In this document: piece by piece, positions 1-64,000 of the stretch
How the letters are laid out: every line of letters starts with the position of its first letter
How positions within the stretch are numbered: position 1 is the first letter of the stretch
Program-made: the position numbers and the translations under genes
The notes under the pieces: model-generated
What the model was told of the DNA's origin: nothing
Seen by the model: only the letters and a program-made list of their open reading frames with translations
The model's database searches: none
Assembly (NCBI RefSeq): GCF_004403465.1
Contig: NZ_SOGQ01000034.1
Coordinates: 62,001-126,000, forward strand
Source: Cryobacterium sinapicolor
Lineage (GTDB): Bacteria; Actinomycetota; Actinomycetes; Actinomycetales; Microbacteriaceae
Direction: 5' to 3'
DNA: 64,000 bases

Positions 1-453
1 CACCCCCTTGCCGTCGTAGCCGCCGCGGGCCGTCTTGACGACCGCGCGACCGTTATGGGCGGCCAGGAACACGCCCAGCTCGGCGGCGTTCTCAACCCGC
101 GCCCAGTCCGGCACCGGCAGACCCAGCTCGCTCAGGCGCTGACGCATCAACAGCTTGTCCTGGGCATACAGCAGCGCGTCGGGGCCCGGGTGCACGGCCA
201 CGCCCCTGGCCACAAGCTCACGCAGGATCTCCTGCGGCACGTGCTCGTGGTCGAACGTGACGACGTCGACGGTCTCGGCGAAGGCCAGCACCACGTCCCG
301 GTCGCGGTAGTCGCCCACCTGCACCGCGGCCAGGTCGGCCGACATGCCCTCGTTCTCGGCCAGCACCCGGATCCGGATGCCCAGGTTGACGGCCGCCGGA
401 ATCATCATCCTGGCCAGCTGTCCGCCGCCGATCACACCCACAGTCGTATTCAT
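1..453 (-). CDS. purK: N5-carboxyaminoimidazole ribonucleotide synthase, ATPase subunit (partial)
   Basis: PurK joins bicarbonate to aminoimidazole ribonucleotide using ATP, a step of cytosolic de novo purine synthesis. Only the first 151 residues are in the window; the 3' part runs off the left edge. The protein opens with MNTTVGVIGGGQLARMM, the N-terminal nucleotide-fold signature of PurK, and continues with the family's segments DHEHVP and ARGGYDGKGV, the last being the start of the ATP-grasp region. The start is the ATG preceded by a GGTGGAG ribosome binding site. It is divergent from the GtrA-like gene. I recall the order purK, GtrA-like, PH-domain, birA, acyl-CoA carboxylase from many Microbacteriaceae, which supports the call. 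Confidence 0.95.
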   Translation of the reverse strand, partial: MNTTVGVIGGGQLARMMIPAAVNLGIRIRVLAENEGMSADLAAVQVGDYRDRDVVLAFAETVDVVTFDHEHVPQEILRELVARGVAVHPGPDALLYAQDKLLMRQRLSELGLPVPDWARVENAAELGVFLAAHNGRAVVKTARGGYDGKGV

Positions 454-574
454 CGCTCCACCAACTCCTTGACACCGTTCATTCCCCGATACGGGTTCTC
501 TCAGGCAGCACGCTGGGCCTCGCCGTAGACTCGGGTTCTCGTCTTCTATCTTTGCCCATCATCCGGAGGGATGC

Positions 575-1099
575 ATGCCGAGTACACAGCGCCGATCAGC
601 ACGGCTCCTGGCCTTCGCCAGTCAGCTCGGCAAGTTCGGAGCTGTCGGCCTGGTCGGCTTCGCCGTCGACTTCACGGTCTTCAACCTGCTGCGCACCACG
701 GTCTTTGACCCTGCCGTGCTGGAGGCCGGACCGATCTACGCCAAGGTTGTGTCGACCACACTGGCCATCATCGTGAACTGGATCGGCAACCGCTTCTGGA
801 CCTTCGGGTCGAACCGCCAGTCCCGCACCCTGCGCGAGGCGGCCGAGTTCTTCGCCGTCAGCCTGATCGGCATGGCCATCGGCCTCGCCTGCCTCTGGGT
901 CAGCCGCTACGGGCTCGGCTACACCAGCCTGCTCGCCGACAACATCTCCTCGAACGTGATCGGCCTGGGGCTGGGTTCGGCTTTCCGCTTCGTGCTCTAC
1001 CGGCACTGGGTGTTCTCCCCGCGGCGCGCGGCCGAGGCAAAGGCCGGCCGGGGCCGTCTAGCGGGATCCCCAGTGCGCGGTCTCGTCGGCGAGAGCTGA
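575..1099 (+). CDS. GtrA-like membrane protein
   Basis: This 174-residue protein matches the GtrA family: four hydrophobic segments (roughly residues 18-40, 55-75, 92-112 and 120-145) with the family motifs NWIGNRFWTF after segment two and FRFVLYRHWVF near the C-terminus. GtrA proteins are small inner-membrane proteins linked to flipping or transferring polyprenyl-phosphate sugars for cell-surface polysaccharides; the substrate here cannot be told. The start is fixed by GGAGGG just upstream; an ATG four bases earlier is out of frame. The 3' end overlaps the 3' end of the convergent PH-domain gene by about 40 bp, so the last 14 residues are doubly coding. Confidence 0.85.
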   Translation: MPSTQRRSARLLAFASQLGKFGAVGLVGFAVDFTVFNLLRTTVFDPAVLEAGPIYAKVVSTTLAIIVNWIGNRFWTFGSNRQSRTLREAAEFFAVSLIGMAIGLACLWVSRYGLGYTSLLADNISSNVIGLGLGSAFRFVLYRHWVFSPRRAAEAKAGRGRLAGSPVRGLVGES

Positions 1100-1615
1100 C
1101 TGCTCCTGGCGGCGCGAGCCCATCAGGGTGCGCGAGGACTCCATCTGGTCGTGCAGCACCTGCTGCACGAGGGCGGCGTCAGGCACGTCTTTCAACACGA
1201 GCGGATGCTCCAGTCCGGCATTGATCAGCACGTCACCCGAGTGGGCCAGCGACTGCAGCCAGTTCTGGCGTACGGTCACGTCGTAGCCGCGGCTGTGCAG
1301 AAGTTCCTGGCGGGTGCGCACGAAGAACCCGTGCCGAAAGATGATGCGCCGGGTCGTGATCGTATAGCGGTTGTTCAGCCACGAGGCCAGCGGCAGCAGC
1401 CAGAGCAGCAGCACGAGGGCGGCTGCGGCGGCCAGCAGCGCCAGGTTCTCCCACGGCTCCGGCAGCGAGCCGTAGAAATACCCGGCGGCGCCGACAATGG
1501 CCAGTAAGGCCAGAGTGGGCCAGAACAGGATCCGGGCGTGCGGGCGAAGCCCGGCCACGACCGATTCGGCCGGGGGAAGCACCTCGGCCGTACCGAAGCC
1601 CGCTGTCTTTGTCAT
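1058..1615 (-). CDS. PH domain-containing membrane protein (YdbS/bPH2-like)
   Basis: This 185-residue protein has two adjacent membrane segments (about residues 30-48 and 55-78) followed by a bacterial PH domain recognisable from NNRYTITTRRIIFRHGFF and the later LINAGLEHPLVLKDVPD. Such proteins are membrane-anchored and of unknown function. The gene lies six bases downstream of birA on the same strand. A TATTAAT sequence that includes the birA stop codon sits just before the ATG, so it may also have its own promoter. The C-terminal coding region overlaps the end of the convergent GtrA-like gene. Confidence 0.8.
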   Translation of the reverse strand: MTKTAGFGTAEVLPPAESVVAGLRPHARILFWPTLALLAIVGAAGYFYGSLPEPWENLALLAAAAALVLLLWLLPLASWLNNRYTITTRRIIFRHGFFVRTRQELLHSRGYDVTVRQNWLQSLAHSGDVLINAGLEHPLVLKDVPDAALVQQVLHDQMESSRTLMGSRRQEQSALADETAHWGSR

Positions 1616-1621
1616 AACCCA

Positions 1622-2464
1622 TTAATACCGCAGGTGGGTGACATCCCCGGCTGCGACGGCCTGCGGTTCTCCGTTCGCCTGGTCTTCGACGATGAGCCGG
1701 CCGCTGACGTCGAGAGCGATCGCGGTGCCCACGAGGTCGGTGCCGCCGGGCAGTTCCACCCGCACGACCCCGCCGATCGTGGCGCACAGCTCGGTCACCG
1801 CGTGCAGCAGCCCGCTCCGCACCGGGTCACCCTCCGCGTCGAGGAAGGCCCGGGTGAGCTGCCGTAGTTCGGTGAGGTAGCGGGCGAGCACGGCATCCGG
1901 ATCGGGCGCAGAACCGGTCACCAGCAGCAGCGACGTCGACGTCAGCGTGGGCAGGTCGTGCTCGTCGAGGGAAACGTTCAGGCCGGCGCCGATGACCAGT
2001 CCCTGCGCGTCGGGCAGCAGTTCCGAGAGGATGCCCGACACCTTGTAGCCGTCGATCAGCACGTCGTTGGGCCACTTCAGGGTGACCTCGTGCCGGGGGG
2101 CCGCCTCGCCGGGCTCGTTCGCCCGGGCCGCCAGGCTCGCCTCGACGACCGCGCGCACGGCCCGGGTCATCGCCGCCCCCGCGAGAAGGGGGAACCAGCC
2201 GTAGTGGTCGATCGGGAGCGGGGCCGCGCCCACCCGCGGTCGGAGCAGCACCGAGATGGCGAGCGACTTGCCGGTGGGGGCGAGCCAGGTGCGGCCCAGT
2301 CGGCCGCGACCGCGAGTCTGGTTGTCGGTGACGACCGTCGACAGTTCGGGCCAGGCTGCGGCATCCTCACCCACCGCGTGGCCGACGAGAACGTCGTTCG
2401 TCGACCCGGTCTCGGCCAGGTATTCGAAACGTGGCACGACCTCGCGGCTGAGCGGAAACTCCAT
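1622..2464 (-). CDS. birA: biotin--[acetyl-CoA-carboxylase] ligase
   Basis: BirA activates biotin with ATP and attaches it to the lysine of the carboxylase carrier domain. The 280-residue protein shows the biotinyl-AMP binding motif GRGRLGRTW at residues 52-60, KWPNDV at 130-135, and a small C-terminal domain. It has no N-terminal winged helix, so it should be a ligase only, not a biotin-operon repressor as in E. coli. It is divergent from the acyl-CoA carboxylase beta gene, and the alpha gene with its carrier domain lies about 8 kb away, so its substrate is encoded in the same region. GGGAGAG precedes the ATG. Confidence 0.95.
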   Translation of the reverse strand: MEFPLSREVVPRFEYLAETGSTNDVLVGHAVGEDAAAWPELSTVVTDNQTRGRGRLGRTWLAPTGKSLAISVLLRPRVGAAPLPIDHYGWFPLLAGAAMTRAVRAVVEASLAARANEPGEAAPRHEVTLKWPNDVLIDGYKVSGILSELLPDAQGLVIGAGLNVSLDEHDLPTLTSTSLLLVTGSAPDPDAVLARYLTELRQLTRAFLDAEGDPVRSGLLHAVTELCATIGGVVRVELPGGTDLVGTAIALDVSGRLIVEDQANGEPQAVAAGDVTHLRY

Positions 2465-2476
2465 CTGGCACTCTCC

Positions 2477-2565
2477 CTGTGGCTAACTCCTGTAATTCTC
2501 CCGAATGGCGGCTCAAATGACACAATCCCGGCTCGAAACCGAGAGTTCTCAGGAGTTGGCCACGG
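2477..2565. repeat. family A inverted repeat, divergent copy A1
   Basis: The arms are GTGGCTAACTCCTG on the left and CAGGAGTTGGCCAC on the right, about 60 bp apart. This is the most diverged of five related elements in the window (others near 35.5, 35.7, 36.9 and 58.4 kb). It lies between the divergent birA and carboxylase beta genes, so it is not simply a terminator. Confidence 0.7.
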
Positions 2566-2664
2566 TATTTCAGCCCTTGGCCACGGGGATGCGGGCGCAC
2601 CCGACCAGCAAACCGGCCGGTTTTTGTAGACAATCGTCAACGATCGGGGGCCGGGGCTGGCCGG

Positions 2665-2670
2665 TAGAGT
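2665..2670 (+). promoter_or_regulatory. -10 box TAGAGT of the carboxylase beta gene (leaderless type)
   Basis: The box ends 7 nt before the GTG chosen as the start codon. An upstream in-frame GTG lies inside the box itself and so would not be transcribed. No convincing -35 is visible. Confidence 0.55.
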
Positions 2671-2677
2671 GAACCGC

Positions 2678-4282
2678 GTGACTGAGAACTCGCCCCTTGC
2701 GGGCCCCGACCTGTACACGACGGCTGGAAAGCTCGCCGACCTCAAGCTGCGCTATCACGAAGCCGTGACCGCCAGCGGCGAGGCCGCGATCGAGAAACAG
2801 CACGCCAAGGGCAAGATGACCGCCCGGGAGCGGATCGAGCTGCTCCTCGACCAGGGCTCCTTCGTCGAGCTCGACGAGTTCGTGCGGCACCGCACGCACG
2901 CGTTCGGCATGGAGAAGAAGCGGCCCTACGGCGACGCCGTCGTCACGGGCACCGGCACCATCCACGGCCGCCAGGTCTGCGTGTACTCGCAGGACTTCAC
3001 CATCTTCGGCGGTTCGCTCGGCGAGGTCGCCGGCGAGAAGATCATCAAGGTGATGGACCTCGCCCTCAAGACCGGGGTGCCCATCATCGGCATCCTCGAC
3101 TCCGGCGGAGCCCGCATCCAGGAGGGTGTCGTCGCCCTCGGCAAGTACGGCGAGATCTTCCGCCGCAACACGGCCGCGTCCGGCGTCATCCCCCAGATCT
3201 CGATCATCTGCGGCCCGGCCGCCGGCGGCGCCGTCTACTCCCCCGCCCTGACCGACTTCGTGATCATGGTCGACAAGACCAGCCAGATGTTCGTCACCGG
3301 CCCCGACGTGATCAAGACCGTCACCGGCGAAGACGTCGGCATGGAGGAGCTCGGCGGCGCGCTCACCCACAACACGATCTCCGGGGTGGCGCACTACCTG
3401 GCCAGCGACGAACCCGACGCCCTCGACTACGCCCGCACCCTGCTCAGCTACCTGCCGGACAACAATCTGGCCGACCTGCCCGTGTTCGACAGCGACATCG
3501 AACTCGAGACGACGGATGCCGATCGGTCGTTGAACACGATCATCCCCGACTCCGCGCACCAGCCCTACGACGTGAAGACCGTGATCGAGCACATCGTCGA
3601 CCATGGTGACTTCCTCGAGACTCAGCCCTTGTTCGCACCGAACATCGTCGTCGGCTTCGCCCGGGTCGAGGGACGTTCGATCGGTATCGTCGCCAACCAA
3701 CCCAATGCCATGGCCGGCACGCTCAACATCCCGGCCGGCGAGAAGGCGGCCCGTTTCGTGCGGTTCTGCGACGCGTTCTCGATTCCGATCCTCACCCTGG
3801 TCGACGTGCCCGGGTTCCTGCCCGGCACCGACCAGGAGTGGACCGGAATCATCCGCCGCGGCGCCAAGCTGCTCTATGCCTACGCGGAGGCGACCGTGCC
3901 TCTGGTCACCGTCATCCTGCGCAAGGCCTACGGCGGCGCGTACATCGTGATGGGCTCCAAGCAGCTCGGCGCGGACATCAACCTGGCCTGGCCGACCGCG
4001 GAGATCGCCGTGATGGGTGGACAGGGCGCCGTGAACATCCTGTATCGCGCCGAGATCAAGAAGGCCGAGGCAGCCGAGGAAGATGTCGCCGCCGTGCGCA
4101 CCCGCCTGGCCAACGAGTACACCTACAACGTGGCCAGCCCGTTTCTGGCGGCCGAGCGCGGCGAGCTGGACGGCATTATCGAGCCGGCCACGACGCGCGT
4201 CGCGGTGACCAAGGCACTGCGCGCCCTGCGCACCAAGCGAGCGAGCCTGCCGCCCAAGAAGCACGGGAACATTCCGCTGTAA
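2678..4282 (+). CDS. pccB: acyl-CoA carboxylase beta subunit (carboxyltransferase; propionyl/acetyl-CoA)
   Basis: This is the carboxyltransferase subunit of the actinobacterial acyl-CoA carboxylase. It moves CO2 from carboxybiotin to acetyl- or propionyl-CoA, supplying malonyl- or methylmalonyl-CoA for fatty acid synthesis. The 534-residue protein has the two-crotonase-fold layout of AccD5/PccB, with GGARIQEGV in the N-terminal half and [15 protein letters not shown] in the C-terminal half; these glycine-rich stretches form the oxyanion holes. The start is the second of two in-frame GTG codons, because the first overlaps a TAGAGT -10 box. The epsilon subunit gene follows after 9 bp, birA is divergent, and the matching alpha subunit lies downstream at about 10.2 kb. 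Confidence 0.95.
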
Positions 4283-4291
4283 GCGGGCGTC

Positions 4292-4594
4292 ATGACCGAT
4301 CCATCGAATTCCACAACTCACCTGCCCGACTCGGGCTCCCCGGGCTCAGCCGAGCACGACGGGTCCGCAGCGCCCGACGTTCCTGCGGTGCCCGGGCTGC
4401 GCTTCGTGACCCGCGGCGTCACCTCCACCGAAGCGGCGGCCGTGTCGGCCGTGCTGCACGGCCTGGTGCGTGAGGAGTCCGACAACCTGCATCAGGCGCC
4501 GGCGCGAGGCCAGAGCGCCTGGCACCGCAGCCAGCGAGGTGTCCGGGTGCCTCTGACGCCCGGCCGAGGCCACTGGCGCGGGTTCTCGGCCTGA
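4292..4594 (+). CDS. accE: acyl-CoA carboxylase epsilon subunit
   Basis: A 100-residue protein with a disordered acidic/Ser-rich N-terminus followed by the hallmark helix LRFVTRGVTSTEAAAVSAVL and a C-terminal SAWHRSQRGVR segment. This pattern is typical of actinobacterial AccE/PccE, small proteins that bind the carboxylase beta subunit and stimulate or stabilise the complex. Position nine bases after the beta gene supports co-transcription and the assignment. Sequence conservation in this family is low, so the call rests on context and the short helix motif together. Confidence 0.85.
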   Translation: MTDPSNSTTHLPDSGSPGSAEHDGSAAPDVPAVPGLRFVTRGVTSTEAAAVSAVLHGLVREESDNLHQAPARGQSAWHRSQRGVRVPLTPGRGHWRGFSA

Positions 4595-4793
4595 CCCTGC
4601 GGACCTTCGGTTCGGGAAGGGACTCCCGGTCCCCCTAAATGCCGACTTATATTGCCGAATCGGTTCGACCAAGATTGGTTTTGCTGGTGGAAATCCTCGG
4701 AGGTCCACAACCAAAGCCCGTCGACTAGGGTAAGCAGTCGGGTTTTGGGGGCAAGTCAGGGTGACATTCGGGTTGTCGCCCTGGCACGAAAGT

Positions 4794-4827
4794 CGAAAGG
4801 GATCAACCGCACGGTTGGTCCCTTTCG
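4794..4827. terminator. strong 34-bp hairpin in the gene-poor stretch after accE
   Basis: Arms CGAAAGGGATCAACCG and CGGTTGGTCCCTTTCG, 16 bp with one mismatch and a 2-nt loop. It could end transcription from the carboxylase operon or be part of a small RNA. There is no long U run. Apart from this hairpin and repeat B1, the 436 bp between accE and the next gene hold no convincing gene; a 29-codon frame (4639-4728) is noted but unsupported. Confidence 0.45.
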
Positions 4828-4914
4828 CATGTGCGGCGCGATTGGCCCAGATGGACGGGTGTTGCACACCGCCGCGTCGTTCGACTCCGAGGCCTGGAGC
4901 AACTCCGTCCCCAA

Positions 4915-4995
4915 CGAATTCGACGGAGATTTTGCCGAGAATGGCCCTGAACGCCGCGAAAAATCCCCTTGAGGAGAGAATCTCCGTCGAATTGG
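4915..4995. repeat. family B 81-bp inverted repeat, copy B1
   Basis: Arms read CGAATTCGACGGAGATT and AATCTCCGTCGAATTGG. A second copy of the same total length (81 bp) with the same arms lies at about 13.7 kb. The left arm of B2 continues the match into the flanking CGAACC seen beside the right arm here. It sits between the convergent accE and kinase-like genes. Confidence 0.8.
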
Positions 4996-5030
4996 TTCGG
5001 CGCCGGGCGCGCAGTCCCGCCGGGGCTGAC

Positions 5031-6068
5031 CTAACCCTGACCGGACATGAGCACCGGGTTGCGCGGAATCTCCAGCCAGAGGTGCACCTCGGGTTCCGGC
5101 GACTCCTGGCCGAGGGCGCTCAACCTGGCGTCCGCACTGCTGAGACCGACGACGGTGACCGCTGTCGCGGATCCGTCGCCCGCGGTGCGGGCGATGATCG
5201 TGTCGGCCGTGGTTGAGTCGATCGCGTCCGCCAGGGTGTTGAGCACCGCTTCCAGCTCCGAGCCGCGGATGTCGTCGATGCTGCCCTCGTCGAGCAGGGT
5301 GACGATGGCGCCGCGGCGGCGGGCGGCCATCACCGCGTCGCGGACGGCGTCATTGAGCAGCTTGCGACCGCGGATCTCGTCCCGCACGGCCGCCTCCAGG
5401 TAGCGGGACTCCTGCCGTTGCTCGGCGGTCAGCTCACCGCCCTGGTCGATGATGCTCCGCAGCATGGGTGCGGCCAACCGGATGGTCTGGGCAAGCCGCA
5501 CCTGGCGCTCGTAGAGGTGCGCTTCCTGGGCGGCCTGCCACTCGGTGGCCTCCTGCTCGGCCAGGGCGTACTGCCGGGCGTCGCGGCCGGCCTTCGCCAA
5601 CGCCCGCGCCAGGATGACCGCGACCGCGACCCAGACCACGCTTCCGATGACGCCCATCGACCCCAGGGCGGCCGGGCCGGCCCAGAAGACCGTGTGCACG
5701 ACCAGCGTCGCCGCGCCGACCCAGGCGAGCCACGGGCGCCGGCGGGTCGCGGTGATGGTCATCAGGGTGCCCACTGCCGCGACGTACCAGGTGGCGTAGC
5801 CGTTGTCGACGGAGCCGTCCAGCTGGCTCCCCACGAGCAGCGGCAGCATCGCGCAGACGGCGATGTTGAAGTACGCCAGCCACAGCGGCATCCGGATCGG
5901 GCTCGTCGGCCAGAGGCTGAGCACGGTCGCCACGCAGTAGACGAGAAGCGCCAGTGCCGCCGGCACCGGGCTGCGCGGCTGGCCCAGCGAGTAGAAGCCG
6001 AGCACGACGTGGTAAGTGGAGAACATGGCGGCCAGGGAGAGCACGAGTCCGCGCGGAACGGTGATCAT
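5031..6068 (-). CDS. membrane protein resembling a degenerate sensor kinase
   Basis: This 345-residue protein starts at the ATG that overlaps the stop of the upstream kinase (ATGA), so it is translationally coupled to a two-component pair. It has about six membrane segments in residues 8-160, a coiled linker (residues 165-200) and a C-terminal region aligned in layout with a kinase ATPase domain (ELEAVLNTLADAI, then TAVTVVG). I find no phospho-acceptor His-Asp motif, no Asn-box and no DxGxG motif, so kinase activity is unlikely. It may be a receptor or anti-kinase partner that heterodimerises with the intact kinase. Function is not recognised beyond this; the similarity to a kinase is an inference from layout and position. 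Confidence 0.7.
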   Translation of the reverse strand: MITVPRGLVLSLAAMFSTYHVVLGFYSLGQPRSPVPAALALLVYCVATVLSLWPTSPIRMPLWLAYFNIAVCAMLPLLVGSQLDGSVDNGYATWYVAAVGTLMTITATRRRPWLAWVGAATLVVHTVFWAGPAALGSMGVIGSVVWVAVAVILARALAKAGRDARQYALAEQEATEWQAAQEAHLYERQVRLAQTIRLAAPMLRSIIDQGGELTAEQRQESRYLEAAVRDEIRGRKLLNDAVRDAVMAARRRGAIVTLLDEGSIDDIRGSELEAVLNTLADAIDSTTADTIIARTAGDGSATAVTVVGLSSADARLSALGQESPEPEVHLWLEIPRNPVLMSGQG

Positions 6069-7372
6069 TCGGGGCGTCCGTCCTCGGCCGGCGGCCACTC
6101 GAGGGTGATGGTCGTGCCGCGGCCGACCGCCGCGCACACCCGCACGGATCCGCCGGCGCTGGCCACCCGATCCTGGATTGAGATGCGCAGTCCGAGCCGT
6201 TCCGCCGGCACCAGGTCCGGGTCGAAGCCCACGCCGGTGTCGGCGATGGTGATGGTGCAGCCGCCCTGGGCGTTGCCGTTCATCGTCAGGGTCCGGTCGG
6301 GCTCGAAGCTCGGCGTGCCGGCATGCTGGGCGCTGTTCACCATGGCCTGCACGCTAGCGGCGAGGATCGCTTCGCTCGCGTGGGCCGGGAGGCGCAGCCC
6401 GTCGATCTCGCACCCGACGACGTCGAACGGCACCGGCAGCCGGTCCGCGGCGGCCCGGATCTGCGCGCTGAGCTCGCTGAAGGGAACCATGCTGTCGTCG
6501 CCGGCCGGCACGATGGCTGCGTCGTTGAGCCGGGTGAGAGCATCCGCTGCCATGCCGGAGGCCAGTTCCGCCGCCTTCGGGCTGGAGGCCGCGGCCGCGG
6601 CGAGGAACGTGGCCAGCACGCTGTCGTGCACGATCGAGTCGACCTGCACACGCTCGACCTCCGTCGCATGCTGGCGCACGGCGTTCCCGTACTGGTGCAG
6701 CGCGTTGGTCTGGGCGTTGTCGACCGCAAGGGCCGTCTGCCGCAGCATGAAGATGATGATCAGGATGACCTGGCCGAGAATGATCGCGTAGACCGCGTCC
6801 AGGGACGACAGGAGGAAATCGGCGTCGCCGCCGGACGGCATCGACCGCACCACCCCATAGACGATCGGCACGACCACCGTGTAAATCACGGCCCAGAGCA
6901 CCGGGAAGGCCAGGGCTGCGCAGGCCGTTGCGATCGTGCACATGTACCAGAGCCACGGTTTTCCGTCGAGCACGGCCGCAGGGTCGCGCATCAGGAGCGG
7001 CCAGGCCAGCAGCGCCGCCAGGTAGAACATCGCGACGGTTCCGGCGGCTGCCCGCACCCCGACCTTGGTCACGGCGGCCACCACGACGGCGGCCAGCGAC
7101 AGACCGAGCAGCAGCGGCGTGAGCAAACCCATCACCGGCATCCGCACCGGTGCCTGAGCGAGCATAATCGGCATCGCCTGGAGGGCGAAGACCACGCCGA
7201 CCCCGGCGACGGAACGCGACGCCACGACTTCGATCCGGGTGCGGCTGATCGGGTTCCGCGGCTGTTTGGGTCTCCCGATCAGATCGGAATCTAGCAGCTC
7301 GGCGTCTGGCTGCGCCGCGGTGGAGCCCCGTGTTCCGGCGCCCGCAGGCTCACCCGCGGGCATCTCCGCCAT
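6065..7372 (-). CDS. two-component sensor histidine kinase (NarL-type partner)
   Basis: This 435-residue membrane kinase likely autophosphorylates and passes phosphate to the response regulator just upstream. About six membrane segments span residues 50-210. A dimerisation/phospho-acceptor helix follows with VHDSVLATFL (His249-Asp250), then an ATPase domain with the N-box VQAMVNSAQHA (Asn346) and DTGVGF (378-383). The His motif is a variant of the classical HisKA_3 motif. The gene overlaps the end of the response regulator by 23 bp and its own stop overlaps the start of the degenerate kinase-like gene, making a three-gene operon. The signal sensed is unknown; there is no extracytoplasmic sensor domain of note. 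Confidence 0.85.
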   Translation of the reverse strand: MAEMPAGEPAGAGTRGSTAAQPDAELLDSDLIGRPKQPRNPISRTRIEVVASRSVAGVGVVFALQAMPIMLAQAPVRMPVMGLLTPLLLGLSLAAVVVAAVTKVGVRAAAGTVAMFYLAALLAWPLLMRDPAAVLDGKPWLWYMCTIATACAALAFPVLWAVIYTVVVPIVYGVVRSMPSGGDADFLLSSLDAVYAIILGQVILIIIFMLRQTALAVDNAQTNALHQYGNAVRQHATEVERVQVDSIVHDSVLATFLAAAAASSPKAAELASGMAADALTRLNDAAIVPAGDDSMVPFSELSAQIRAAADRLPVPFDVVGCEIDGLRLPAHASEAILAASVQAMVNSAQHAGTPSFEPDRTLTMNGNAQGGCTITIADTGVGFDPDLVPAERLGLRISIQDRVASAGGSVRVCAAVGRGTTITLEWPPAEDGRPE

Positions 7373-8075
7373 CCGGGTCGAGGCCCGGCAGGATTCCGTC
7401 TTCGACGGCGCGCCGGAGCAGGTCCACCTTGGTGGGTGCCGGACGGCCGACCTCCACGTATTTCACGCGGATTCGGTCGAGGTACTCACGGGCGGTCGAA
7501 TGCGCGATGCCGAGCTGCATCGCCACCATCTTGAGCGGGAGTCCCGAGGCGTAGAGGTGCAGCACATCGCGTTCGCGCCGGCCGAGCTGGGCCTTGGCGA
7601 AGTCGCGGTCGGCGTCGATGGCCGTGGCCCATTCGAGGTTGTTGAGCACATCGCCGCGGGCCACGGATGCGACGGCCGCCATGACCGTCGTCGTGGGCGA
7701 CGACTTGGGGATGACGCCGGCCGCACCGGCGGCGAGCGCCTCGCGCACCAGGGCGACCCGGTCGGCGATACTGTGCACGAGCACCGACGCCCCCGTGCTC
7801 TGGGCCCGGTGCACATTGTCGGTAACGCGGGATCCGTCGCCCAGCGACAGGTCGAGCACGATGACGTCCACGGCGCGGCCGTCGATGCCGTCCACCAGCT
7901 CCTGCACGGTGGGTGCGGTGAAGACGACCTCATAGCCGACGTTCTCGCAGGCCGCTTTGATGCCCAGGCGCACCGACTCGTGATCGTCGGCGATACCCAC
8001 CCGCACGGGATGGTTTTGCGCGCCGGCGTCGGGGGTTCCCGGGGCCGAGGGGAGAGGTGCTGCTGGCTGGTTCAC
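7350..8075 (-). CDS. LuxR/NarL-family response regulator
   Basis: A 241-residue response regulator. The receiver domain (about residues 24-140) carries the acidic pair Asp30-Asp31, phospho-acceptor Asp75 in VIVLDLSLGD and the switch lysine Lys124 in VIPKSS. A NarL/LuxR-type helix-turn-helix follows at residues 164-206 (LGRRERDVLHL to TAREYLDRIRVKY). It is first in the operon with the kinase and kinase-like genes, so it should be their output regulator; targets are unknown. The N-terminal 20 residues are Pro/Ala-rich and nonconserved. The start is GTG preceded by TAGGAACC. Confidence 0.9.
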   Translation of the reverse strand: MNQPAAPLPSAPGTPDAGAQNHPVRVGIADDHESVRLGIKAACENVGYEVVFTAPTVQELVDGIDGRAVDVIVLDLSLGDGSRVTDNVHRAQSTGASVLVHSIADRVALVREALAAGAAGVIPKSSPTTTVMAAVASVARGDVLNNLEWATAIDADRDFAKAQLGRRERDVLHLYASGLPLKMVAMQLGIAHSTAREYLDRIRVKYVEVGRPAPTKVDLLRRAVEDGILPGLDPDGGDARG

Positions 8076-8115
8076 GGTTCCTACGTCCTCACGTTGTCGT
8101 ACACGTCAACGATAG

Positions 8116-9429
8116 CTACCGGGACAGGAGCGCGACGGCTTCGACATGGTGGGTATTGGGGAACAGGTCGAAGGCACGCAGTCGGCGAAGGGTGTACCCA
8201 TGGCCGGCGAGGAGGGCGATGTCGCGGGCCAGGGCGACCGGGTCGCAGGCCACGTAGACGATCTGGGCCGGTCCGACGGCGGCGAGCAGGTCGATGACTT
8301 CCTTGCCGGCGCCGGAGCGGGGCGGGTCGAGGATCACCGTGGCGGCCGCCTGGCGGGCCCGGTCGGCGGCGCTCGAATCGCGCACCAGAGCGTTCAGGAA
8401 CCGGTCGACGCGGGAGGTCTGCACGCTGGCCCCGACCCATTCGGCGAGGTTCTCGGCCGCGAAATCGGTGGCCTGCGGGTCGCTCTCGACGCTGGTCATC
8501 CGCACGGTGCTGCCGAAGCGGTCGCCCACAGCGGCGGCGAGCAGGCCCACCCCGCCGTAGAGGTCCAGGTTCGCCGCCCGCGGATCGAAGGCATCCGGGT
8601 CGATGCTGTCTTGCACCGCGCGGTAGAGGGTCTCGGCGGCGCTGGTGTGCACCTGCCAGAACCCGGCGGCGTCGAGGCGGAACTCGCGTTCGCCCACGAC
8701 CTCGCGGATCAGTGTTTTCGGGGTGTGGCGGCGACGGCCCTTGTCGTCCTGTTCCGCCACCAGGATCTGCACGGTGCCCAGGCTCGGGGCGACGATATCG
8801 ACGGATGCGGCGCCGGGGAACATTTTGTCCAGCGGTGCGGCCGCCTCCAGCAGGCGGTCGGCCAGCGGCAGGTCGCCGACCGGGATGACCCGGTGCGAGC
8901 GGGCGGCGTAGGGGCCGACCGAGCCGTCCTCGTCGACGTGCAGGCGCACGCGGGTGCGCCAGCCGGTGCCGTCGGCAGCGTCTCCGGGCGAGGCGTTGGG
9001 GCCGACCGGGACCGGCTCGACGGCGACCTCGGACTCGATGCCGGCCATCCGTTTCAGGGCGTCGGCCAGAACCTGCCGCTTCAGCTCACGCTGGAAGCCG
9101 AGCTCGATGTGTCCGAACTCGGCGCCGCCGGCACGGTCGACGGGGTCACGGTCGAGGGCAGCCGCAGCCCAGATGTGCGGCTGGCGCTCCGGTGCGGGGG
9201 TGAGGACCTCAACGGTCTCCGCCCGCCAGAAGCTCTTGTGGCTGGCAGAGGTCAGCCGGGCGCGCACGCGCTCCCCCGGCAGGGTGTCGCTCACGAAGAC
9301 CACGCGGCCCTCGTGCCGGGCGATGAAGATACCGCCGTGAGCTACGTTGGTGACGTCGAGTTCGAGTTCCGCGCCCACTTCTGCGGAGTGCCCGCTCGAA
9401 TCTGCCTGAATGTCATTGCTGGTGCCCAT
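8116..9429 (-). CDS. TRAM-domain class I RNA m5U methyltransferase (TrmA/RumA family)
   Basis: This 437-residue enzyme is a SAM-dependent RNA (uracil-C5) methyltransferase of the TrmA/RlmCD family. The N-terminal TRAM domain (residues about 15-75: ELDVTNVAHGGIFIARHEGRV) binds RNA. The catalytic domain has DLYGGVGLLAA (SAM loop), DPPRSG at 368-373 and the nucleophile Cys395 in VYVACDP. I do not see the four-cysteine iron-sulfur cluster used by RumA. The start ATG is preceded by GAAGG. It is divergent from maf with 45 bp between starts. Whether it acts on tRNA U54 or 23S rRNA cannot be told from sequence. Confidence 0.9.
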   Translation of the reverse strand: MGTSNDIQADSSGHSAEVGAELELDVTNVAHGGIFIARHEGRVVFVSDTLPGERVRARLTSASHKSFWRAETVEVLTPAPERQPHIWAAAALDRDPVDRAGGAEFGHIELGFQRELKRQVLADALKRMAGIESEVAVEPVPVGPNASPGDAADGTGWRTRVRLHVDEDGSVGPYAARSHRVIPVGDLPLADRLLEAAAPLDKMFPGAASVDIVAPSLGTVQILVAEQDDKGRRRHTPKTLIREVVGEREFRLDAAGFWQVHTSAAETLYRAVQDSIDPDAFDPRAANLDLYGGVGLLAAAVGDRFGSTVRMTSVESDPQATDFAAENLAEWVGASVQTSRVDRFLNALVRDSSAADRARQAAATVILDPPRSGAGKEVIDLLAAVGPAQIVYVACDPVALARDIALLAGHGYTLRRLRAFDLFPNTHHVEAVALLSR

Positions 9430-9474
9430 CCTTCGATGATCCCACACCGCTCCCGCCCCGATCGAAGGAAACCC

Positions 9475-10128
9475 ATGCGCTTGTACCTCGCGTCCACGTC
9501 TCCGGCCCGGCTGATGCTGCTGCGCACCGCCGGGATCGAGCCCGTCACCGTCGCGCCCGACGTCGACGAGGACGTGGTCGCCGCCGATGCCGCCCGAGCC
9601 GCCGGTGGGCCGCTCACCCCCCACCGGGTCGTGGAGTTGCTGGCTCGGGCCAAGGCGGAGGCCGTCTCCCGCACCCTGACCGGCAGCGGCGACATCGGCG
9701 ACGGCCTGGTGCTCGGGGGCGACTCGGTCTTCGTGATCGACGACGTCATCTACGGCAAACCGCACACCGCCGCGAAGGCGCGGGAACGCTGGCACCTGCA
9801 GCGCGGCCGCACCGGGCAGCTGTACTCGGGACACTGGCTGATCGAGCACTCGGAGGGCGTGGCCGGGCGGGCTGTCGGCGCCGTGGCCGTCGCCGACGTC
9901 ACCTTCGCCGACGACATCGAGGACGCCGAGCTGGACGCCTACATCGCTACCGGCGAGCCTCTGTACGTGGCCGGGGCCTTCACCATCGACAGCCTCGGGG
10001 CGCCGTTCATCACCCACATCAGCGGGGATCCGTCCACCGTTGTCGGGCTCTCGCTGCCGACCCTGCGCCGGCTCGTGACCGGGCTGGGCCACGCGTGGCC
10101 GAGCCTGTGGAACCGCCCCCGCGACTGA
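9475..10128 (+). CDS. maf: Maf-like nucleoside triphosphate pyrophosphatase
   Basis: A 217-residue Maf/YhdE-family protein that hydrolyses non-canonical or selected nucleoside triphosphates to monophosphates. It starts with the family signature LASTSPARLMLL (Ser8, Arg12), has LGGDSVF with the catalytic acidic residue, GKPHTAAKARE, and ends with GLSLPTLRRLV. The start ATG follows AAGGAAACCC. In many actinobacteria maf lies between the carboxylase epsilon and alpha genes, and here it sits just upstream of the alpha subunit. A small hairpin with arms TCCCGCA/TGTGGGA follows the gene before the alpha-subunit promoter. Confidence 0.93.
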   Translation: MRLYLASTSPARLMLLRTAGIEPVTVAPDVDEDVVAADAARAAGGPLTPHRVVELLARAKAEAVSRTLTGSGDIGDGLVLGGDSVFVIDDVIYGKPHTAAKARERWHLQRGRTGQLYSGHWLIEHSEGVAGRAVGAVAVADVTFADDIEDAELDAYIATGEPLYVAGAFTIDSLGAPFITHISGDPSTVVGLSLPTLRRLVTGLGHAWPSLWNRPRD

Positions 10129-10223
10129 CAGGGCGCCGGTCTTCGAGCCCGATTGTAGGCATCCGCACCTTTCCCGCACCCCTTTTTGTGGGAGAGAACC
10201 AAAAACCCGGCTGCTCTGCCCCA

Positions 10224-10229
10224 TAAGCT
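10224..10229 (+). promoter_or_regulatory. -10 box TAAGCT of the carboxylase alpha gene (leaderless type)
   Basis: TAAGCT ends 8 nt before the GTG start with no ribosome binding site between, so transcription would begin at or within two bases of the start codon. Confidence 0.5.
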
Positions 10230-10237
10230 AGGGCACT

Positions 10238-12022
10238 GTGCCCCCAATAACGAAGGTCCTCATCGCAAACCGGGGCGAAATCGCCGTCCGGGTGATCCGA
10301 GCCGCAAAAGACAGCGGCATAGCCTCGGTTGCCGTCTACGCCGACCAGGATCGCGACTCGATGCATTCGCATCTGGCCGACGAGGCCTACGGTCTCGACG
10401 GAACCACGAGCGCCGACACCTATCTGGTCATCGAGAAGCTGCTGTCCGTGGCCCGACGGTCCGGCGCCGATGCCGTGCACCCCGGCTACGGGTTCCTCGC
10501 CGAGAACGCCGACTTCGCCCGCGCCGTGATCGGCGCCGGCCTGATCTGGATCGGCCCCTCCCCCGACGCCATCGAGAAGCTCGGTGACAAGGTTTCCGCC
10601 CGGCACGTCGCCGAGAAGGTGCACGCGCCCATGGCGCCCGGCACTCTCAACCCGGTGGCGGATGCCGCGGAGGTGCTCGATTTCGTCGACCTCCACGGCC
10701 TGCCGGTCGCCATCAAGGCGGCCTTCGGCGGCGGTGGGCGCGGCCTCAAGGTCGCCCGCACCCGCGAGGAGGTGCCCGAACTCTTCGACTCCGCAACCCG
10801 CGAGGCCATCGCCGCGTTCGGTCGCGGCGAGTGCTTCGTCGAGAAGTACCTGGACAAGCCGCGCCACGTCGAGACTCAGTGCCTCGCCGACGCGGACGGC
10901 ACCGTCGTCGTCGTCTCCACCCGCGACTGCTCGCTGCAGCGCCGCCACCAGAAGCTGGTCGAGGAGGCTCCGGCGCCGTTCCTCACCCACGCGCAGCGTG
11001 ACGAGATGTACCGCGCGTCCAAGGCGATCCTCGCCGAGGTCGGCTACGTCGGCGCCGGCACCTGCGAATTCCTGATCGGACAGGACGGCACCGTCTCATT
11101 CCTGGAGGTCAACACCCGGCTGCAGGTCGAGCATCCCGTGTCCGAGGAGGTGACCGGAATCGACCTGGTGCGAGAGCAGTTCCGCCTGGCCGAGGGCGGC
11201 CGCCTCGACTACCCCGACCCGGCGCCGATCGGGCACTCCTTTGAGTTTCGCATCAACGGCGAGGATGCCGGCCGCGGCTTCATGCCGGCCCCGGGACCCG
11301 TGCACGTCTTCAAGCCCGCCGGCGGCCCCGGTGTGCGCGTGGACAGCGGTGTCACGGCCGGTGACGTCATCTCGGGCTCGTTCGACTCCCTGCTCGCCAA
11401 GCTCATCGTCACCGGCGCCACCCGGGAGGAGGCGCTCGAGCGCTCCCGCCGGGCCCTGGACGAGTTCGAGGTCGCCGGTCTCCCCACCGTGCTCCCGTTC
11501 CACCGCCGGATAGTGCGCGACCCTGCCTTCGCCCCGGCGAACGGCGAGCCGTTCACCATCTTCACCCGGTGGATCGAAACCGAGTTCGTCAACGACATCG
11601 AGCCGTGGAACGGCTCACCGGAGGAGCTGACCGGCCCCGCGAAGCACCACAACGTCGTCGTCGAGGTGGAGGGGCGGCGGATCGAGGTCAGCTTGCCGGT
11701 CCGCCTGCTGCCCGGCGGGGCTTCCGAGAGCACGGCCGGCCCGGCACCCCGTCGGCGCGGCGGCTCCCACGCCGTCAGCTCCGCTACCGGTGATGCCGTG
11801 CACGCCCCGATGCAGGCGACCATCGTGAAGGTGGCCGTGGCAGAGGGAGACCTTGTCGTCAAGGGCGACCTGCTGCTCGTGCTCGAGGCCATGAAGATGG
11901 AGCAGCCGCTGACCGCGCACAAGGACGGCGTCGTCGGCAACATCGGCGCGATCATCGGAGCGACCGTGGCCTCCGGCTTCCTACTGATGGCCGTCCTCGA
12001 CGGCGACCCTGTCGGAGCCTGA
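10238..12022 (+). CDS. accA: acyl-CoA carboxylase alpha subunit (biotin carboxylase + biotin carrier)
   Basis: This 594-residue subunit carboxylates its own biotin with ATP and bicarbonate and hands the CO2 to the beta subunit. The biotin carboxylase part (residues about 1-450) opens with [18 protein letters not shown] and has the ATP-grasp glycine loop [13 protein letters not shown] and the [17 protein letters not shown] active-site segment. A linker of about 60 residues leads to the carrier domain with EAMKM; Lys553 is the biotinylation site, the substrate of the BirA encoded upstream. The pairing with the beta and epsilon genes suggests one acetyl/propionyl-CoA carboxylase complex. It ends at a palindrome shared with the convergent lpdA. 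Confidence 0.95.
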
Positions 12023-12077
12023 CGCGCGACGCCCGCTCGTCCCAGCCCGCCGCTCCTCCCCCGTCCGCTCCCACTGA

Positions 12078-12141
12078 CCCGCGAGTTGCGGACATGACAC
12101 CCTCGCTACCGAAACGAAGGTGTTTTCTCCGCAACGGCGGG
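12078..12141. terminator. 64-bp imperfect inverted repeat (D1), likely bidirectional terminator
   Basis: Arms beginning CCCGCGAGTTGCGGA and ending TCCGCAACGGCGGG pair over about 27 positions with a few mismatches and carry CACC/GGTG inside. It fills the space between the convergent carboxylase alpha and lpdA genes. Its GTTGCGGA/TCCGCAAC core resembles the palindrome at about 53.15 kb. Confidence 0.6.
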
Positions 12142-12153
12142 CAGGCGGGGAGG

Positions 12154-13590
12154 TCAGAGCACGATGTGCATGGCGCGGGCGGCATCCGTGATCGAATGCG
12201 TCAGCGACGGGTAGACCGGGAACGCGCGCGCGACCTCGTCGACGGTGAGCCGGTGCTCCACGGCCAGGGCCAGCGGGAAGATCAGTTCGCTGGCCTTGGG
12301 TGCCACGATCACGCCGCCGATCACGGTTCCGGTGGTGGTGGTGGCGAACAGCTTGACGAAGCCGTCCTTGATGCCCATCATCTTGGCGCGCGGGTTCGAG
12401 GCCAGCGGGAGCTTGTAGATGCTGCCGCGGGTGAGGCCGTCCTCGATCTGCTTCTGGGTCCAGCCGACCGTGGCGATCTCCGGCTGCGTGAAGATGTTCG
12501 CCGCGACGTTGCGGATCTCGATCGGGTTGACCGCGTCGCCCATGGCGTGGAACACGGCGGTGCGCCCCATCATCGAGGCGACGGATGCCAGCGGCAGCTC
12601 GGTCGTGCAGTCCCCGGCCGCGTAGATGTTCGGCATCGACGTGCGCGCGACCCGGTTCACCCGGATGTGACCGGATTCGGTGAGTTGCACGTCGGCCTCC
12701 TCGAGGCCGAGGCCCTTCGTGTTCGGAACGGATCCGACCGCGATCAGGCAGTGGCTGCCCTCGACGGTGCGGCCGTCAGACAGTGTGGCGAGCACGCCGA
12801 CCTCGGTGCGTACGACGGACTCGGCGCGGGACTTGCTGAGCACGACCATGCCGTTGCGTTTGAAGACGTTCTCGACCACGTTCGCGGCGTCGGCGTCCTC
12901 GCCGGGCAGCACCCGGTCGCGGCTGGAAATCAGGGTGACCTTGGCACCGAGGGCGCGGTAGGCGGAGGCGAATTCGGCCCCGGTGACGCCGGAGCCCACG
13001 ACGACCAGATGCTCGGGCACGGCCCGCAGGTTGTAGAGCTGCGTCCAGGTGAGGATGCGCTCGCCGTCGGGGATGGCGGTCGGCAGGATGCGCGGGGTCG
13101 CCCCGACAGAGACGACGATCGTGTCGGCCTCGATCCGGTCGAAGTCGATGCCGGAGCCGTCCTCGGCCGTGGACACGATCACTCCGCGGGTGCCGTCCAG
13201 TCGGCCGTGGCCGTGCACCAGGTTCACCCCGGCGCGCATCAGGGTCGCCTTCATGTCTTCGGATTGCTGCCGGGCCAGGGCCAGGAGCCGCTTGTTGACC
13301 GCGGCGAGGTTGATGGCCACCTCGGGGCGGGCCGGCTTGCCCTTGTCCCCGCGCACGAACAGCTGCACGCCGAGCTCGGTCGCATCGTGGATCGAGTTGG
13401 TGGCCTCGGCCGTCGCGATGAGGGACTTGGATGGGACGACATCCGTGATCACGGCCGAACCGCCCACGCCGACGCGTTCGATCAGGGTGACCTCGGCGCC
13501 CTGCTGGGCGCCGGCCAGTGCGGCCTCGTACCCGCCGGGACCCCCGCCGAGGATAGCGATGCGCTGCTTGCGTTCGAAGTCGTAGGCCAT
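12154..13590 (-). CDS. lpdA: NAD(P)H-quinone dehydrogenase, flavoprotein disulfide-reductase fold
   Basis: A 478-residue FAD protein of the pyridine nucleotide-disulfide reductase fold: FAD site ILGGGPGGYEAAL (from residue 13), NAD(P) site VVGSGVTGAEFASAYRALG, second FAD motif NIYAAGDCT, and a C-terminal dimerisation domain. Where dihydrolipoamide dehydrogenase has its redox cysteine pair, this protein reads GVGGSAVITDVVPSK (about 41-55) with no cysteine. It therefore matches the actinobacterial LpdA-type quinone reductase (M. tuberculosis Rv3303c) rather than a true Lpd. I chose the second of two nearby ATGs because AGGAG lies 9 nt before it and only 3 nt before the first. Confidence 0.85.
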   Translation of the reverse strand: MAYDFERKQRIAILGGGPGGYEAALAGAQQGAEVTLIERVGVGGSAVITDVVPSKSLIATAEATNSIHDATELGVQLFVRGDKGKPARPEVAINLAAVNKRLLALARQQSEDMKATLMRAGVNLVHGHGRLDGTRGVIVSTAEDGSGIDFDRIEADTIVVSVGATPRILPTAIPDGERILTWTQLYNLRAVPEHLVVVGSGVTGAEFASAYRALGAKVTLISSRDRVLPGEDADAANVVENVFKRNGMVVLSKSRAESVVRTEVGVLATLSDGRTVEGSHCLIAVGSVPNTKGLGLEEADVQLTESGHIRVNRVARTSMPNIYAAGDCTTELPLASVASMMGRTAVFHAMGDAVNPIEIRNVAANIFTQPEIATVGWTQKQIEDGLTRGSIYKLPLASNPRAKMMGIKDGFVKLFATTTTGTVIGGVIVAPKASELIFPLALAVEHRLTVDEVARAFPVYPSLTHSITDAARAMHIVL

Positions 13591-13656
13591 GCACATATTC
13601 TCCTGCCCCGGCGCGCCCGCCGCCAAACCCCGGGGCCCCGCTCCCCCACCCGCGAA

Positions 13657-13737
13657 CCAATTCGACGGAGATTCTGCCGAAAACTGACGTTGCGGCCCTT
13701 TTTCGGCTGCTCATTTGCAGAATCTCCGTCGAATTGG
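13657..13737. repeat. family B 81-bp inverted repeat, copy B2
   Basis: The arms CCAATTCGACGGAGATTCTG and its exact reverse complement are 20 bp each, perfectly matched, around a 41-bp centre. Total length equals copy B1 (81 bp). It lies between the divergent lpdA and pnp genes, immediately upstream of the pnp promoter. Confidence 0.85.
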
Positions 13738-13769
13738 GCAACGGACCATCTCCGAAATCGGCGGGCAAT

Positions 13770-13775
13770 TAGAGT
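13770..13775 (+). promoter_or_regulatory. -10 box TAGAGT of pnp (leaderless type)
   Basis: TAGAGT ends exactly 6 nt before the pnp ATG. The intervening GGGGGA could pass for a ribosome binding site but is too close to the start. Confidence 0.55.
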
Positions 13776-13781
13776 GGGGGA

Positions 13782-14615
13782 ATGCTGAAGACCGACATTA
13801 ATCCGCTTGACACGCCAGAAACCGATCCGTTCGAAGTTGCACGGACCGCCGCTTCTGAGATCGCCGAGGCCACGGGCGTAGCCCACCACGACATCGCCCT
13901 GACCCTGGGCAGCGGATGGGGCAAGGCCGCCGATCTCATCGGCGAGACCACGCACACCCTCGACGCGCAGTACATCACCGGTTTCAGTGCACCGGCACTG
14001 GCCGGCCACGCCGGCACGCTGCGGTCGGTGCTCCTGCCCAACGGAAAGCGCGCCCTGCTCATCGGCGCCCGCACCCATTACTACGAGGGCCACGGCGTCC
14101 GCCGGGTCGTGCACAGTGTGCGCACCGCCGCCGCCACCGGCGCGACGACCATGATCCTCACCAACGGTGCCGGCGGCATCCGAGAGACTTGGAGAGCCGG
14201 CACCCCGGTGCTGATCAGCGACCACATCAACCTCACGGCCGACTCGCCCCTCGAGGGCGCCACGTTCGTCGACCTCACCGACCTCTACTCGCGCCGCCTG
14301 CGCGACCTTGCCCGCACCATCGACCCGTCGCTCGACGAGGGCGTGTACTGCCAGTTCCGCGGCCCGCACTACGAGACGCCCGCCGAGGTGCAGATGGCCA
14401 AGGTCATCGGCGGCCACATCGTGGGTATGTCGACCGCCCTCGAGGCGATCGCCGCCCGCCAGTCCGGCATGGAGGTCCTCGGCCTGTCCCTGATCACCAA
14501 CCTCGCGGCCGGTATCCAGCAGGAGCCGCTCAGTCACTCCGAGGTGCTCGAGGCCGGCGCGCTCGCCGAGCCCGTCATCAGCGCGCTCCTCGCCCGGATC
14601 GTGGCCGCACTGTGA
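13782..14615 (+). CDS. pnp: purine-nucleoside phosphorylase (trimeric type)
   Basis: PNP splits purine (deoxy)nucleosides with phosphate into base and (deoxy)ribose-1-phosphate. The 277-residue protein has the phosphate-binding LTLGSGWG (about residue 40), GARTHYYEGH, ILTNGAGGI, the base-binding region QFRGPHYETPAEV and VGMSTALEAIAARQSGMEVLGLSLITN. This is the pattern of the trimeric PNP-I family. Its stop overlaps the GTG of the phosphosugar mutase (GTGA), so the two are co-translated and the released sugar-1-phosphate can be isomerised at once. Other nucleoside salvage genes follow on the opposite strand. Confidence 0.95.
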   Translation: MLKTDINPLDTPETDPFEVARTAASEIAEATGVAHHDIALTLGSGWGKAADLIGETTHTLDAQYITGFSAPALAGHAGTLRSVLLPNGKRALLIGARTHYYEGHGVRRVVHSVRTAAATGATTMILTNGAGGIRETWRAGTPVLISDHINLTADSPLEGATFVDLTDLYSRRLRDLARTIDPSLDEGVYCQFRGPHYETPAEVQMAKVIGGHIVGMSTALEAIAARQSGMEVLGLSLITNLAAGIQQEPLSHSEVLEAGALAEPVISALLARIVAAL

Positions 14616-16525
14616 GCCTCGACAACACCGGCCCGCAGGCGACCGGCCGACACTCCGCCGACGCAGACGCCGCTCCCACCACCGACCCCGGCACTGACCC
14701 CACCACCGATGCCGGCACCGAATCCGACGCCACCGCCCTTCCCGACACGATGGTCATCGAGACCGTCGACGCCGACACCGGCACCGGCACCGGCACGAAT
14801 GTCGAGACCGGAACCGATCCCGCTCCGGCCACGGATGCCGCCATCTCCGTGATCGCCGTGGCCAACGCCTGGCTCGGCCAGGACCCCGATCCCGAGACCC
14901 AGGCCGAGTTGCGCCTGCTGCTGCGCGGTGCCGGAGACGGCGACGCCACGGCTCTCGCTGAACTGCACGACCGCTTCGACGAGCGCCTCGCCTTCGGCAC
15001 GGCCGGGCTGCGCGGTGCCATCGCCGCCGGCTCCAACCGGATGAACCGCGTGCTCGTCTGCCAGGCCGCCGCAGGCCTGGCCGCCTTCCTGAAGAGGACC
15101 ACAGCCCCGGGCCGGGTCCCGTCGGTCGTCATCGGCTACGACGGGCGCAAGAACTCGCAGGTCTTCGCTACCGACTCGGCCGCGATCATGGCTGGAGCCG
15201 GGGTGCGCGCGATCCTGCTCCCCCGTCTGCTGCCGACCCCTGTGCTCGCGTTCGCGGTTCGCCACCTCGACGTCGGCGCGGGCATCATGGTCACCGCCTC
15301 GCACAATCCGCCCAACGACAACGGCTACAAGGTCTACCTGGGCGGAGCCAACCAGGGCTCGCAGATCGTCTCGCCCGACGACGCCTCTATCGCAGCCGAG
15401 ATCCTGCGCGTCGCCGCGGAGGAACGGGTTCCCGATCTGCCCCGTGCACCCTACGAGACCGCCCCCGAGGCGGTCGTGCAGGCCTACATCGACGCGACGG
15501 CGGGCCTCGCGCACCGACCGCGGGCCCAGGTCAACACCGTTTATACGGCCCTGCACGGCGTCGGCTGGGATACCACCCGCCGGGTGTTCGAGGCCGCCGG
15601 CTTCGACCTGCCCACCCTCGTCGACGCGCAGATAGCCCCGGACTCCGCCTTCCCCACGGTCTCCTTCCCCAACCCCGAGGAACCCGGCGCAATGGACCTC
15701 TCCTATGAAACGGCCCGGGAGGCCGGCGCCGAACTGATCATCGCCAACGACCCGGATGCCGACCGCCTCGCGATCGCCATCCCGCACGAGGGTTATCCCG
15801 GCGGCTACCGTCGTCTCAGCGGCAACGAGGTCGGGGCCATCCTCGGCTGGCGGGCCGCCGAACTGGCCGCGAGCGCCACCGGTGACGGCGGCGCCACCGG
15901 CACCCTCGCCTGCTCCATCGTATCCACCCCGGCGCTGGAAGCAGTGGCGAAGGCCTATGGGCTCCGGTTCACCGACACCCTCACCGGCTTCAAGTGGGTG
16001 TCGCGCGCGCCCGGTCTGATCTTCGGCTTCGAGGAGGCCCTCGGCTACCTGGTGAACCCCGAGACCGTGCGCGACAAGGACGGTATCTCCGCCGCGGTGG
16101 CGCTGCTCTCCCTGGTCAGCGACCTGAAGGCGGAAGGGATCACCCTGGCCCAGCACCTCGACCGGTTCAGCGAACGCTTCGGCCATTTCGCCTCCGGTCA
16201 GATCTCCGTGCGCGTCACCGACCTGACCGAGATCGAGCGGGTCATGGCGCGGCTGCGCGAGACGCCCCCGGCCTTCGTCGGCAGCCTCGCCGTCGACCAC
16301 ATCGACGACCTCTCCGAGGGCTTCAACGGGCTGCCGCCCAGCGACGTGCTGCGCATCCGCCTGGCCGACGGTTCGCGTGTCATGGTGCGCCCGAGCGGCA
16401 CCGAGCCGAAGCTCAAGGTTTACCTCGACACCAGCAGTTCCAACGGCACGGTCGCCGAACGCCGGGCCGCCGCCGAGGCGACCCTCACCGAGCTGGACCG
16501 AGGCATGCGCGAGCTGATCGCCTAG
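14612..16525 (+). CDS. phospho-sugar mutase (phosphoglucomutase/phosphomannomutase family)
   Basis: A 637-residue alpha-D-phosphohexomutase. Domain 1 holds the phosphoserine loop VTASHNPPNDNGYKVY (Ser230), domain 2 the metal loop DPDADR (380-385), domain 3 GFEEALGYLV and domain 4 the phosphate-binding RPSGTEPKLKVYLD. It may act on glucose, mannose or, given coupling to pnp, (deoxy)ribose phosphates. Residues 1-80 are a Thr/Asp/Ala-rich low-complexity extension before the conserved ANAWLGQDPDPETQ; an ATG at 14750 (Met47) is an alternative start that would remove part of it. The GTG used here overlaps the pnp stop, which favours the long form. Confidence 0.88.
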   Translation: MSLDNTGPQATGRHSADADAAPTTDPGTDPTTDAGTESDATALPDTMVIETVDADTGTGTGTNVETGTDPAPATDAAISVIAVANAWLGQDPDPETQAELRLLLRGAGDGDATALAELHDRFDERLAFGTAGLRGAIAAGSNRMNRVLVCQAAAGLAAFLKRTTAPGRVPSVVIGYDGRKNSQVFATDSAAIMAGAGVRAILLPRLLPTPVLAFAVRHLDVGAGIMVTASHNPPNDNGYKVYLGGANQGSQIVSPDDASIAAEILRVAAEERVPDLPRAPYETAPEAVVQAYIDATAGLAHRPRAQVNTVYTALHGVGWDTTRRVFEAAGFDLPTLVDAQIAPDSAFPTVSFPNPEEPGAMDLSYETAREAGAELIIANDPDADRLAIAIPHEGYPGGYRRLSGNEVGAILGWRAAELAASATGDGGATGTLACSIVSTPALEAVAKAYGLRFTDTLTGFKWVSRAPGLIFGFEEALGYLVNPETVRDKDGISAAVALLSLVSDLKAEGITLAQHLDRFSERFGHFASGQISVRVTDLTEIERVMARLRETPPAFVGSLAVDHIDDLSEGFNGLPPSDVLRIRLADGSRVMVRPSGTEPKLKVYLDTSSSNGTVAERRAAAEATLTELDRGMRELIA

Positions 16526-16553
16526 CCCCCGGGCGGTTCCCACCGCCGTCACC

Positions 16554-16611
16554 GTGCCCGTTCCGGTCGAGAGTGCCCGCTAGAGCGGGCACTCTCGACC
16601 GGAACGGGCAC
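16554..16611. repeat. family C 58-bp near-perfect palindrome, copy C1
   Basis: Two 28-bp arms, perfect reverse complements beginning GTGCCCGTTCCGGTCGAGAG, are separated by 2 nt. It lies 28 bp after the phosphosugar mutase stop. A second, slightly imperfect copy follows ribH at about 53.05 kb. It may act as a terminator, but lacks a U tract. Confidence 0.9.
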
Positions 16612-16710
16612 TTTGGCGTGTGGGTCCCGGGCCCGGCACCGCTACAGCGCCACAACACGGGGGCGAGCGGGTCAACTGGTGCCACGGGCACCGTCGCGCG
16701 GCCGGCAGGC

Positions 16711-16803
16711 CAACGGGCGGCAGGCGACTCAACGGGTGGCACGGGCACCGGCGGGCGGCAAGTCAACGGGCGGGAGGCAAGTCAAGGGGCGGTAGGCAGC
16801 CGG
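16711..16803. repeat. degenerate tandem G-rich repeat
   Basis: About four imperfect copies of a unit near CAACGGGCGGCAGGCAAGT, one interrupted by CGGGCACCGG. With palindrome C1 it fills the 317 bp between the mutase and PTS IIB genes. I see no gene here, although related genomes, as I recall, often have a PTS IIC gene at this position. Confidence 0.5.
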
Positions 16804-16842
16804 GGACACCGACGGGCAGCAGGCCGATGGACAGGGCGCAGG

Positions 16843-17115
16843 TCAGCCCAGGGCTGCTTCCAGCTTGGCGGCAAGCTCGTCCACGTCGAAGTAGTTGTCG
16901 ATCACGACGATGTCGGCGTTGGTTTTGCCGATGGCGGCGACCAGCTCGGAGGAGGTCAGGATAACCTGCGCATCCGCGCCGACCGTGCGCACGCCGGCGA
17001 CGTCGGTGGCGGTCACATCGGCCTCGATGTCGAGCCGCGCCAGCGCACGCTCGGCGTTGATTTTGAGGATGGCGGAAGTTCCCACTCCCACCCCGCAGAG
17101 GGCGACGATCTTCAT
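16843..17115 (-). CDS. PTS IIB component, ascorbate/galactitol type
   Basis: A complete 90-residue IIB protein that would carry phosphate on Cys7 in VALCGVGVGTS, the P-loop of the lactose/ascorbate/galactitol IIB fold. Phosphate comes from the IIA encoded just upstream; the two genes overlap by ATGA. The C-terminus VVIDNYFDVDELAAKLEAAL is like UlaB-type IIB proteins. No membrane IIC transporter gene is adjacent, so its sugar is unknown and it may serve a distant IIC or be a relic. Confidence 0.85.
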   Translation of the reverse strand: MKIVALCGVGVGTSAILKINAERALARLDIEADVTATDVAGVRTVGADAQVILTSSELVAAIGKTNADIVVIDNYFDVDELAAKLEAALG

Positions 17116-17576
17116 GAGGGCTCCTCGGTTGGTGTGGGCACGCCGAGCAGGGCACGGATGGCGTCGGCCTCCGTCGCCGCGGCGAGCGAGGGGATGACGT
17201 GCGGGTCGTTGAAGACGTTGGCCAGCTCGGCCACGAGCAGCACGTGCTCGTCGGAGCTGGTGACGGCGAGGCCGAGCACCACGCTGACCGGATCGTTGTG
17301 CGGATGTCCGAACGCGACCGGTTCGGCCAGGGTCACGATACTGAGGCCCTCGGAGTGCACATCGGGGCCGGGCCGGGCATGGGCGAGGGCCAGCCCGGGG
17401 GCGATCACCACGTAGGCGCCGAACTCCTCGATGACGGCGATCATGCGTTTCGTGTATTCGGGGGTCGTGGCACCGGAACGCTCGAGGGCGTCACCGGCGG
17501 CGGCCACCGCGCCGCGCCAGTCGTCGACGTGGACGCCGATCGCGATGGCTTCGAGGGGCAGGGGCGGAAGGGGCAT
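17112..17576 (-). CDS. PTS IIA component, mannitol/fructose/ascorbate type
   Basis: A 154-residue IIA protein with the phospho-acceptor His66 in APGLALAHARPG, in the motif and position expected of PTS_EIIA type-2 domains. It takes phosphate from HPr and gives it to the IIB encoded next, with which it overlaps. It lies 43 bp downstream of adenosine deaminase in the nucleoside salvage direction, so it may be transcribed with it. The start is uncertain: an in-frame GTG four codons upstream is possible and neither has a good ribosome binding site. Confidence 0.82.
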   Translation of the reverse strand: MPLPPLPLEAIAIGVHVDDWRGAVAAAGDALERSGATTPEYTKRMIAVIEEFGAYVVIAPGLALAHARPGPDVHSEGLSIVTLAEPVAFGHPHNDPVSVVLGLAVTSSDEHVLLVAELANVFNDPHVIPSLAAATEADAIRALLGVPTPTEEPS

Positions 17577-17619
17577 GGGAACTTTCACGGGGTATAGGTG
17601 GTCGGCTTTCGAGAGGAGA

Positions 17620-18741
17620 TCAGGCGCTTTCGAAACCGGCGACGATGGTGTCGGCCAGCTCTTCGCGTTCCTCGAGCGGCAGGAACGCGGCCTGCGCAGC
17701 GTTGAGCTGAAACACCTCGAGGTCGTCGATGTCGTAGCCGAACGCATCGCTGAGCAGTGCGAGCTCCTTGGTCAGGGTCGTGTTGCTCATCAGCCGGTTG
17801 TCGGTGTTGACCGTGACCCGAAAGCCCAGCTGGTAGAGCAGGTCGAAGGGGTGGTCCAGCAGGTCCTCGCCCCAGGTGGCGATCGCGCCGGTCTGCAGGT
17901 TCGACGACGGGCTCAGCTCAAGGGCGATCTCGCGGTCGCGCACCCACTGCGCCACCGGGCCGAGCGTGACATAGGTGTTCTCCGCGTCTTCGCGGCCGAT
18001 CACGATGTCCTCGGCCACGCGCACGCCGTGGCCCAGGCGCAGCGCCCGGCCGTCGTAGAGCGCCCCGCGGATGCTCTCCAGCCCGTCGGCCTCGCCTGCG
18101 TGCACGGTGACGGGCAGGAAGGCCTGGGCCAGGAAGTCGAACGCGTCCCGGTGATTGTGGGCCGGGAACCCCAGTTCGGCGCCGGCGATGTCGAAACCGA
18201 CGACCCCGTTGGAGCGGTGCCGCACGGCGAGCTCAGCGATCTCCAGGCTCCGATCCGCGTGCCGCATGGCGGTGATCAACTGGCCGATTCGGATCCGGGA
18301 ACCGGCGTCGGCGACCAGCGCCATGCCGGCCTCGATGCCTTCCTGCACCGCCTCCACCGCCTGGTCGAGGGTAAGTCCACGGGTCAGGTGCTGTTCGGGC
18401 GCCCAGCGGACCTCCCCGTAGATCACGCCGTCGGCGGCGAGGTCTTCCACGAATTCGCGGGCCACGCGCACTAGTCCCTCGCGGGTCTGCATGACGCCGA
18501 CGGTCACGTCGAAGGTCTTCAGGTAGTCGACCAGGTTGCCCGAGTCGGCCTGGGTGCTGAACCACGAGCCCAGCGCCGCCGCATCTGTCGCCGGCAGGGA
18601 CGCCCCGACCGCCTCGGCCAGCTCGATAATGGTCTGGGTGCGCAGCCCGCCGTCGAGGTGGTCGTGTAGCGAGATCTTCGGCAGCGCGTTGATGCTGGTG
18701 CCGGCTCCGGGCAGCAGATAATCCTCAGGGCTCTTGTTCAC
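17620..18741 (-). CDS. add: adenosine deaminase
   Basis: Add deaminates (deoxy)adenosine to (deoxy)inosine, the substrate of the nearby purine-nucleoside phosphorylase. The 373-residue TIM-barrel enzyme has the zinc ligands His26 and His28 in HDHLDGG, the VTVHAGE motif near residue 212, LSPSSNLQTG and VNTDNRLMSNT, where the aspartate after NT is the last zinc ligand. These match bacterial adenosine deaminases. The GTG start is preceded at exactly 6 nt by TAGATT, so the gene probably has its own promoter in addition to reading from deoA 157 bp upstream; that gap carries a 15-bp tandem repeat. Confidence 0.93.
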   Translation of the reverse strand: MNKSPEDYLLPGAGTSINALPKISLHDHLDGGLRTQTIIELAEAVGASLPATDAAALGSWFSTQADSGNLVDYLKTFDVTVGVMQTREGLVRVAREFVEDLAADGVIYGEVRWAPEQHLTRGLTLDQAVEAVQEGIEAGMALVADAGSRIRIGQLITAMRHADRSLEIAELAVRHRSNGVVGFDIAGAELGFPAHNHRDAFDFLAQAFLPVTVHAGEADGLESIRGALYDGRALRLGHGVRVAEDIVIGREDAENTYVTLGPVAQWVRDREIALELSPSSNLQTGAIATWGEDLLDHPFDLLYQLGFRVTVNTDNRLMSNTTLTKELALLSDAFGYDIDDLEVFQLNAAQAAFLPLEEREELADTIVAGFESA

Positions 18742-18747
18742 CCCTCC

Positions 18748-18753
18748 AATCTA
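18748..18753 (-). promoter_or_regulatory. -10 box TAGATT of add (leaderless type)
   Basis: The box ends 6 nt before the GTG. The GGAGGG between them abuts the start codon and would be badly placed as a ribosome binding site. Confidence 0.5.
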
Positions 18754-18825
18754 CCGGCTGGGTGCTGAGAGTCACGCTGCTGGGCCGACCAGGCCCGCAC
18801 ATCCGCTCAGATGAGCGGGCCCGCG

Positions 18826-18870
18826 GCGCACGGCCCGAGGGCGCACGGCCCCAGAGCGCACGGCCCGAGG
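18826..18870. repeat. 15-bp tandem repeat, three copies
   Basis: GCGCACGGCCCGAGG is repeated three times head to tail (middle copy with two changes) in the gap between deoA and add. Confidence 0.75.
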
Positions 18871-18898
18871 ACGCGCGGAACGGGGCCGTACCGGCGGC

Positions 18899-20212
18899 TT
18901 AGCGCCCGATGCGCTCGGCGATCAGCGGGCCGCCGTCGAGCACGGGTTCCCCGGGGTCGCCGATGCGGTAGGCGCCGTCCACGGCTTCCAGGGCCCGCGC
19001 GAAGCGCTCGGGCTCGTCGGCGCTGAGGGTGAACAGAGGCTGGCCGGCTCGCACGGTGTCGCCGGGCTTGGCGTGCAGGTCGATTCCGGCGGCGTGCTGC
19101 ACGGGATCCTGCTTGCGGGCCCGGCCCGCGCCGAGGCGCCAGGCGCCGATGCCGAACGGCAGTGCTTGCTGCTCCACGAGCACCCCGTCGCGCTCGGCGG
19201 TGACGACGTGGGTTTCGCGGGCCATGGGCAGCGGGGCGTCGGGGTCGCCGCCCTGCGCACGGATCACGTCGCGCCACTTGTCCATGGCGCGCCCGTCGGT
19301 GAGGGCGGATTCTACGTCGACGTCGGTGATGCCGACCAGGGCGAGCATCTCCCGGGCCAGGGCCACGGTGAGCTCGACGACATCCGCCGGCCCGCCGCCG
19401 GCGAGGACCTCGACCGATTCACGCACCTCGTTGGCGTTTCCGATGGCAAGCCCGAGCGGCACGTTCATGTTGGTGAGCAGAGCGGATGTCGCCACGCCCG
19501 CGTCCTCTCCCAGCGCCACCATGGTGCGGGCGAGTTCGCGGGAGCGTTCGATGTCTTTCAGGAATGCGCCCGACCCGAACTTCACGTCGAGGACGAGGGC
19601 GCCGGTGCCCTCGGCGATCTTCTTCGACATGATCGACGACGCGATCAGCGGGATCGCCTCGACGGTGCCGGTGATGTCGCGGAGCGCATAGAGTTTGCCG
19701 TCGGCCGGGGCGAGCCCGCCGCCGGCGGCGCAGATCACGCCGCCGAATTCCTGCAACTGCGCGAACATCTCCTCGTTGGTCAGGTGTGCGCGCCAGCCGG
19801 GGATCGATTCGAGCTTGTCGAGGGTTCCGCCGGTGTGACCGAGGCCGCGGCCGGACAACTGCGGCACGGCCGCGCCGAAGACGGCCACAAGGGGCATCAG
19901 CGGCAGGGTGATCTTGTCGCCGACGCCGCCGGTGGAGTGCTTGTCGGTGGTCGGTTTGCCGAGGCCGGCGAAACTCATCCGCTCGCCACTGTTGAGCATC
20001 GCCATGGTGAGATCCTTGATCTCCCGGCGATTCATGCCGTTCAGGAAGATCGCCATGGTCATGGCGGCCATCTGCTCGTCGCCGACGTAGCCGCGCGTGT
20101 ACGCGTCGATCAGCCAGTCGATCTGCGGCGTGCTGAGCTCACCCCGATCACGCTTGGCGTGGATCAGGTCCACGGCGTCGAAGGCCTCGATACGATTCTG
20201 GTTCAAGCTCAC
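18899..20212 (-). CDS. deoA: thymidine / pyrimidine-nucleoside phosphorylase
   Basis: This 437-residue enzyme phosphorolyses thymidine or uridine-type nucleosides to base and (deoxy)ribose-1-phosphate. It has the family signature SGRGLGHTGGTLDKLESIPG around residues 115-135, the phosphate-binding KHSTGGVGDK and an N-terminal IDWLIDAYTRGYV helix; a C-terminal domain includes LHAKPGDTV. This fits the DeoA/Pdp family. It starts with GTG two bases after the cdd stop, so deamination of cytidine and cleavage of the product are encoded in tandem within one operon. Confidence 0.93.
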   Translation of the reverse strand: MSLNQNRIEAFDAVDLIHAKRDRGELSTPQIDWLIDAYTRGYVGDEQMAAMTMAIFLNGMNRREIKDLTMAMLNSGERMSFAGLGKPTTDKHSTGGVGDKITLPLMPLVAVFGAAVPQLSGRGLGHTGGTLDKLESIPGWRAHLTNEEMFAQLQEFGGVICAAGGGLAPADGKLYALRDITGTVEAIPLIASSIMSKKIAEGTGALVLDVKFGSGAFLKDIERSRELARTMVALGEDAGVATSALLTNMNVPLGLAIGNANEVRESVEVLAGGGPADVVELTVALAREMLALVGITDVDVESALTDGRAMDKWRDVIRAQGGDPDAPLPMARETHVVTAERDGVLVEQQALPFGIGAWRLGAGRARKQDPVQHAAGIDLHAKPGDTVRAGQPLFTLSADEPERFARALEAVDGAYRIGDPGEPVLDGGPLIAERIGR

Positions 20213-20214
20213 AA

Positions 20215-20652
20215 CTACTCTTCCTGGTATTCGGCGAGCTGCCTCGGCCCGAAGGCGTCCGGCAGCACTTCATCGATGGTGCGCACACCCGACACGGTCT
20301 GCAGCAGCATGCCGGGCGCGGAGTGTTCGTACAACAACTGGCGGCAGCGGCCGCAGGGCATCAGCGTGCGTCCGTTGCCGTCGACGCAGGTGAACGCGAC
20401 GAGGTGGCCACCGCCGGTCAGGTGCAGCATGGAGACGAGGGCGCACTCGGCGCAGAGGGTGAGCCCGTAGGAGGCGTTCTCCACGTTGCATCCGCTGATC
20501 ACCCGCCCGTCGCTGACCAGGGCCGCGGCACCGACCGGGAATTTCGAGTACGGCACGTAGGCCTTGCCCATCGCCGTCGTGGCGGCTTCCCGCAGAGCGA
20601 CCCAGTCGATTTCGGCGGCCTTCGAGAGGGCGCCCGGCGTGGTCCCGGTCAC
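20215..20652 (-). CDS. cdd: cytidine deaminase
   Basis: A 145-residue tetrameric-type cytidine deaminase. It shows NVENASYGLTLCAE with zinc ligand Cys67 and catalytic Glu69, and PCGRCRQ with zinc ligands Cys100 and Cys103. It converts (deoxy)cytidine to (deoxy)uridine in the cytosol, feeding the pyrimidine phosphorylase encoded next. The GTG start overlaps the stop of the upstream permease (GTGA), so it belongs to the nucleoside importer operon. The size matches the short Cdd class. Confidence 0.93.
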   Translation of the reverse strand: MTGTTPGALSKAAEIDWVALREAATTAMGKAYVPYSKFPVGAAALVSDGRVISGCNVENASYGLTLCAECALVSMLHLTGGGHLVAFTCVDGNGRTLMPCGRCRQLLYEHSAPGMLLQTVSGVRTIDEVLPDAFGPRQLAEYQEE

Positions 20653-21944
20653 GATTTGATGTACGGCTTGCCGGATGCCGCCGGGCCCCGGGACATTCCG
20701 ACGAACCCGGCTACGGCGAAGATGGTGACCAGATACGGCAGCATGAGCATGAACTCGCTCGGCACTGGCGAGCCGATGATGCTGAGCACGTTCTGCAGGT
20801 TGCTTGCAAACCCGAACAGGAGGGCTGCGAGGGTGGCCCGGATCGGGTCCCAGCGGCCGAAGATCACGGCGGCGAGGGCGATGAAGCCGGCTCCGGCGGT
20901 CATCTCCTTGCCGAAAGCGCCGACCGAACCGAGGGTGAAATAGGCGCCGCCGAGTCCGACGATCGCGCCGGCGAGCGACACGTTCCAGAACCGGGTGCGG
21001 GCGACGTTGATCCCCACCGTGTCGGCCGCCTGAGGGTGCTCGCCCACGCTGCGCAGGCGCAGGCCCCACCGGGTATGGAAGATGCCGTAGTACACCAGGG
21101 CGACGGCCACGTACATGATGTAGACGATCAGCGTCTGCCGGAAGAAGACCGGGCCGATGATCGGGATCTCGCTGAGCAGGGGGATGTTGATGCGCTCGAA
21201 CCGCGGCGGCTGGTTGAGCAGCGCCGCATTGGGCGCCATCACCTGGGAGTAGAGGAAGCCGGTGACGCCGATCACGAGCACGTTGAGCACGACACCGACG
21301 ATGACCTGGTCGACGAAGTACTTGATCGAGAACGAGGCGAGCACCATCGAGACGAGCACACCGGCGAACATGGCCGCGACGAGGCCGAGGATGGGCTGGT
21401 TGGTCAGGGACGCCACCATGGCCGAGGTGAACGCCCCGGCGAGCAGCTGGCCCTCGATCGCGATGTTGACGACGCCGACCCGCTCGGAGATGACACCGCC
21501 GAGTGCGCCGAAGATCAGCGGTACGGCCAGGCTGAGCGAACCGAAGAGCAGTCCGGGCACCGGGATGGACTCGCCGGCGGCGGCCCAGACCAGGAATCCG
21601 ATCAGGAAGAGCACCGCGAAAACGGCGATCAGCCAGATCGGCACCTTGCGCCGGGACTGCACCAGCCACACGCTCACGCCCGCGATCAGGAGCAGCAGCA
21701 CGCTGATGACGATGCCGGTCATCCGGGTGGGCAGCTCGAGATCGGGAAGCTGGATCAGGTCGCTCGTGGTGGAGAGCCGCATGGTGCTGACACCCTCGCG
21801 GCCGAAGACCACCAGGAGCACGAAGGCGAAAACCGTGAAGACTCCGAGGGCGATCGGAGCCTTCCAGCTCTTCACGTTCTCGAACTCGGGGCGATCGTCT
21901 GCGGCGGGCAATACGGGCTGGACGGCCGGAGCTACTGTGCTCAC
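20649..21944 (-). CDS. nucleoside ABC importer permease 2 (NupQ/YufQ-like)
   Basis: A 431-residue integral membrane protein of the branched-chain amino acid/ribose permease family (BPD_transp_2). The segment SLAVPLIFGALGGVISERVGVVNIAIEGQLL is the family hallmark, followed by GVVLNVLVIGVTGFLY and the coupling loop VGEHPQAADTVGINV. Unusually for the family there are about 130 residues with extra membrane segments before the conserved core. The GTG start overlaps the stop of permease 1. With the ATPase and Bmp lipoprotein it forms an importer expected to take up purine and pyrimidine nucleosides, since the operon continues into cdd and deoA. Confidence 0.9.
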   Translation of the reverse strand: MSTVAPAVQPVLPAADDRPEFENVKSWKAPIALGVFTVFAFVLLVVFGREGVSTMRLSTTSDLIQLPDLELPTRMTGIVISVLLLLIAGVSVWLVQSRRKVPIWLIAVFAVLFLIGFLVWAAAGESIPVPGLLFGSLSLAVPLIFGALGGVISERVGVVNIAIEGQLLAGAFTSAMVASLTNQPILGLVAAMFAGVLVSMVLASFSIKYFVDQVIVGVVLNVLVIGVTGFLYSQVMAPNAALLNQPPRFERINIPLLSEIPIIGPVFFRQTLIVYIMYVAVALVYYGIFHTRWGLRLRSVGEHPQAADTVGINVARTRFWNVSLAGAIVGLGGAYFTLGSVGAFGKEMTAGAGFIALAAVIFGRWDPIRATLAALLFGFASNLQNVLSIIGSPVPSEFMLMLPYLVTIFAVAGFVGMSRGPAASGKPYIKS

Positions 21945-23205
21945 TTTGCAGCCACCTCCTGGGAAACGTTGGGCAGTGCACGGCGGGGCGCGGAACCCGG
22001 GGCCGGCAGGCGGAAGATGGCCCTCACGAGAGGCGGAGCCGCAATGAAGAGCACGATCAGCGACTGCACGACGAGCACGATGTCGATCGGCACACCCTCG
22101 GCCGCCTGCATCGAGAAGCCGCCGGCCTTGAACGCTCCGAACAGGATGCCCGCGGCGAACACGCCCCACGGTTTGGACCGGCCCAGCAGGGCGACCGTGA
22201 TCGCGTCGAAGCCGATGCCCGAGTCGAGCCCGGCACCAAACCCACTCGTGGTGGTGCCGAGCACCTGGTTGATGCCGGCCAGGCCGATCAGCCCGCCCGA
22301 GAACAGCATCGCGTAGACGTAGATTCGTTTCACGCTGATGCCGGCGACGCGCGCCGCGTGGGGGTTCAGCCCCACGGCCCGGAACTGGAAGCCCAGGTTC
22401 GACCGGGACAGCAGCCACCAGGTGAAGATCGTGGCGGCGATGGCCAGGATGAACCCGAAGTGCAGGGAGTAGGTCGAGCCCAACAGATCGGGGAAGACCG
22501 CGGTGGCCTTGGTCGCCGGACTCTTCGGGTTGTTCGACCCGGGCGTCTTCAGGAAGCCCTCGCGCAGCAGGTAGCTGACCAGGTAGAAGGCGACGTAGTT
22601 GAGCATGATCGTCGTGATCACCTCGTGGGCACCGGTGCGGGCCTTGAGCAGACCCACGATCCCGCCCCAGAGGGCACCGCCGAGGACGCCGGCCACGAGG
22701 GCGGCGACCATGTGCAGGCCGTAGGGCAGGTCGACCGCGAAGCCGACCCAGCCGCCGAGGGCTGCGGCGATCAGCATCTGGCCGCGACCACCGATGTTGA
22801 ACATGCCCACCCGGAAGCCCAGGGCCACGCCGAGCCCGGCCATGATCAGCGGGGTGGCGAAGGTGAGCGTTTCGGTGAGCGGCTTGATGCCGGCCGCGAA
22901 ACTCGGCCGGCGGAAGTTGTAGACCGACCCCTGGAACAGGGCCGAATACGCACCGGCCACGGAGTTCCAGACTTCCCGCAGCAGGTCGCCCGGCCGGGAG
23001 AAGAAGTAACCGGCGGCTTCCTGCACACCGTCGTTGGTGAAGGCGATCATGATGCCGCCGACGAAGAGTGCGAGCACGACGGCGAGCACGGAGATGATGG
23101 CGTTGCCGGTGGTGATCTCGCGGAACGCCTGGTTCCAGCGGGACGGCTGTTCGGGGTCCGGCGTCGCCGGCGTCCCTGACTCGGTTATGGGACCCTGTGT
23201 CGCGC

Positions 23206-23209
<4 letters not shown>
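21941..23209 (-). CDS. nucleoside ABC importer permease 1 (NupP/YufP-like)
   Basis: A 422-residue permease of the same family as its downstream partner. Key segments are [31 protein letters not shown] and the coupling-helix region [20 protein letters not shown]. About nine membrane segments are visible. The start is a GTG that overlaps the stop of the ATPase gene, and its stop overlaps permease 2. It should pair with permease 2 to form the membrane channel of the importer. Confidence 0.9.
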
Positions 23210-24726
<1,517 letters not shown>

Positions 24727-24733
24727 GTGGACG

Positions 24734-24739
24734 ATTCTA
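24734..24739 (-). promoter_or_regulatory. -10 box TAGAAT before the importer ATPase (leaderless type)
   Basis: TAGAAT ends 7 nt before the ATG and there is no ribosome binding site. It suggests an internal promoter in the importer operon. Confidence 0.45.
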
Positions 24740-24848
24740 TTCAGTGGCGAGCGAAAGTTGACGCTCTTGCTCATATGTTGGCGGGAGGACAGAGTTCGCT
24801 CGCGTGTGCCTGAACTCGGCCTCACGGAGTGCACCCTTTAAGGCGGGA

Positions 24849-24877
24849 GGGGAGGCCCGCTCGATGCGTGCCTCCCC
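24849..24877 (-). terminator. intercistronic hairpin after the Bmp lipoprotein gene
   Basis: Stem GGGGAGGC/GCCTCCCC with a 13-nt loop, 36 bp after the lipoprotein stop. Such hairpins often stabilise or separate the abundant binding-protein mRNA from the transporter genes downstream. Confidence 0.55.
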
Positions 24878-24912
24878 GACTGCGTTTCTTGTGCTGCTGT
24901 GGTGCTTCGGTG

Positions 24913-26004
24913 CTACTTCGGGGTCGCGGGCGACTCAACCGTGAGGGCGCCGCTGATGATGTCGGCCTTGATGGCCTCGATCTCGGTCATGACCGCGGGG
25001 TCGACCTTGGATTCCCAGTCGTGGAGCGGGGCGATGTCGACGCCCTCATTCTCGAGCGTGCCCACGTACGGGGTGGCCGAGAAGTCGCCTTCGGCGTCAT
25101 CGAGGATGATCTGCTCGGTGGCATCCGTCATCTTCTTCAGCACCGAGGTGAGGTACAGCGGAGCGAATTCGGGCGTGGTCTCGAACAGGTCGCTGTCGAC
25201 ACCGATGATGGCGACGTCCTTGCCGGAGTCCTGGATGGCCTGCGCGGTGCCCTGGAAGAGCGGTCCGGCAACCGGGAGGATGATGTCTGCGCCGCCGTCG
25301 ATCAGCCCGGTGCTCAGGGCCTTGCCCTGGTTGATGTCGTCGAAACCACCGGCGAAGAGACCGGTCTGAGCGGCCTTGTCCCAGCCGAGGACCTTGACAT
25401 CGGTGCCCTTCTTCTCGTTGTGGTACGCGACGCCGTCGACGAAGCCGTCCATGAAGATGGTGACCGACGGGAACTGGAGTCCGCCGAAGGTTCCGACGAC
25501 ACCGGTCTTGGAGGTGCCTGCGGCCAGGTAGCCGGCCAGGAAGGCGGCCTGCGCGGTGTCATACAGGACCGGCTTCACGTTCTCGAGCTCGAGCGGGCTG
25601 AAGTCATCGTTGGAGAGCGCGGAGTCGATCAACGCGAAGTTGGTGTCCGGCGCGGCCTGGGCGGCGTCGCGGGTGGCATTGGCCAGGGCGAAACCGACCG
25701 TGAGGACGAAGTCGCAGCCCTGGTCGACCATGCTGGAGACGTTCGGGCCGTACTGGTCCTCCGACTTGGACTCGGCCTGCTGGAATTCGATTCCCAGGTC
25801 GTCGGACGCCTTCGTGATGCCCTCGAAGCTGGACTGATTGAACGACTTGTCGTCGAATCCGCCGAAGTCGGAGACGATGCAGGGCAGGTAGTCCGACTCG
25901 GCACCGCCGGTGGTTCCCTCATCGGTCGGCGCCGGCGCGCAAGCTGCGAGAAGGGCCACGACGCCCAGCGTGGCGAGGCCGCTGAATGCGACCCGTCGTT
26001 TCAT
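24913..26004 (-). CDS. Bmp-family nucleoside-binding lipoprotein
   Basis: A substrate-binding lipoprotein (363 residues) of the Bmp/Med/PnrA family that captures nucleosides outside the cell for the adjacent ABC importer. It has a signal peptide MKRRVAFSGLATLGVVALLAAC with the lipobox LLAAC and acylated Cys22, then SDFGGFDDKSFNQSSFEG and DFVLTVGFALANA typical of Bmp. The start is ambiguous: GGAGG lies 14 nt before this ATG but 5 nt before an in-frame TTG three codons upstream (26013), which may be the true start. It is first in the nucleoside operon. Confidence 0.92.
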   Translation of the reverse strand: MKRRVAFSGLATLGVVALLAACAPAPTDEGTTGGAESDYLPCIVSDFGGFDDKSFNQSSFEGITKASDDLGIEFQQAESKSEDQYGPNVSSMVDQGCDFVLTVGFALANATRDAAQAAPDTNFALIDSALSNDDFSPLELENVKPVLYDTAQAAFLAGYLAAGTSKTGVVGTFGGLQFPSVTIFMDGFVDGVAYHNEKKGTDVKVLGWDKAAQTGLFAGGFDDINQGKALSTGLIDGGADIILPVAGPLFQGTAQAIQDSGKDVAIIGVDSDLFETTPEFAPLYLTSVLKKMTDATEQIILDDAEGDFSATPYVGTLENEGVDIAPLHDWESKVDPAVMTEIEAIKADIISGALTVESPATPK

Positions 26005-26216
26005 GATTGTCAAAATGACCTCCAATGGTCGCCCGGCGCGGGTTCGCAGGGGGCTGTATTGGACTACACGCTACCGAAAGATCCACTGCTCAAAGGAGCA
26101 AACCCGGCCCGCGCGCGAAAGGTTATCAAGACGCGATATTGGCCCGCGGCAGCCCTGCCCGCCACCGCGGCCCCATCCAGTGCAAAAGTGCCCTCGATCG
26201 GGGGGTTCGATGCCGG

Positions 26217-27338
26217 TTAGAGGACGTCGCTACTCCCGGACAGCTTCAGCGCGTCGACGACGGCCTTCACCTTCTGCGCGTTGGCGCTGGTGGTGATCAG
26301 GAGGGCGTCCGGGGTGTCGACCACCACGATGTCCTCGACGCCGATGAGGGCGATCATCCGCCCGGTGTGACTGACCACGATCCCGCTCGAGGAGTCGGCG
26401 AGCACCCGGGCACCCTCGCCGAGGATGGCGAGGTCCCGCTTGCGGCCGTTGGCGAGGATTTTCGCGATCGACGCGAAGTCGCCGACGTCGTCCCAGTCGA
26501 ACTGTCCGGGAATCACGGCCAGCTTGCCGCGGGCGGCAACCGGTTCGGCGACCGAGTAGTCGATCGCGATCTTCTTCAGACGCGGCCAGACACGGTCGAC
26601 CACGGCGCCGCGCCGCGGGGTGTCCCAGGCGTCGGCGAGTTCCAGCAACCCGGCGAGCAGTTCGGGCTCAGACGCCCCGATCTCTTCGAGCAGGCGGTCG
26701 GCGCGGGCGATGAACATGCCGGCGTTCCAGAAATAGGTGCCGTTCGCCAGGTAGTCCTGAGCCGTGGCCAGGTCGGGCTTCTCCACGAAGGAATCCACCG
26801 AGAGGGCGCTGGCTGCTCCGGCGATGTCCAGGGGGCCGGCGGTCTTGATGTAGCCGAAGCCGACGGCCGGCTCCGTGGGCTGGATTCCGATGGTGACGAT
26901 GTAGCCGGCGTCGGCGGCGCGCACGGCGTCGGCGACCGCCTGACGGAACAGGTGGGGCCCCTTGATCACGTGGTCGGCGGCGAAGGAGCCGATGATGACG
27001 CCCGGTTCGCGTTTCTCCAGGATGGCCGCGGCCAGGCCGATCGCGGCGGTGGATTCGCGCGGCTCACTTTCGAGCACCACGTTCCGGTCGGCCAGCTCGG
27101 GCAGCTGCTCCTCGACGGCGGCCCGGTGCGCGCGACCGGTGACGACCATGATGCGCTGCTCGCCCGACAGCGGCGCGAGCCGGTCCCAGGTGGCCCGCAG
27201 CAGGGTCTGGCCGGACCCGGTCAGGTCGTGCAGGAATTTGGGGGCGTCGGCACGTGAGAGAGGCCACAGCCGGGATCCGATGCCACCGGCCGGGATCACG
27301 CTGTAGAAACGGTCAAGAGGTTCCGTGGACTGAGGCAT
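26217..27338 (-). CDS. manC: mannose-1-phosphate guanylyltransferase
   Basis: This 373-residue enzyme makes GDP-mannose from mannose-1-phosphate and GTP for glycan and glycolipid synthesis. The nucleotide-binding signature IPAGGIGSRLWPLSRADAPKFL occupies residues 15-36, and FGYIKT, FVEKPD, NAGMF and FDWDDVGDF follow as in ManC-type enzymes. It lacks the isomerase domain of bifunctional forms. It is divergent from a GT4 glycosyltransferase that could use its product, with both start codons 6 nt after a TANNNT box. Confidence 0.93.
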   Translation of the reverse strand: MPQSTEPLDRFYSVIPAGGIGSRLWPLSRADAPKFLHDLTGSGQTLLRATWDRLAPLSGEQRIMVVTGRAHRAAVEEQLPELADRNVVLESEPRESTAAIGLAAAILEKREPGVIIGSFAADHVIKGPHLFRQAVADAVRAADAGYIVTIGIQPTEPAVGFGYIKTAGPLDIAGAASALSVDSFVEKPDLATAQDYLANGTYFWNAGMFIARADRLLEEIGASEPELLAGLLELADAWDTPRRGAVVDRVWPRLKKIAIDYSVAEPVAARGKLAVIPGQFDWDDVGDFASIAKILANGRKRDLAILGEGARVLADSSSGIVVSHTGRMIALIGVEDIVVVDTPDALLITTSANAQKVKAVVDALKLSGSSDVL

Positions 27339-27344
27339 TCGGCC

Positions 27345-27350
27345 AGACTA
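27345..27350 (-). promoter_or_regulatory. -10 box TAGTCT of manC (leaderless type)
   Basis: TAGTCT ends exactly 6 nt before the manC ATG; no ribosome binding site is present. Confidence 0.55.
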
Positions 27351-27404
27351 CCGCCCGGTCCGCGCCGTTCACGGTGCGTTCACCTGCCCGCCGGGGGGCC
27401 TGCC

Positions 27405-27410
27405 TACGCT
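27405..27410 (+). promoter_or_regulatory. -10 box TACGCT of the GT4 glycosyltransferase gene (leaderless type)
   Basis: TACGCT ends exactly 6 nt before the ATG; no ribosome binding site is present. It is back to back with the manC promoter in a 78-bp gap. Confidence 0.5.
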
Positions 27411-27416
27411 CGCACC

Positions 27417-28571
27417 ATGAGGGTTGCACTCATCACCGAAAGTTTCCTGCCCACGATCAGCGGAGTCACCACGAGCGTGTGCAGGGTGCTCGAGCACCTC
27501 GCCCGCACGGGCCACGACGCGATGGTCATCGCCCCGGCCGGCGCTCCCGACGAGTACGCCGGGTTCCCCGTGCACGGCATGCCCGCGGCACGCTACCGGC
27601 AGTTCCCGGTCGGGATGCCCAGTCCGCAGGTGCACCGGCTGCTGGCCGATTTCGCCCCCGACGTGCTGCACGCCGCCTCGCCGTTCCTGCTCGGCGCCCA
27701 GGGCATCGCGGCCGCGAACCGGCAGGACGTGCCCAGCGTCGCCATCTTCCAGACGGATGTCGCCGGCTACGCCCGCCGCAACCGGCTCGGCCCGGCCGCG
27801 CAGTCGGCCTGGCGCTTCGTCAAGTGGGTGCACGAGGGAGCCGACCTCACCCTGGCTCCCTCCTCCGCGTCGATGAGCGATCTGCGCCGCATCGGCCTGC
27901 GCCGGCTTGCGCACTGGAACCGCGGCGTCGACCTGGTCGGCTACCACCCCAATCGGAGATCCGATCCGGAGGTGGCCGCCCTCCGGCGCCGGCTGGCCCC
28001 GAACGGGGAGGTCGTCGTGGGTTACGTCGGCCGCCTGGCACCGGAAAAGCAGGTGGAGAGGTTCCGGGCGCTGCGGGGGATGCCGGGCATCCGTCTCGCC
28101 CTCGTCGGCGACGGCCCCTCGCGGCCGGCGCTCGAGCGGGAACTCGCCGGGATGCCGGTGACTTGGCTCGGCCGTCTGGACGGAGCGGACCTGGCCCGGG
28201 CCTATGCGAGCTTCGACCTATTCCTGCACGCGGGCACCGAGGAGACCTTCGGCCAGACCCTGCAGGAGGCGCACGCCGCCGGTCTTCCGGTGGTCGCTCC
28301 GCGCGCCGGCGGCCCGATCGACCTGGTCAGCCATGGTGAGAACGGCTTCCTCTTCCACCCGGACGACGAACGGGATCTGCGCCGCTTCGTCGCCCTGCTG
28401 GTGCTGGACCCCGCGCTCCGGCGACGCATGGGTGAGGCCGGGCGCCGCAGCGTGCTCGGCCGATCCTGGGAAAATGTCTGCGGCACGCTGCTGGAGCACT
28501 ACGAGCACGTCATCGACGAACGCGCCGCCGTACGCGCCATGGTTGCGGTTCCGCTGTCAATGCAGCGATAG
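27417..28571 (+). CDS. GT4 glycosyltransferase, likely GDP-mannose-dependent alpha-mannosyltransferase
   Basis: A 384-residue GT-B fold enzyme of family GT4. The N-terminal acceptor domain begins VALITESFLPTISGVTTSV; the donor domain has GYVGRLAPEKQVERF and the EX7E motif in EETFGQTLQEAHAAGLPVVAP near residue 275. This pattern fits the PimB/MgtA group, which add mannose to lipid acceptors in the actinobacterial membrane. Divergence from manC, which makes GDP-mannose, supports that donor. The acceptor is not evident. Confidence 0.85.
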   Translation: MRVALITESFLPTISGVTTSVCRVLEHLARTGHDAMVIAPAGAPDEYAGFPVHGMPAARYRQFPVGMPSPQVHRLLADFAPDVLHAASPFLLGAQGIAAANRQDVPSVAIFQTDVAGYARRNRLGPAAQSAWRFVKWVHEGADLTLAPSSASMSDLRRIGLRRLAHWNRGVDLVGYHPNRRSDPEVAALRRRLAPNGEVVVGYVGRLAPEKQVERFRALRGMPGIRLALVGDGPSRPALERELAGMPVTWLGRLDGADLARAYASFDLFLHAGTEETFGQTLQEAHAAGLPVVAPRAGGPIDLVSHGENGFLFHPDDERDLRRFVALLVLDPALRRRMGEAGRRSVLGRSWENVCGTLLEHYEHVIDERAAVRAMVAVPLSMQR

Positions 28572-28599
28572 CCGGGCATTCGCGTTTTATCTCGGCACA

Positions 28600-28619
28600 G
28601 AGACACTTATAATTGTCTC
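28600..28619 (+). promoter_or_regulatory. sdh promoter -10 inside an inverted repeat
   Basis: A consensus TATAAT (28608-28613) lies between GAGACA and TGTCTC, a perfect 6-bp inverted repeat with an 8-nt spacer. Transcription would start near 28620, giving a leader of about 65 nt before sdhC. The repeat could be an operator that blocks the -10. The -35 is weak. Confidence 0.6.
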
Positions 28620-28684
28620 ACGTGCGTATTGCGCATTGTCGGCCTGATTCGTCGAGGCCGCTACTCAGCCAGGGAGGGTTGGTC

Positions 28685-29098
28685 ATGCCAGAGCAGGCAG
28701 CGACACTGACATCCCAGCAGAAGACGACATCACGTCGCCCCGCCGGAACCCTGTATCGGGGCCGCGAGGGCATGTGGTCGTGGGTTCTCCACCGCATTAC
28801 GGGTGTTGCGATCTTCTTCTTCTTGCTGGTTCACATCTTGGACACCGCGCTGGTGCGCGTCAGCCCCGAGGCCTACAACGCGGTCATCAGCAGCTACCAG
28901 ACGCCGATCATGGGCCTCGGTGAAACCGCGCTGGTCGGGGCCATCGTCTTCCACGCTTTCAACGGGCTGCGGATCATCCTGATCGACTTCTGGAATGCCA
29001 AGTACCAGAAGGCCATGTTCTACGTTGTGATCGCCCTGTGGGTGGTAACGATGCTCGCCTTCGTGCCGCGCCACCTGATCAACGTGTTCAGCCACTAA
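28685..29098 (+). CDS. sdhC: succinate dehydrogenase cytochrome b556 subunit
   Basis: SdhC is one of two membrane anchors that bind heme b and quinone and receive electrons from SdhB. This 137-residue protein has [24 protein letters not shown] with the family's conserved Ser/Arg/His cluster and heme-ligand histidines, and three membrane segments. The ATG is preceded by GGGAGGG at 6 nt. It is first of four genes sdhCDAB, all on one strand with gaps of 1-17 bp, downstream of the only clear promoter. Confidence 0.93.
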
Positions 29099-29110
29099 GC
29101 GGGGAGAGCC

Positions 29111-29563
29111 ATGACATCCACAATCGAAGCTCCCCGCAGCCCCTATTCCCGCGCGCCGCGATCCCGCGGCGTGAACTGGGAGAAGTGGGGCTGGATCTAC
29201 ATGCGCGTCTCCGGCGTCGTTCTGGTCGTGCTCATCTTCGGCCACCTCTTCGTCAACCTGATGGTCGGCGAGGGCGTCAGCGCCCTCAACTTCGCCTTCG
29301 TCGCCGGCAAGCTGACCACCCCGTTCTGGATGGTCTGGGACGTGCTCATGCTCTGGCTCGCCCTGATCCACGGCGGCAACGGCATGCGCACGCTGGTCAA
29401 CGACTACGCCACGCAGCGCCTGACCCGAGGCATCCTGAAGTCCGCCATCCTGGCGGCCGTCGTGATCCTGATCGTGCTCGGCACCCTCGTGGTCTTCACG
29501 TTCGATCCCTGCCCGGCCGGCTCGCCCGCCGACCTTCTCCCCTCGTTCTGCCCGGCCAGCTAG
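29111..29563 (+). CDS. sdhD: succinate dehydrogenase hydrophobic membrane anchor subunit
   Basis: SdhD is the second membrane anchor of complex II. The 150-residue protein has three membrane segments; [19 protein letters not shown] carries the heme-ligand-type histidine and [16 protein letters not shown] matches the family. The C-terminal tail [14 protein letters not shown] is soluble. It starts with ATG after GGGGAGAGCC, 12 bp after sdhC. Confidence 0.92.
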
Positions 29564-29580
29564 GAGCTGCTAACACACAC

Positions 29581-31395
29581 ATGACTACGGATGCTGTAAC
29601 CGCGCCCTCTGAGTCCACCGTCATCGCCGGTGTGCACTATCACAAGTTCGACATCGTCATCGTGGGAGCCGGTGGCGCCGGCATGCGTGCCGCCATCGAA
29701 GCCGGCTCCGGCGCCAGCACCGCAGTGATCTCCAAGCTGTACCCGACGCGTTCGCACACGGGTGCGGCGCAGGGCGGGATGGCCGCGGCCCTCGCCAACG
29801 TCGAAGAGGACAACTGGGAATGGCACACCTTCGACACGGTGAAGGGTGGCGACTACCTGGTGGACCAGGACGCAGCCGAGATCCTCGCCAAGGAAGCAAT
29901 CGACGCGGTCATCGACCTCGAGAACATGGGCCTGCCCTTCAACCGCACGCCGGAGGGCAAGATCGACCAGCGCCGATTCGGCGGCCACACCAGCGATCAC
30001 GGCAAGGCGCCCGTCCGCCGGGCGTGCTACGCCGCCGACCGCACCGGCCACATGATCCTGCAGACGCTGTATCAGAACTGCGTCAAGCGCGGCATCAACT
30101 TCTTCAACGAGTTCTACGTTCTCGACCTGGTCATGACACCGGTCGACGGGGTCGACCAGCCGTCGGCCGTCGTCGCCTACGACCTCTCCACCGGCGAACT
30201 GCACGTCTTCCAGGCGAAGGCGTTCATCTTCGCCACCGGTGGGTTCGGCAAGATCTACAAGACCACCTCCAACGCGCACACCCTCACCGGCGACGGCGTG
30301 GGCATCGTGTGGCGCAAGGGCCTGCCGCTCGAGGACATGGAATTCTTCCAGTTCCACCCGACCGGCCTGGCGGGCCTGGGCATCCTGCTCACCGAGGGCG
30401 CGCGCGGCGAGGGAGCCATCCTCCGCAACGCCGCCGGCGAACGGTTCATGGAGCGCTACGCGCCCACCATCAAGGACCTCGCGCCGCGTGACATCATCGC
30501 CCGCTGCATGGTCAAGGAGGTCGCGGAAGGCCGCGGCGCCGGTCCGAACAAGGACTACCTCTACCTCGACTGCACCCACCTGGGCGCCGAGGTGCTCGAG
30601 ACCAAGCTGCCCGACATCACCGAGTTCGCCCGCACCTACCTGGGCGTCGACCCGGTCACCGAGCCGGTGCCGGTCATGCCCACCGCCCACTACGCGATGG
30701 GCGGGATCCCGACCAACGTGAACGCGGAGGTGCTGCGCAACAACACGACCGTCGTGCCCGGCCTGTACGCGGCCGGCGAGTGCGCCTGCGTGTCCGTGCA
30801 CGGCTCCAACCGCCTCGGCACCAACTCGCTGCTCGACATCAACGTCTTCGGCAAGCGCGCCGGAAACAACGCCGTCGCCTACGTCAAGACGGCCGAGTTC
30901 ACGCCGCTGCCGGCCGACCCGGCCCAGGGTGTGCGGGAACTGCTGGAAGGCATCCGCACCTCGACCGGCACCGAGCGCATCGCCGTGCTCCGCAAGGAGC
31001 TGCAGGAGACAATGGACGCCAAGGCGCAGGTGTTCCGCACCGACGAGTCGCTCTCCGACGTCACCAACGTGATCCACGGCCTGCGCGAGCGGTACAAGAA
31101 CATCGGCGTGCAGGACAAGGGTCGCCGGTTCAACACCGACCTGCTCGAGGCCGTCGAACTCGGCTTCCTGCTCGACTTGGCCGAGGTCGTCGTGTTCTCT
31201 GCGCGCAATCGCAAGGAGAGCCGCGGCGGGCACATGCGCGACGACTTTCCCCTGCGCGACGACGCAAACTACCTCGTGCACACCATGGCCTACCTGACCG
31301 GAGACCCGCTCTCCGCCGACGCCGCCGACCACATTGCGCTCGACTGGAAGCCGGTCACCATCACGCGCTACCAGCCGATGGAAAGGAAGTACTGA
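29581..31395 (+). CDS. sdhA: succinate dehydrogenase flavoprotein subunit
   Basis: SdhA oxidises succinate to fumarate with covalently bound FAD. The 604-residue protein has the dinucleotide motif [13 protein letters not shown] (27-39), the covalent FAD histidine His59 in SHTGAAQGG, the substrate-binding FQFHPTG and the catalytic region [18 protein letters not shown] and [12 protein letters not shown]. Length and motifs are complete for the classical SdhA. The start is the ATG 17 bp after sdhD. Its last codon is followed one base later by the TTG start of sdhB. Confidence 0.96.
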
Positions 31396-31396
31396 G

Positions 31397-32179
31397 TTGA
31401 GTACCGCTACCGCCACCGAAACCGCACCGACGACCGCGGGCGCCCCCGTCGTGCCGGAGGAAATCCAGTCCTTCACCGTCACCCTGATCATCCGCCGGTA
31501 CAACCCGGAGGTCGACGACGAACCGCACTGGGACGACTTCGACGTGCAGATGTACCCGACGGACCGCGTGCTCGACGCCCTGCACAAGATCAAGTGGGAG
31601 CAGGACGGCAGTCTCAGCTTCCGACGCTCCTGCGCGCACGGCATCTGCGGCTCGGATGCCATGCGCATCAACGGCCGCAACCGCCTGGCCTGCAAGACCC
31701 TGATCAAGGACCTCGACATCACCAAGCCGGTGTACGTGGAGGCGATCAAGGGCCTGCCGCTGGAGAAGGACCTGATCGTGGACATGGAGCCGTTCTTCGA
31801 ATCGTTCCGTGCCGTGCAGCCGTTCCTGGTGGCGAACAGCGCCCCCGCCGACGGCAAGGAGCGGATCCAGACCGTCGCCCAGCGCGAACGCTTCGATGAC
31901 ACGACCAAGTGCATCCTCTGCGCCGCGTGCACCTCGAGCTGCCCGGTGTTCTGGACCGACGGACAGTACTTCGGTCCGGCCGCGATCGTCAACGCCCACC
32001 GCTTCATCTTCGACTCGCGCGACGATAACGCCGCCGTGCGCCTCGACATCCTGAACGACAAGGAGGGCGTGTGGCGCTGCCGCACAACCTTCAACTGCAC
32101 CGAGGCGTGCCCGCGCGGAATCCAGGTCACGCAGGCCATCTCCGAGGTCAAGCAGGCCATGCTGCGCGGCACCCTGTAG
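31397..32179 (+). CDS. sdhB: succinate dehydrogenase iron-sulfur subunit
   Basis: SdhB relays electrons from FAD to the membrane quinone site through three iron-sulfur clusters. The 260-residue protein has the 2Fe-2S ligands in SCAHGICGSDAMRINGRNRLAC, the 4Fe-4S ligands in CILCAACTSSCP and the 3Fe-4S ligands in CRTTFNCTEACPRGI. The start is a TTG with AGGAAG eight bases upstream, only one base after the sdhA stop. A terminator follows the stop. Confidence 0.95.
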   Translation: MSTATATETAPTTAGAPVVPEEIQSFTVTLIIRRYNPEVDDEPHWDDFDVQMYPTDRVLDALHKIKWEQDGSLSFRRSCAHGICGSDAMRINGRNRLACKTLIKDLDITKPVYVEAIKGLPLEKDLIVDMEPFFESFRAVQPFLVANSAPADGKERIQTVAQRERFDDTTKCILCAACTSSCPVFWTDGQYFGPAAIVNAHRFIFDSRDDNAAVRLDILNDKEGVWRCRTTFNCTEACPRGIQVTQAISEVKQAMLRGTL

Positions 32180-32196
32180 CCGCACGGACTCGACCG

Positions 32197-32241
32197 GCCG
32201 GTCTCCCCACGACGAACGTCCGTGGCGAGACCGGCCTTTCG
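32197..32241 (+). terminator. terminator of sdhCDAB
   Basis: Arms GCCGGTCTCCCCACG and CGTGGCGAGACCGGC (one mismatch, 9-nt loop) are followed by CCTTTCG, 17 bp after the sdhB stop. Confidence 0.8.
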
Positions 32242-32266
32242 CGTTCTCGACCGCACGGCCGCCGCC

Positions 32267-32272
32267 TAGGCT
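32267..32272 (+). promoter_or_regulatory. -10 box TAGGCT of the YihY gene (leaderless type)
   Basis: TAGGCT ends exactly 6 nt before the GTG start codon. Confidence 0.5.
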
Positions 32273-32278
32273 GAACTG

Positions 32279-33379
32279 GTGAATACTCCCGCGGTGATCG
32301 ACCGGACCAAGACGCTCATCGGCCGGGTCATGCGTTCGCGCCCGGTGCGGGTCTTCACCCGTTTCGGGGAGAGCGGCGGCGGCATCCTCGCCGCCGGCAT
32401 GTCGTACCAGGCCATCTTCGCGACGTTCGCCGCGCTCTGGCTGACCTTCTCCATCGCCGGGCTATGGATCACGTCGAACCCCGACCTGGAGCTGACGCTC
32501 TACTCCTTCATCAACCAGTCCGTCCCCGGGCTGATCGGCGAGGACGGCGTGATCGACCCGAGCGACCTCGCCAACGCCCGGGTCTTGGGCTGGTCGGGCG
32601 CCTTCGCTCTGGTCGGCCTGCTCGCCACCGTGCTCGGCTGGCTCTCGAATACGGCGCTCGCGGTGCGCACGATCTTCCGGATGCCGCCAGACAAGACCTT
32701 CATCCTCCTGGTCAAGCTGCGGGAACTGGGCCTCGGCCTGCTGTTTGCGGTGGTGCTGGTGCTGTCGGCGTTGATCTCGATCGCGAGCACCGAGGCGCTC
32801 GGGGCGCTGTTCGGGCTGTTCGGAGTGTCCCGGGATTCGTTCTGGTTCAACGCCGCCGCCCGCTCGGTCGGGCTGCTCCTCGTGCTCCTGATCGACACCA
32901 TCACCCTCGCCGCACTGTTCCGGGTGCTGTCCCGGGTGCGGATCCCGTTCCGCCAGCTGATCACCGGCGCCGTCCTGGGCGCGGCGGGCCTCGGCGTGCT
33001 CAAGATCCTCGGCAGCACGCTGCTCGCCGGCGCCGGCCGCAATCCGCTGCTCGCCGCCTTCGCGGTGATCATCGGGCTTCTGATCTGGTTCAACCTGACC
33101 AGCACGCTGACGCTGCTCGCGGCATCCTGGATCGCCGTCGGCATGGACGACGGCGGGTTGTCTCCGCGCCGGATCAGCGCGGACGAGGTCGCCACCGAGA
33201 AGCGCCTGCGGGAGGAGGAGGCGTTCCGGGTGGTGGTGCTGGCCGAGCTCCGGGATGCCCGCCTCGCGCACGACACCGCAACCTGGCCCCGCCGGCTGCT
33301 CACCGGCCGCCGCCTGCGCGCCGCCGAGAAGCGGGCCGCAGAGCTTCAGGCCGACGGGTCGGAGCCCGAGCCAAAGTAG
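32279..33379 (+). CDS. YihY/BrkB-family inner membrane protein
   Basis: A 366-residue protein of the YihY (formerly RNase BN, virulence factor BrkB) family. About six membrane segments lie in residues 38-290, with GILAAGMSYQAIFATFAALW and AGRNPLLAAFAVIIGLLIWFNL as family markers; a charged C-terminal tail of about 75 residues follows. Its function is unknown; the family is not a ribonuclease. The GTG start lies 6 nt after a TAGGCT box. The exonuclease gene follows after 9 bp, and its -10 box overlaps this gene's stop codon. Confidence 0.85.
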   Translation: MNTPAVIDRTKTLIGRVMRSRPVRVFTRFGESGGGILAAGMSYQAIFATFAALWLTFSIAGLWITSNPDLELTLYSFINQSVPGLIGEDGVIDPSDLANARVLGWSGAFALVGLLATVLGWLSNTALAVRTIFRMPPDKTFILLVKLRELGLGLLFAVVLVLSALISIASTEALGALFGLFGVSRDSFWFNAAARSVGLLLVLLIDTITLAALFRVLSRVRIPFRQLITGAVLGAAGLGVLKILGSTLLAGAGRNPLLAAFAVIIGLLIWFNLTSTLTLLAASWIAVGMDDGGLSPRRISADEVATEKRLREEEAFRVVVLAELRDARLAHDTATWPRRLLTGRRLRAAEKRAAELQADGSEPEPK

Positions 33380-33382
33380 AAT
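33377..33382 (+). promoter_or_regulatory. -10 box TAGAAT of xthA (leaderless type), overlapping the YihY stop
   Basis: The TAG stop of the upstream gene forms the first half of TAGAAT, which ends exactly 6 nt before the xthA ATG. Confidence 0.5.
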
Positions 33383-33388
33383 CGGGGA

Positions 33389-35382
<1,994 letters not shown>

Positions 35383-35465
35383 AGTCGAGGGATCCGCGCC
35401 GGCGGCCCGGGCCCGTCGACGGCCCCACTGCTGGGTCGGCAGGGAGTCTTCGTTCTCGGTTCGAC

Positions 35466-35565
35466 GTGTGGCGAATTCAGGATATCCGTCGCCTCGGTTC
35501 GCATTCGCCCCGGAAAATCGCGGAATTGGTTGTATGTCTCGGCCAATCTCCTGAGTTGGCCACAC
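35466..35565. repeat. family A 100-bp inverted repeat, copy A2
   Basis: Ends GTGTGGCGAATTCAGGA and TCCTGAGTTGGCCACAC. It shares the internal ATCCGTCGCC sequence after the left arm with copy A5. It lies in the 535-bp gene-free stretch between trpS and the DUF559 gene. Confidence 0.85.
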
Positions 35566-35679
35566 GGAGACGAACCTCGGGCCCAGGGCGACGGATCCAC
35601 TGGCAGGCCGCTCTGCTGCGCGCGGTACCCGGCCTCACTGTCGGGCGCTCGGGTTTCGGCGCGGGAGCGGCCCAACATT

Positions 35680-35779
35680 GTGTGGCTAAATCAGGACATC
35701 CGTAACGACCGTTGCCCTCCACGCCCGGAAAGTCCGGATCTGACACCGCGCTTGGGTCGATTTCCTGAGTTAGCCACAC
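35680..35779. repeat. family A 100-bp inverted repeat, copy A3
   Basis: Ends GTGTGGCTAAATCAGGA and TCCTGAGTTAGCCACAC. It is exactly as long as A2 and A4 and lies 114 bp from A2. An inner CCGGAAAGTCCGG hairpin is visible. Confidence 0.88.
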
Positions 35780-35813
35780 GGGTGCGGGCATAGAACTCTT
35801 GTCTGACCGGGTG

Positions 35814-35905
35814 GCCGGATTCGCCGGAACCGGGCGCTACGGCCCGGCCGCACCGGGAAGCCGGATTCGCCCGCACCGGGCGCTACGGCCCGGCCGGACC
35901 GAGGA
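35814..35905. repeat. 46-bp direct tandem repeat, two copies
   Basis: Two adjacent 46-bp units starting GCCGGATTCGCC, each with an internal CCGGGCGCTACGGCCCGG semi-palindrome, lie between A3 and the stop of the DUF559 gene. The units differ at only a few positions. Confidence 0.8.
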
Positions 35906-35917
35906 ACCGGAGGCAGG

Positions 35918-36808
35918 TTAGACGATGAAGGTTCGGTAGTGGCCGGCTGCCGCCAGCAGGCCCGTGATCGCGGCGATGACGCGCTCGGGGTGGTGGATGA
36001 TGTCCCGGTAGAGCACTCGCAGAGTCAGGTAGCCCCGCATGGCGAGGTCGCAATCGCGGGAGCGGTCCCGCGCGTGCGCCTCCCAACCGTCGTGGAACTG
36101 CCGGCTGTCGGCTTCGACCACGATGCGCCCCTCCACGACCATGTCGACGCGGCCGACGCCCCCGATCTCAACCTGGATCTCGACGTCGAAGCCTGCTCCC
36201 CTGATCACGAGGCGAAGCACGGTCTCCTGGCCTGATTCACTTCGGCAGTCGATGAGCCGGCGCAGGGACTGGAATTCCGCGGGCAGGGCTGCGAAGATCT
36301 GCGACACGGCCTGAGCCGTAAGCAATCTCTTGAATAAGGCATTGTCGAGCGAGGCGATCGCGAATCTCGGTTTCTGACACCGGAAAACCTGGACCAGCGC
36401 ATCGGCCAGCCCGATGCGGCACTCGGAGCCACCGGCTGGATCGAGCAGCTGACCCCAATGGAGTTCCACACCGTCTCGATTCTGGGTGGTAAGCCGCTGA
36501 AAACGATCGTGCGGGGCCCTTAACCGGGAAGCGGTGGGGTCGAGGTGGATGTGCGCGAAGGTGCTGTCCAAAACGAAAATCCCGGAGTTCGCGACCGCGG
36601 AGATGCAGGCGAGCCGCCCGCCCAGCCGCACCGCTTCGAGGACGTGCGCATCCGTATCGGGAAGCGCGTAGTGACCGCGGCGCGCCCGGACCAGATAGCC
36701 ACTCTCCACAGCCGCCCTCAGCACCCGCCAATTGGCGCCGGCGGCGTTGAGAGCCTCGGTCTCGGCGATCTGCACATTGTGGACGCGGAAATATTCTGCC
36801 CAAGTCAT
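35918..36808 (-). CDS. AbiEi-type HTH domain plus DUF559 endonuclease-like domain
   Basis: A 296-residue two-domain protein. Residues about 15-80 resemble the AbiEi_4 antitoxin-type winged helix (LRAAVESGYLVRARRGHYALP). Residues about 190-290 match the DUF559, Vsr-like nuclease fold, with IDMV-type VDMVVEGRIVVEADSRQFH (the acidic residues likely metal ligands) and LRVLYRDIIHHPERVI. No AbiEii toxin is adjacent. Its codons and GC content look lower than those of neighbours, hinting at horizontal gain. Repeats A3 and A4 flank it closely. The start ATG is preceded by CACACT at 6 nt, a possible weak leaderless promoter. Function is unknown; a DNA-nicking role is an inference from the fold. Confidence 0.72.
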   Translation of the reverse strand: MTWAEYFRVHNVQIAETEALNAAGANWRVLRAAVESGYLVRARRGHYALPDTDAHVLEAVRLGGRLACISAVANSGIFVLDSTFAHIHLDPTASRLRAPHDRFQRLTTQNRDGVELHWGQLLDPAGGSECRIGLADALVQVFRCQKPRFAIASLDNALFKRLLTAQAVSQIFAALPAEFQSLRRLIDCRSESGQETVLRLVIRGAGFDVEIQVEIGGVGRVDMVVEGRIVVEADSRQFHDGWEAHARDRSRDCDLAMRGYLTLRVLYRDIIHHPERVIAAITGLLAAAGHYRTFIV

Positions 36809-36913
36809 GTCGACAGTGTGGACAGCACGGACTCCGTCCGCCGCGTTTGCGCCGACGTGTGGACTGCTCCGGTCAACCAGTGCTGTGGAGGACGAGCGGT
36901 TGCACCGCCTACC

Positions 36914-37013
36914 CGGGGCTAACTCAGGAGGAATGGCCGTGCCACTGGGGACGGACCGCACTGGTCCGGCGTGCTGGGGCTCGGCCGGTGTAGATTTCCT
37001 GAGTTAGCCACAC
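36914..37013. repeat. family A 100-bp inverted repeat, copy A4
   Basis: The right end TCCTGAGTTAGCCACAC is intact; the left end reads GGGGCTAACTCAGGA. It lies 105 bp upstream of the DUF559 start codon. With the next hairpin it accounts for most of the 331 bp between that gene and glpK. Confidence 0.85.
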
Positions 37014-37065
37014 ATCACCCGGGAGAAGGGTCTCCGGGGAACTTCCCGCGACGGAGGGAGGGATG

Positions 37066-37103
37066 CCGAGACCCGGCGGCCAGGTGTGGCCGCCGGGTCT
37101 CGG
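37066..37103 (-). terminator. perfect 16-bp stem after glpK
   Basis: CCGAGACCCGGCGGCC and its exact reverse complement flank a 6-nt loop 36 bp after the glpK stop. There is no U run, but position and strength suggest the end of the glpFK transcript. Confidence 0.7.
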
Positions 37104-37139
37104 TGGGTGGGGTGCGCGGGATGCGCGCGGCTGTGGGAG

Positions 37140-38654
<1,515 letters not shown>

Positions 38655-38736
38655 TGTTAACTCCTTTGTCAATGCTGGGTACACGGTTGTTCAGAAACGA
38701 GACGGGAAGAGCAAGGGAGAAGAGACGAGCGGATGC

Positions 38737-39501
38737 CTAGGCCAGGATCGGCAGGAGGAACGCGGAGGTCCACCCGGCCAGGAGGCCACCGATGACAGGG
38801 CCGACGACGGGCACCCAGGAGTAGGCCCAGTCAGAGGAACGCTTGCCCTGGATCGGCAGCAGGAAGTGCGCGATGCGCGGGCCGAGGTCACGGGCGGGGT
38901 TGATCGCGTAGCCGGTCGGTCCACCGAGCGAGGTGCCGATCACGATTACGAGCAGGGCCACCGGCAGGGCGCCGAGGGCTGCCAGGCCGCCGTTCTCGCC
39001 CTGGCGTCCGCCACCGAACGCGATGACGACGAAAACGAGAACGAAGGTGCCGATGATCTCGGTGACCAGGTTCCAGCCGTACGAACGGATGGCCGGGCCG
39101 GTCGCGAACACGCCGAGCTTGCTGGCCGGATCCGGTTCCTGGTCGAAGTGCTGCTTGTAGGCAAGCCAGACGAAGGCGGCACCCAGGATGGCACCGACCA
39201 TCTGGGCCCCGATGTACGCCGCCACGGACACGGCGTTGACCGGAACTCCCGAGCCGAATTCGGTGGCCCCGGAGGACACGAGTCCAAGCGTCACGGCGGG
39301 GTTCAGGTGGGCGCCCGAGTTGTAGGAGACGATCACGCCGGCGAAGACTGCGAGGCCCCAGCCGATGGTGACCATCAGGAAACCGCCGCCGAAGCCCTTG
39401 TTCTTTGTGAGGGCGACGTTGGCGACCACCCCGCAGCCGAGTAGGACGAGGAGCGCGGTTCCCACCACTTCCGAAAGGAACACGATACCGAGATTGTCCA
39501 C
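38737..39501 (-). CDS. glpF: glycerol uptake facilitator (aquaglyceroporin)
   Basis: A 254-residue MIP-family channel that lets glycerol diffuse in. Six membrane segments are visible, with both half-helix NPA motifs intact: AHLNPAVTLG and YAINPARDLGPR, the second with the Asp-containing aquaglyceroporin form. The GTG start is preceded by AAAGGA at 7 nt. An operator-like palindrome lies about 100 bp upstream, matching sites near the SorC-type regulator and gldA. Confidence 0.95.
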   Translation of the reverse strand: MDNLGIVFLSEVVGTALLVLLGCGVVANVALTKNKGFGGGFLMVTIGWGLAVFAGVIVSYNSGAHLNPAVTLGLVSSGATEFGSGVPVNAVSVAAYIGAQMVGAILGAAFVWLAYKQHFDQEPDPASKLGVFATGPAIRSYGWNLVTEIIGTFVLVFVVIAFGGGRQGENGGLAALGALPVALLVIVIGTSLGGPTGYAINPARDLGPRIAHFLLPIQGKRSSDWAYSWVPVVGPVIGGLLAGWTSAFLLPILA

Positions 39502-39596
39502 GTTGACATCCTTTTAAATGATTGAAATGAGTGAAGCGAGAAAAACGAACAGTAAAAAACCTAGCGACTCGAGGCCGCCCATTGCGCAGACCGCGG

Positions 39597-39611
39597 TGCA
39601 CGTTTGTGCAG
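39597..39611. promoter_or_regulatory. operator-like palindrome upstream of glpF
   Basis: On the minus strand CTGCACAAACGTGCA fits the shared consensus TTGCACANAYGTKCA seen at three glycerol loci here. A possible further half-site TTGCGCA lies just beside it (39582-39588). Confidence 0.6.
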
Positions 39612-39668
39612 ATCAGGCAATGAGTCGGTAGACCGCACCCCCGGCCGGGTGGTGGGGGTCAGTGCGAA

Positions 39669-39705
39669 CGGAGGGCAGGCGGCCACAGGGACCGCCTGCC
39701 CTCCG
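39669..39705 (-). terminator. terminator after glpD
   Basis: Perfect 14-bp stem CGGAGGGCAGGCGG with a 9-nt loop, 36 bp after the glpD stop. Confidence 0.75.
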
Positions 39706-39740
39706 AGCTGTTCCGTTCTGTTTCGCGGTTCCGAGCCGCC

Positions 39741-41510
39741 CTAGACGGCCGGGGCGACCGGCGTGTCCACCGGGGCCAGATGCACGCCGTACAGGTCGAG
39801 CAGCGTGTTCGCCGCGGTGTCGACCTCGTGCGCGCACCGAGCGGCGTCCCAACCCAGGATCGGCGCGAGTACGCCGGCCAGCTCGGTGAGCAACGGCAGG
39901 GTCACTTCGCCGCGGAAGGCGATGCTGGTGCGGCGCAGCAGCAGGTCCATCAGGTGCATGACCGATTCCGTGGAGGCGATGAGCTCGATTTCACGCCGGG
40001 TGTACCCAGGGTGCTGCGCGAGCGGAGCGTCCGGTTCGGCGGTGAGCCAACTGATCACCTCGGTGGCGCGGGTGCCGTACCGGGTCAGCAGCACGTCGGC
40101 CCGCTCGGTGCCGACCTGCTTGCCGTTGGCTGCAACCCAGACCCGGCGTGCGGCGTCCGTCGCCGGGAAGTCACGGCCACCACCGATGGCCAACCCGACC
40201 GTCGAGACAGTGCGCTGCTTGCCGAGCAGGGTCAGGATGTCACCACTCATGTGTTCGGCGAGGGCGCGGAAGGTCGTCCATTTGCCACCGACCAGGCTCA
40301 GCAGGGTGCCGGGCCGGGCTCCGAGCGGGCGCGACTCGATGCGGTAATCACGGGAGACGAAACCGGGCGCCTCGTCGTCGTGGCGGGGCAGCGGGCGCAC
40401 GCCGGCGAACCGGAACACGATCTGCGACCGGTCCACGGCCACCTTCGGGAAGACGTGATTGACGAGTTCGAAGAAGTAGTCGACCTCGGCCTCGGTGCAG
40501 CGCGCCGGCTGGGTCATGTCGTGCTCGAGGTCGGTCGTGCCGACCAGAACGCGTCCCGCGAGCGGGTAGATCAGCACGATGCGGCCGTCTTTGTGCTCGA
40601 AGAAGATCTCGCGGCCGCCGGTCGCGGCAAGCAACTCCGGGTTGTCGAGCACGACGTGCGAGCCCTTGGTGCCGCCCATGTAGGTGCTGGCCTGGCCGAG
40701 GGCCGTGTTCGTGAGGTCGGTCCAGGGTCCGGACGTGTTGACGACGATGTCGGCTTCAAAGCTGAATTCGGCACCGGTGACCGTGTTGCGGAGGCGCACG
40801 CCCGCGGCATCCATGCCGACGGCCTCGATGTAGTTGGCGCTGCGGGCGTGGGTGCCGGCTGCCAAGCCATCGAACAAAACGTCGAGGGCGAGGCGCTCCG
40901 GGTCGTGCATGGAGGCGTCGTAGTAGGTGGCCGTGTACTTGAGGCTCGGGTTGATCTGCGGCAGCAGCTTGAGCGATGCCTTCCGTCCGAGGAACTCGTG
41001 CCGGGGCACGTTGCCGCCGTCGCGGGAGAAGGAGTCGTAGAGCATCATGCCGATCTTGATCAGCAGCGCTCCGCGTTCCTGGGCCGCACCCTGCTTGTGG
41101 GTGAGGAAACGCATCGGCGCGGACATCACGCCGGAGACGGTGGAGTAGATCGGGATGGTCGTCTTGAGCGGCTTGACGTAGTGGGGGGCGATCTTGAGGA
41201 GGCTGTTGCGCTCCTCGACCGACTCCTTGACGAGGCGGAATTCGCCGTTCTCCAGGTAGCGCACGCCGCCGTGAATCATGTGCGAGGACGCCGAGGAGGC
41301 CCCGGAGACGTAGTCGCCCCTGTCGACGATGGCTACATCGACGCCCTGGAGGGCCAGATCGCGGAAAGTCGCGATGCCGTTGATGCCAGCTCCGATGATG
41401 AGGACCTGGGCCCGGGGCCGGTCCTGGATGGCCGCCTGGGCGGCAGCGCCACTGGACTGAGGCGGGGCGGAGGATGACTGATCGGGTGTGGACAGCACTG
41501 ATTCGCTCAC
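39741..41510 (-). CDS. glpD: aerobic glycerol-3-phosphate dehydrogenase
   Basis: GlpD oxidises glycerol-3-phosphate to dihydroxyacetone phosphate at the membrane, passing electrons to quinone. The roughly 589-residue FAD protein has VLIIGAGINGIATFRDLALQG near the N-terminus, SSHMIHGGVRYLENGEF, YDASMHDPERL, DLTN and the C-terminal GGKWTTFRALAEHM and DAARRVW region. It completes the GlpF-GlpK route. The start is uncertain: I use the GTG giving MSESVLSTPDQ; an in-frame GTG 12 codons upstream (41546) and one 4 codons downstream are possible, none with a strong ribosome binding site. It is divergent from the SorC-type regulator, sharing the operator region. Confidence 0.93.
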   Translation of the reverse strand: MSESVLSTPDQSSSAPPQSSGAAAQAAIQDRPRAQVLIIGAGINGIATFRDLALQGVDVAIVDRGDYVSGASSASSHMIHGGVRYLENGEFRLVKESVEERNSLLKIAPHYVKPLKTTIPIYSTVSGVMSAPMRFLTHKQGAAQERGALLIKIGMMLYDSFSRDGGNVPRHEFLGRKASLKLLPQINPSLKYTATYYDASMHDPERLALDVLFDGLAAGTHARSANYIEAVGMDAAGVRLRNTVTGAEFSFEADIVVNTSGPWTDLTNTALGQASTYMGGTKGSHVVLDNPELLAATGGREIFFEHKDGRIVLIYPLAGRVLVGTTDLEHDMTQPARCTEAEVDYFFELVNHVFPKVAVDRSQIVFRFAGVRPLPRHDDEAPGFVSRDYRIESRPLGARPGTLLSLVGGKWTTFRALAEHMSGDILTLLGKQRTVSTVGLAIGGGRDFPATDAARRVWVAANGKQVGTERADVLLTRYGTRATEVISWLTAEPDAPLAQHPGYTRREIELIASTESVMHLMDLLLRRTSIAFRGEVTLPLLTELAGVLAPILGWDAARCAHEVDTAANTLLDLYGVHLAPVDTPVAPAV

Positions 41511-41601
41511 TTCTCTGTGGGGGTAGAAACCGTGATGTTCTGTCACAGCCGGCCCGCAATCGCATTCGGGAGAGCGGGAACTCTACCAACCCTGCTAGGT
41601 T

Positions 41602-41617
41602 CTACACAAATGGTCAA
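41602..41617. promoter_or_regulatory. operator-like site, distal copy in the glpD-regulator gap
   Basis: CTACACAAATGGTCAA matches the consensus TTGCACANAYGTKCAA at 12 of 15 defined positions and lies 21 bp, about two helical turns, from the better site. Confidence 0.45.
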
Positions 41618-41622
41618 GCGGT

Positions 41623-41638
41623 TTGAACATATGTGCAA
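41623..41638. promoter_or_regulatory. operator-like palindrome overlapping the regulator's leader
   Basis: TTGAACATATGTGCAA is a near-perfect palindrome; its reverse complement TTGCACATATGTTCAA matches the sites by glpF and gldA. It ends 9 nt before the regulator start and overlaps the ribosome binding site region, suggesting autoregulation. Confidence 0.65.
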
Positions 41639-41647
41639 GGAGTCAGA

Positions 41648-42622
41648 ATGACCCATCCGGACGACCTCTCCCTGTCCGACCGCACCAGCGATACGCTCAC
41701 GGCCGCTCACCTTTATTACATGCAGGACCTGACCATGGACGCCATCGCGCGGGAGCTGCACACCTCTCGCTCCTCGGTGTCCCGCCTGCTCAGCCAGGCC
41801 AGGGCCAGCGGGCTGGTCGACATCCAGATCAGATCCCCCCTCGACGCGACGAGCCGGGTGGAGAAACTGATTCTGGACCGCTTCCAGGTCACCGCGCACG
41901 TCGTGCCGGTACCCGACCACGCGAGCGACGTCGACCGTTTGGAACGAGTGGCCCTGTCGGTTGCACGGATTCTCGGCGAGTTCGTCGACTCGAACATGAT
42001 CATGGGCATCGCTTGGGGCTCCACGATGAATGCGGTCAGCCGCCACGTGACCCCCAAACGCACACACAATGCGCAGATCGTACAGCTGAACGGCGCCGGC
42101 AACACGCGCAGCACCGGACTCGACTACGCCAACGAGATCCTGCAGCGGTTCAGCACCGCGTTCGGCGCCCGCCTGGAACAGTTCCCGGTTCCCACCTTCT
42201 TCGACGACCCCGCCACGCGCACGGCGTATTGGCGGGAACGCGGCCTGCGCCGACTGCTGGAGATGCAGAGGAACATGGACGTCGCCCTTTTCAGCGTGGG
42301 TTCACCCTTCTCGAATGTGCCCAGCCACGTCTATGTCGGCGGCTACCTGGACGACGACGAGCTCGACGCGCTCAGCGACGCGGGGGTCGTCGGCGACGTC
42401 GCGACGGTCTTCTATCGCGCGGACGGCTCGACCGACGGAATCCCGCTCAACGAACGCGGAACCGGCCCGGAACTGTCGGTGTTGCGCCGCACCCCCCGGC
42501 GCATCTGCGTCGTCTCGGGCAGGTCCAAGGTGGACAGCCTCCGAGGGGCGCTGGCGGCCGGCCTGATCACCGACCTGTTCATCGACGAGAGCACCGCCCG
42601 GGCACTCTGCGAGGGACCATGA
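41648..42622 (+). CDS. SorC-family sugar-binding transcriptional regulator (glycerol locus)
   Basis: A 324-residue regulator. The N-terminal helix-turn-helix (about residues 18-55: AHLYYMQDLTMDAIARELHTSRSSVSRLL) is followed by a SorC/DeoR-type effector domain binding a phosphorylated sugar (GIAWGSTMNAVSRHV, SVGSPFSN, GDVATVFYRADG). It is divergent from glpD and next to gldA. The start ATG follows AAGGAG at 5 nt, placing the proximal operator-like palindrome inside the leader. A role as regulator of the glycerol genes, with glycerol-3-phosphate or DHA phosphate as effector, is inference from position and shared sites. Confidence 0.88.
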   Translation: MTHPDDLSLSDRTSDTLTAAHLYYMQDLTMDAIARELHTSRSSVSRLLSQARASGLVDIQIRSPLDATSRVEKLILDRFQVTAHVVPVPDHASDVDRLERVALSVARILGEFVDSNMIMGIAWGSTMNAVSRHVTPKRTHNAQIVQLNGAGNTRSTGLDYANEILQRFSTAFGARLEQFPVPTFFDDPATRTAYWRERGLRRLLEMQRNMDVALFSVGSPFSNVPSHVYVGGYLDDDELDALSDAGVVGDVATVFYRADGSTDGIPLNERGTGPELSVLRRTPRRICVVSGRSKVDSLRGALAAGLITDLFIDESTARALCEGP

Positions 42623-42697
42623 GGAAGGCCCGCCGGCGGCCAGTGGACGTTCGTGGCAACCGGCGGAGCGACGGGTCAGTGCGTCAGCGCGAACGAC

Positions 42698-43843
42698 TCA
42701 GTGCTTCCGCACGTACGGGATGGGGGCAGGCAGTCCCCGCGCCGCACGCACGGAGCGGGAAAGCCGCTCGATCGACTTGAGGGCGTCGAGAACGTCGTCT
42801 GCCGTGACCACGAACGGCATGTTGTGGATCGTCTCACCCGGCAGGGTTGAGGCCGTGGCGATGGCCCTCAGCTCCTTCTCGTCGTCCAGGCCGAGACCGA
42901 TCTCGGTCAGCGTTGTGGGCAATCCGACCAGAGTGGTGAATTCGATGAAGTCTTCCACCTCAGCCCGGGGCGCGCCCTCGAGCACCAGCTGGGTCAAAGA
43001 GCCGATGTTCACTTTCTGACCGTGGGTGAGCCCGTGGGTCTGCGGGGCCGCGGTCAGGCCGTTGTGGATGGCATGAGCCGCGGCCAGGCCGCCCGACTCG
43101 AAACCGAGTCCGGACAGGAGAGTATTCGCTTCCACCAGCTTCTCGAGGGCCGGAGTGACCAGGTTGTCACGCACGGCATCGAGAGCGGGAAGGGCGTTCT
43201 CCCAAATGACGTCCCACGACAGCTTGGCCAGCGCGGTGCCGGTCTGAGTGGGCAGCCCTCCGGCCATCGTGGTCGCGTTGGCGGCCGCCGTGGCCCGGGC
43301 TTCCAGCCAGGTCGCCAGAGCGTCACCGACGCCGGCGATCAGGAACTCGACCGGCGCATTGGCCACGATCTGGGTATCGATGAGCACGAGGTCGGGGTTG
43401 CGAGGGAAGAAACGATATTCGACGAACTCACCCTCCTCGGTGTAGATCACCGAGAGCGCGGAGGTGGGAGCATCGGTCGACGCCACGGTCGGCACGCTGA
43501 CCCAGCGGATACCGGCCAGGAAGCCGGCGGCCTTGGCGGAGTCGATCGTGCTTCCGCCGCCCACGCCGACGATCACGTCGGACTTGGTTGCGCGGATCTT
43601 CTCGACCAGCGCGTCGACTGCGGACGCCGTCGCGAAGCGGCCGAATCCGACCCGTTCAACGCGGAGGTCGGCCGCGGCAAAGCTCGCCGACACCTGCTCC
43701 CCGGCGAAACCCCACACGACGTCGTCAGCGACGATCAGAGGGGCGGAGCCGATCTGGGAGACGAATTCGCCGAGGCGATCGATCGCTCCCTTGCCTTGGA
43801 CGTAACGTCCGGGGCTCATGACTGTGCGGATTGGAGTGGTCAC
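42698..43843 (-). CDS. gldA: glycerol dehydrogenase (NAD, iron-type family)
   Basis: GldA oxidises glycerol to dihydroxyacetone with NAD, feeding the DHA kinase encoded next door. The 381-residue protein has the NAD-binding GVGGGSTIDSAKA and metal-site motifs GVGDALATWLEA (Asp), AAHAIHNGLT (His) and GLTHGQKV (His), all as in GldA. The start is a GTG with AGGAAGAAGG six bases upstream; the ATG at residue 9 is less well placed. It runs convergent to the regulator and its promoter region contains a match to the shared operator. Confidence 0.94.
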   Translation of the reverse strand: MTTPIRTVMSPGRYVQGKGAIDRLGEFVSQIGSAPLIVADDVVWGFAGEQVSASFAAADLRVERVGFGRFATASAVDALVEKIRATKSDVIVGVGGGSTIDSAKAAGFLAGIRWVSVPTVASTDAPTSALSVIYTEEGEFVEYRFFPRNPDLVLIDTQIVANAPVEFLIAGVGDALATWLEARATAAANATTMAGGLPTQTGTALAKLSWDVIWENALPALDAVRDNLVTPALEKLVEANTLLSGLGFESGGLAAAHAIHNGLTAAPQTHGLTHGQKVNIGSLTQLVLEGAPRAEVEDFIEFTTLVGLPTTLTEIGLGLDDEKELRAIATASTLPGETIHNMPFVVTADDVLDALKSIERLSRSVRAARGLPAPIPYVRKH

Positions 43844-44132
43844 GATGGACCTTCTTCCTGGTCGAACTGCGTCTACATCTTCGTGGGACGGCGGCGGTGA
43901 ACCGGTCTTCCGGGGCACAGATTTCACACTACGCCCGCCGCTTGGGCCGATGCCGGATGCCCCGTGGCCAGCGGCCGCGCGACCGCACGACGAACGCGAT
44001 TCCGGCACATGCGCCCACGTCGCGGTCGTGGCAAGCGGATCGGGTTTTCCGCAGAAACAGGCGCAAACAGCCATTTTTCTGAATGCTATTCAGGAATTGC
44101 CCGTGCGTGTCGGCGGTTCCAAAGGGCGCCGC

Positions 44133-44147
44133 TGCACGTGTGTGCAA
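44133..44147. promoter_or_regulatory. operator-like palindrome upstream of gldA
   Basis: On the minus strand TTGCACACACGTGCA, the best match to the consensus. It lies about 290 bp before gldA and 60 bp after dhaM. The 364-bp gap otherwise holds a GC-rich hairpin (about 44157-44186) with arms GCGGGCGGCCGGC and GCCGGCGCCCGC that may end dhaKLM. Confidence 0.6.
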
Positions 44148-44207
44148 AGACGGCGCCCGCGGGCGGCCGGCGTGAAGCCGGCGCCCGCGAGCGCCTTTTC
44201 CTGATCC

Positions 44208-46682
44208 CTACGCCCGCGCGGGCTCCAGTAGCGCGGCGGCCGCGGACCGGGCCGCACCGGTGCTGCCGGCGTCGGCCGCGGCGACCGCGGCATCCCGGCA
44301 CTGGTCCACCGTCACGGCGCCCAGGAGCTCTGCCACGCCGCCGAGGGCGCGCGGGGACATCGACAGGCTGGTCGCCCCGAGTCCCACCAGGATGGCGGCG
44401 AGCATCGGGTCTGCCGCGGCCTCGCCGCAGACCCCGACCGGCTTCTCGGCCGCCAGCCCCGCCTGGCAGGCCTCCCGGATCATCCGCAGCACCGCCGGCT
44501 GCCAGGGGTCGTTGAGCAGGGCGAGCTCCCCCATCAGTCGATCCGCCGCCATGGTGTACTGGGCGAGGTCGTTGGTGCCCAGACTCGCGAAGTCCACCCG
44601 TTCGAGGATGGGGCCCGCGGTGATGGCGGCGGCCGGCGTCTCGATCATCACGCCCACGTTGTGCAGTCCGTGCGCGGCGCAGCGGGCCGCGAAGTCCACG
44701 GCCTCGTCGACGGTCGCGATCATGGGCGCCATGACGCCGACGACGGCGTCCTCCGCAGCCGCCGCCGTGGCGATGGCCTGCAGCTGGGTGTCCAGCAGCT
44801 CCGGCCGCCGCCAGGCGGTGCGATACCCCCGGATGCCCAGGGCAGGGTTGACCTCGTCGGCCGCCGTCACGAAGGCCAGCGGCTTGTCGGCCCCGGCATC
44901 CAGTGTTCGGATGGTGACCTTCCTCCCAGGGAATGCGGCGAACACCTGGCGGTAGGCGGCCACCTGTTCGTCGAGGCCGGGAGCCTCGGCGTGGTCGAGG
45001 AAGCAGAACTCGGTGCGGAAGAGGCCGACCCCCTCGGCCTTCGCCTCGATCGCCTCGGCAACGCTGTCCGGCGAAGCCACGTTCGCGAGGAGCTGCACCC
45101 GGTGACCGTCCCTGGTCTGTCCCGTGCCGTCGAAGGTGGCAACCCGGCCGATCTGTTCTTCGGCTCGTACCATCTGATCGTCGGTGGGATCCACCACGAT
45201 CTCACCGGTCGTGCCGTCGACGATGACCACGCTGCCCTCGGGCAGGTCCAGCGCGTCCCGGACGGCCACCACGGCGGGCAGGCCGAGCGCCCGCGCGAGA
45301 ATGGCCGTGTGGGATGTCGGGCCACCCTCGACGGTGACGATCGCCCGGCACACCGCGGGGTCGATCAGGGCCGTGTCGGCAGGGGCCAGGTCCCGGGCCA
45401 CGAGTACATACGGCTCGGAACGATCCGGCAAGCCCGGCGCCGGCCGGCCGAGCAGTTCGGACACGATTCGGTTGCGCACATCGTTCAGGTCCGGGATGCG
45501 CGCTGCGAGGAGGCCACCCTGCTGCGTGAAGACCGCCGCGACCTCGCCCACGGCCGCCCAGACGGCACGCTCCGGAACATCACCCTGCCCGGTCACCCGG
45601 GAGACTGCGGCATCGATCAGACCCGGATCCTCGGCCATCAGCGCCGTCGCGTCCAGAATCCCCCGCGCCGCGCCCGACACCCGGGCAGCCTTCTCCCTGA
45701 GGGTCAGGGCAACGGATGCCGAGGCGGCCACGATCCGATCCGCGGCCGCCTCTCTCTCGCTCACCGGGAGTTCGGCTACCGGTCCCGGTTCATCCAGCGG
45801 CTCCGGCATGCGCACAATCGGACCGACGGCCAGGCCAGGGCTCACGCCCAATGGCCCGCTCGACAGTGGCCCGCTCGACAGTGGCCCGCTCGACAATGCC
45901 CCGCTGGCTGGCCGAGCCTGCGGTTGGGCCGGAGACGGCTCGGGCGCGCGGGCGGGGACGGTCCCCAGCTCCCCGAAGCCCTTCCCCACGAGGTCGCTCA
46001 CGGCCTCGAGCGCCTCCACGGCCTGCCTCCCGGCCGCGGCGACGGAGATCGTGTCGCCCTTCCGGGCTCCGACGGTCAGCAGGGCCGTCGGACTGTTGGC
46101 CGGCACCGGGGCCTGGCCGGTGCGGAGGTTGGCAACCGTGACCGTGGCCTCGAGGGTGCTGAGGGCGGTGATGAGCATCGAAACCGGTCTCGCATGCAGG
46201 CCGTCGGGGTTCAGCAACGTCACCTCGATCGTGTGTTCCGCCGCCGGGCCGGTATCGACCGTCAGCCCGGCCGGGTCCTCGTCGCCCAGGTGACTCTGCT
46301 TGGCGCCGAGAGCGCCCCGGGCCTCGCGTTCAACTTCGGCCAGGGTGGCGCCACCCGCGGCGCGCACGACCGCCGCCATCAGACCCTCAACGAAGGGAGC
46401 ACTGCTGAGCCGGACGGGAATGTCCGGGTCTTCCAGGAACTCCAGCGCCATTTCGGCGCTCATCACGGCCGAGCCCAGATCCATCATCACGAGCACGCCC
46501 TCGGGAGAGGAAACCTCGGCGATGGCCTCGGCGACCTTGAATGCATCCGTTCCGGTCACGCCCTCGCCGGCACCGGCCGCGATCGCGATGGCCGGGCCGG
46601 CGACGCCGACCATCTCCAGGGCAAGCTCCACCGCTGCCCTCGCGAGCTTGGGGCTGTGGGACACCACTACGATCCCGATCAC
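44208..46682 (-). CDS. dhaM: DHA kinase phosphoryl donor DhaM fused to HPr and full-length enzyme I
   Basis: This 824-residue multiphosphoryl protein passes phosphate from PEP to the DhaL-bound ADP. Residues 1-125 are a mannose-type IIA domain with His9 (VVVSHS); about 150-235 are HPr with His163 (NPDGLHARP); about 270-820 are enzyme I with phospho-His458 (GGPTSHTAI), LFRTEFCFL, ASLGTNDLAQY and the PEP-site cysteine in GVCGEAA. Enzyme I is complete, unlike the truncated EI domain of E. coli DhaM, so it may phosphorylate itself directly from PEP. A linker (about 262-277) has three copies of SSGPL. It is 3 bp from dhaL. Confidence 0.93.
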   Translation of the reverse strand: MIGIVVVSHSPKLARAAVELALEMVGVAGPAIAIAAGAGEGVTGTDAFKVAEAIAEVSSPEGVLVMMDLGSAVMSAEMALEFLEDPDIPVRLSSAPFVEGLMAAVVRAAGGATLAEVEREARGALGAKQSHLGDEDPAGLTVDTGPAAEHTIEVTLLNPDGLHARPVSMLITALSTLEATVTVANLRTGQAPVPANSPTALLTVGARKGDTISVAAAGRQAVEALEAVSDLVGKGFGELGTVPARAPEPSPAQPQARPASGALSSGPLSSGPLSSGPLGVSPGLAVGPIVRMPEPLDEPGPVAELPVSEREAAADRIVAASASVALTLREKAARVSGAARGILDATALMAEDPGLIDAAVSRVTGQGDVPERAVWAAVGEVAAVFTQQGGLLAARIPDLNDVRNRIVSELLGRPAPGLPDRSEPYVLVARDLAPADTALIDPAVCRAIVTVEGGPTSHTAILARALGLPAVVAVRDALDLPEGSVVIVDGTTGEIVVDPTDDQMVRAEEQIGRVATFDGTGQTRDGHRVQLLANVASPDSVAEAIEAKAEGVGLFRTEFCFLDHAEAPGLDEQVAAYRQVFAAFPGRKVTIRTLDAGADKPLAFVTAADEVNPALGIRGYRTAWRRPELLDTQLQAIATAAAAEDAVVGVMAPMIATVDEAVDFAARCAAHGLHNVGVMIETPAAAITAGPILERVDFASLGTNDLAQYTMAADRLMGELALLNDPWQPAVLRMIREACQAGLAAEKPVGVCGEAAADPMLAAILVGLGATSLSMSPRALGGVAELLGAVTVDQCRDAAVAAADAGSTGAARSAAAALLEPARA

Positions 46683-46685
46683 GGT

Positions 46686-47330
46686 CTACTCCCCGTCGAG
46701 GATCTCGGACAGGGCCTGGAAAAGCAGTGCCGTCGACGCGGCTCCCGGGTCGATGTGGCCGATACTGCGCTCCCCCAGGTAGCTTGCCCGGCCCTTGCGG
46801 GCGAGCAGGGGCTCGGTGGCATCCCGTCCCGACTGTGCGGCGGTGTGGGCGGCACGGGCCGCCGAGGAGATGTCGGAGGACACCACGAGGGCGGCATCGA
46901 ACGCGTCGAGAGCTGGAGCGAGGACGTCGAACATTGTCTTGTCCCCGGCCTCGGCCTTGCCGCGGGCGACGACACCACCCAGACCGGCACGGAGCGCTGC
47001 CGCGAGACCGGGCGCGTCCAGGGTGGCGACCGGCCCTGCCTCGGTGCCGATTCGCAGGAAGAAGGTGCCGTACAGGGGGCCGCTGGCGCCGCCCACCGAT
47101 GTCACCAGGGTCATGCCCACGCCCTTGAACAGCTCGTCGACGGCCGTGGCCGGTGAGGCCTGGAGCTTCTCGATGACCGCCCCCATGCCGCGGGTCATGT
47201 TCGAGCCGTGGTCGGCGTCGCCGATGGCCGAATCCAGCTCGGTGAGGTAGGAGACCTGGTCGGTCACCAGGTCGCGAAAACGGGTGAGCCAGCCGGTGAG
47301 CTGGTCGAGGGTGACGGTGTCATTCGTCAT
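46686..47330 (-). CDS. dhaL: dihydroxyacetone kinase ADP-binding subunit
   Basis: DhaL holds ADP as a cofactor, is phosphorylated to ATP by DhaM and gives the phosphate to DHA bound by DhaK. The 214-residue all-helical protein has the Mg-ADP loop LDSAIGDADHGSNM with Asp33, Asp38 and Asp40, then GVGMTLVTSVGGASGPLYGTFF and HIDPGAASTALL. These fit the DhaL family. It lies between dhaK (4 bp) and dhaM (3 bp), so the three are surely one operon. Confidence 0.95.
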   Translation of the reverse strand: MTNDTVTLDQLTGWLTRFRDLVTDQVSYLTELDSAIGDADHGSNMTRGMGAVIEKLQASPATAVDELFKGVGMTLVTSVGGASGPLYGTFFLRIGTEAGPVATLDAPGLAAALRAGLGGVVARGKAEAGDKTMFDVLAPALDAFDAALVVSSDISSAARAAHTAAQSGRDATEPLLARKGRASYLGERSIGHIDPGAASTALLFQALSEILDGE

Positions 47331-47334
47331 GGTG

Positions 47335-48333
47335 CTAAATCCCCCAGCGCAGTCCGGCGGTGTTCACCGGCGCGTCCCACAGGTGGAGCAGGTCCTCATC
47401 GGCCTTGAGGATCGTGACGGAGCAACCGGCCATGTCCAACGCCGTGATGTAGTTGCCCACGAGCGAGCGGGCGACGGTGACGCCCGCGGCTTCGAGGACC
47501 TTCCTGACCTCGGCATACATGACATAGAGCTCGATCAACGGAGTTCCACCCAGCCCGTTGACCATCACGATCGTCGGGGCACCGGTGAAGTCCAGGTCGG
47601 CGAGGATCGGCTCGACGAGCAGACGTGCGACCTCGGCGGCCCCGGCCAGCGGCACGCGGCGGCGTCCCGGCTCGCCGTGGATTCCCACGCCGATCTCCAT
47701 CTCGCCTTCGGGAAGTTCGAAGGTCGGTTTGCCAGCCGCGGGAACCGTGCAGCTGCTGAGGGCCACGCCCATGGAACGGCCGGACTCGTTGACCTGGCGG
47801 GCGACGGCCGCGACGGCCGCGAGGTTGCGGCCTTCCTCGGCTGCAGCACCGGCGATCTTCTCAAGCAGCACAGTGGTGCCGACGCCCCGGCGTCCCGCGG
47901 TGAATGTCGAGTCCTCGACCGCGACATCGTCGTTGACGACCACCACGGCCACCTCGATCCCGGTCTCCGCCGCCGCCAGTTCCGCGCCCATTTCGAAATT
48001 CATCACGTCGCCGGTGTAGTTCTTGACGATGTGGAGCACACCCGCTCCGCCGTCCACGACCTTCGTCGCCTCGAGCATCTGGTCCGGTGTCGGCGAGGTG
48101 AAGACCGCTCCGGCGCAGGCCGCGTCGAGCATGCCCACGCCGACGAAACCGCCGTGCAGGGGCTCATGACCTGTTCCTCCACCCGAGAGCAGGGCGACTT
48201 TGCCTGCTCTCGTCGGGGCCGCGCGATAGATGATGCGGTTGACGTGGTCCACCCGGACTTCCGGGTGGGCGGCCGCCACGCCGACAAGGGAATCGGCCAG
48301 AACCGTCTCCGGGGAATTGATCAGTTTCTTCAT
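47335..48333 (-). CDS. dhaK: dihydroxyacetone kinase substrate-binding subunit
   Basis: DhaK binds dihydroxyacetone covalently as a hemiaminal. The 332-residue protein has GGGTGHEPLHGGFVG, NYTGDVMNFE with the catalytic Asp110, and GIHGEPG with His219, the residue that captures the substrate. With DhaL and DhaM it turns DHA made by GldA into glycolytic DHA phosphate at the cost of PEP. The ATG has GGAGGT six bases upstream. It is divergent from the IclR-type regulator, and a palindrome lies between. Confidence 0.95.
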   Translation of the reverse strand: MKKLINSPETVLADSLVGVAAAHPEVRVDHVNRIIYRAAPTRAGKVALLSGGGTGHEPLHGGFVGVGMLDAACAGAVFTSPTPDQMLEATKVVDGGAGVLHIVKNYTGDVMNFEMGAELAAAETGIEVAVVVVNDDVAVEDSTFTAGRRGVGTTVLLEKIAGAAAEEGRNLAAVAAVARQVNESGRSMGVALSSCTVPAAGKPTFELPEGEMEIGVGIHGEPGRRRVPLAGAAEVARLLVEPILADLDFTGAPTIVMVNGLGGTPLIELYVMYAEVRKVLEAAGVTVARSLVGNYITALDMAGCSVTILKADEDLLHLWDAPVNTAGLRWGI

Positions 48334-48435
48334 GGTGAGACCTCCAGGATTATCTTCATGTTTGCTCTCCGTTGAACTTTTCGAGCTGGATCCGCGAGGC
48401 TGCTTCGTCCGCGACTCAAAGAAATACAGAACGCA

Positions 48436-48452
48436 ATTCGACAATGTCGAAT
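48436..48452. promoter_or_regulatory. 17-bp perfect palindrome, likely IclR-type operator
   Basis: ATTCGACAATGTCGAAT is perfectly symmetric about one central base and lies 103 bp from dhaK and 90 bp from the IclR gene. TTCGA half-sites are common in IclR-family operators. Confidence 0.65.
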
Positions 48453-48541
48453 ATCCTCCGGACGAATGCCCGATGTCAACACGGAGAATGAAAAGACGTC
48501 GGTGACGCGGCATACTGAAAGGACCAACCTGAGGGGCAGCT

Positions 48542-49327
48542 GTGATTCAAGCCATCGATCGCGCGGCGAAAGTGCTGTCTTCCCTCCAGGGCGCACGCCA
48601 CCTCGGCATCACCGAACTCTCCGCCGAACTGGGGCTGCCCGTCTCCACCGTGCACGGCATCGTCAAATCGCTGCAGGGCCACGGTCTCGTGTCGCAGGAA
48701 CCCGGCGGCAACCGCTACATGCTCGGCCCGGCTCTGCTCAAACTCTCGAACGTCTACCTCGACACCCTTGATGTGCGTGCGCGGGCCATGCGCTGGACCC
48801 TCGAACTCGCGCGCAGAACCGGTCTGTCCACGCGTCTGGGCGTGCAATTGTTCGATGAGGTGATCATCATTCACCACAACCAACGCCCTGACGGCAGCCA
48901 GCAGATGCCCGAGACGGGCCTGGCCATTCCCGCCCACGCCTCGGCGATGGGGAAGGTGCTCCTCGCGTACAGCCCGGACTACGCCGCCGGACTCCTCGGC
49001 CGGCCTCTGGGCAGTCTCACCGGCGCCACGATCACCGATCCGGCCCGGCTGGGCGCTCAGTTCGCCTCGATCGCGGGCAACGGCATCGCCACCGAGGAGG
49101 ACGAGGCCGTGCTGGGAGAGTCGTCGGTCGCGGCGCCCATTGTCGACACCCGCGGAAATGTCATCGCCGCGGTCGCCGTCGTCGTTCCGTCGAGCGAGTG
49201 GCCTCCCGATACCAGCGTGCTGAACGGCTTGCGCGAGACGGCCCGGAACATCTCCCGGGAACTCGGTGCCAGCACCTGGCCGCCGCGGGCACCCCAACGG
49301 TCCGTCGCCGTGCCGCCGGAGTCGTGA
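48542..49327 (+). CDS. IclR-family transcriptional regulator of the DHA kinase operon
   Basis: A 261-residue regulator with an N-terminal winged helix (IDRAAKVLSSL, LGITELSAELGLPVSTVHGIVKSL) and the IclR effector domain (GLAIPAHASAMGKVLLAY, SSVAAPIVDTRGNVIAAVAV). It is the same family as GylR, the glycerol operon regulator of Streptomyces. Divergent placement from dhaK and the intervening palindrome suggest it controls dhaKLM and itself. The start is GTG with GAGGGG five bases upstream. Confidence 0.9.
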   Translation: MIQAIDRAAKVLSSLQGARHLGITELSAELGLPVSTVHGIVKSLQGHGLVSQEPGGNRYMLGPALLKLSNVYLDTLDVRARAMRWTLELARRTGLSTRLGVQLFDEVIIIHHNQRPDGSQQMPETGLAIPAHASAMGKVLLAYSPDYAAGLLGRPLGSLTGATITDPARLGAQFASIAGNGIATEEDEAVLGESSVAAPIVDTRGNVIAAVAVVVPSSEWPPDTSVLNGLRETARNISRELGASTWPPRAPQRSVAVPPES

Positions 49328-49411
49328 GAGCCGTGCACGATCTGGCTAGCAGCGCCGGGAATTCTTCCGCGGCCGACGCGTTGAGATATAACTAGTAGTA
49401 GTTACAAGAAA

Positions 49412-49539
49412 CGTGCTCCGGGGTCGGTGTAAGTCCGAACCGGCGGTGAAAGTCCGCGACCCGTGCCGCTCCCAGAGCGGAACGGTTGAGCTGGTGAAAT
49501 TCCAGCACCGACGGTTAAAGTCCGGATGAGAGGCGCACG
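49412..49539 (+). promoter_or_regulatory. FMN riboswitch (RFN element) of the riboflavin operon
   Basis: The closing stem CGTGC/GCACG encloses the conserved RFN segments: CGGGGTCGGTGTAAGTCC, ACCGGCGGTGAAAGTCCGCGA, a variable hairpin GCCGCTCCCAGAGCGG, TGGTGAAATTCCAG and ACCGACGGTTAAAGTCCGGA, then GATGAGAGG. It lies 107 nt before ribD. A following hairpin around 49566-49594 (GGCGGGTTTCGCG/CGCGACCCACC) may be the switched terminator or sequestor. TATAAC at 49387-49392 is a likely -10. Confidence 0.93.
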
Positions 49540-49646
49540 AGTCGATTGACCTTCCCGGTCGGTCGGCGGGTTTCGCGTATGCGCGACCCACCAGGTGTTT
49601 GCCGCACCGAAAACCCGGAGTCCGTTCACTGACGGACAGGACGGGA

Positions 49647-50663
49647 ATGACCGACATCGCGGCGCTCGAGGCCACCATGCGGCGCGCGCTCGAGCTGGCC
49701 GCGAACGGCCCGGCCACCGGACCGAACCCCCGCGTCGGATGCGTGCTCGTGGGAGGCACGGGCGAGGTGCTCGCGGAAGGCTGGCACCGCGGCGCCGGAA
49801 CCCCCCACGCCGAGGTCGACGCCCTGAGCCGTCTCGCATCCGGCGCCGCCCGCGGAGCCACCGCCGTCGTGACCCTCGAACCCTGTGACCACACCGGCCG
49901 CACCGGCCCCTGCTCGCTCGCCCTGATCGAGGCCGGCGTCGCCCGGGTCGTCTACGCCGTCGCTGACCCCGGTGTCGATTCATCGGGCGGGGCCGACCGG
50001 CTCCGCGGCGCCGGGATCGACGTCACCGGCGGGCTGCTCGCCGGCGCGGGAGAGGCGTTCCTCGCCGACTGGCTCGTCGCCGCCCGTCTCGGGCGCCCGT
50101 TCGTGACGCTCAAGTGGGCGTCGAGCCTCGACGGACGCGCGGCGGCCGACGACGGGACCAGCCGTTGGATAACCGGCCCCGAGGCCCGGCAGGACGTGCA
50201 CCGGCGCCGCGCGGCAGCCGGCGCCATCATCGTGGGAACCGGCACCGTGCTCGCCGACGACCCTACGCTGACCGCCCGTGACGCCGACGGACGGCTGCTG
50301 CCCACGCAGCCGGTGCCGGTCGTGATCGGCACCCGCGACATCCCCGCCGACGCCGCCCTCCGTGCCCACCCGCATCCGCCGCTGTTCTTCGCCACCGACG
50401 ATCTCCAGGCTGTGCTGCACGACCTGCACCGGCGCGGCATCCGTCACGCCTTCATCGAGGGCGGACCCACTCTGGCCAGCGCGTTCGTCGCGGCCGGCCT
50501 GGTCGACGAGTACCTCGTGTACCTCGCGCCCACGCTGCTCGGCGGCGCCCGGCTCGCCCTGGGTGACATCGGGGTGGCGGGAATCACCGACCAGCGCCGC
50601 CTGGCCATCGACCACTACGACCGACTCGGCGACGACCTCCTCGTCGTTGCCCGGCCGAGATAG
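49647..50663 (+). CDS. ribD: bifunctional riboflavin deaminase/reductase
   Basis: RibD deaminates and then reduces the first pyrimidine intermediates of riboflavin synthesis. The 338-residue protein has the zinc deaminase domain with HAEVDAL (His54, catalytic Glu56), PCDHTGRTGPC (Cys80, Cys89), then the reductase domain with TLKWASSLDGRAA, SRWITGPEAR and EGGPTLASAF. The ATG has AGGACGGG just upstream. It is first of four rib genes spaced by 7 bp or by 4-nt overlaps, all under the FMN riboswitch. Confidence 0.94.
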   Translation: MTDIAALEATMRRALELAANGPATGPNPRVGCVLVGGTGEVLAEGWHRGAGTPHAEVDALSRLASGAARGATAVVTLEPCDHTGRTGPCSLALIEAGVARVVYAVADPGVDSSGGADRLRGAGIDVTGGLLAGAGEAFLADWLVAARLGRPFVTLKWASSLDGRAAADDGTSRWITGPEARQDVHRRRAAAGAIIVGTGTVLADDPTLTARDADGRLLPTQPVPVVIGTRDIPADAALRAHPHPPLFFATDDLQAVLHDLHRRGIRHAFIEGGPTLASAFVAAGLVDEYLVYLAPTLLGGARLALGDIGVAGITDQRRLAIDHYDRLGDDLLVVARPR

Positions 50664-50670
50664 GACACCC

Positions 50671-51303
50671 ATGTTCACCGGAATCATCGAGGAACTCGGC
50701 CACGTCGAGAAGGTGGAGCTATCCACGGATGCGGCCCGCCTCACCATCCGCGGCCCGCGAGTCGTCGCCGACGCCGGCCACGGCGACTCGATCGCCGTCA
50801 ACGGGGTCTGCCTCACCGTGGCAGAGCGGACCGGCGACACATTCACGGCCGATGTGATGGCCCAGACCCTCCTCATGTCCACGCTCGACGCCGCCCGCGC
50901 CGGCAGCCCGGTCAACCTCGAGCGCGCCGCCCTGGTGGGCGACCGCCTGGGCGGCCACATCGTGCAGGGCCACATCGACGGCACCAGCACCCTGCTTGTC
51001 GTCACCCCCGGCGAGGCTTGGCGGGTGCTGCGGTTCAGCCTCTCCCCCGAACTCGCCCCGCTCGTGGTGGGCAAGGGCTCCATCGCCGTGGACGGCGTCT
51101 CGCTGACCGTCAGCAACATCAGCCCGGCGAGCGATCCGGACCAATGGTTCGAAGTCTCGCTCATCCCCGAAACCCTCACCCATACGACGCTGGGACAGCG
51201 CACGATCGGCGATCACGTCAACATCGAAACCGACATCCTGGCCCGTCACGTTGAGCGCATGCTCGCTTTGGCGGACGTGGGATCGAAAAGGAGCCACTCA
51301 TGA
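50671..51303 (+). CDS. ribE: riboflavin synthase
   Basis: Riboflavin synthase dismutates two lumazines to riboflavin. The 210-residue protein has two similar beta-barrel halves: MFTGIIEELG with SIAVNGVCLTV in the first and GGHIVQGHIDGT with GSIAVDGVSLTV in the second, ending in a helical tail for trimer formation. These are complete family motifs. Its stop overlaps the start of ribBA (ATGA). Confidence 0.95.
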   Translation: MFTGIIEELGHVEKVELSTDAARLTIRGPRVVADAGHGDSIAVNGVCLTVAERTGDTFTADVMAQTLLMSTLDAARAGSPVNLERAALVGDRLGGHIVQGHIDGTSTLLVVTPGEAWRVLRFSLSPELAPLVVGKGSIAVDGVSLTVSNISPASDPDQWFEVSLIPETLTHTTLGQRTIGDHVNIETDILARHVERMLALADVGSKRSHS

Positions 51304-52562
51304 GCCTCGCCGACATTCCCACCGCACTGGATGCCCTCCGGCTGGGGAAACCGGTCATCGTCGCCGACGACGAGGGCCGCGAGAACGAGGGCGACGTGAT
51401 CATCTCCGCGCAGATGGCCACGCAGGAGTGGATCGCCTGGACCGTGCGGTACTCCTCCGGCTTCATCTGCGCGCCGATGACCAACGACCTCGCCGACAAG
51501 CTCGACCTGCCGGTGATGGTGCAGAACAATGAGGACCCCCGCGGCACGAACTACACGGTCTCGGTCGACGCGGCCGACCGGCTCAGCACCGGGATCAGCG
51601 CGGCCGACCGCGCACACACCCTGCGCGTGCTGGCCGACCCGGCCTCCACGCCGTCCAGCCTGCACCGGCCCGGCCACATCATGCCGCTGCGCTCGATGGA
51701 CGGCGGGGTCCGCGAGCGTGACGGCCACACCGAGGCTGCCGTCGACCTGATGAAACTGGCCGGCCTCGTGCCGGTAGCCGGGATCTGCGAGATCGTCGCC
51801 GAAGACGGCGAAATGATGCGCCTGCCCGGACTGCTCGCCCTCGGCGAGCGCGAGGGCGTGCTGGTGATCACGATCAAGGACCTGATCGCCTACCTGCAGG
51901 AGTTCCACACCGACACCGAGCTGCCCACGGTCAGCCCGATCCTCGAGTCGCCGCGGGTCGACTTCGAGGTGGAGACCACGGTTCCCACCCGGCACGGCCA
52001 CTTCCAGGTGCGTGCCTACCGGGACCGGATGACCGGCGCCGACCACGTCGCCATCGTCTCCGGCACCCCCGTGGACGGCGCCATCGTGCGGGTGCACTCC
52101 GAGTGCCTCACCGGTGAGGCGTTCGGTTCGCTCAAATGCGAGTGCGGCCCCCAGCTCGACGCTGCCCTGGAGACCATCCAGGAGTTCGGCGGGGTCGTCG
52201 TCTACCTGCGCGGCCAAGAGGGCCGAGGCATCGGGCTGATCAACAAGCTGCGCGCCTACAAGCTGCAGGAGGAGGGCCTGGACACCTTCGACGCCAACGT
52301 GGCCCTCGGCCTTCCCGCCGACTCCCGCGACTACGGCGCCGCCACGGCCATCCTGCACGAATTGGGTCTCTCCTCCGTGCGGCTGCTGACCAACAACCCG
52401 GAGAAGATGCGCCAGCTCGAGGCGCACGGCGTGACCGTGATCGAGCGCGTGCCGCTCGTCGTCGGCGTCGGCGCGCACAATCAGGACTACCTGGCGGTCA
52501 AACGCGACCGGATGGGCCACCACATCGCCGAAGCAGACATGCTGAAAGGAATCGCACTATGA
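51300..52562 (+). CDS. ribBA: 3,4-DHBP synthase / GTP cyclohydrolase II
   Basis: This 420-residue bifunctional enzyme supplies both precursors of riboflavin. RibB (residues 1-205) has VIVADDEGRENEGDVI with the metal-binding acidic residues and HTEAAVDLMKLAG. RibA (about 210-420) has the zinc cysteines in ECLTGEAFGSLKCECG, RGQEGRGIGL and LLTNNPEKM. Both active sites look complete. It overlaps ribE and ribH by ATGA. Confidence 0.96.
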   Translation: MSLADIPTALDALRLGKPVIVADDEGRENEGDVIISAQMATQEWIAWTVRYSSGFICAPMTNDLADKLDLPVMVQNNEDPRGTNYTVSVDAADRLSTGISAADRAHTLRVLADPASTPSSLHRPGHIMPLRSMDGGVRERDGHTEAAVDLMKLAGLVPVAGICEIVAEDGEMMRLPGLLALGEREGVLVITIKDLIAYLQEFHTDTELPTVSPILESPRVDFEVETTVPTRHGHFQVRAYRDRMTGADHVAIVSGTPVDGAIVRVHSECLTGEAFGSLKCECGPQLDAALETIQEFGGVVVYLRGQEGRGIGLINKLRAYKLQEEGLDTFDANVALGLPADSRDYGAATAILHELGLSSVRLLTNNPEKMRQLEAHGVTVIERVPLVVGVGAHNQDYLAVKRDRMGHHIAEADMLKGIAL

Positions 52563-53041
52563 GCGGAGCAGGCTCCCCGGAGATCGAGATCGACGGAACC
52601 GGGCTGGACATCGTGATCGTCGCCGGACGGTGGCATGACGTGATCACCGACGGACTGATCGCCGGCGCGACCCGGGTGCTCGAGGCATCCGGTGCCCGGT
52701 ACTCGCTCGTGCGGGTGCCCGGCAGCTTCGAGTTGCCGGTGGCGTGCAAGGTGGCCCTCGACAACGGCGCCGACGCGGTCGTCGCGCTCGGCGTGATCAT
52801 TCGTGGCGGCACGCCGCACTTCGAGTACGTGTCGTCGGCGGCGACGGATGGCCTCACCCGGGTGGCGCTGGACACCGGCAAGCCGGTCGGTTTCGGCGTG
52901 CTCACCCTCGACGACGAGCAGCAGGGCCTGGACCGTGCCGGCCTGCCCGGTTCGAAGGAGGACAAGGGCGAGGAGGCGGCCGCGGCGGCGATCGCGACCG
53001 CTCAGCTGCTGCAGAAGCTGCGCGCGTGCACGTTCGAGTGA
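52559..53041 (+). CDS. ribH: 6,7-dimethyl-8-ribityllumazine synthase
   Basis: RibH condenses the RibBA and RibD products to lumazine, the substrate of RibE, in an icosahedral shell. The 160-residue protein has VPGSFELPVACK, VALGVIIRGGTPHFEYV with the conserved His, and PVGFGVLTLDDEQQ. The usual GETPHF motif reads GGTPHF. It is last in the rib operon; palindrome C2 follows the stop directly. Confidence 0.95.
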   Translation: MSGAGSPEIEIDGTGLDIVIVAGRWHDVITDGLIAGATRVLEASGARYSLVRVPGSFELPVACKVALDNGADAVVALGVIIRGGTPHFEYVSSAATDGLTRVALDTGKPVGFGVLTLDDEQQGLDRAGLPGSKEDKGEEAAAAAIATAQLLQKLRACTFE

Positions 53042-53044
53042 TCC

Positions 53045-53096
53045 CATTCCGGCCGAGAGTGCCCGTTCCGCGGGTCACTCTCGACCGGAACGGGCA
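53045..53096. repeat. family C palindrome, copy C2
   Basis: Arms TTCCGGCCGAGAGTGCCCG and CGGGTCACTCTCGACCGGAA match C1 with two changes. It begins 4 nt after the ribH stop and may serve as the rib terminator. Confidence 0.8.
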
Positions 53097-53132
53097 CTGC
53101 GCGGCGGCATCCGTGTACCTGCGCAGGCAGAT

Positions 53133-53190
53133 GTTGCCGCATCGGACAACAGTTGCCGGCGTGCCAGCAACAGTTGTCCGAACGGGCAAC
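53133..53190. repeat. 58-bp palindrome E1, same geometry as C1
   Basis: Two 28-nt arms (GTTGCCGCATCGGACAACAG left; CTGTTGTCC-type right) with a few mismatches and a 2-nt loop. The sequence is unrelated to C but the length and loop are the same. It lies between the convergent ribH and ABC-2 permease genes. Confidence 0.8.
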
Positions 53191-53196
53191 AGTTGC

Positions 53197-53230
53197 GTCG
53201 CGCACGGGAGCTAGTCGCGCACGGGAGCTA
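53197..53230. repeat. 17-bp tandem duplication spanning the ABC-2 permease stop
   Basis: GTCGCGCACGGGAGCTA occurs twice head to tail; on the minus strand each copy contains a TAG, the second being the gene's stop codon. Confidence 0.85.
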
Positions 53231-54052
53231 GTCGAGGAAGAGGGTGCGCAGGCGCCGGGTGGTGAAGATCAGGCCGAGCAGGATCATCACCAGATAGTAG
53301 AGCACGTGCCAGAGCATCCCGGCGTCGACTTGGCCGGTGGTCAGGCCGCGCACGAGCTCGACACCGTGCCAGAGCGGGAGCGCCTGGATCACGTACTGGA
53401 TCGGCTGCGGGTAGACGCTGAGCGGGTAGAACGTGGCCGAGAACAGGAACATCGGTAGCAGCAGGAAGGTGATCCAGTCCATCTGCTGGAACGTCTTCAT
53501 GAAGCTCGTGACGGCCATCCCCACGCTCGCGAAGCCGAACGCGATCAGGAGCACGGCCGGCAGGGCCAGCAGCGCCCACCAAGACAGGTTGAGCCCGAGC
53601 GCCTGCATCACGACCAGAAAACCGGTGGCGTAAAGCGCCCCACGGAGCAGTGCCAGCGAGATCTCGCCGAGCGCGACATCCAGCGGGCCGAGCGAGGTGG
53701 CCAGCATGCCCTCGTAGAGCTTGGCGAACTGCATCTTGAAGAACACGTTCCAGGTGGAGTCGTAGATGGCTCCGTTCATGGCGGCGACGGCGAGCAGCGC
53801 GGGTGCGATGAACGCCGCGTACGGCACCTCCTGGCCCGACTCGGTCGTGATCGTGCCGACCAGGGCGCCCAGGCCGAGGCCCATCGAGAGTAGGTAGAAG
53901 ATCGGCTCGAAGAAGCCGCTGACCACGACCAGCCAGTTGGTGCTCCGGGTCGCCTGCCAGCCCCGGAGCATGACGCTGCGGGCGTTCCCGGCGTAGAACG
54001 CGCCGAGCGGGCCGGATGCCCGGGCACCCGTTCGCTGGTCGGTGCCGGTCAT
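53228..54052 (-). CDS. ABC-2 type exporter permease (DrrB/NodJ-like), second copy
   Basis: A 274-residue ABC-2 permease with six membrane segments, including GALYATGFLVVMQAL and the FLLLPMFLFSATFYPLSVYP motif typical of NodJ/DrrB proteins. It should form, with the preceding permease, the channel for the ATPase two genes upstream. Its ATG overlaps the stop of that permease. The substrate is unknown; such systems export drugs, glycolipids or polysaccharide. Confidence 0.88.
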   Translation of the reverse strand: MTGTDQRTGARASGPLGAFYAGNARSVMLRGWQATRSTNWLVVVSGFFEPIFYLLSMGLGLGALVGTITTESGQEVPYAAFIAPALLAVAAMNGAIYDSTWNVFFKMQFAKLYEGMLATSLGPLDVALGEISLALLRGALYATGFLVVMQALGLNLSWWALLALPAVLLIAFGFASVGMAVTSFMKTFQQMDWITFLLLPMFLFSATFYPLSVYPQPIQYVIQALPLWHGVELVRGLTTGQVDAGMLWHVLYYLVMILLGLIFTTRRLRTLFLD

Positions 54053-54909
54053 TTGTTCAGCCGCCTCGCCGTGATGCGGCGGGCCCAGGCCCAGCCGACA
54101 GCGAGCAGCACCGCCAGGTAGAGCACGTGCAGCACGCTCAGCCAGAGCGGTTCGCTCAGCCCGTAAGCGAAGACGCGGGCCAGCTCGGTGCCGTGCCAGA
54201 GCGGGGAGATCCAGCCGATCCACTGCAGCCAGACCGGCAGCACAGCAAGCGGGAAGAAGGTGCCGGAGAACAGGGTCATCGGCAGGATGACGAAGCGCAT
54301 CACCATGGCCAGCTGGCCGGTGTCCTCGGTCAGGGTGGCCGTGTACGCCATCAGCAGCACGCCGAAACCGAGCCCGGTGAGCACGGCGACGAACACCGCG
54401 AGAAACCCGGTCGCCGAGGGGACCGCGCCGAACAGCAGCATGAAGGCGTAGAAGATGCCGCAGGTGACGAAGATGCGCACGAAGACCGCGATGACGATGC
54501 CGTTGATGATCTGGCCGGGCTGGATCGGGGCGGCGTTCATCGCGAAGAACACCGGGTTCCACTTGAAGCCGATCATGATCGGGTAGGTGAATTCGTCGCT
54601 GGCCACGGCGATCGCCGCGCTGCAGAGGAGGGCGGGAGCGACGAACGCCAGGTAGCTGACCCCGCCCACGGCATCCGTGCCCAGGTTGGCGTCGACGAGG
54701 GTGGCCAGGCCGACCCCCATCGCGTAGAGGTAGATGATCGGGTTGCCGATCGCGGTCACCGTGACCGTCTGGGCGTAGGCGCGCAGTGACAGGAAGCGGT
54801 GCTCGGCCACATACCAGGAGCCCCAGCGCCGGGTGCGCCGGGTGGAACGGATGGCCCGGTCGCCGACGGAGCCGGGCGGCGGGGCGGCGCCGGTGTGCTC
54901 GGCTGTCAT
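54049..54909 (-). CDS. ABC-2 type exporter permease (DrrB/NodJ-like), first copy
   Basis: A 286-residue paralogue of the following permease, with six membrane segments and the equivalent motif ILPMTLFSGTFFPLAVLP. Two related permease genes with one ATPase suggest a heterodimeric channel. The ATG overlaps the ATPase stop (ATGA), and its own stop overlaps the second permease. Confidence 0.88.
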   Translation of the reverse strand: MTAEHTGAAPPPGSVGDRAIRSTRRTRRWGSWYVAEHRFLSLRAYAQTVTVTAIGNPIIYLYAMGVGLATLVDANLGTDAVGGVSYLAFVAPALLCSAAIAVASDEFTYPIMIGFKWNPVFFAMNAAPIQPGQIINGIVIAVFVRIFVTCGIFYAFMLLFGAVPSATGFLAVFVAVLTGLGFGVLLMAYTATLTEDTGQLAMVMRFVILPMTLFSGTFFPLAVLPVWLQWIGWISPLWHGTELARVFAYGLSEPLWLSVLHVLYLAVLLAVGWAWARRITARRLNK

Positions 54910-55832
54910 TCGATCAGGGTCCGTCCGGTCAGCCGCAGGAACACGTCTTCCAGGCTGGAGCGGCGCACCAGGCTGGTGATCGGGGTGAGGCCGGCGTCCA
55001 CGATGCGCACCAGCTCGGACTCGCCGTTCTCGCTGTAGATCAGGATGCGGTCGGGCAGCACCTCGATGCGGTCGCCCATGCCGGCGATCTGCGCCGCCAC
55101 ATCGGCGTTGAGGTCGGAGCCGAACCGCACCTCCAGCACCTCCCGGGAGGAGTAGGTGCGGATCAGCTGCGCCGGGGCACCCTCGGCCATGATCACACCG
55201 TTGTCGATCACAACCAGGCGGTCGCAGAGCTGCTCGGCCTCGTCCATGTAGTGGGTGGTGAGCAGCAGGGTCGTGCCTTGCTCCTTGAGCCGGAACAGGC
55301 GGTCCCAGAGGATGTGCCGGGCCTGCGGGTCGAGGCCCGTGGTCGGTTCGTCGAGCAGCAGGATGCTCGGGTCATTGATCAGGGCGCGCGCGATCGTGAG
55401 GCGTCGCTTCATGCCCCCGGATAGCGCGTCGACCTTCGACTTCGCCTTGTCCTCCAGCTGCGCGAACGCCAGCAGCTCGTCAGTACGCCGGGCCACCTGC
55501 GCCCGCGGCAGGCCGAAGTAGCGGCCGTAGACGAGCAGGTTCTCACGCACCCGCAGCTCGGTGTCGAGGTTGTCGGCCTGCGGCACCACGCCGAGGCGGG
55601 AGCGAATCTCCGGGCCGTACCGGTTCGGGTCGAGGCCCAGGACGCGCAGGTCGCCGCCGGTACGGGTGGAGACGGCCCCCACCAGGCGCATGGTGGTCGA
55701 TTTGCCGGCCCCGTTCGGGCCGAGCAGTCCGAACGATTCGCCGGGTGCCACCTCGAAGGAGATGCCGTCGACGGCGGCGAAATCCTGGTACTTCTTGACG
55801 AGATTCTGGGCAACGATAACTGGCTCCGGCAC
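54906..55832 (-). CDS. ABC exporter ATPase (DrrA/NodI-like)
   Basis: A 308-residue ATPase that powers the two ABC-2 permeases encoded next. It has Walker A GPNGAGKST, the Q-loop VVPQ, signature LSGGMKRRL, Walker B LLLDEPTTGLDP and H-loop TTHYMDEAE, then a C-terminal domain of about 80 residues as in DrrA/NodI. The GTG start lies 58 bp from the divergent GTG of a second ABC exporter. Confidence 0.93.
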   Translation of the reverse strand: MPEPVIVAQNLVKKYQDFAAVDGISFEVAPGESFGLLGPNGAGKSTTMRLVGAVSTRTGGDLRVLGLDPNRYGPEIRSRLGVVPQADNLDTELRVRENLLVYGRYFGLPRAQVARRTDELLAFAQLEDKAKSKVDALSGGMKRRLTIARALINDPSILLLDEPTTGLDPQARHILWDRLFRLKEQGTTLLLTTHYMDEAEQLCDRLVVIDNGVIMAEGAPAQLIRTYSSREVLEVRFGSDLNADVAAQIAGMGDRIEVLPDRILIYSENGESELVRIVDAGLTPITSLVRRSSLEDVFLRLTGRTLIE

Positions 55833-55878
55833 AGTTCCTCACTGTAGACCGCCGGGCCGACACGCAGCGGGATGCGGT

Positions 55879-55884
55879 TAAGCT
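55879..55884 (+). promoter_or_regulatory. -10 box TAAGCT of the half-size ABC exporter (leaderless type)
   Basis: TAAGCT ends exactly 6 nt before the GTG and there is no ribosome binding site. Confidence 0.55.
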
Positions 55885-55890
55885 CATTCA

Positions 55891-58347
55891 GTGAGTACCC
55901 CCCGCAGCCCCCGTTCCACCGCCCGACCGACCGACCGACCGACCGCCGGCCCGACCGCTCATCCTGCCGCCCGTGGTCGCCTCGGCCGGATGGGGCGCCG
56001 CGGCGCCGATGCCGGCGGACCCCGCGCGACGTTCAGCCAGCTGGTCCCGTATCTGCTCGAGCACAAGAAGGTGCTCAGCTTCGTGGTCGTGCTCAGTATC
56101 CTCGGCGCCGCCGCCAGCCTCGCCCAGCCGCTCCTGGTCAGCCAGGTCATCACCATCGTGCAGGAGGGCGACGCGCTCGGCGGTCTGGTCTGGGCCCTGG
56201 TAGCGCTCGTCGTCATCTCCGCTCTGATCAGCGGTTACCAGCACTACTTGCTGCAGCGCACCGGCGAAGGGGTGGTGCTGTCCAGCCGCCGCAACCTGAT
56301 CGGGCGGATGCTGCGCCTCCCGATCAGCGAATTCGATACCCGCCGCACGGGCGACCTGGTCTCCCGGGTGGGGTCGGACACCACGCTGCTGCGGGCCGTG
56401 CTCACTCAGGGTCTCGTCGAGGCGATCGGCGGGTCGCTGACGTTCGTCGGCGCGCTCATCGCCATGCTCGTGATCGATCCGGTGCTGCTCGGGCTGACCG
56501 TGCTGGTGATCGCCGTGTCGGTGGTCACCGTCACACTGCTGTCGCAGCGCATCCGGACCGCCAGCCTGGCCGCGCAGGCCAAGGTCGGCGACCTCGCCGC
56601 CAGCGTCGAACGCGCCATCAGCGCGGTGCGCACCGTGCGCGCCTCGAACGCCACCGACCGGGAGATCGCCGCGGTCGAGGAGGACGCCATGGGTGCCTGG
56701 CGGATGGGCATCCAGGTCGCGAAGATCTCGGCCCTCGTCGTGCCGATCGCCGGAATCGCCATGCAGGTGTCGTTCCTGGTCGTGCTCGGAGTGGGCGGAT
56801 TCCGCGTGGCCAGCGACACCATCACGATCGCGGACCTGATCGCGTTCATCCTGTTCCTGTTCCTGATGATCGTGCCGCTCGGCCAGGCGTTCGGCGCGAT
56901 CACCTCGGTGAACGCCGCGCTCGGTGCCCTCGGACGCATCCAGGAGATCATCGACCTGCCCGCCGAGGACCAGTTCGACCGCGACATCGCGCCGCTGGCC
57001 ATCACGGTCGGCGCCGCGAACGAGTCGGTGCGGCCCGATGCCCCGGCGATTTCGTTCGAGAACGTTCAGTTCGGCTATTCGGTCGCCCCCTCGGCGACGG
57101 ATGCCGCGAGCGCGGAGGCCGAGTCGGCCGCCGGCGATGATGCTGGTGCTGGTACTGGTGCTGGTGCTGGTGCTGGTGCTGGTGCTGGTGCTGGTGCTGG
57201 TGCTGGTGCTGGTGCTGGTGCTGGTGCTGGTGCTGGTGCTATCGGTTCTGCTGCCACCGTTCCGTCCGGTGCCGGTCGTTCCGCTCACACGGCTTCCGAC
57301 GCCGAACTCGTCGCCGCGGAGAACGCGATGATCGAGACCGCCGTCGCGGCGCCGTTCGTGCTCGAGACCGCCATCGTGGTTCCGGCCGTGATGGAGGCCG
57401 CTCCGGCCGTGATGGAGGCTGCTCCGGCCGAACCCGATCTGGCCGAGGCCGATGTCGCGGCCGCGGACCGCGCCGACACGGCACGCGGCACCGCTCCCGA
57501 TGCCACTGCCACTGCTGCTGCTGCCACCGACCGGATGGCCCCGCAGGCCGCCGAACGCGCCGCTGCCGCCACTGCCGACGCTTCCGACCGGGCCGTCGAG
57601 CAGGCGTCCGAGCAGGCCGCCGAACGCGCGACCGGGCGCAGCGACGCCGACGCCGCCGGTGAGCCGCGCCCGGTGCTCCGCGGGGTCACCTTCGACGCCC
57701 CGCGCGGCAAGCGCACCGCCCTGGTCGGCCCGTCCGGAGCCGGCAAGAGCACCATCCTGGCCCTGATCGAGCGGTTCTACGACCCGACCGACGGCGTTGT
57801 GCGCATGGGGGGACTGGATATCCGTACCCTCGATCGCACGGCCCTGCGCTCCCAGATCGGCTACGTCGAGCAGGACGCCCCCGTGCTGGCCGGTTCGCTG
57901 CGGGACAACCTGACCCTGTCCACGCCAGACGCCACCGACGAGGAATGCATCGCCGTGCTCCACGCCGTGAACCTCTCCGAGGTGCTCGAGCGCGACCCGG
58001 CCGGTCTCGGCGCGGCGGTCGGCGAGTCGGGTGTGATGCTCTCCGGCGGCGAACGCCAGCGGCTGGCGATCGCGCGAGCCCTGCTGGCCGCGCCGCCCAT
58101 CCTGCTGCTGGACGAGTCCACCTCGAGCCTCGACGGCGTCAACGAGCAGAAGATGCGGGCCGCGATCGACGCGGTCGCCGTGGACCGCACCCTGATCGTG
58201 ATCGCGCACCGGCTGTCAACCGTGGTCGACTCCGACCAGATCGTGGTGCTCGACCACGGGCAGGTCATCGGCACCGGAACCCACTCCGAACTGGTGGCCT
58301 CGACGCCGCTCTACCGCGAACTCGCCAAGCACCAGCTGCTCGTCTAG
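55891..58347 (+). CDS. half-size ABC exporter with a split nucleotide-binding domain
   Basis: An 818-residue homodimer-type exporter (MsbA/LmrA-like). Residues 1-40 are basic and low complexity; six membrane segments span about 50-340. The NBD opens with ISFENVQFGY, where Tyr396 is the A-loop, then is interrupted by about 190 residues (roughly 399-592) rich in Ala, including Ala-Gly repeats at 418-450 from a GCTGGT tract. It resumes at VLRGVTFDAPRGK with Walker A GPSGAGKST (613-621), Q-loop YVEQD, signature LSGGERQ (717) and Walker B LLLDES. All catalytic motifs remain, so it is probably active with an extruded loop. Most family members are about 580-620 residues. Substrate unknown. Confidence 0.9.
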   Translation: MSTPRSPRSTARPTDRPTAGPTAHPAARGRLGRMGRRGADAGGPRATFSQLVPYLLEHKKVLSFVVVLSILGAAASLAQPLLVSQVITIVQEGDALGGLVWALVALVVISALISGYQHYLLQRTGEGVVLSSRRNLIGRMLRLPISEFDTRRTGDLVSRVGSDTTLLRAVLTQGLVEAIGGSLTFVGALIAMLVIDPVLLGLTVLVIAVSVVTVTLLSQRIRTASLAAQAKVGDLAASVERAISAVRTVRASNATDREIAAVEEDAMGAWRMGIQVAKISALVVPIAGIAMQVSFLVVLGVGGFRVASDTITIADLIAFILFLFLMIVPLGQAFGAITSVNAALGALGRIQEIIDLPAEDQFDRDIAPLAITVGAANESVRPDAPAISFENVQFGYSVAPSATDAASAEAESAAGDDAGAGTGAGAGAGAGAGAGAGAGAGAGAGAGAGAIGSAATVPSGAGRSAHTASDAELVAAENAMIETAVAAPFVLETAIVVPAVMEAAPAVMEAAPAEPDLAEADVAAADRADTARGTAPDATATAAAATDRMAPQAAERAAAATADASDRAVEQASEQAAERATGRSDADAAGEPRPVLRGVTFDAPRGKRTALVGPSGAGKSTILALIERFYDPTDGVVRMGGLDIRTLDRTALRSQIGYVEQDAPVLAGSLRDNLTLSTPDATDEECIAVLHAVNLSEVLERDPAGLGAAVGESGVMLSGGERQRLAIARALLAAPPILLLDESTSSLDGVNEQKMRAAIDAVAVDRTLIVIAHRLSTVVDSDQIVVLDHGQVIGTGTHSELVASTPLYRELAKHQLLV
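57142..57240 (+). repeat. GCTGGT hexanucleotide tract within the ABC exporter gene
   Basis: About 16.5 units in frame, with one ACT interruption, encode alternating Ala-Gly. The T-ending codons GCT and GGT are rare in the surrounding gene, which suggests slippage expansion. Unit gain or loss would keep the frame. Confidence 0.95.
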
Positions 58348-58380
58348 CCAGCTGCTCGTCTAGCCAGCTGCTCGTGAAGC
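58333..58380. repeat. 16-bp tandem repeat, three copies, spanning the ABC exporter stop
   Basis: CAGCTGCTCGTCTAGC is repeated head to tail (third copy GTGAAGC at the end). The first copy contains the last codons and TAG stop of the exporter, the second another TAG. Confidence 0.9.
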
Positions 58381-58394
58381 CCGGGCTGCCGCCC

Positions 58395-58505
58395 CTGTGG
58401 CTAACTCAGGACATCCGTCGCCCCGGTTGCCCGGACGCCGCGGGCCAGTGCGGATCGAGTGCGGATGTCCAGACCGGCCGGACGGATCTCCTGAGTTAGC
58501 CACGC
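58395..58505. repeat. family A inverted repeat, copy A5 (111 bp)
   Basis: Arms GTGGCTAACTCAGGA and TCCTGAGTTAGCCAC, with pairing extending inward through ATCCGTC to about 30 bp with a few mismatches. It lies between the convergent exporter and mannosidase genes. Confidence 0.88.
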
Positions 58506-58574
58506 AACCCGCCGCCTGCGCGGCAGCGCTTCTCCGGTTCAGAATCAGAGGCGGACAGGGGCGGTCAGAGGCGG

Positions 58575-61500
58575 TCAGGGGCGGGTGAAGCGCAGGGTGA
58601 CCAGTTGGAAGGGGCGCAGCTCGAGGGTCAGCGCGCGGCCCTCGGCGGCGAACGGCGCCCGCGAAGCGGCCAGGGGGCGTTCCAGCAAATCGGTTTCGGT
58701 GACATCCGTCGCCTCGAAGTGACGGATGACTCGCGCCCGCACCCGCGATCCGTGCGCCTCGTAGAGCCGCACGATCAAATCCCCGCTGCGGTCCTCGGCC
58801 AACTTGACCGCCTCGACCACGACCGCCGGGTGGTCGACCTCGATCAACGGCTCCACGCGGGGCGCACCGACGCCGGCCACCGTGCGCAGCGTCAGGTTCA
58901 GCCGGTAGCCCTCCGCGACCGCCTCCGGGATGCCGGCGCCCACCCGCAGCGACACCCGCAGCCCGTGCCGGCCCTGATCGGCCGTGGGGTCAGGGAACAC
59001 CGCGGCGCGCAGCAGCGAGAGCCGCACGGTCGTGACGGAGCGGCCCGCCGCATCCGTCGCCCGGCCGATGTCATGGCCGTAGGTGGAGTCGTTGGCCACG
59101 GCCACCCCGTAGCCGGGCTCGCCCACGTGCACCCAGCGGTGCGCGACCGTTTCGAAGCGGGCGGCGTCCCAGGAGGTGTTGGTGTGGGTGGGCCGGAAGA
59201 CGTGCCCGAACTGAATTTCGGATGCCGCCCGGTCGGCGTGCAGATCGAGCGGGAACGCCAGCTTGAGCAGCTTCTGCCGCTCGTGCCAGTCGATGTCGAG
59301 GTGCACGTCCACCGCCGACGACCCGGCCGCCAGGGTGATCTCCTCGACCACTCGGGAGGACCCGAAAGCACGCGTCACCCGCACCCCGACCTGTTCTGGG
59401 GTGTCCTGGCAGACCTCGACCGACTCGGCCGCCACCAGATCGACGGTGTTCCGCTTGTAGTGCTCGTCGATGTCCCAGGCGTCCCACTGGGTGGGGGTGT
59501 CCCGGTGCAACTGCAGCAGGTTGCCGCGGGCGCCGGCCGGGATCAGTTCGCGCCCGAAGACCAGGTCGCGCACCGAGGCGAAGAGCCCGTCGGCATCGAT
59601 CGTGACGGCCACGAGGCCGTTGCCCAGCACAAGCCCGGCCGGTGTGCGGCGCACCGAGGCGCGCGGATGGCCCGACCCGGCGGCGGGACCGGCGTCACCG
59701 CCAGCCGAGACGCCAGGCGAGACGCCAGCCGAGACGCCAGCCGAGACCCCAACCGCAACCGGAACACCGACCGCGCCTCCACCCAACCCGGGTATGCCGG
59801 CAACGGCATACGGCCCTGCGTTGAGCGTGACCGCGTGCTCGCCCTCCCCGCAGAGCTGCCGCGCCGCCGCCTCGATCAGCCCCGTCAGGGTCTCGGCGAC
59901 GGCGGCATAATTGCGCTCTGCCTCCTGATGCACCCATGCGATCGACGACCCCGGCAGAATGTCGTGGAACTGCTGCAGCAGCACCGTCTGCCAGGCCTGC
60001 TCCAGCGCCTCGTACGGGTAGTCCGCACCGTGTGAAACGGATGCCGCGCTCGCCCACAGCTCGGCCTCCCGCAGCAGGTGCTCGCTGCGCCGGTTGCCGC
60101 GCTTGGTGCGCGCCTGCGAGGTATACGTGCCGCGGTGGAACTCCAGGTAGAGCTCACCCGACCAGACCGGCGGCTCCGGGTACTCCGCCTCGGCGGCCTC
60201 GAAGAAGCGGCGTGGCGTGGACAGCTCCACCGTGGGCGAGCCCTCCAGCGACGCGGTGCGGAGGGCGGCCGCGATCATCTCACCGGTCGGGCCTCCCCCG
60301 CCGTCCCCCCAGCCGAACGGCACAAGCGAAGTGTTGGCCGCGCCCTTTTCGGCATACTGGCGCTCCGCCCGGGCCAGCTCCTCCCCCGACAGCTGTGCGT
60401 TGTAGGTGTCGACGGGAGGGAAGTGCGTGAAAATCTGCGTGCCGTCGATCCCCTCCCATCGGAAGGTGTGGTGCGGCATCAGGTTGGTCTCGTTCCACGA
60501 GGTCTTCTGGGTCAGGAACCAGCGCGACCCGGCTGCCTCCACGATCTGCGGCAGTGCTGCCGAGTAGCCGAACGAGTCCGGCAGCCATACCTCGAGCGGC
60601 TCCACCCCGAACTCTTCGAGGAAGAAACGCTTTCCGGCCACGAACTGCCGTGCCAGCGCCTCGCCGCCGGGCATATTGGTGTCGGACTCCACCCACATCC
60701 CGCCGACCGGCACAAAGCGGCCGGCCGCCACCTGCGCCTTCACCCGCGCGAACAGCTCCGGGTAGTGCTCCTTCAGCCAGGCGTACTGCTGGGCGGATGA
60801 CGCGGCGAACGCGAAATCCGGATACTCGTCCATCAGGGCGAGCACGTTCGAGAACGTGCGGGCCACCTTGCGCACGGTCTCCCGTACCGGCCAGAGCCAG
60901 GCGCTGTCGATGTGAGCGTGCCCGACCGCATGCAGCCGGTGTGCGGTGGCATTGGCCGGGCGAGCGAGCACACCGGCCAGCGCCGCGCGGCCTCGCCCGG
61001 CGGTGCCGGCCACGTCATCGGGGTCCATCACGTCGAGGCAGCTCTCCAGCGCCCGCAGGATCTCCGCCCGGCGTGCCTGCCCGGCAGGCAGCTCGCGCAT
61101 CAGCCCGGTCAAGGTCCAGACGTCCTGCACGAGTTCCCAGACGGTCTCGTCCCGCAGGGCGAGGTCCACCTGCCGCAGCCGGTAGATCGGCTCGGTGCCG
61201 GCCGTGGCCGGGTCGCCCTGACTGGTGGCCACGAACGTGAAACCGGTCGTCACGTCCGGATTGGCGGCCGCCTCGATATACAGCTCGACCTGCCCGCCGG
61301 GTGCGACCGGCAGCGGCACGCTGCGGTTGCGGGGCTCGACCGCCTTCAGCACCACGCCCTCCGGGGTCCAGACCAGTCCCTCGGCCTGGAAGCCGGGCGT
61401 CGCCCTGCTGAACCCCAGGTCGACGACCAGTTCGAGCCGGGTGCCGACCTCGGCGGCCCAGGCCGCGGGCACGGTCCCGGTCACGTGGAACCAGGTGGTT

Positions 61501-61700
61501 CCCCACGGATGACCCCAGGCGCGACCGATTCCGAACGGGGCATACGTCTGGCGCTTGGCCTCGCGAAACGGCACCGGGGCATCCGTCACCGACCAGGCCT
61601 CGACCCTCAACGGCGCGGATGTCCGGTGCACCGCCGGTCGCAGCCGTTCCCGAACGAACCGGTCGATGCGTTTCTCCACGAGCGCGCTGTTGTCATGCAT
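58575..61700 (-). CDS. alpha-mannosidase, glycoside hydrolase family 38
   Basis: A 1041-residue GH38 enzyme releasing alpha-mannose from oligosaccharides or glycoproteins; no signal peptide is seen, so it is probably cytosolic. The zinc and active-site motifs are HAHIDSAWLWP near residue 263 and WVESDTNMPGGEALARQ with the likely Asp nucleophile near 340; further family segments are WLPDSFGYSAALPQI and the C-terminal beta domains. A Gly/Val/Ala-rich stretch (GVSAGVSAGVSPGVSAGG) from a short DNA repeat lies between the helical and beta domains. The ATG lies 6 nt after TAGGAT. Downstream of pckA but probably separately transcribed. Confidence 0.92.
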   Translation of the reverse strand: MHDNSALVEKRIDRFVRERLRPAVHRTSAPLRVEAWSVTDAPVPFREAKRQTYAPFGIGRAWGHPWGTTWFHVTGTVPAAWAAEVGTRLELVVDLGFSRATPGFQAEGLVWTPEGVVLKAVEPRNRSVPLPVAPGGQVELYIEAAANPDVTTGFTFVATSQGDPATAGTEPIYRLRQVDLALRDETVWELVQDVWTLTGLMRELPAGQARRAEILRALESCLDVMDPDDVAGTAGRGRAALAGVLARPANATAHRLHAVGHAHIDSAWLWPVRETVRKVARTFSNVLALMDEYPDFAFAASSAQQYAWLKEHYPELFARVKAQVAAGRFVPVGGMWVESDTNMPGGEALARQFVAGKRFFLEEFGVEPLEVWLPDSFGYSAALPQIVEAAGSRWFLTQKTSWNETNLMPHHTFRWEGIDGTQIFTHFPPVDTYNAQLSGEELARAERQYAEKGAANTSLVPFGWGDGGGGPTGEMIAAALRTASLEGSPTVELSTPRRFFEAAEAEYPEPPVWSGELYLEFHRGTYTSQARTKRGNRRSEHLLREAELWASAASVSHGADYPYEALEQAWQTVLLQQFHDILPGSSIAWVHQEAERNYAAVAETLTGLIEAAARQLCGEGEHAVTLNAGPYAVAGIPGLGGGAVGVPVAVGVSAGVSAGVSPGVSAGGDAGPAAGSGHPRASVRRTPAGLVLGNGLVAVTIDADGLFASVRDLVFGRELIPAGARGNLLQLHRDTPTQWDAWDIDEHYKRNTVDLVAAESVEVCQDTPEQVGVRVTRAFGSSRVVEEITLAAGSSAVDVHLDIDWHERQKLLKLAFPLDLHADRAASEIQFGHVFRPTHTNTSWDAARFETVAHRWVHVGEPGYGVAVANDSTYGHDIGRATDAAGRSVTTVRLSLLRAAVFPDPTADQGRHGLRVSLRVGAGIPEAVAEGYRLNLTLRTVAGVGAPRVEPLIEVDHPAVVVEAVKLAEDRSGDLIVRLYEAHGSRVRARVIRHFEATDVTETDLLERPLAASRAPFAAEGRALTLELRPFQLVTLRFTRP

Positions 61701-61706
61701 GCCGGC

Positions 61707-61712
61707 ATCCTA
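61707..61712 (-). promoter_or_regulatory. -10 box TAGGAT of the mannosidase gene (leaderless type)
   Basis: TAGGAT ends exactly 6 nt before the ATG. The 132-bp gap to pckA also holds a hairpin (CGGAATG...CATTCCG, about 61740-61780) that may end pckA, flanked by a direct repeat GATCCACCCTC. Confidence 0.5.
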
Positions 61713-61832
61713 CGACCCGATCCACCCTCACGGGAGCGTGCGGAATGACCGCCCCCCGGGAGTGCCGTGGGGGCATTCCGATCCACCCTCGCGGAACGGA
61801 TCTTCGCGGGGCGGTGGCGCAGCGCGGCCGCG

Positions 61833-63686
61833 CTACGCGTTGCGCAGGTTGTAGCGTACGCTCGCGAGCTCGGAGAGCAGCGCCGGCGGCACCCGGTCGC
61901 CGAACTTGGCGAAGTACTCCTCGGTGAGGTCGCACTCGGCCAGCCAGGAGGCAGGGTCGATCGCGAAGAGCTGCTCGACATCGGTCGACGAGAGGTCAAG
62001 GCCCTTGAGGTCGAGCCCGCCCTCGACCGGGAGGTGCCCGATCGGGGTGTCCATGGCGCCCGCGGAGCCCTCGACGCGACGCACGATCCACTCGATCACG
62101 CGGGAGTTCTCGCCGAAACCGGGCCAGAGGAAGCTGCCGTCGGCGCCCTTGCGGAACCAGTTCACCTGGAAGATCTCCGGCGCCTTGCCGCCGAGGCCCC
62201 GGCCGACCTTGAGCCAGTGCGCCCAGTAGTCGGCCATGTTGTAGCCGCAGAACGGGAGCATCGCAAACGGGTCGCGGCGCAGTTCGCCGACGGTGCCCTC
62301 GGCGGCCGCGGTCTTCTCCGAGGAGATCGTCGCGCCCATGAACACGCCGTGCTTCCAGCTTCGGGCCTGCGCCACCAGCGGCACGTTCGTCGCGCGGCGT
62401 CCGCCGAAGAGGATGGCGTCGATCGGCACGCCACCGAAGGCCTCCCAGTCGTCGGCGATCGACGGGCACTGCGCGGCAGCGACCGTGAAGCGGGAGTTGG
62501 GGTGGGCGGCCGGGCGGCCGGAGGCGGGCGTCCAATCGTTGCCCTCCCAGTCGATCAGGTGGCTGGGGGTGGTCTCGGTCAGCCCCTCCCACCACACGTC
62601 GCCGTCGTCGCGCAGCGCGACGTTCGTGAAGATCGTATTGCCCCAGACGGTGGCCACGGCGGTCGGGTTGGTGACCTCGCCGGTTCCGGGGGCCACGCCG
62701 AAGAAGCCGGCCTCCGGGTTGATCGCGTAGAGGCGGCCGTCGGGGCCGGGGCGGAGCCAGGCGATGTCGTCGCCGATGGTCTCGACCTTCCACCCGGGGA
62801 TGGTCGGGCGCAGCATCGACAGGTTCGTCTTGCCGCAGGCGGAAGGGAACGCGGCCGCCAGGTGCTTCACGCCGCCCTCCGGGGAGGTGACTTTGATCAG
62901 GAGCATGTGCTCGGCCAGCCAGCCCTCGTCACGGGCCATCACGGATGCGATCCGCAGCGCGAACGACTTCTTCGAGAGCAGCGCGTTGCCACCGTAGCCC
63001 GAGCCGAACGACCACACCTCCCGGGCCTCCGGGAACTGAACGACGTACTTGGTGTCGCTGCACGGCCAGGACACGTCCTTGCGGCGGCGTCCCTCGGCGT
63101 CGACCAGCGGGTAACCCACGCTGTGCACGGTGTGCACCCAGGGGGCTCCGGCCTCGATCATGTGCAGCACCTTCTGGCCCATGCGGGTCATGATGCCCAT
63201 GTTCAGCACCACGTAGGGCGAGTCGGTGATCTCCACGCCGAGCTGGGAGATGGGGCCGCCGAGCGGGCCCATCGAGAACGGCACGATGTACATCGTGCGG
63301 CCGCGCATGCTGCCGGCGAAGACGCCCTGCAGCTCGCCCCGCATCGCAACCGGATCGGCCCAGTTGTTCGTGGGGCCGGCGTCTTCACGCTCGACCGAGC
63401 AGATGAAGGTGCGGTCCTCGACGCGCGCCACGTCCGACGGGCTCGTGCGGGCCAGGTAGCTGTTGGGGCGCCACTCCGGGTTCAGGTGGATGAGCTTGCC
63501 CTCGGCGACGAGCTGCTTCGCGAGCACGTCTGCCTCGCGCAACGACCCGTCGCACCAGACGACGGCGTCGGGCTGGGTCAGCCGCGTGATCTCGTCCACC
63601 CAGGCCTGAAGGTTGGGGTCGGTGGTGCCGGCAACATTGCGGGACTCGCCCCCGCCGGTCTCAACTCGGGAATTCGCGATGGTCAT
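61833..63686 (-). CDS. pckA: phosphoenolpyruvate carboxykinase (GTP)
   Basis: PckA makes PEP from oxaloacetate and GTP, the entry to gluconeogenesis. The 617-residue protein is of the GTP class: the P-loop [13 protein letters not shown], the substrate-binding [16 protein letters not shown], the metal/GTP region [31 protein letters not shown] and the PEPCK-GTP motif [12 protein letters not shown]-like [16 protein letters not shown]. The start is the ATG with GAAAGG seven bases upstream; GGAG abuts it. It is divergent from an XRE-type regulator. Confidence 0.95.
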
Positions 63687-63828
63687 CTCCTGGCCTTTCG
63701 TGGTCAATCCGGCGTGAACCAGTGGTCTGCAGTCGTGGGGAGGCATAATTTCGGCCTCTAAATCCAGAATGATCCATCAATGGTGCCGGTGCGGAAGAAA
63801 CGCGCGTTAAGAACAGCCGATCTTTCGC

Positions 63829-63834
63829 TATCGT
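63829..63834 (+). promoter_or_regulatory. -10 box TATCGT of the XRE regulator (leaderless type)
   Basis: TATCGT ends exactly 6 nt before the ATG; the AAGGA in between touches the start codon. Confidence 0.5.
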
Positions 63835-63840
63835 TAAGGA

Positions 63841-64000
63841 ATGTCGACACGCGCCGCTGATCTGATCACCCTGGGACTTCGCATCCGTCATTTCCGGGCC
63901 GAGCGCGGCTTCACCCTCGACCAGCTCGGCGAACGAGTCGGCATGGCCGGCAGCCAGCTCTCCCTGATCGAGAACGGGCGCCGTTCGCCCAAGCTCTCGA
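63841..64000 (+). CDS. XRE-family transcriptional regulator (partial)
   Basis: The first 53 residues of a regulator are present, cut by the right window edge. They form a classical Cro/CI helix-turn-helix: LGLRIRHFRAERGFTLDQLGERVGMAGSQLSLIENGRRSPKLS. It is divergent from pckA, so control of that gene is plausible. Larger actinobacterial proteins with this N-terminus include RamB/ScfR-type regulators of acetate and short-chain fatty acid metabolism, but the rest is needed to say. Confidence 0.85.
   Translation, partial: MSTRAADLITLGLRIRHFRAERGFTLDQLGERVGMAGSQLSLIENGRRSPKLS

Follow-up and report, generated by a model that had tools for sequence, protein, structure and literature searches.

The window examined here, a stretch of 64,000 nucleotides of Cryobacterium sinapicolor DNA, and the genomes related to it point to a REPtron-like partnership assembled from unrelated parts, which we regard as the most likely reading. 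The hosts are cold-loving bacteria that carry dozens of scattered elements of about 100 bases, each with two mirror-image (inverted) ends. It is probable that these are phased duplex elements served by a dedicated AbiEi-like/Vsr-like nuclease, whose gene is bracketed by, and co-diverges with, its own element. Length steps, bracketing, the match of protein type to arm family and the invariance of putative active-site residues are all computed observations.

Distribution of the element

The sequence-only reading of the window had proposed a dispersed inverted-repeat element with ends shared by five copies. The element is real and more extensive than was noted, with about 44 in the genome. The copies in the window, and the gene that some of them flank, are as follows.

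35466..35565, no strand assigned: 100-bp member of family A (96 bp from one GTGGC end to the other)
35680..35779, no strand assigned: 100-bp member of family A lying 3′ of the partner gene, with 140 bp from GTGGC end to gene end
35918..36808, minus strand: partner gene, 296 amino acids, with an AbiEi-like N-terminal fold and an MTES_1575/DUF559 (Vsr-like) nuclease domain; family A on both sides
36914..37013, no strand assigned: 100-bp member of family A lying 5′ of the partner gene, separated from the gene start by 106 bp
58395..58505, no strand assigned: family A element of the 107-bp length class
2477..2565, no strand assigned: variant (A′) element of the 85-bp class, in which CTCCTG replaces CTCAGG in the arms

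Four copies (35466-35565, 35680-35779, 36914-37013 and 58395-58505) are as that reading described them, three being exactly 100 bp, and share the ends that it quoted. The fifth, at 2477-2565, is a variant whose arms (GTGGCTAACTCCTGT / GTGGCCAACTCCTGA) carry CCT in place of the AGG of the other copies and therefore give no exact match to the quoted ends; the same position is occupied in the relative G024. The interior of 58395-58505 is 75-83% identical to copies of its class at other loci.

With up to three mismatches allowed, the window has eight occurrences of GTGTGGCTAACTCAGGA where 0.1 would be expected, a count reached in 0 of 100 shuffles. Across the whole genome (G000, a draft assembly of 96 contigs), the 17-mer gives 93 matches (43 + 50) against 4 for a reversed control. 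The roughly 44 paired elements, two of which are the CCT variant and some of which lie in tandem duplications, are extragenic, dispersed inverted doublets, a few of which overlap small predicted ORFs. As the earlier observation on the window had it, they occupy all three kinds of gap: according to a rough ORF caller, 19 of the 44 lie in tandem gaps, 14 in convergent and 4 in divergent gaps, and 2 at contig ends, the convergent and divergent counts rising to 17 and 6 when elements overlapping a small ORF are included. For comparison, the window itself has 28 tandem, 11 convergent and 11 divergent gene pairs.

Element lengths and sister families

The lengths of 176 family A elements, drawn from G000 and named relatives (loci L051-L070 being outside the set), form peaks at 85-87, 95-98 and 106-109 bp and include a few longer ones, and just 2 of the 176 fall between peaks (88-94, 99-105 or 109-114 bp). 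Nine pairs longer than 130 bp (142-265 bp) were left out, and the 115- and 125-bp members stem from a duplicated right arm. The best period for 112 interior clusters is 10.5-10.6 bp (R = 0.90), with R at least 0.89 over 10.2-10.9 bp; a step of this size points to B-DNA phasing. Within groups A and D, one orthologous element has a 10-bp gap in its interior relative to another.

The layout of A recurs in two more families, B and C, and the window contains two members of family C.

4915..4995, no strand assigned: family C element, 81 bp, CGAATTCGACGGAGATT arms
13657..13737, no strand assigned: family C element, 81 bp

The 64 family B elements are 81-82, 90-95 or 102-103 bp long, with a best period of 10.9-11.1 bp; family C forms a single length class, which affords no test of phasing. 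Families A and B have the central motif CC-CG....TTCCG-GG in common. The sequence-only reading did not pick up that the lengths step with the helix, that A has sister families or that the partner gene is enclosed by copies of its element.

Arms and interiors

Inverted arms could make a strong stem, the interiors form more stable folds than mononucleotide shuffles do (mean z -1.7), and convergent and tandem gaps are common, all of which would suit a hairpin in a transcript, for instance a terminator or a 3′-end structure. We nevertheless consider such a hairpin very improbable. Within G000 the two arms vary independently: after removal of three duplicate elements (n = 41), the letters at arm position 6 are identical in 23 elements against 19.1 expected, a value reached by 585 of 5000 permutations, and those at position 9 in 29 against 29.0 expected. 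Across all genomes position 9 is strongly associated between the arms (CC 101, TT 43, TC 18, CT 11), which we ascribe to lineage. Compensatory pairing within the spacer was not seen, the central register being equal to or below a cross-element control in six length classes, with small excesses at some shifted registers. Locus L329 was excluded from alignment A1. A length period of 10.5 bp would also be unexpected for a hairpin, and an Rfam scan of the window at gathering thresholds returned an FMN riboswitch alone, located elsewhere. The lack of a central-register excess and the independence of the arms therefore disfavour the structured RNA that had been suggested from the window; the accompanying suggestions of REP-like elements and protein-binding sites survive, and for that of MITE-like elements target duplications, discussed below, give no support.

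The partner gene

The gene at 35918..36808 combines two recognizable domains. In a Foldseek comparison, its predicted model matches AbiEi (6y8q) with E 1.8e-4 and probability 1.00, but with a TM score of 0.41 by target and an rmsd of 9.2. The PADLOC AbiEi model matches the protein at E 2.4e-6, the Pfam AbiEi_4 match to it falls under the family's cut-off, and an NCBIfam scan of it returned no family. The C-terminal domain of the predicted model matches 3r3p more closely (TM 0.77 by target, rmsd 2.9, probability 1.00, E 0.018), and one report terms the MTES_1575 domain a Vsr-fold REase (PMC3710099).

Residues E195, Q212, D222, E232, H239, D248 and R264 are invariant in 75 proteins and are putative active-site residues. 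Five of these (E195, D222, E232, H239 and D248) we take to be the EDxHD residues. Of the neighbouring genes in the window, one encodes an FGGY kinase and the other a class I tRNA synthetase (W/Y; tRNA-synt_1b), and no AbiEii nucleotidyltransferase toxin was found among the flanking genes there. Homologues at E 1e-20 or better occur in 189 of 299 genomes of the family and in 59 of 85 genera, the genus of the window included.

Pairing of gene and element

Under a strict rule, 34 of 76 homologues, including the window gene, are flanked on both sides by an element family of their own, compared with 2 of 144 other ORFs; the control ORFs numbered 146 with 4 bracketed, two of the 4 being such nuclease genes themselves. 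The remaining 42 of the 76 fail this rule. Bracketing was found for 29 of 52 homologues with at least 40% identity and for 5 of 24 below 40%. For the 26 loci among the 76 that came from a family-wide search (25 of them from other genera), pairs lie on both sides of 11 genes, on one side of 10 and on neither side of 5. The A-type genes of G025, G021 and G001 have a pair on one side only, no pair was found beside the B-type genes of G020 and G006, and neither A nor B pairs were found beside other MTES_1575 genes (L264, L270 and L272). A DUF559 match is present at 12 of 176 loci.

Arm similarity tracks protein identity (Mantel r = 0.839, exceeded by 0 of 5000 permutations) across 32 loci, all of them bracketed, a set in which recognition and common descent are inseparable. 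Loci with a 60-100% homologue have A/A2 arms (12 rows, about 9 genomes) and those with a 44-52% homologue have B arms (8 rows, about 8 genomes), while paralogues within one genome carry different arms (A and C in G000, three kinds in G026). Copy number follows the gene as well: for A arms the median is 47 where an A-type gene is present (9 genomes) and 3.5 where it is absent (28 genomes; P = 0.004), and for B arms it is 32 where a B-type gene is present (17 genomes) and 6.5 where it is absent (24 genomes; P = 0.0001), both P-values ignoring kinship. A arms are nonetheless kept in some genomes without an A-type gene (27 in G032, 23 in G026 and 22 in G034), and G001 and G006 have B-type genes yet one exact B 13-mer each, the flanking arms of G001 being a variant.

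In G153, which belongs to another genus, arms read beside the gene give 27 matches in that genome, 4 being the source and 23 lying beyond it, and the same arms give one match in 17 other genomes. Its nine dispersed pairs measure 89-92 bp and the two source pairs 100-101 bp.

Orthologous sites, mobility and origin

Of 190 family A elements, 7 have flanking direct repeats of at least 4 bp, as do 7 in a shifted control; for repeats of at least 5 bp the counts are 5 and 2. No target-site duplication was obvious in the earlier reading either, and nothing favours a MITE with target duplication. If the element were an ordinary MITE that an unrelated DDE transposase moves, and the AbiEi-nuclease gene no more than a frequent neighbour, this would explain terminal inverted repeats, a size of about 100 bp and interiors that are up to 85% alike at different loci. 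We judge it improbable, given the lack of excess target duplications, the failure to notice an autonomous transposon with the same ends among the unpaired arms of the draft G000 assembly, and the finding that the type of arm goes with the type of nuclease. Among 338 elements with flanks, the 49 junction-spanning alignments obtained proved by eye to be self or overlapping-copy matches or gapped alignments to diverged sequence, leaving no clean empty site.

Elements are frequently retained at orthologous sites in relatives although the flanks have diverged, and 8 of 9 A/C elements in a stretch common to G000 and G024 are present in both; a C element at G000:C67 21530 is absent from G024, with no clean junction. 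Among the outcomes that would tell against it, the sequence-only reading had named identical loci in all relatives where neither mobility nor covariation is evident. This applies in part: orthologous sites are indeed frequent, and the covariation detected is that of arm with protein, none being of the stem type.

Such retention would also fit a host chromosomal or regulatory site, at which the AbiEi-like protein would serve as a domesticated architectural factor or regulator acting through the elements as operator or looping sites, maintained by host selection and not by the spread of the element. Looping would agree with the length steps and with arm conservation, and cooperative binding of AbiEi to inverted repeats is described for Streptococcus agalactiae (PMC7319586). 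This alternative is possible but doubtful: putative nuclease residues are invariant in 75 homologues, just 4-6 of the 44 elements sit in divergent gaps, and a single locus carries A, A2, B or neither in different species.

A phage or plasmid origin was rejected, the paired element pattern having 0 matches in viral contigs. Matches to the partner protein occur in 2 of 50,697 phage records and 4 of 72,556 plasmid records, all at less than 60% identity.

Proposed mechanism and known systems

For the partnership of element and nuclease we infer binding, looping, cutting and dispersal in trans. The element would be a double-stranded DNA site whose two arms, inverted and each about 15-21 bp long, the dedicated protein (an AbiEi-like DNA-binding fold with a Vsr/EDxHD-like nuclease domain) would read as duplex DNA. 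Both arms would lie on one DNA face, since the spacer between them measures complete helix turns, and two protein subunits could then synapse across a loop of roughly 100 bp, perhaps assisted by the central A/B motif. Copies of its own element lie on either side of the gene, and the protein changes in step with its arm sequence. By analogy with REPtrons, the nuclease may cut at or near the element, dispersing copies and keeping the arms intact. We see about an even chance that this is an undescribed class of Microbacteriaceae genomic tenant, in which phased duplex elements are dispersed and maintained by a resident AbiEi-fold/Vsr-like nuclease whose specificity co-evolves with that of the arms; such a system would be a non-homologous equivalent of REP/RAYT that works on double-stranded DNA. 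If true, a large 'domain of unknown function' protein family would acquire a role and REP-like element/nuclease partnerships a second, unrelated origin, and the many natural protein/DNA-site pairs would make the recognition code of the AbiEi-like domain learnable. No published link of these proteins to repeats was found in the open-licence PMC literature, covered mostly at the level of titles and openings of abstracts.

REPIN/RAYT (TnpA_REP) REPtrons, as portrayed in PMC3116915 and PMC8266576, resemble the present system in their dispersed extragenic inverted doublets with preferred spacings, their one-gene dedicated nuclease with the repeat in its flanks, their several families per genome and their protein-repeat co-evolution. 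Unlike REPINs, the elements described here have arms that are not themselves palindromes, show no compensatory interior pairing and step in length with the DNA helix. A RAYT partner was rejected, the Y1 HuH transposase (PF01797) being found in 0 of 41 genomes of the genus by a search that was positive in 5 of 14 control genomes. The AbiEi antitoxin of the type IV AbiE system is matched in fold, with a modest TM score, and by PADLOC; it binds inverted repeats (PMC7319586), as the present protein is predicted to do. In contrast to AbiE, the AbiEi-like fold is fused to a nuclease domain, the window neighbours lack the AbiEii toxin, and the arms are dispersed across the genome at a stepped spacing of about 100 bp. 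The C-terminal domain resembles Vsr-like/EDxHD nucleases such as the homing endonuclease I-Bth0305I (3r3p); unlike I-Bth0305I, it is encoded by a free-standing gene beside its own dispersed paired repeats and is fused to an AbiEi-like fold.

Distribution and architecture of family A

The sequence-only reading had reported five copies in the window of family A, a dispersed element of about 100 bp with two inverted arms; four fit its description and the remaining one is a variant. Across the 3.53 Mb, 96-contig assembly of this genome (G000), in which the window is C67:62001-126000, a 17-mer of family A has 93 matches compared with 4 for a control, and 44 paired elements are present, including two of the variant kind. 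Their lengths between the GTGGC ends are 85 (2), 96 (6), 97 (10), 106 (9), 107 (9) and 108 (5) bp, with one element each at 116, 118 and 128 bp. The exact paired pattern occurs in at least 105 stretches, and the 80 matches listed include records from Cryobacterium and Glaciibacter superstes. Cryobacterium is a genus of Microbacteriaceae, and the window is accordingly assigned to that family. Among 299 genomes of the family it was found in three, all from Cryobacterium, of which six genomes were sampled.

Lengths were compared for 176 elements no longer than 130 bp from G000 and 105 named stretches, with nine longer pairs excluded. They fall at 85–87 (12), 91 (1), 95–98 (108), 106–109 (49), 115–118 (4), 125 (1) and 128 (1) bp. 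The gaps are not a search artefact, because the pattern used to choose the named stretches permitted every length from 84 to 114. When interiors were clustered at 75% identity and each of the 112 clusters was given one length, the mean resultant was highest at a period of 10.5–10.6 bp (0.90), within a broad peak that spans 10.2 to 10.9 bp. Median pairwise identity of interiors is 57%, slightly above the 51% of shuffled sequence. Within two groups of orthologous elements (A and D), members differ by a 10-bp gap while their arms remain alike.

Each arm reads GTGGCYAAYTCAGGA followed by a weaker GATCCG. Arm positions 6 and 9 vary independently between the two arms of an element within G000 (n = 41); position 9 is associated between arms when all genomes are pooled, which fits an arm type that differs by species. 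Interior pairing at the central register shows no excess over a control in which the two halves come from different elements, and small excesses appear at some shifted registers. Interiors fold better than mononucleotide shuffles, the only control used here (mean z −1.7). A central motif, well above the shuffled control in each family, is common to family A and a sister family, B. We read the family A element as a duplex site with both arms on one helix face.

Families B and C are two further repeat families nearby with the same layout. Family B (arm GCATAACTCCTGCA) comprises 64 distinct elements of 81–82 (4), 90–95 (56) and 102–103 (4) bp. Of the 52 family C elements (arm CGAATTCGACGGAGATT), 49 are 81–82 bp long, and C therefore gives no test of the length step. 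Family C elements in the window, with one other feature, are as follows.

4915–4995, family C element
13657–13737, family C element
49410–49541, FMN riboswitch (RF00050, 100.6 bits)

Some family A copies have unusual arrangements. One (G000:C59:139861-140006; L048 2864-3005) has three tandem copies of its right arm with a 17-bp period, and in another (L176 2256-2480, G013:C30) the left part stands in four direct copies at steps of 42–43 bp, near four helix turns. The sequence CGGCATCCGTC lies within 250 bp of 19 of the 176 elements.

A putative nuclease gene between family A copies

35918–36808, minus strand, partner gene (296 codons), between reported family A copies

On one side of the partner gene is a gene for a class I (W/Y) tRNA synthetase, and on the other a glpK-like gene for an FGGY kinase. 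In Pfam its protein matches DUF559 above cut-off (E 4e-5), and MTES_1575 (E 4e-9, 36.8 bits, cut-off 38.2) and AbiEi_4 under their cut-offs; among 75 homologues scanned, 63, 51 and 35 match MTES_1575, DUF559 and AbiEi_4 respectively. According to PMC3710099, MTES_1575 is a REase domain with the Vsr fold. The AlphaFold2 model of the protein (mean pLDDT 94, pTM 0.89) has a single PDB match at E ≤ 0.001, the AbiEi antitoxin 6y8q, with modest TM, and its C-terminal part resembles the catalytic domain of I-Bth0305I (3r3p; E 0.018, TM 0.77 by target). Seven residues are invariant in the homologues, among them E195, D222, E232, H239 and D248, which we take to be catalytic residues of the nuclease family; given this invariance, the putative nuclease looks intact from its sequence.

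Arms are matched to gene type

Thirty loci were fetched at the glpK-like gene, one being that of G000 itself, and 14 contain a homologue of the partner gene. A scan of homologue loci, limited to A, A2 (GTTGCTACTTCAGG), B and C arms, shows A or A2 arms in the 12 rows with a 60–100% homologue (about nine genomes) and B arms in the eight rows with a 44–52% homologue (eight genomes, in one of which the homologue is a 72-residue fragment). In the L173 row (34% homologue) an A element lies several kilobases from the gene. Neither A nor B arms occur in 14 of the 16 homologue-free glpK-like loci, within stretches of at most 500 bp (180 bp in L220) that contig ends may have truncated in L221 and others; the other two have a single B arm. 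In relatives lacking the gene (L211, L212, L217, L219 and L220), inspection by eye shows long palindromes of other kinds downstream of the glpK-like gene. As exceptions, the A-type genes of G025, G021 and G001 have a pair on one side only, and no pair was found beside the B-type genes of G020 and G006.

Paired repeats also flank homologues elsewhere. At 26 loci from a family-wide search (25 from other genera), they stand on both sides in 11, on one side in 10 and on neither in 5, with arms that differ from genus to genus. Under a strict automated rule requiring a flanking pair on each side and a 9-mer common to them, 34 of 76 homologues, these 26 loci included, are bracketed, compared with 4 of 146 control ORFs drawn from two contigs. 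Two of those four are partner-type genes and two lie in one A cluster; for 34/76 against 2/144, Fisher p is 2e-16, uncorrected for kinship. The two genes in the cluster (L046 3154-3951 and 4483-5292, G000:C67:136153-138291) have A elements between them and on their outer sides, and B elements are near.

Across 32 loci whose arms are alike on the two sides of the gene, arm similarity tracks protein identity (r = 0.839), a correlation that common descent could by itself explain. A second homologue in G000 (C67:21848, 33% identity) has C elements about 235 bp away on each side, and the arms of further paralogues are different again. Because paralogues within one genome have different arms, the evidence argues for recognition rather than common descent alone.

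Copy number and possible decay

The number of arms tracks the presence of the matching gene. The median count of A arms is 47 in nine genomes with an A-type gene and 3.5 in 28 others, and that of B arms is 32 in 17 genomes with a B-type gene and 6.5 in 24 others. G001, G015 and G016 have an A-type gene yet few A arms; the A2 arm is present in G015 and G016. Exact arms make up 60 of 89 in G000 (a script confirms 60 among 87 in fetched loci), compared with 32 of 81 in the five genomes without an A-type gene whose arms were listed in full (G008, G017, G026, G033 and G034). This lower share fits decay after loss of the partner.

A pattern built from the arms beside the gene in G153, from another genus, has 27 exact matches in that genome (the two source pairs account for four), 1 match in G013 and 0 in the remaining 16 genomes. 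Nine dispersed pairs in G153 measure 89–92 bp and the two source pairs 100–101 bp, one turn apart.

Relation to REPtrons

PMC3116915 and PMC8266576 describe in REPtrons (REPIN repeats with a RAYT transposase) an organization like that of the A elements and partner gene. However, the defining transposase was found in none of 41 genomes here, the family A arms lack palindromic symmetry, and family A shows no compensatory pairing. The elements and their putative nuclease thus probably work like a REPtron without belonging to that family. No element/nuclease partnership found in the open-licence literature includes this protein or this DNA logic; ranked by organization alone, the system would be a variant of the REPtron kind.

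Spread and retention

Copies of the 107-bp class at different loci reach 85% interior identity, and flank agreement is 0.56 for the 25 most alike pairs compared with 0.48 for all pairs; whole elements have therefore probably been copied. No junction qualified as a clean empty site, target duplications of at least 4 bp are not in excess, and evidence of excision was not found. A host role for the elements is a serious rival, because orthologous sites often keep the element though their flanks have diverged; in the stretch common to G000 and G024, 8 of 9 elements are kept. The occupant of one site can vary between species (A, A2, B or other palindromes), and at the end of G024:C41 (L354), orthologous to the window near 58395, a C element starts at the contig end where G000 has an A element.

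Two identical A elements in G000 (L042 308-415 and L043 2555-2662, on C76 and C78) have left flanks matching at 254 of 300 positions and unlike right flanks (24/60), a pattern that points either to rearrangement at the element or to an artefact of assembly.
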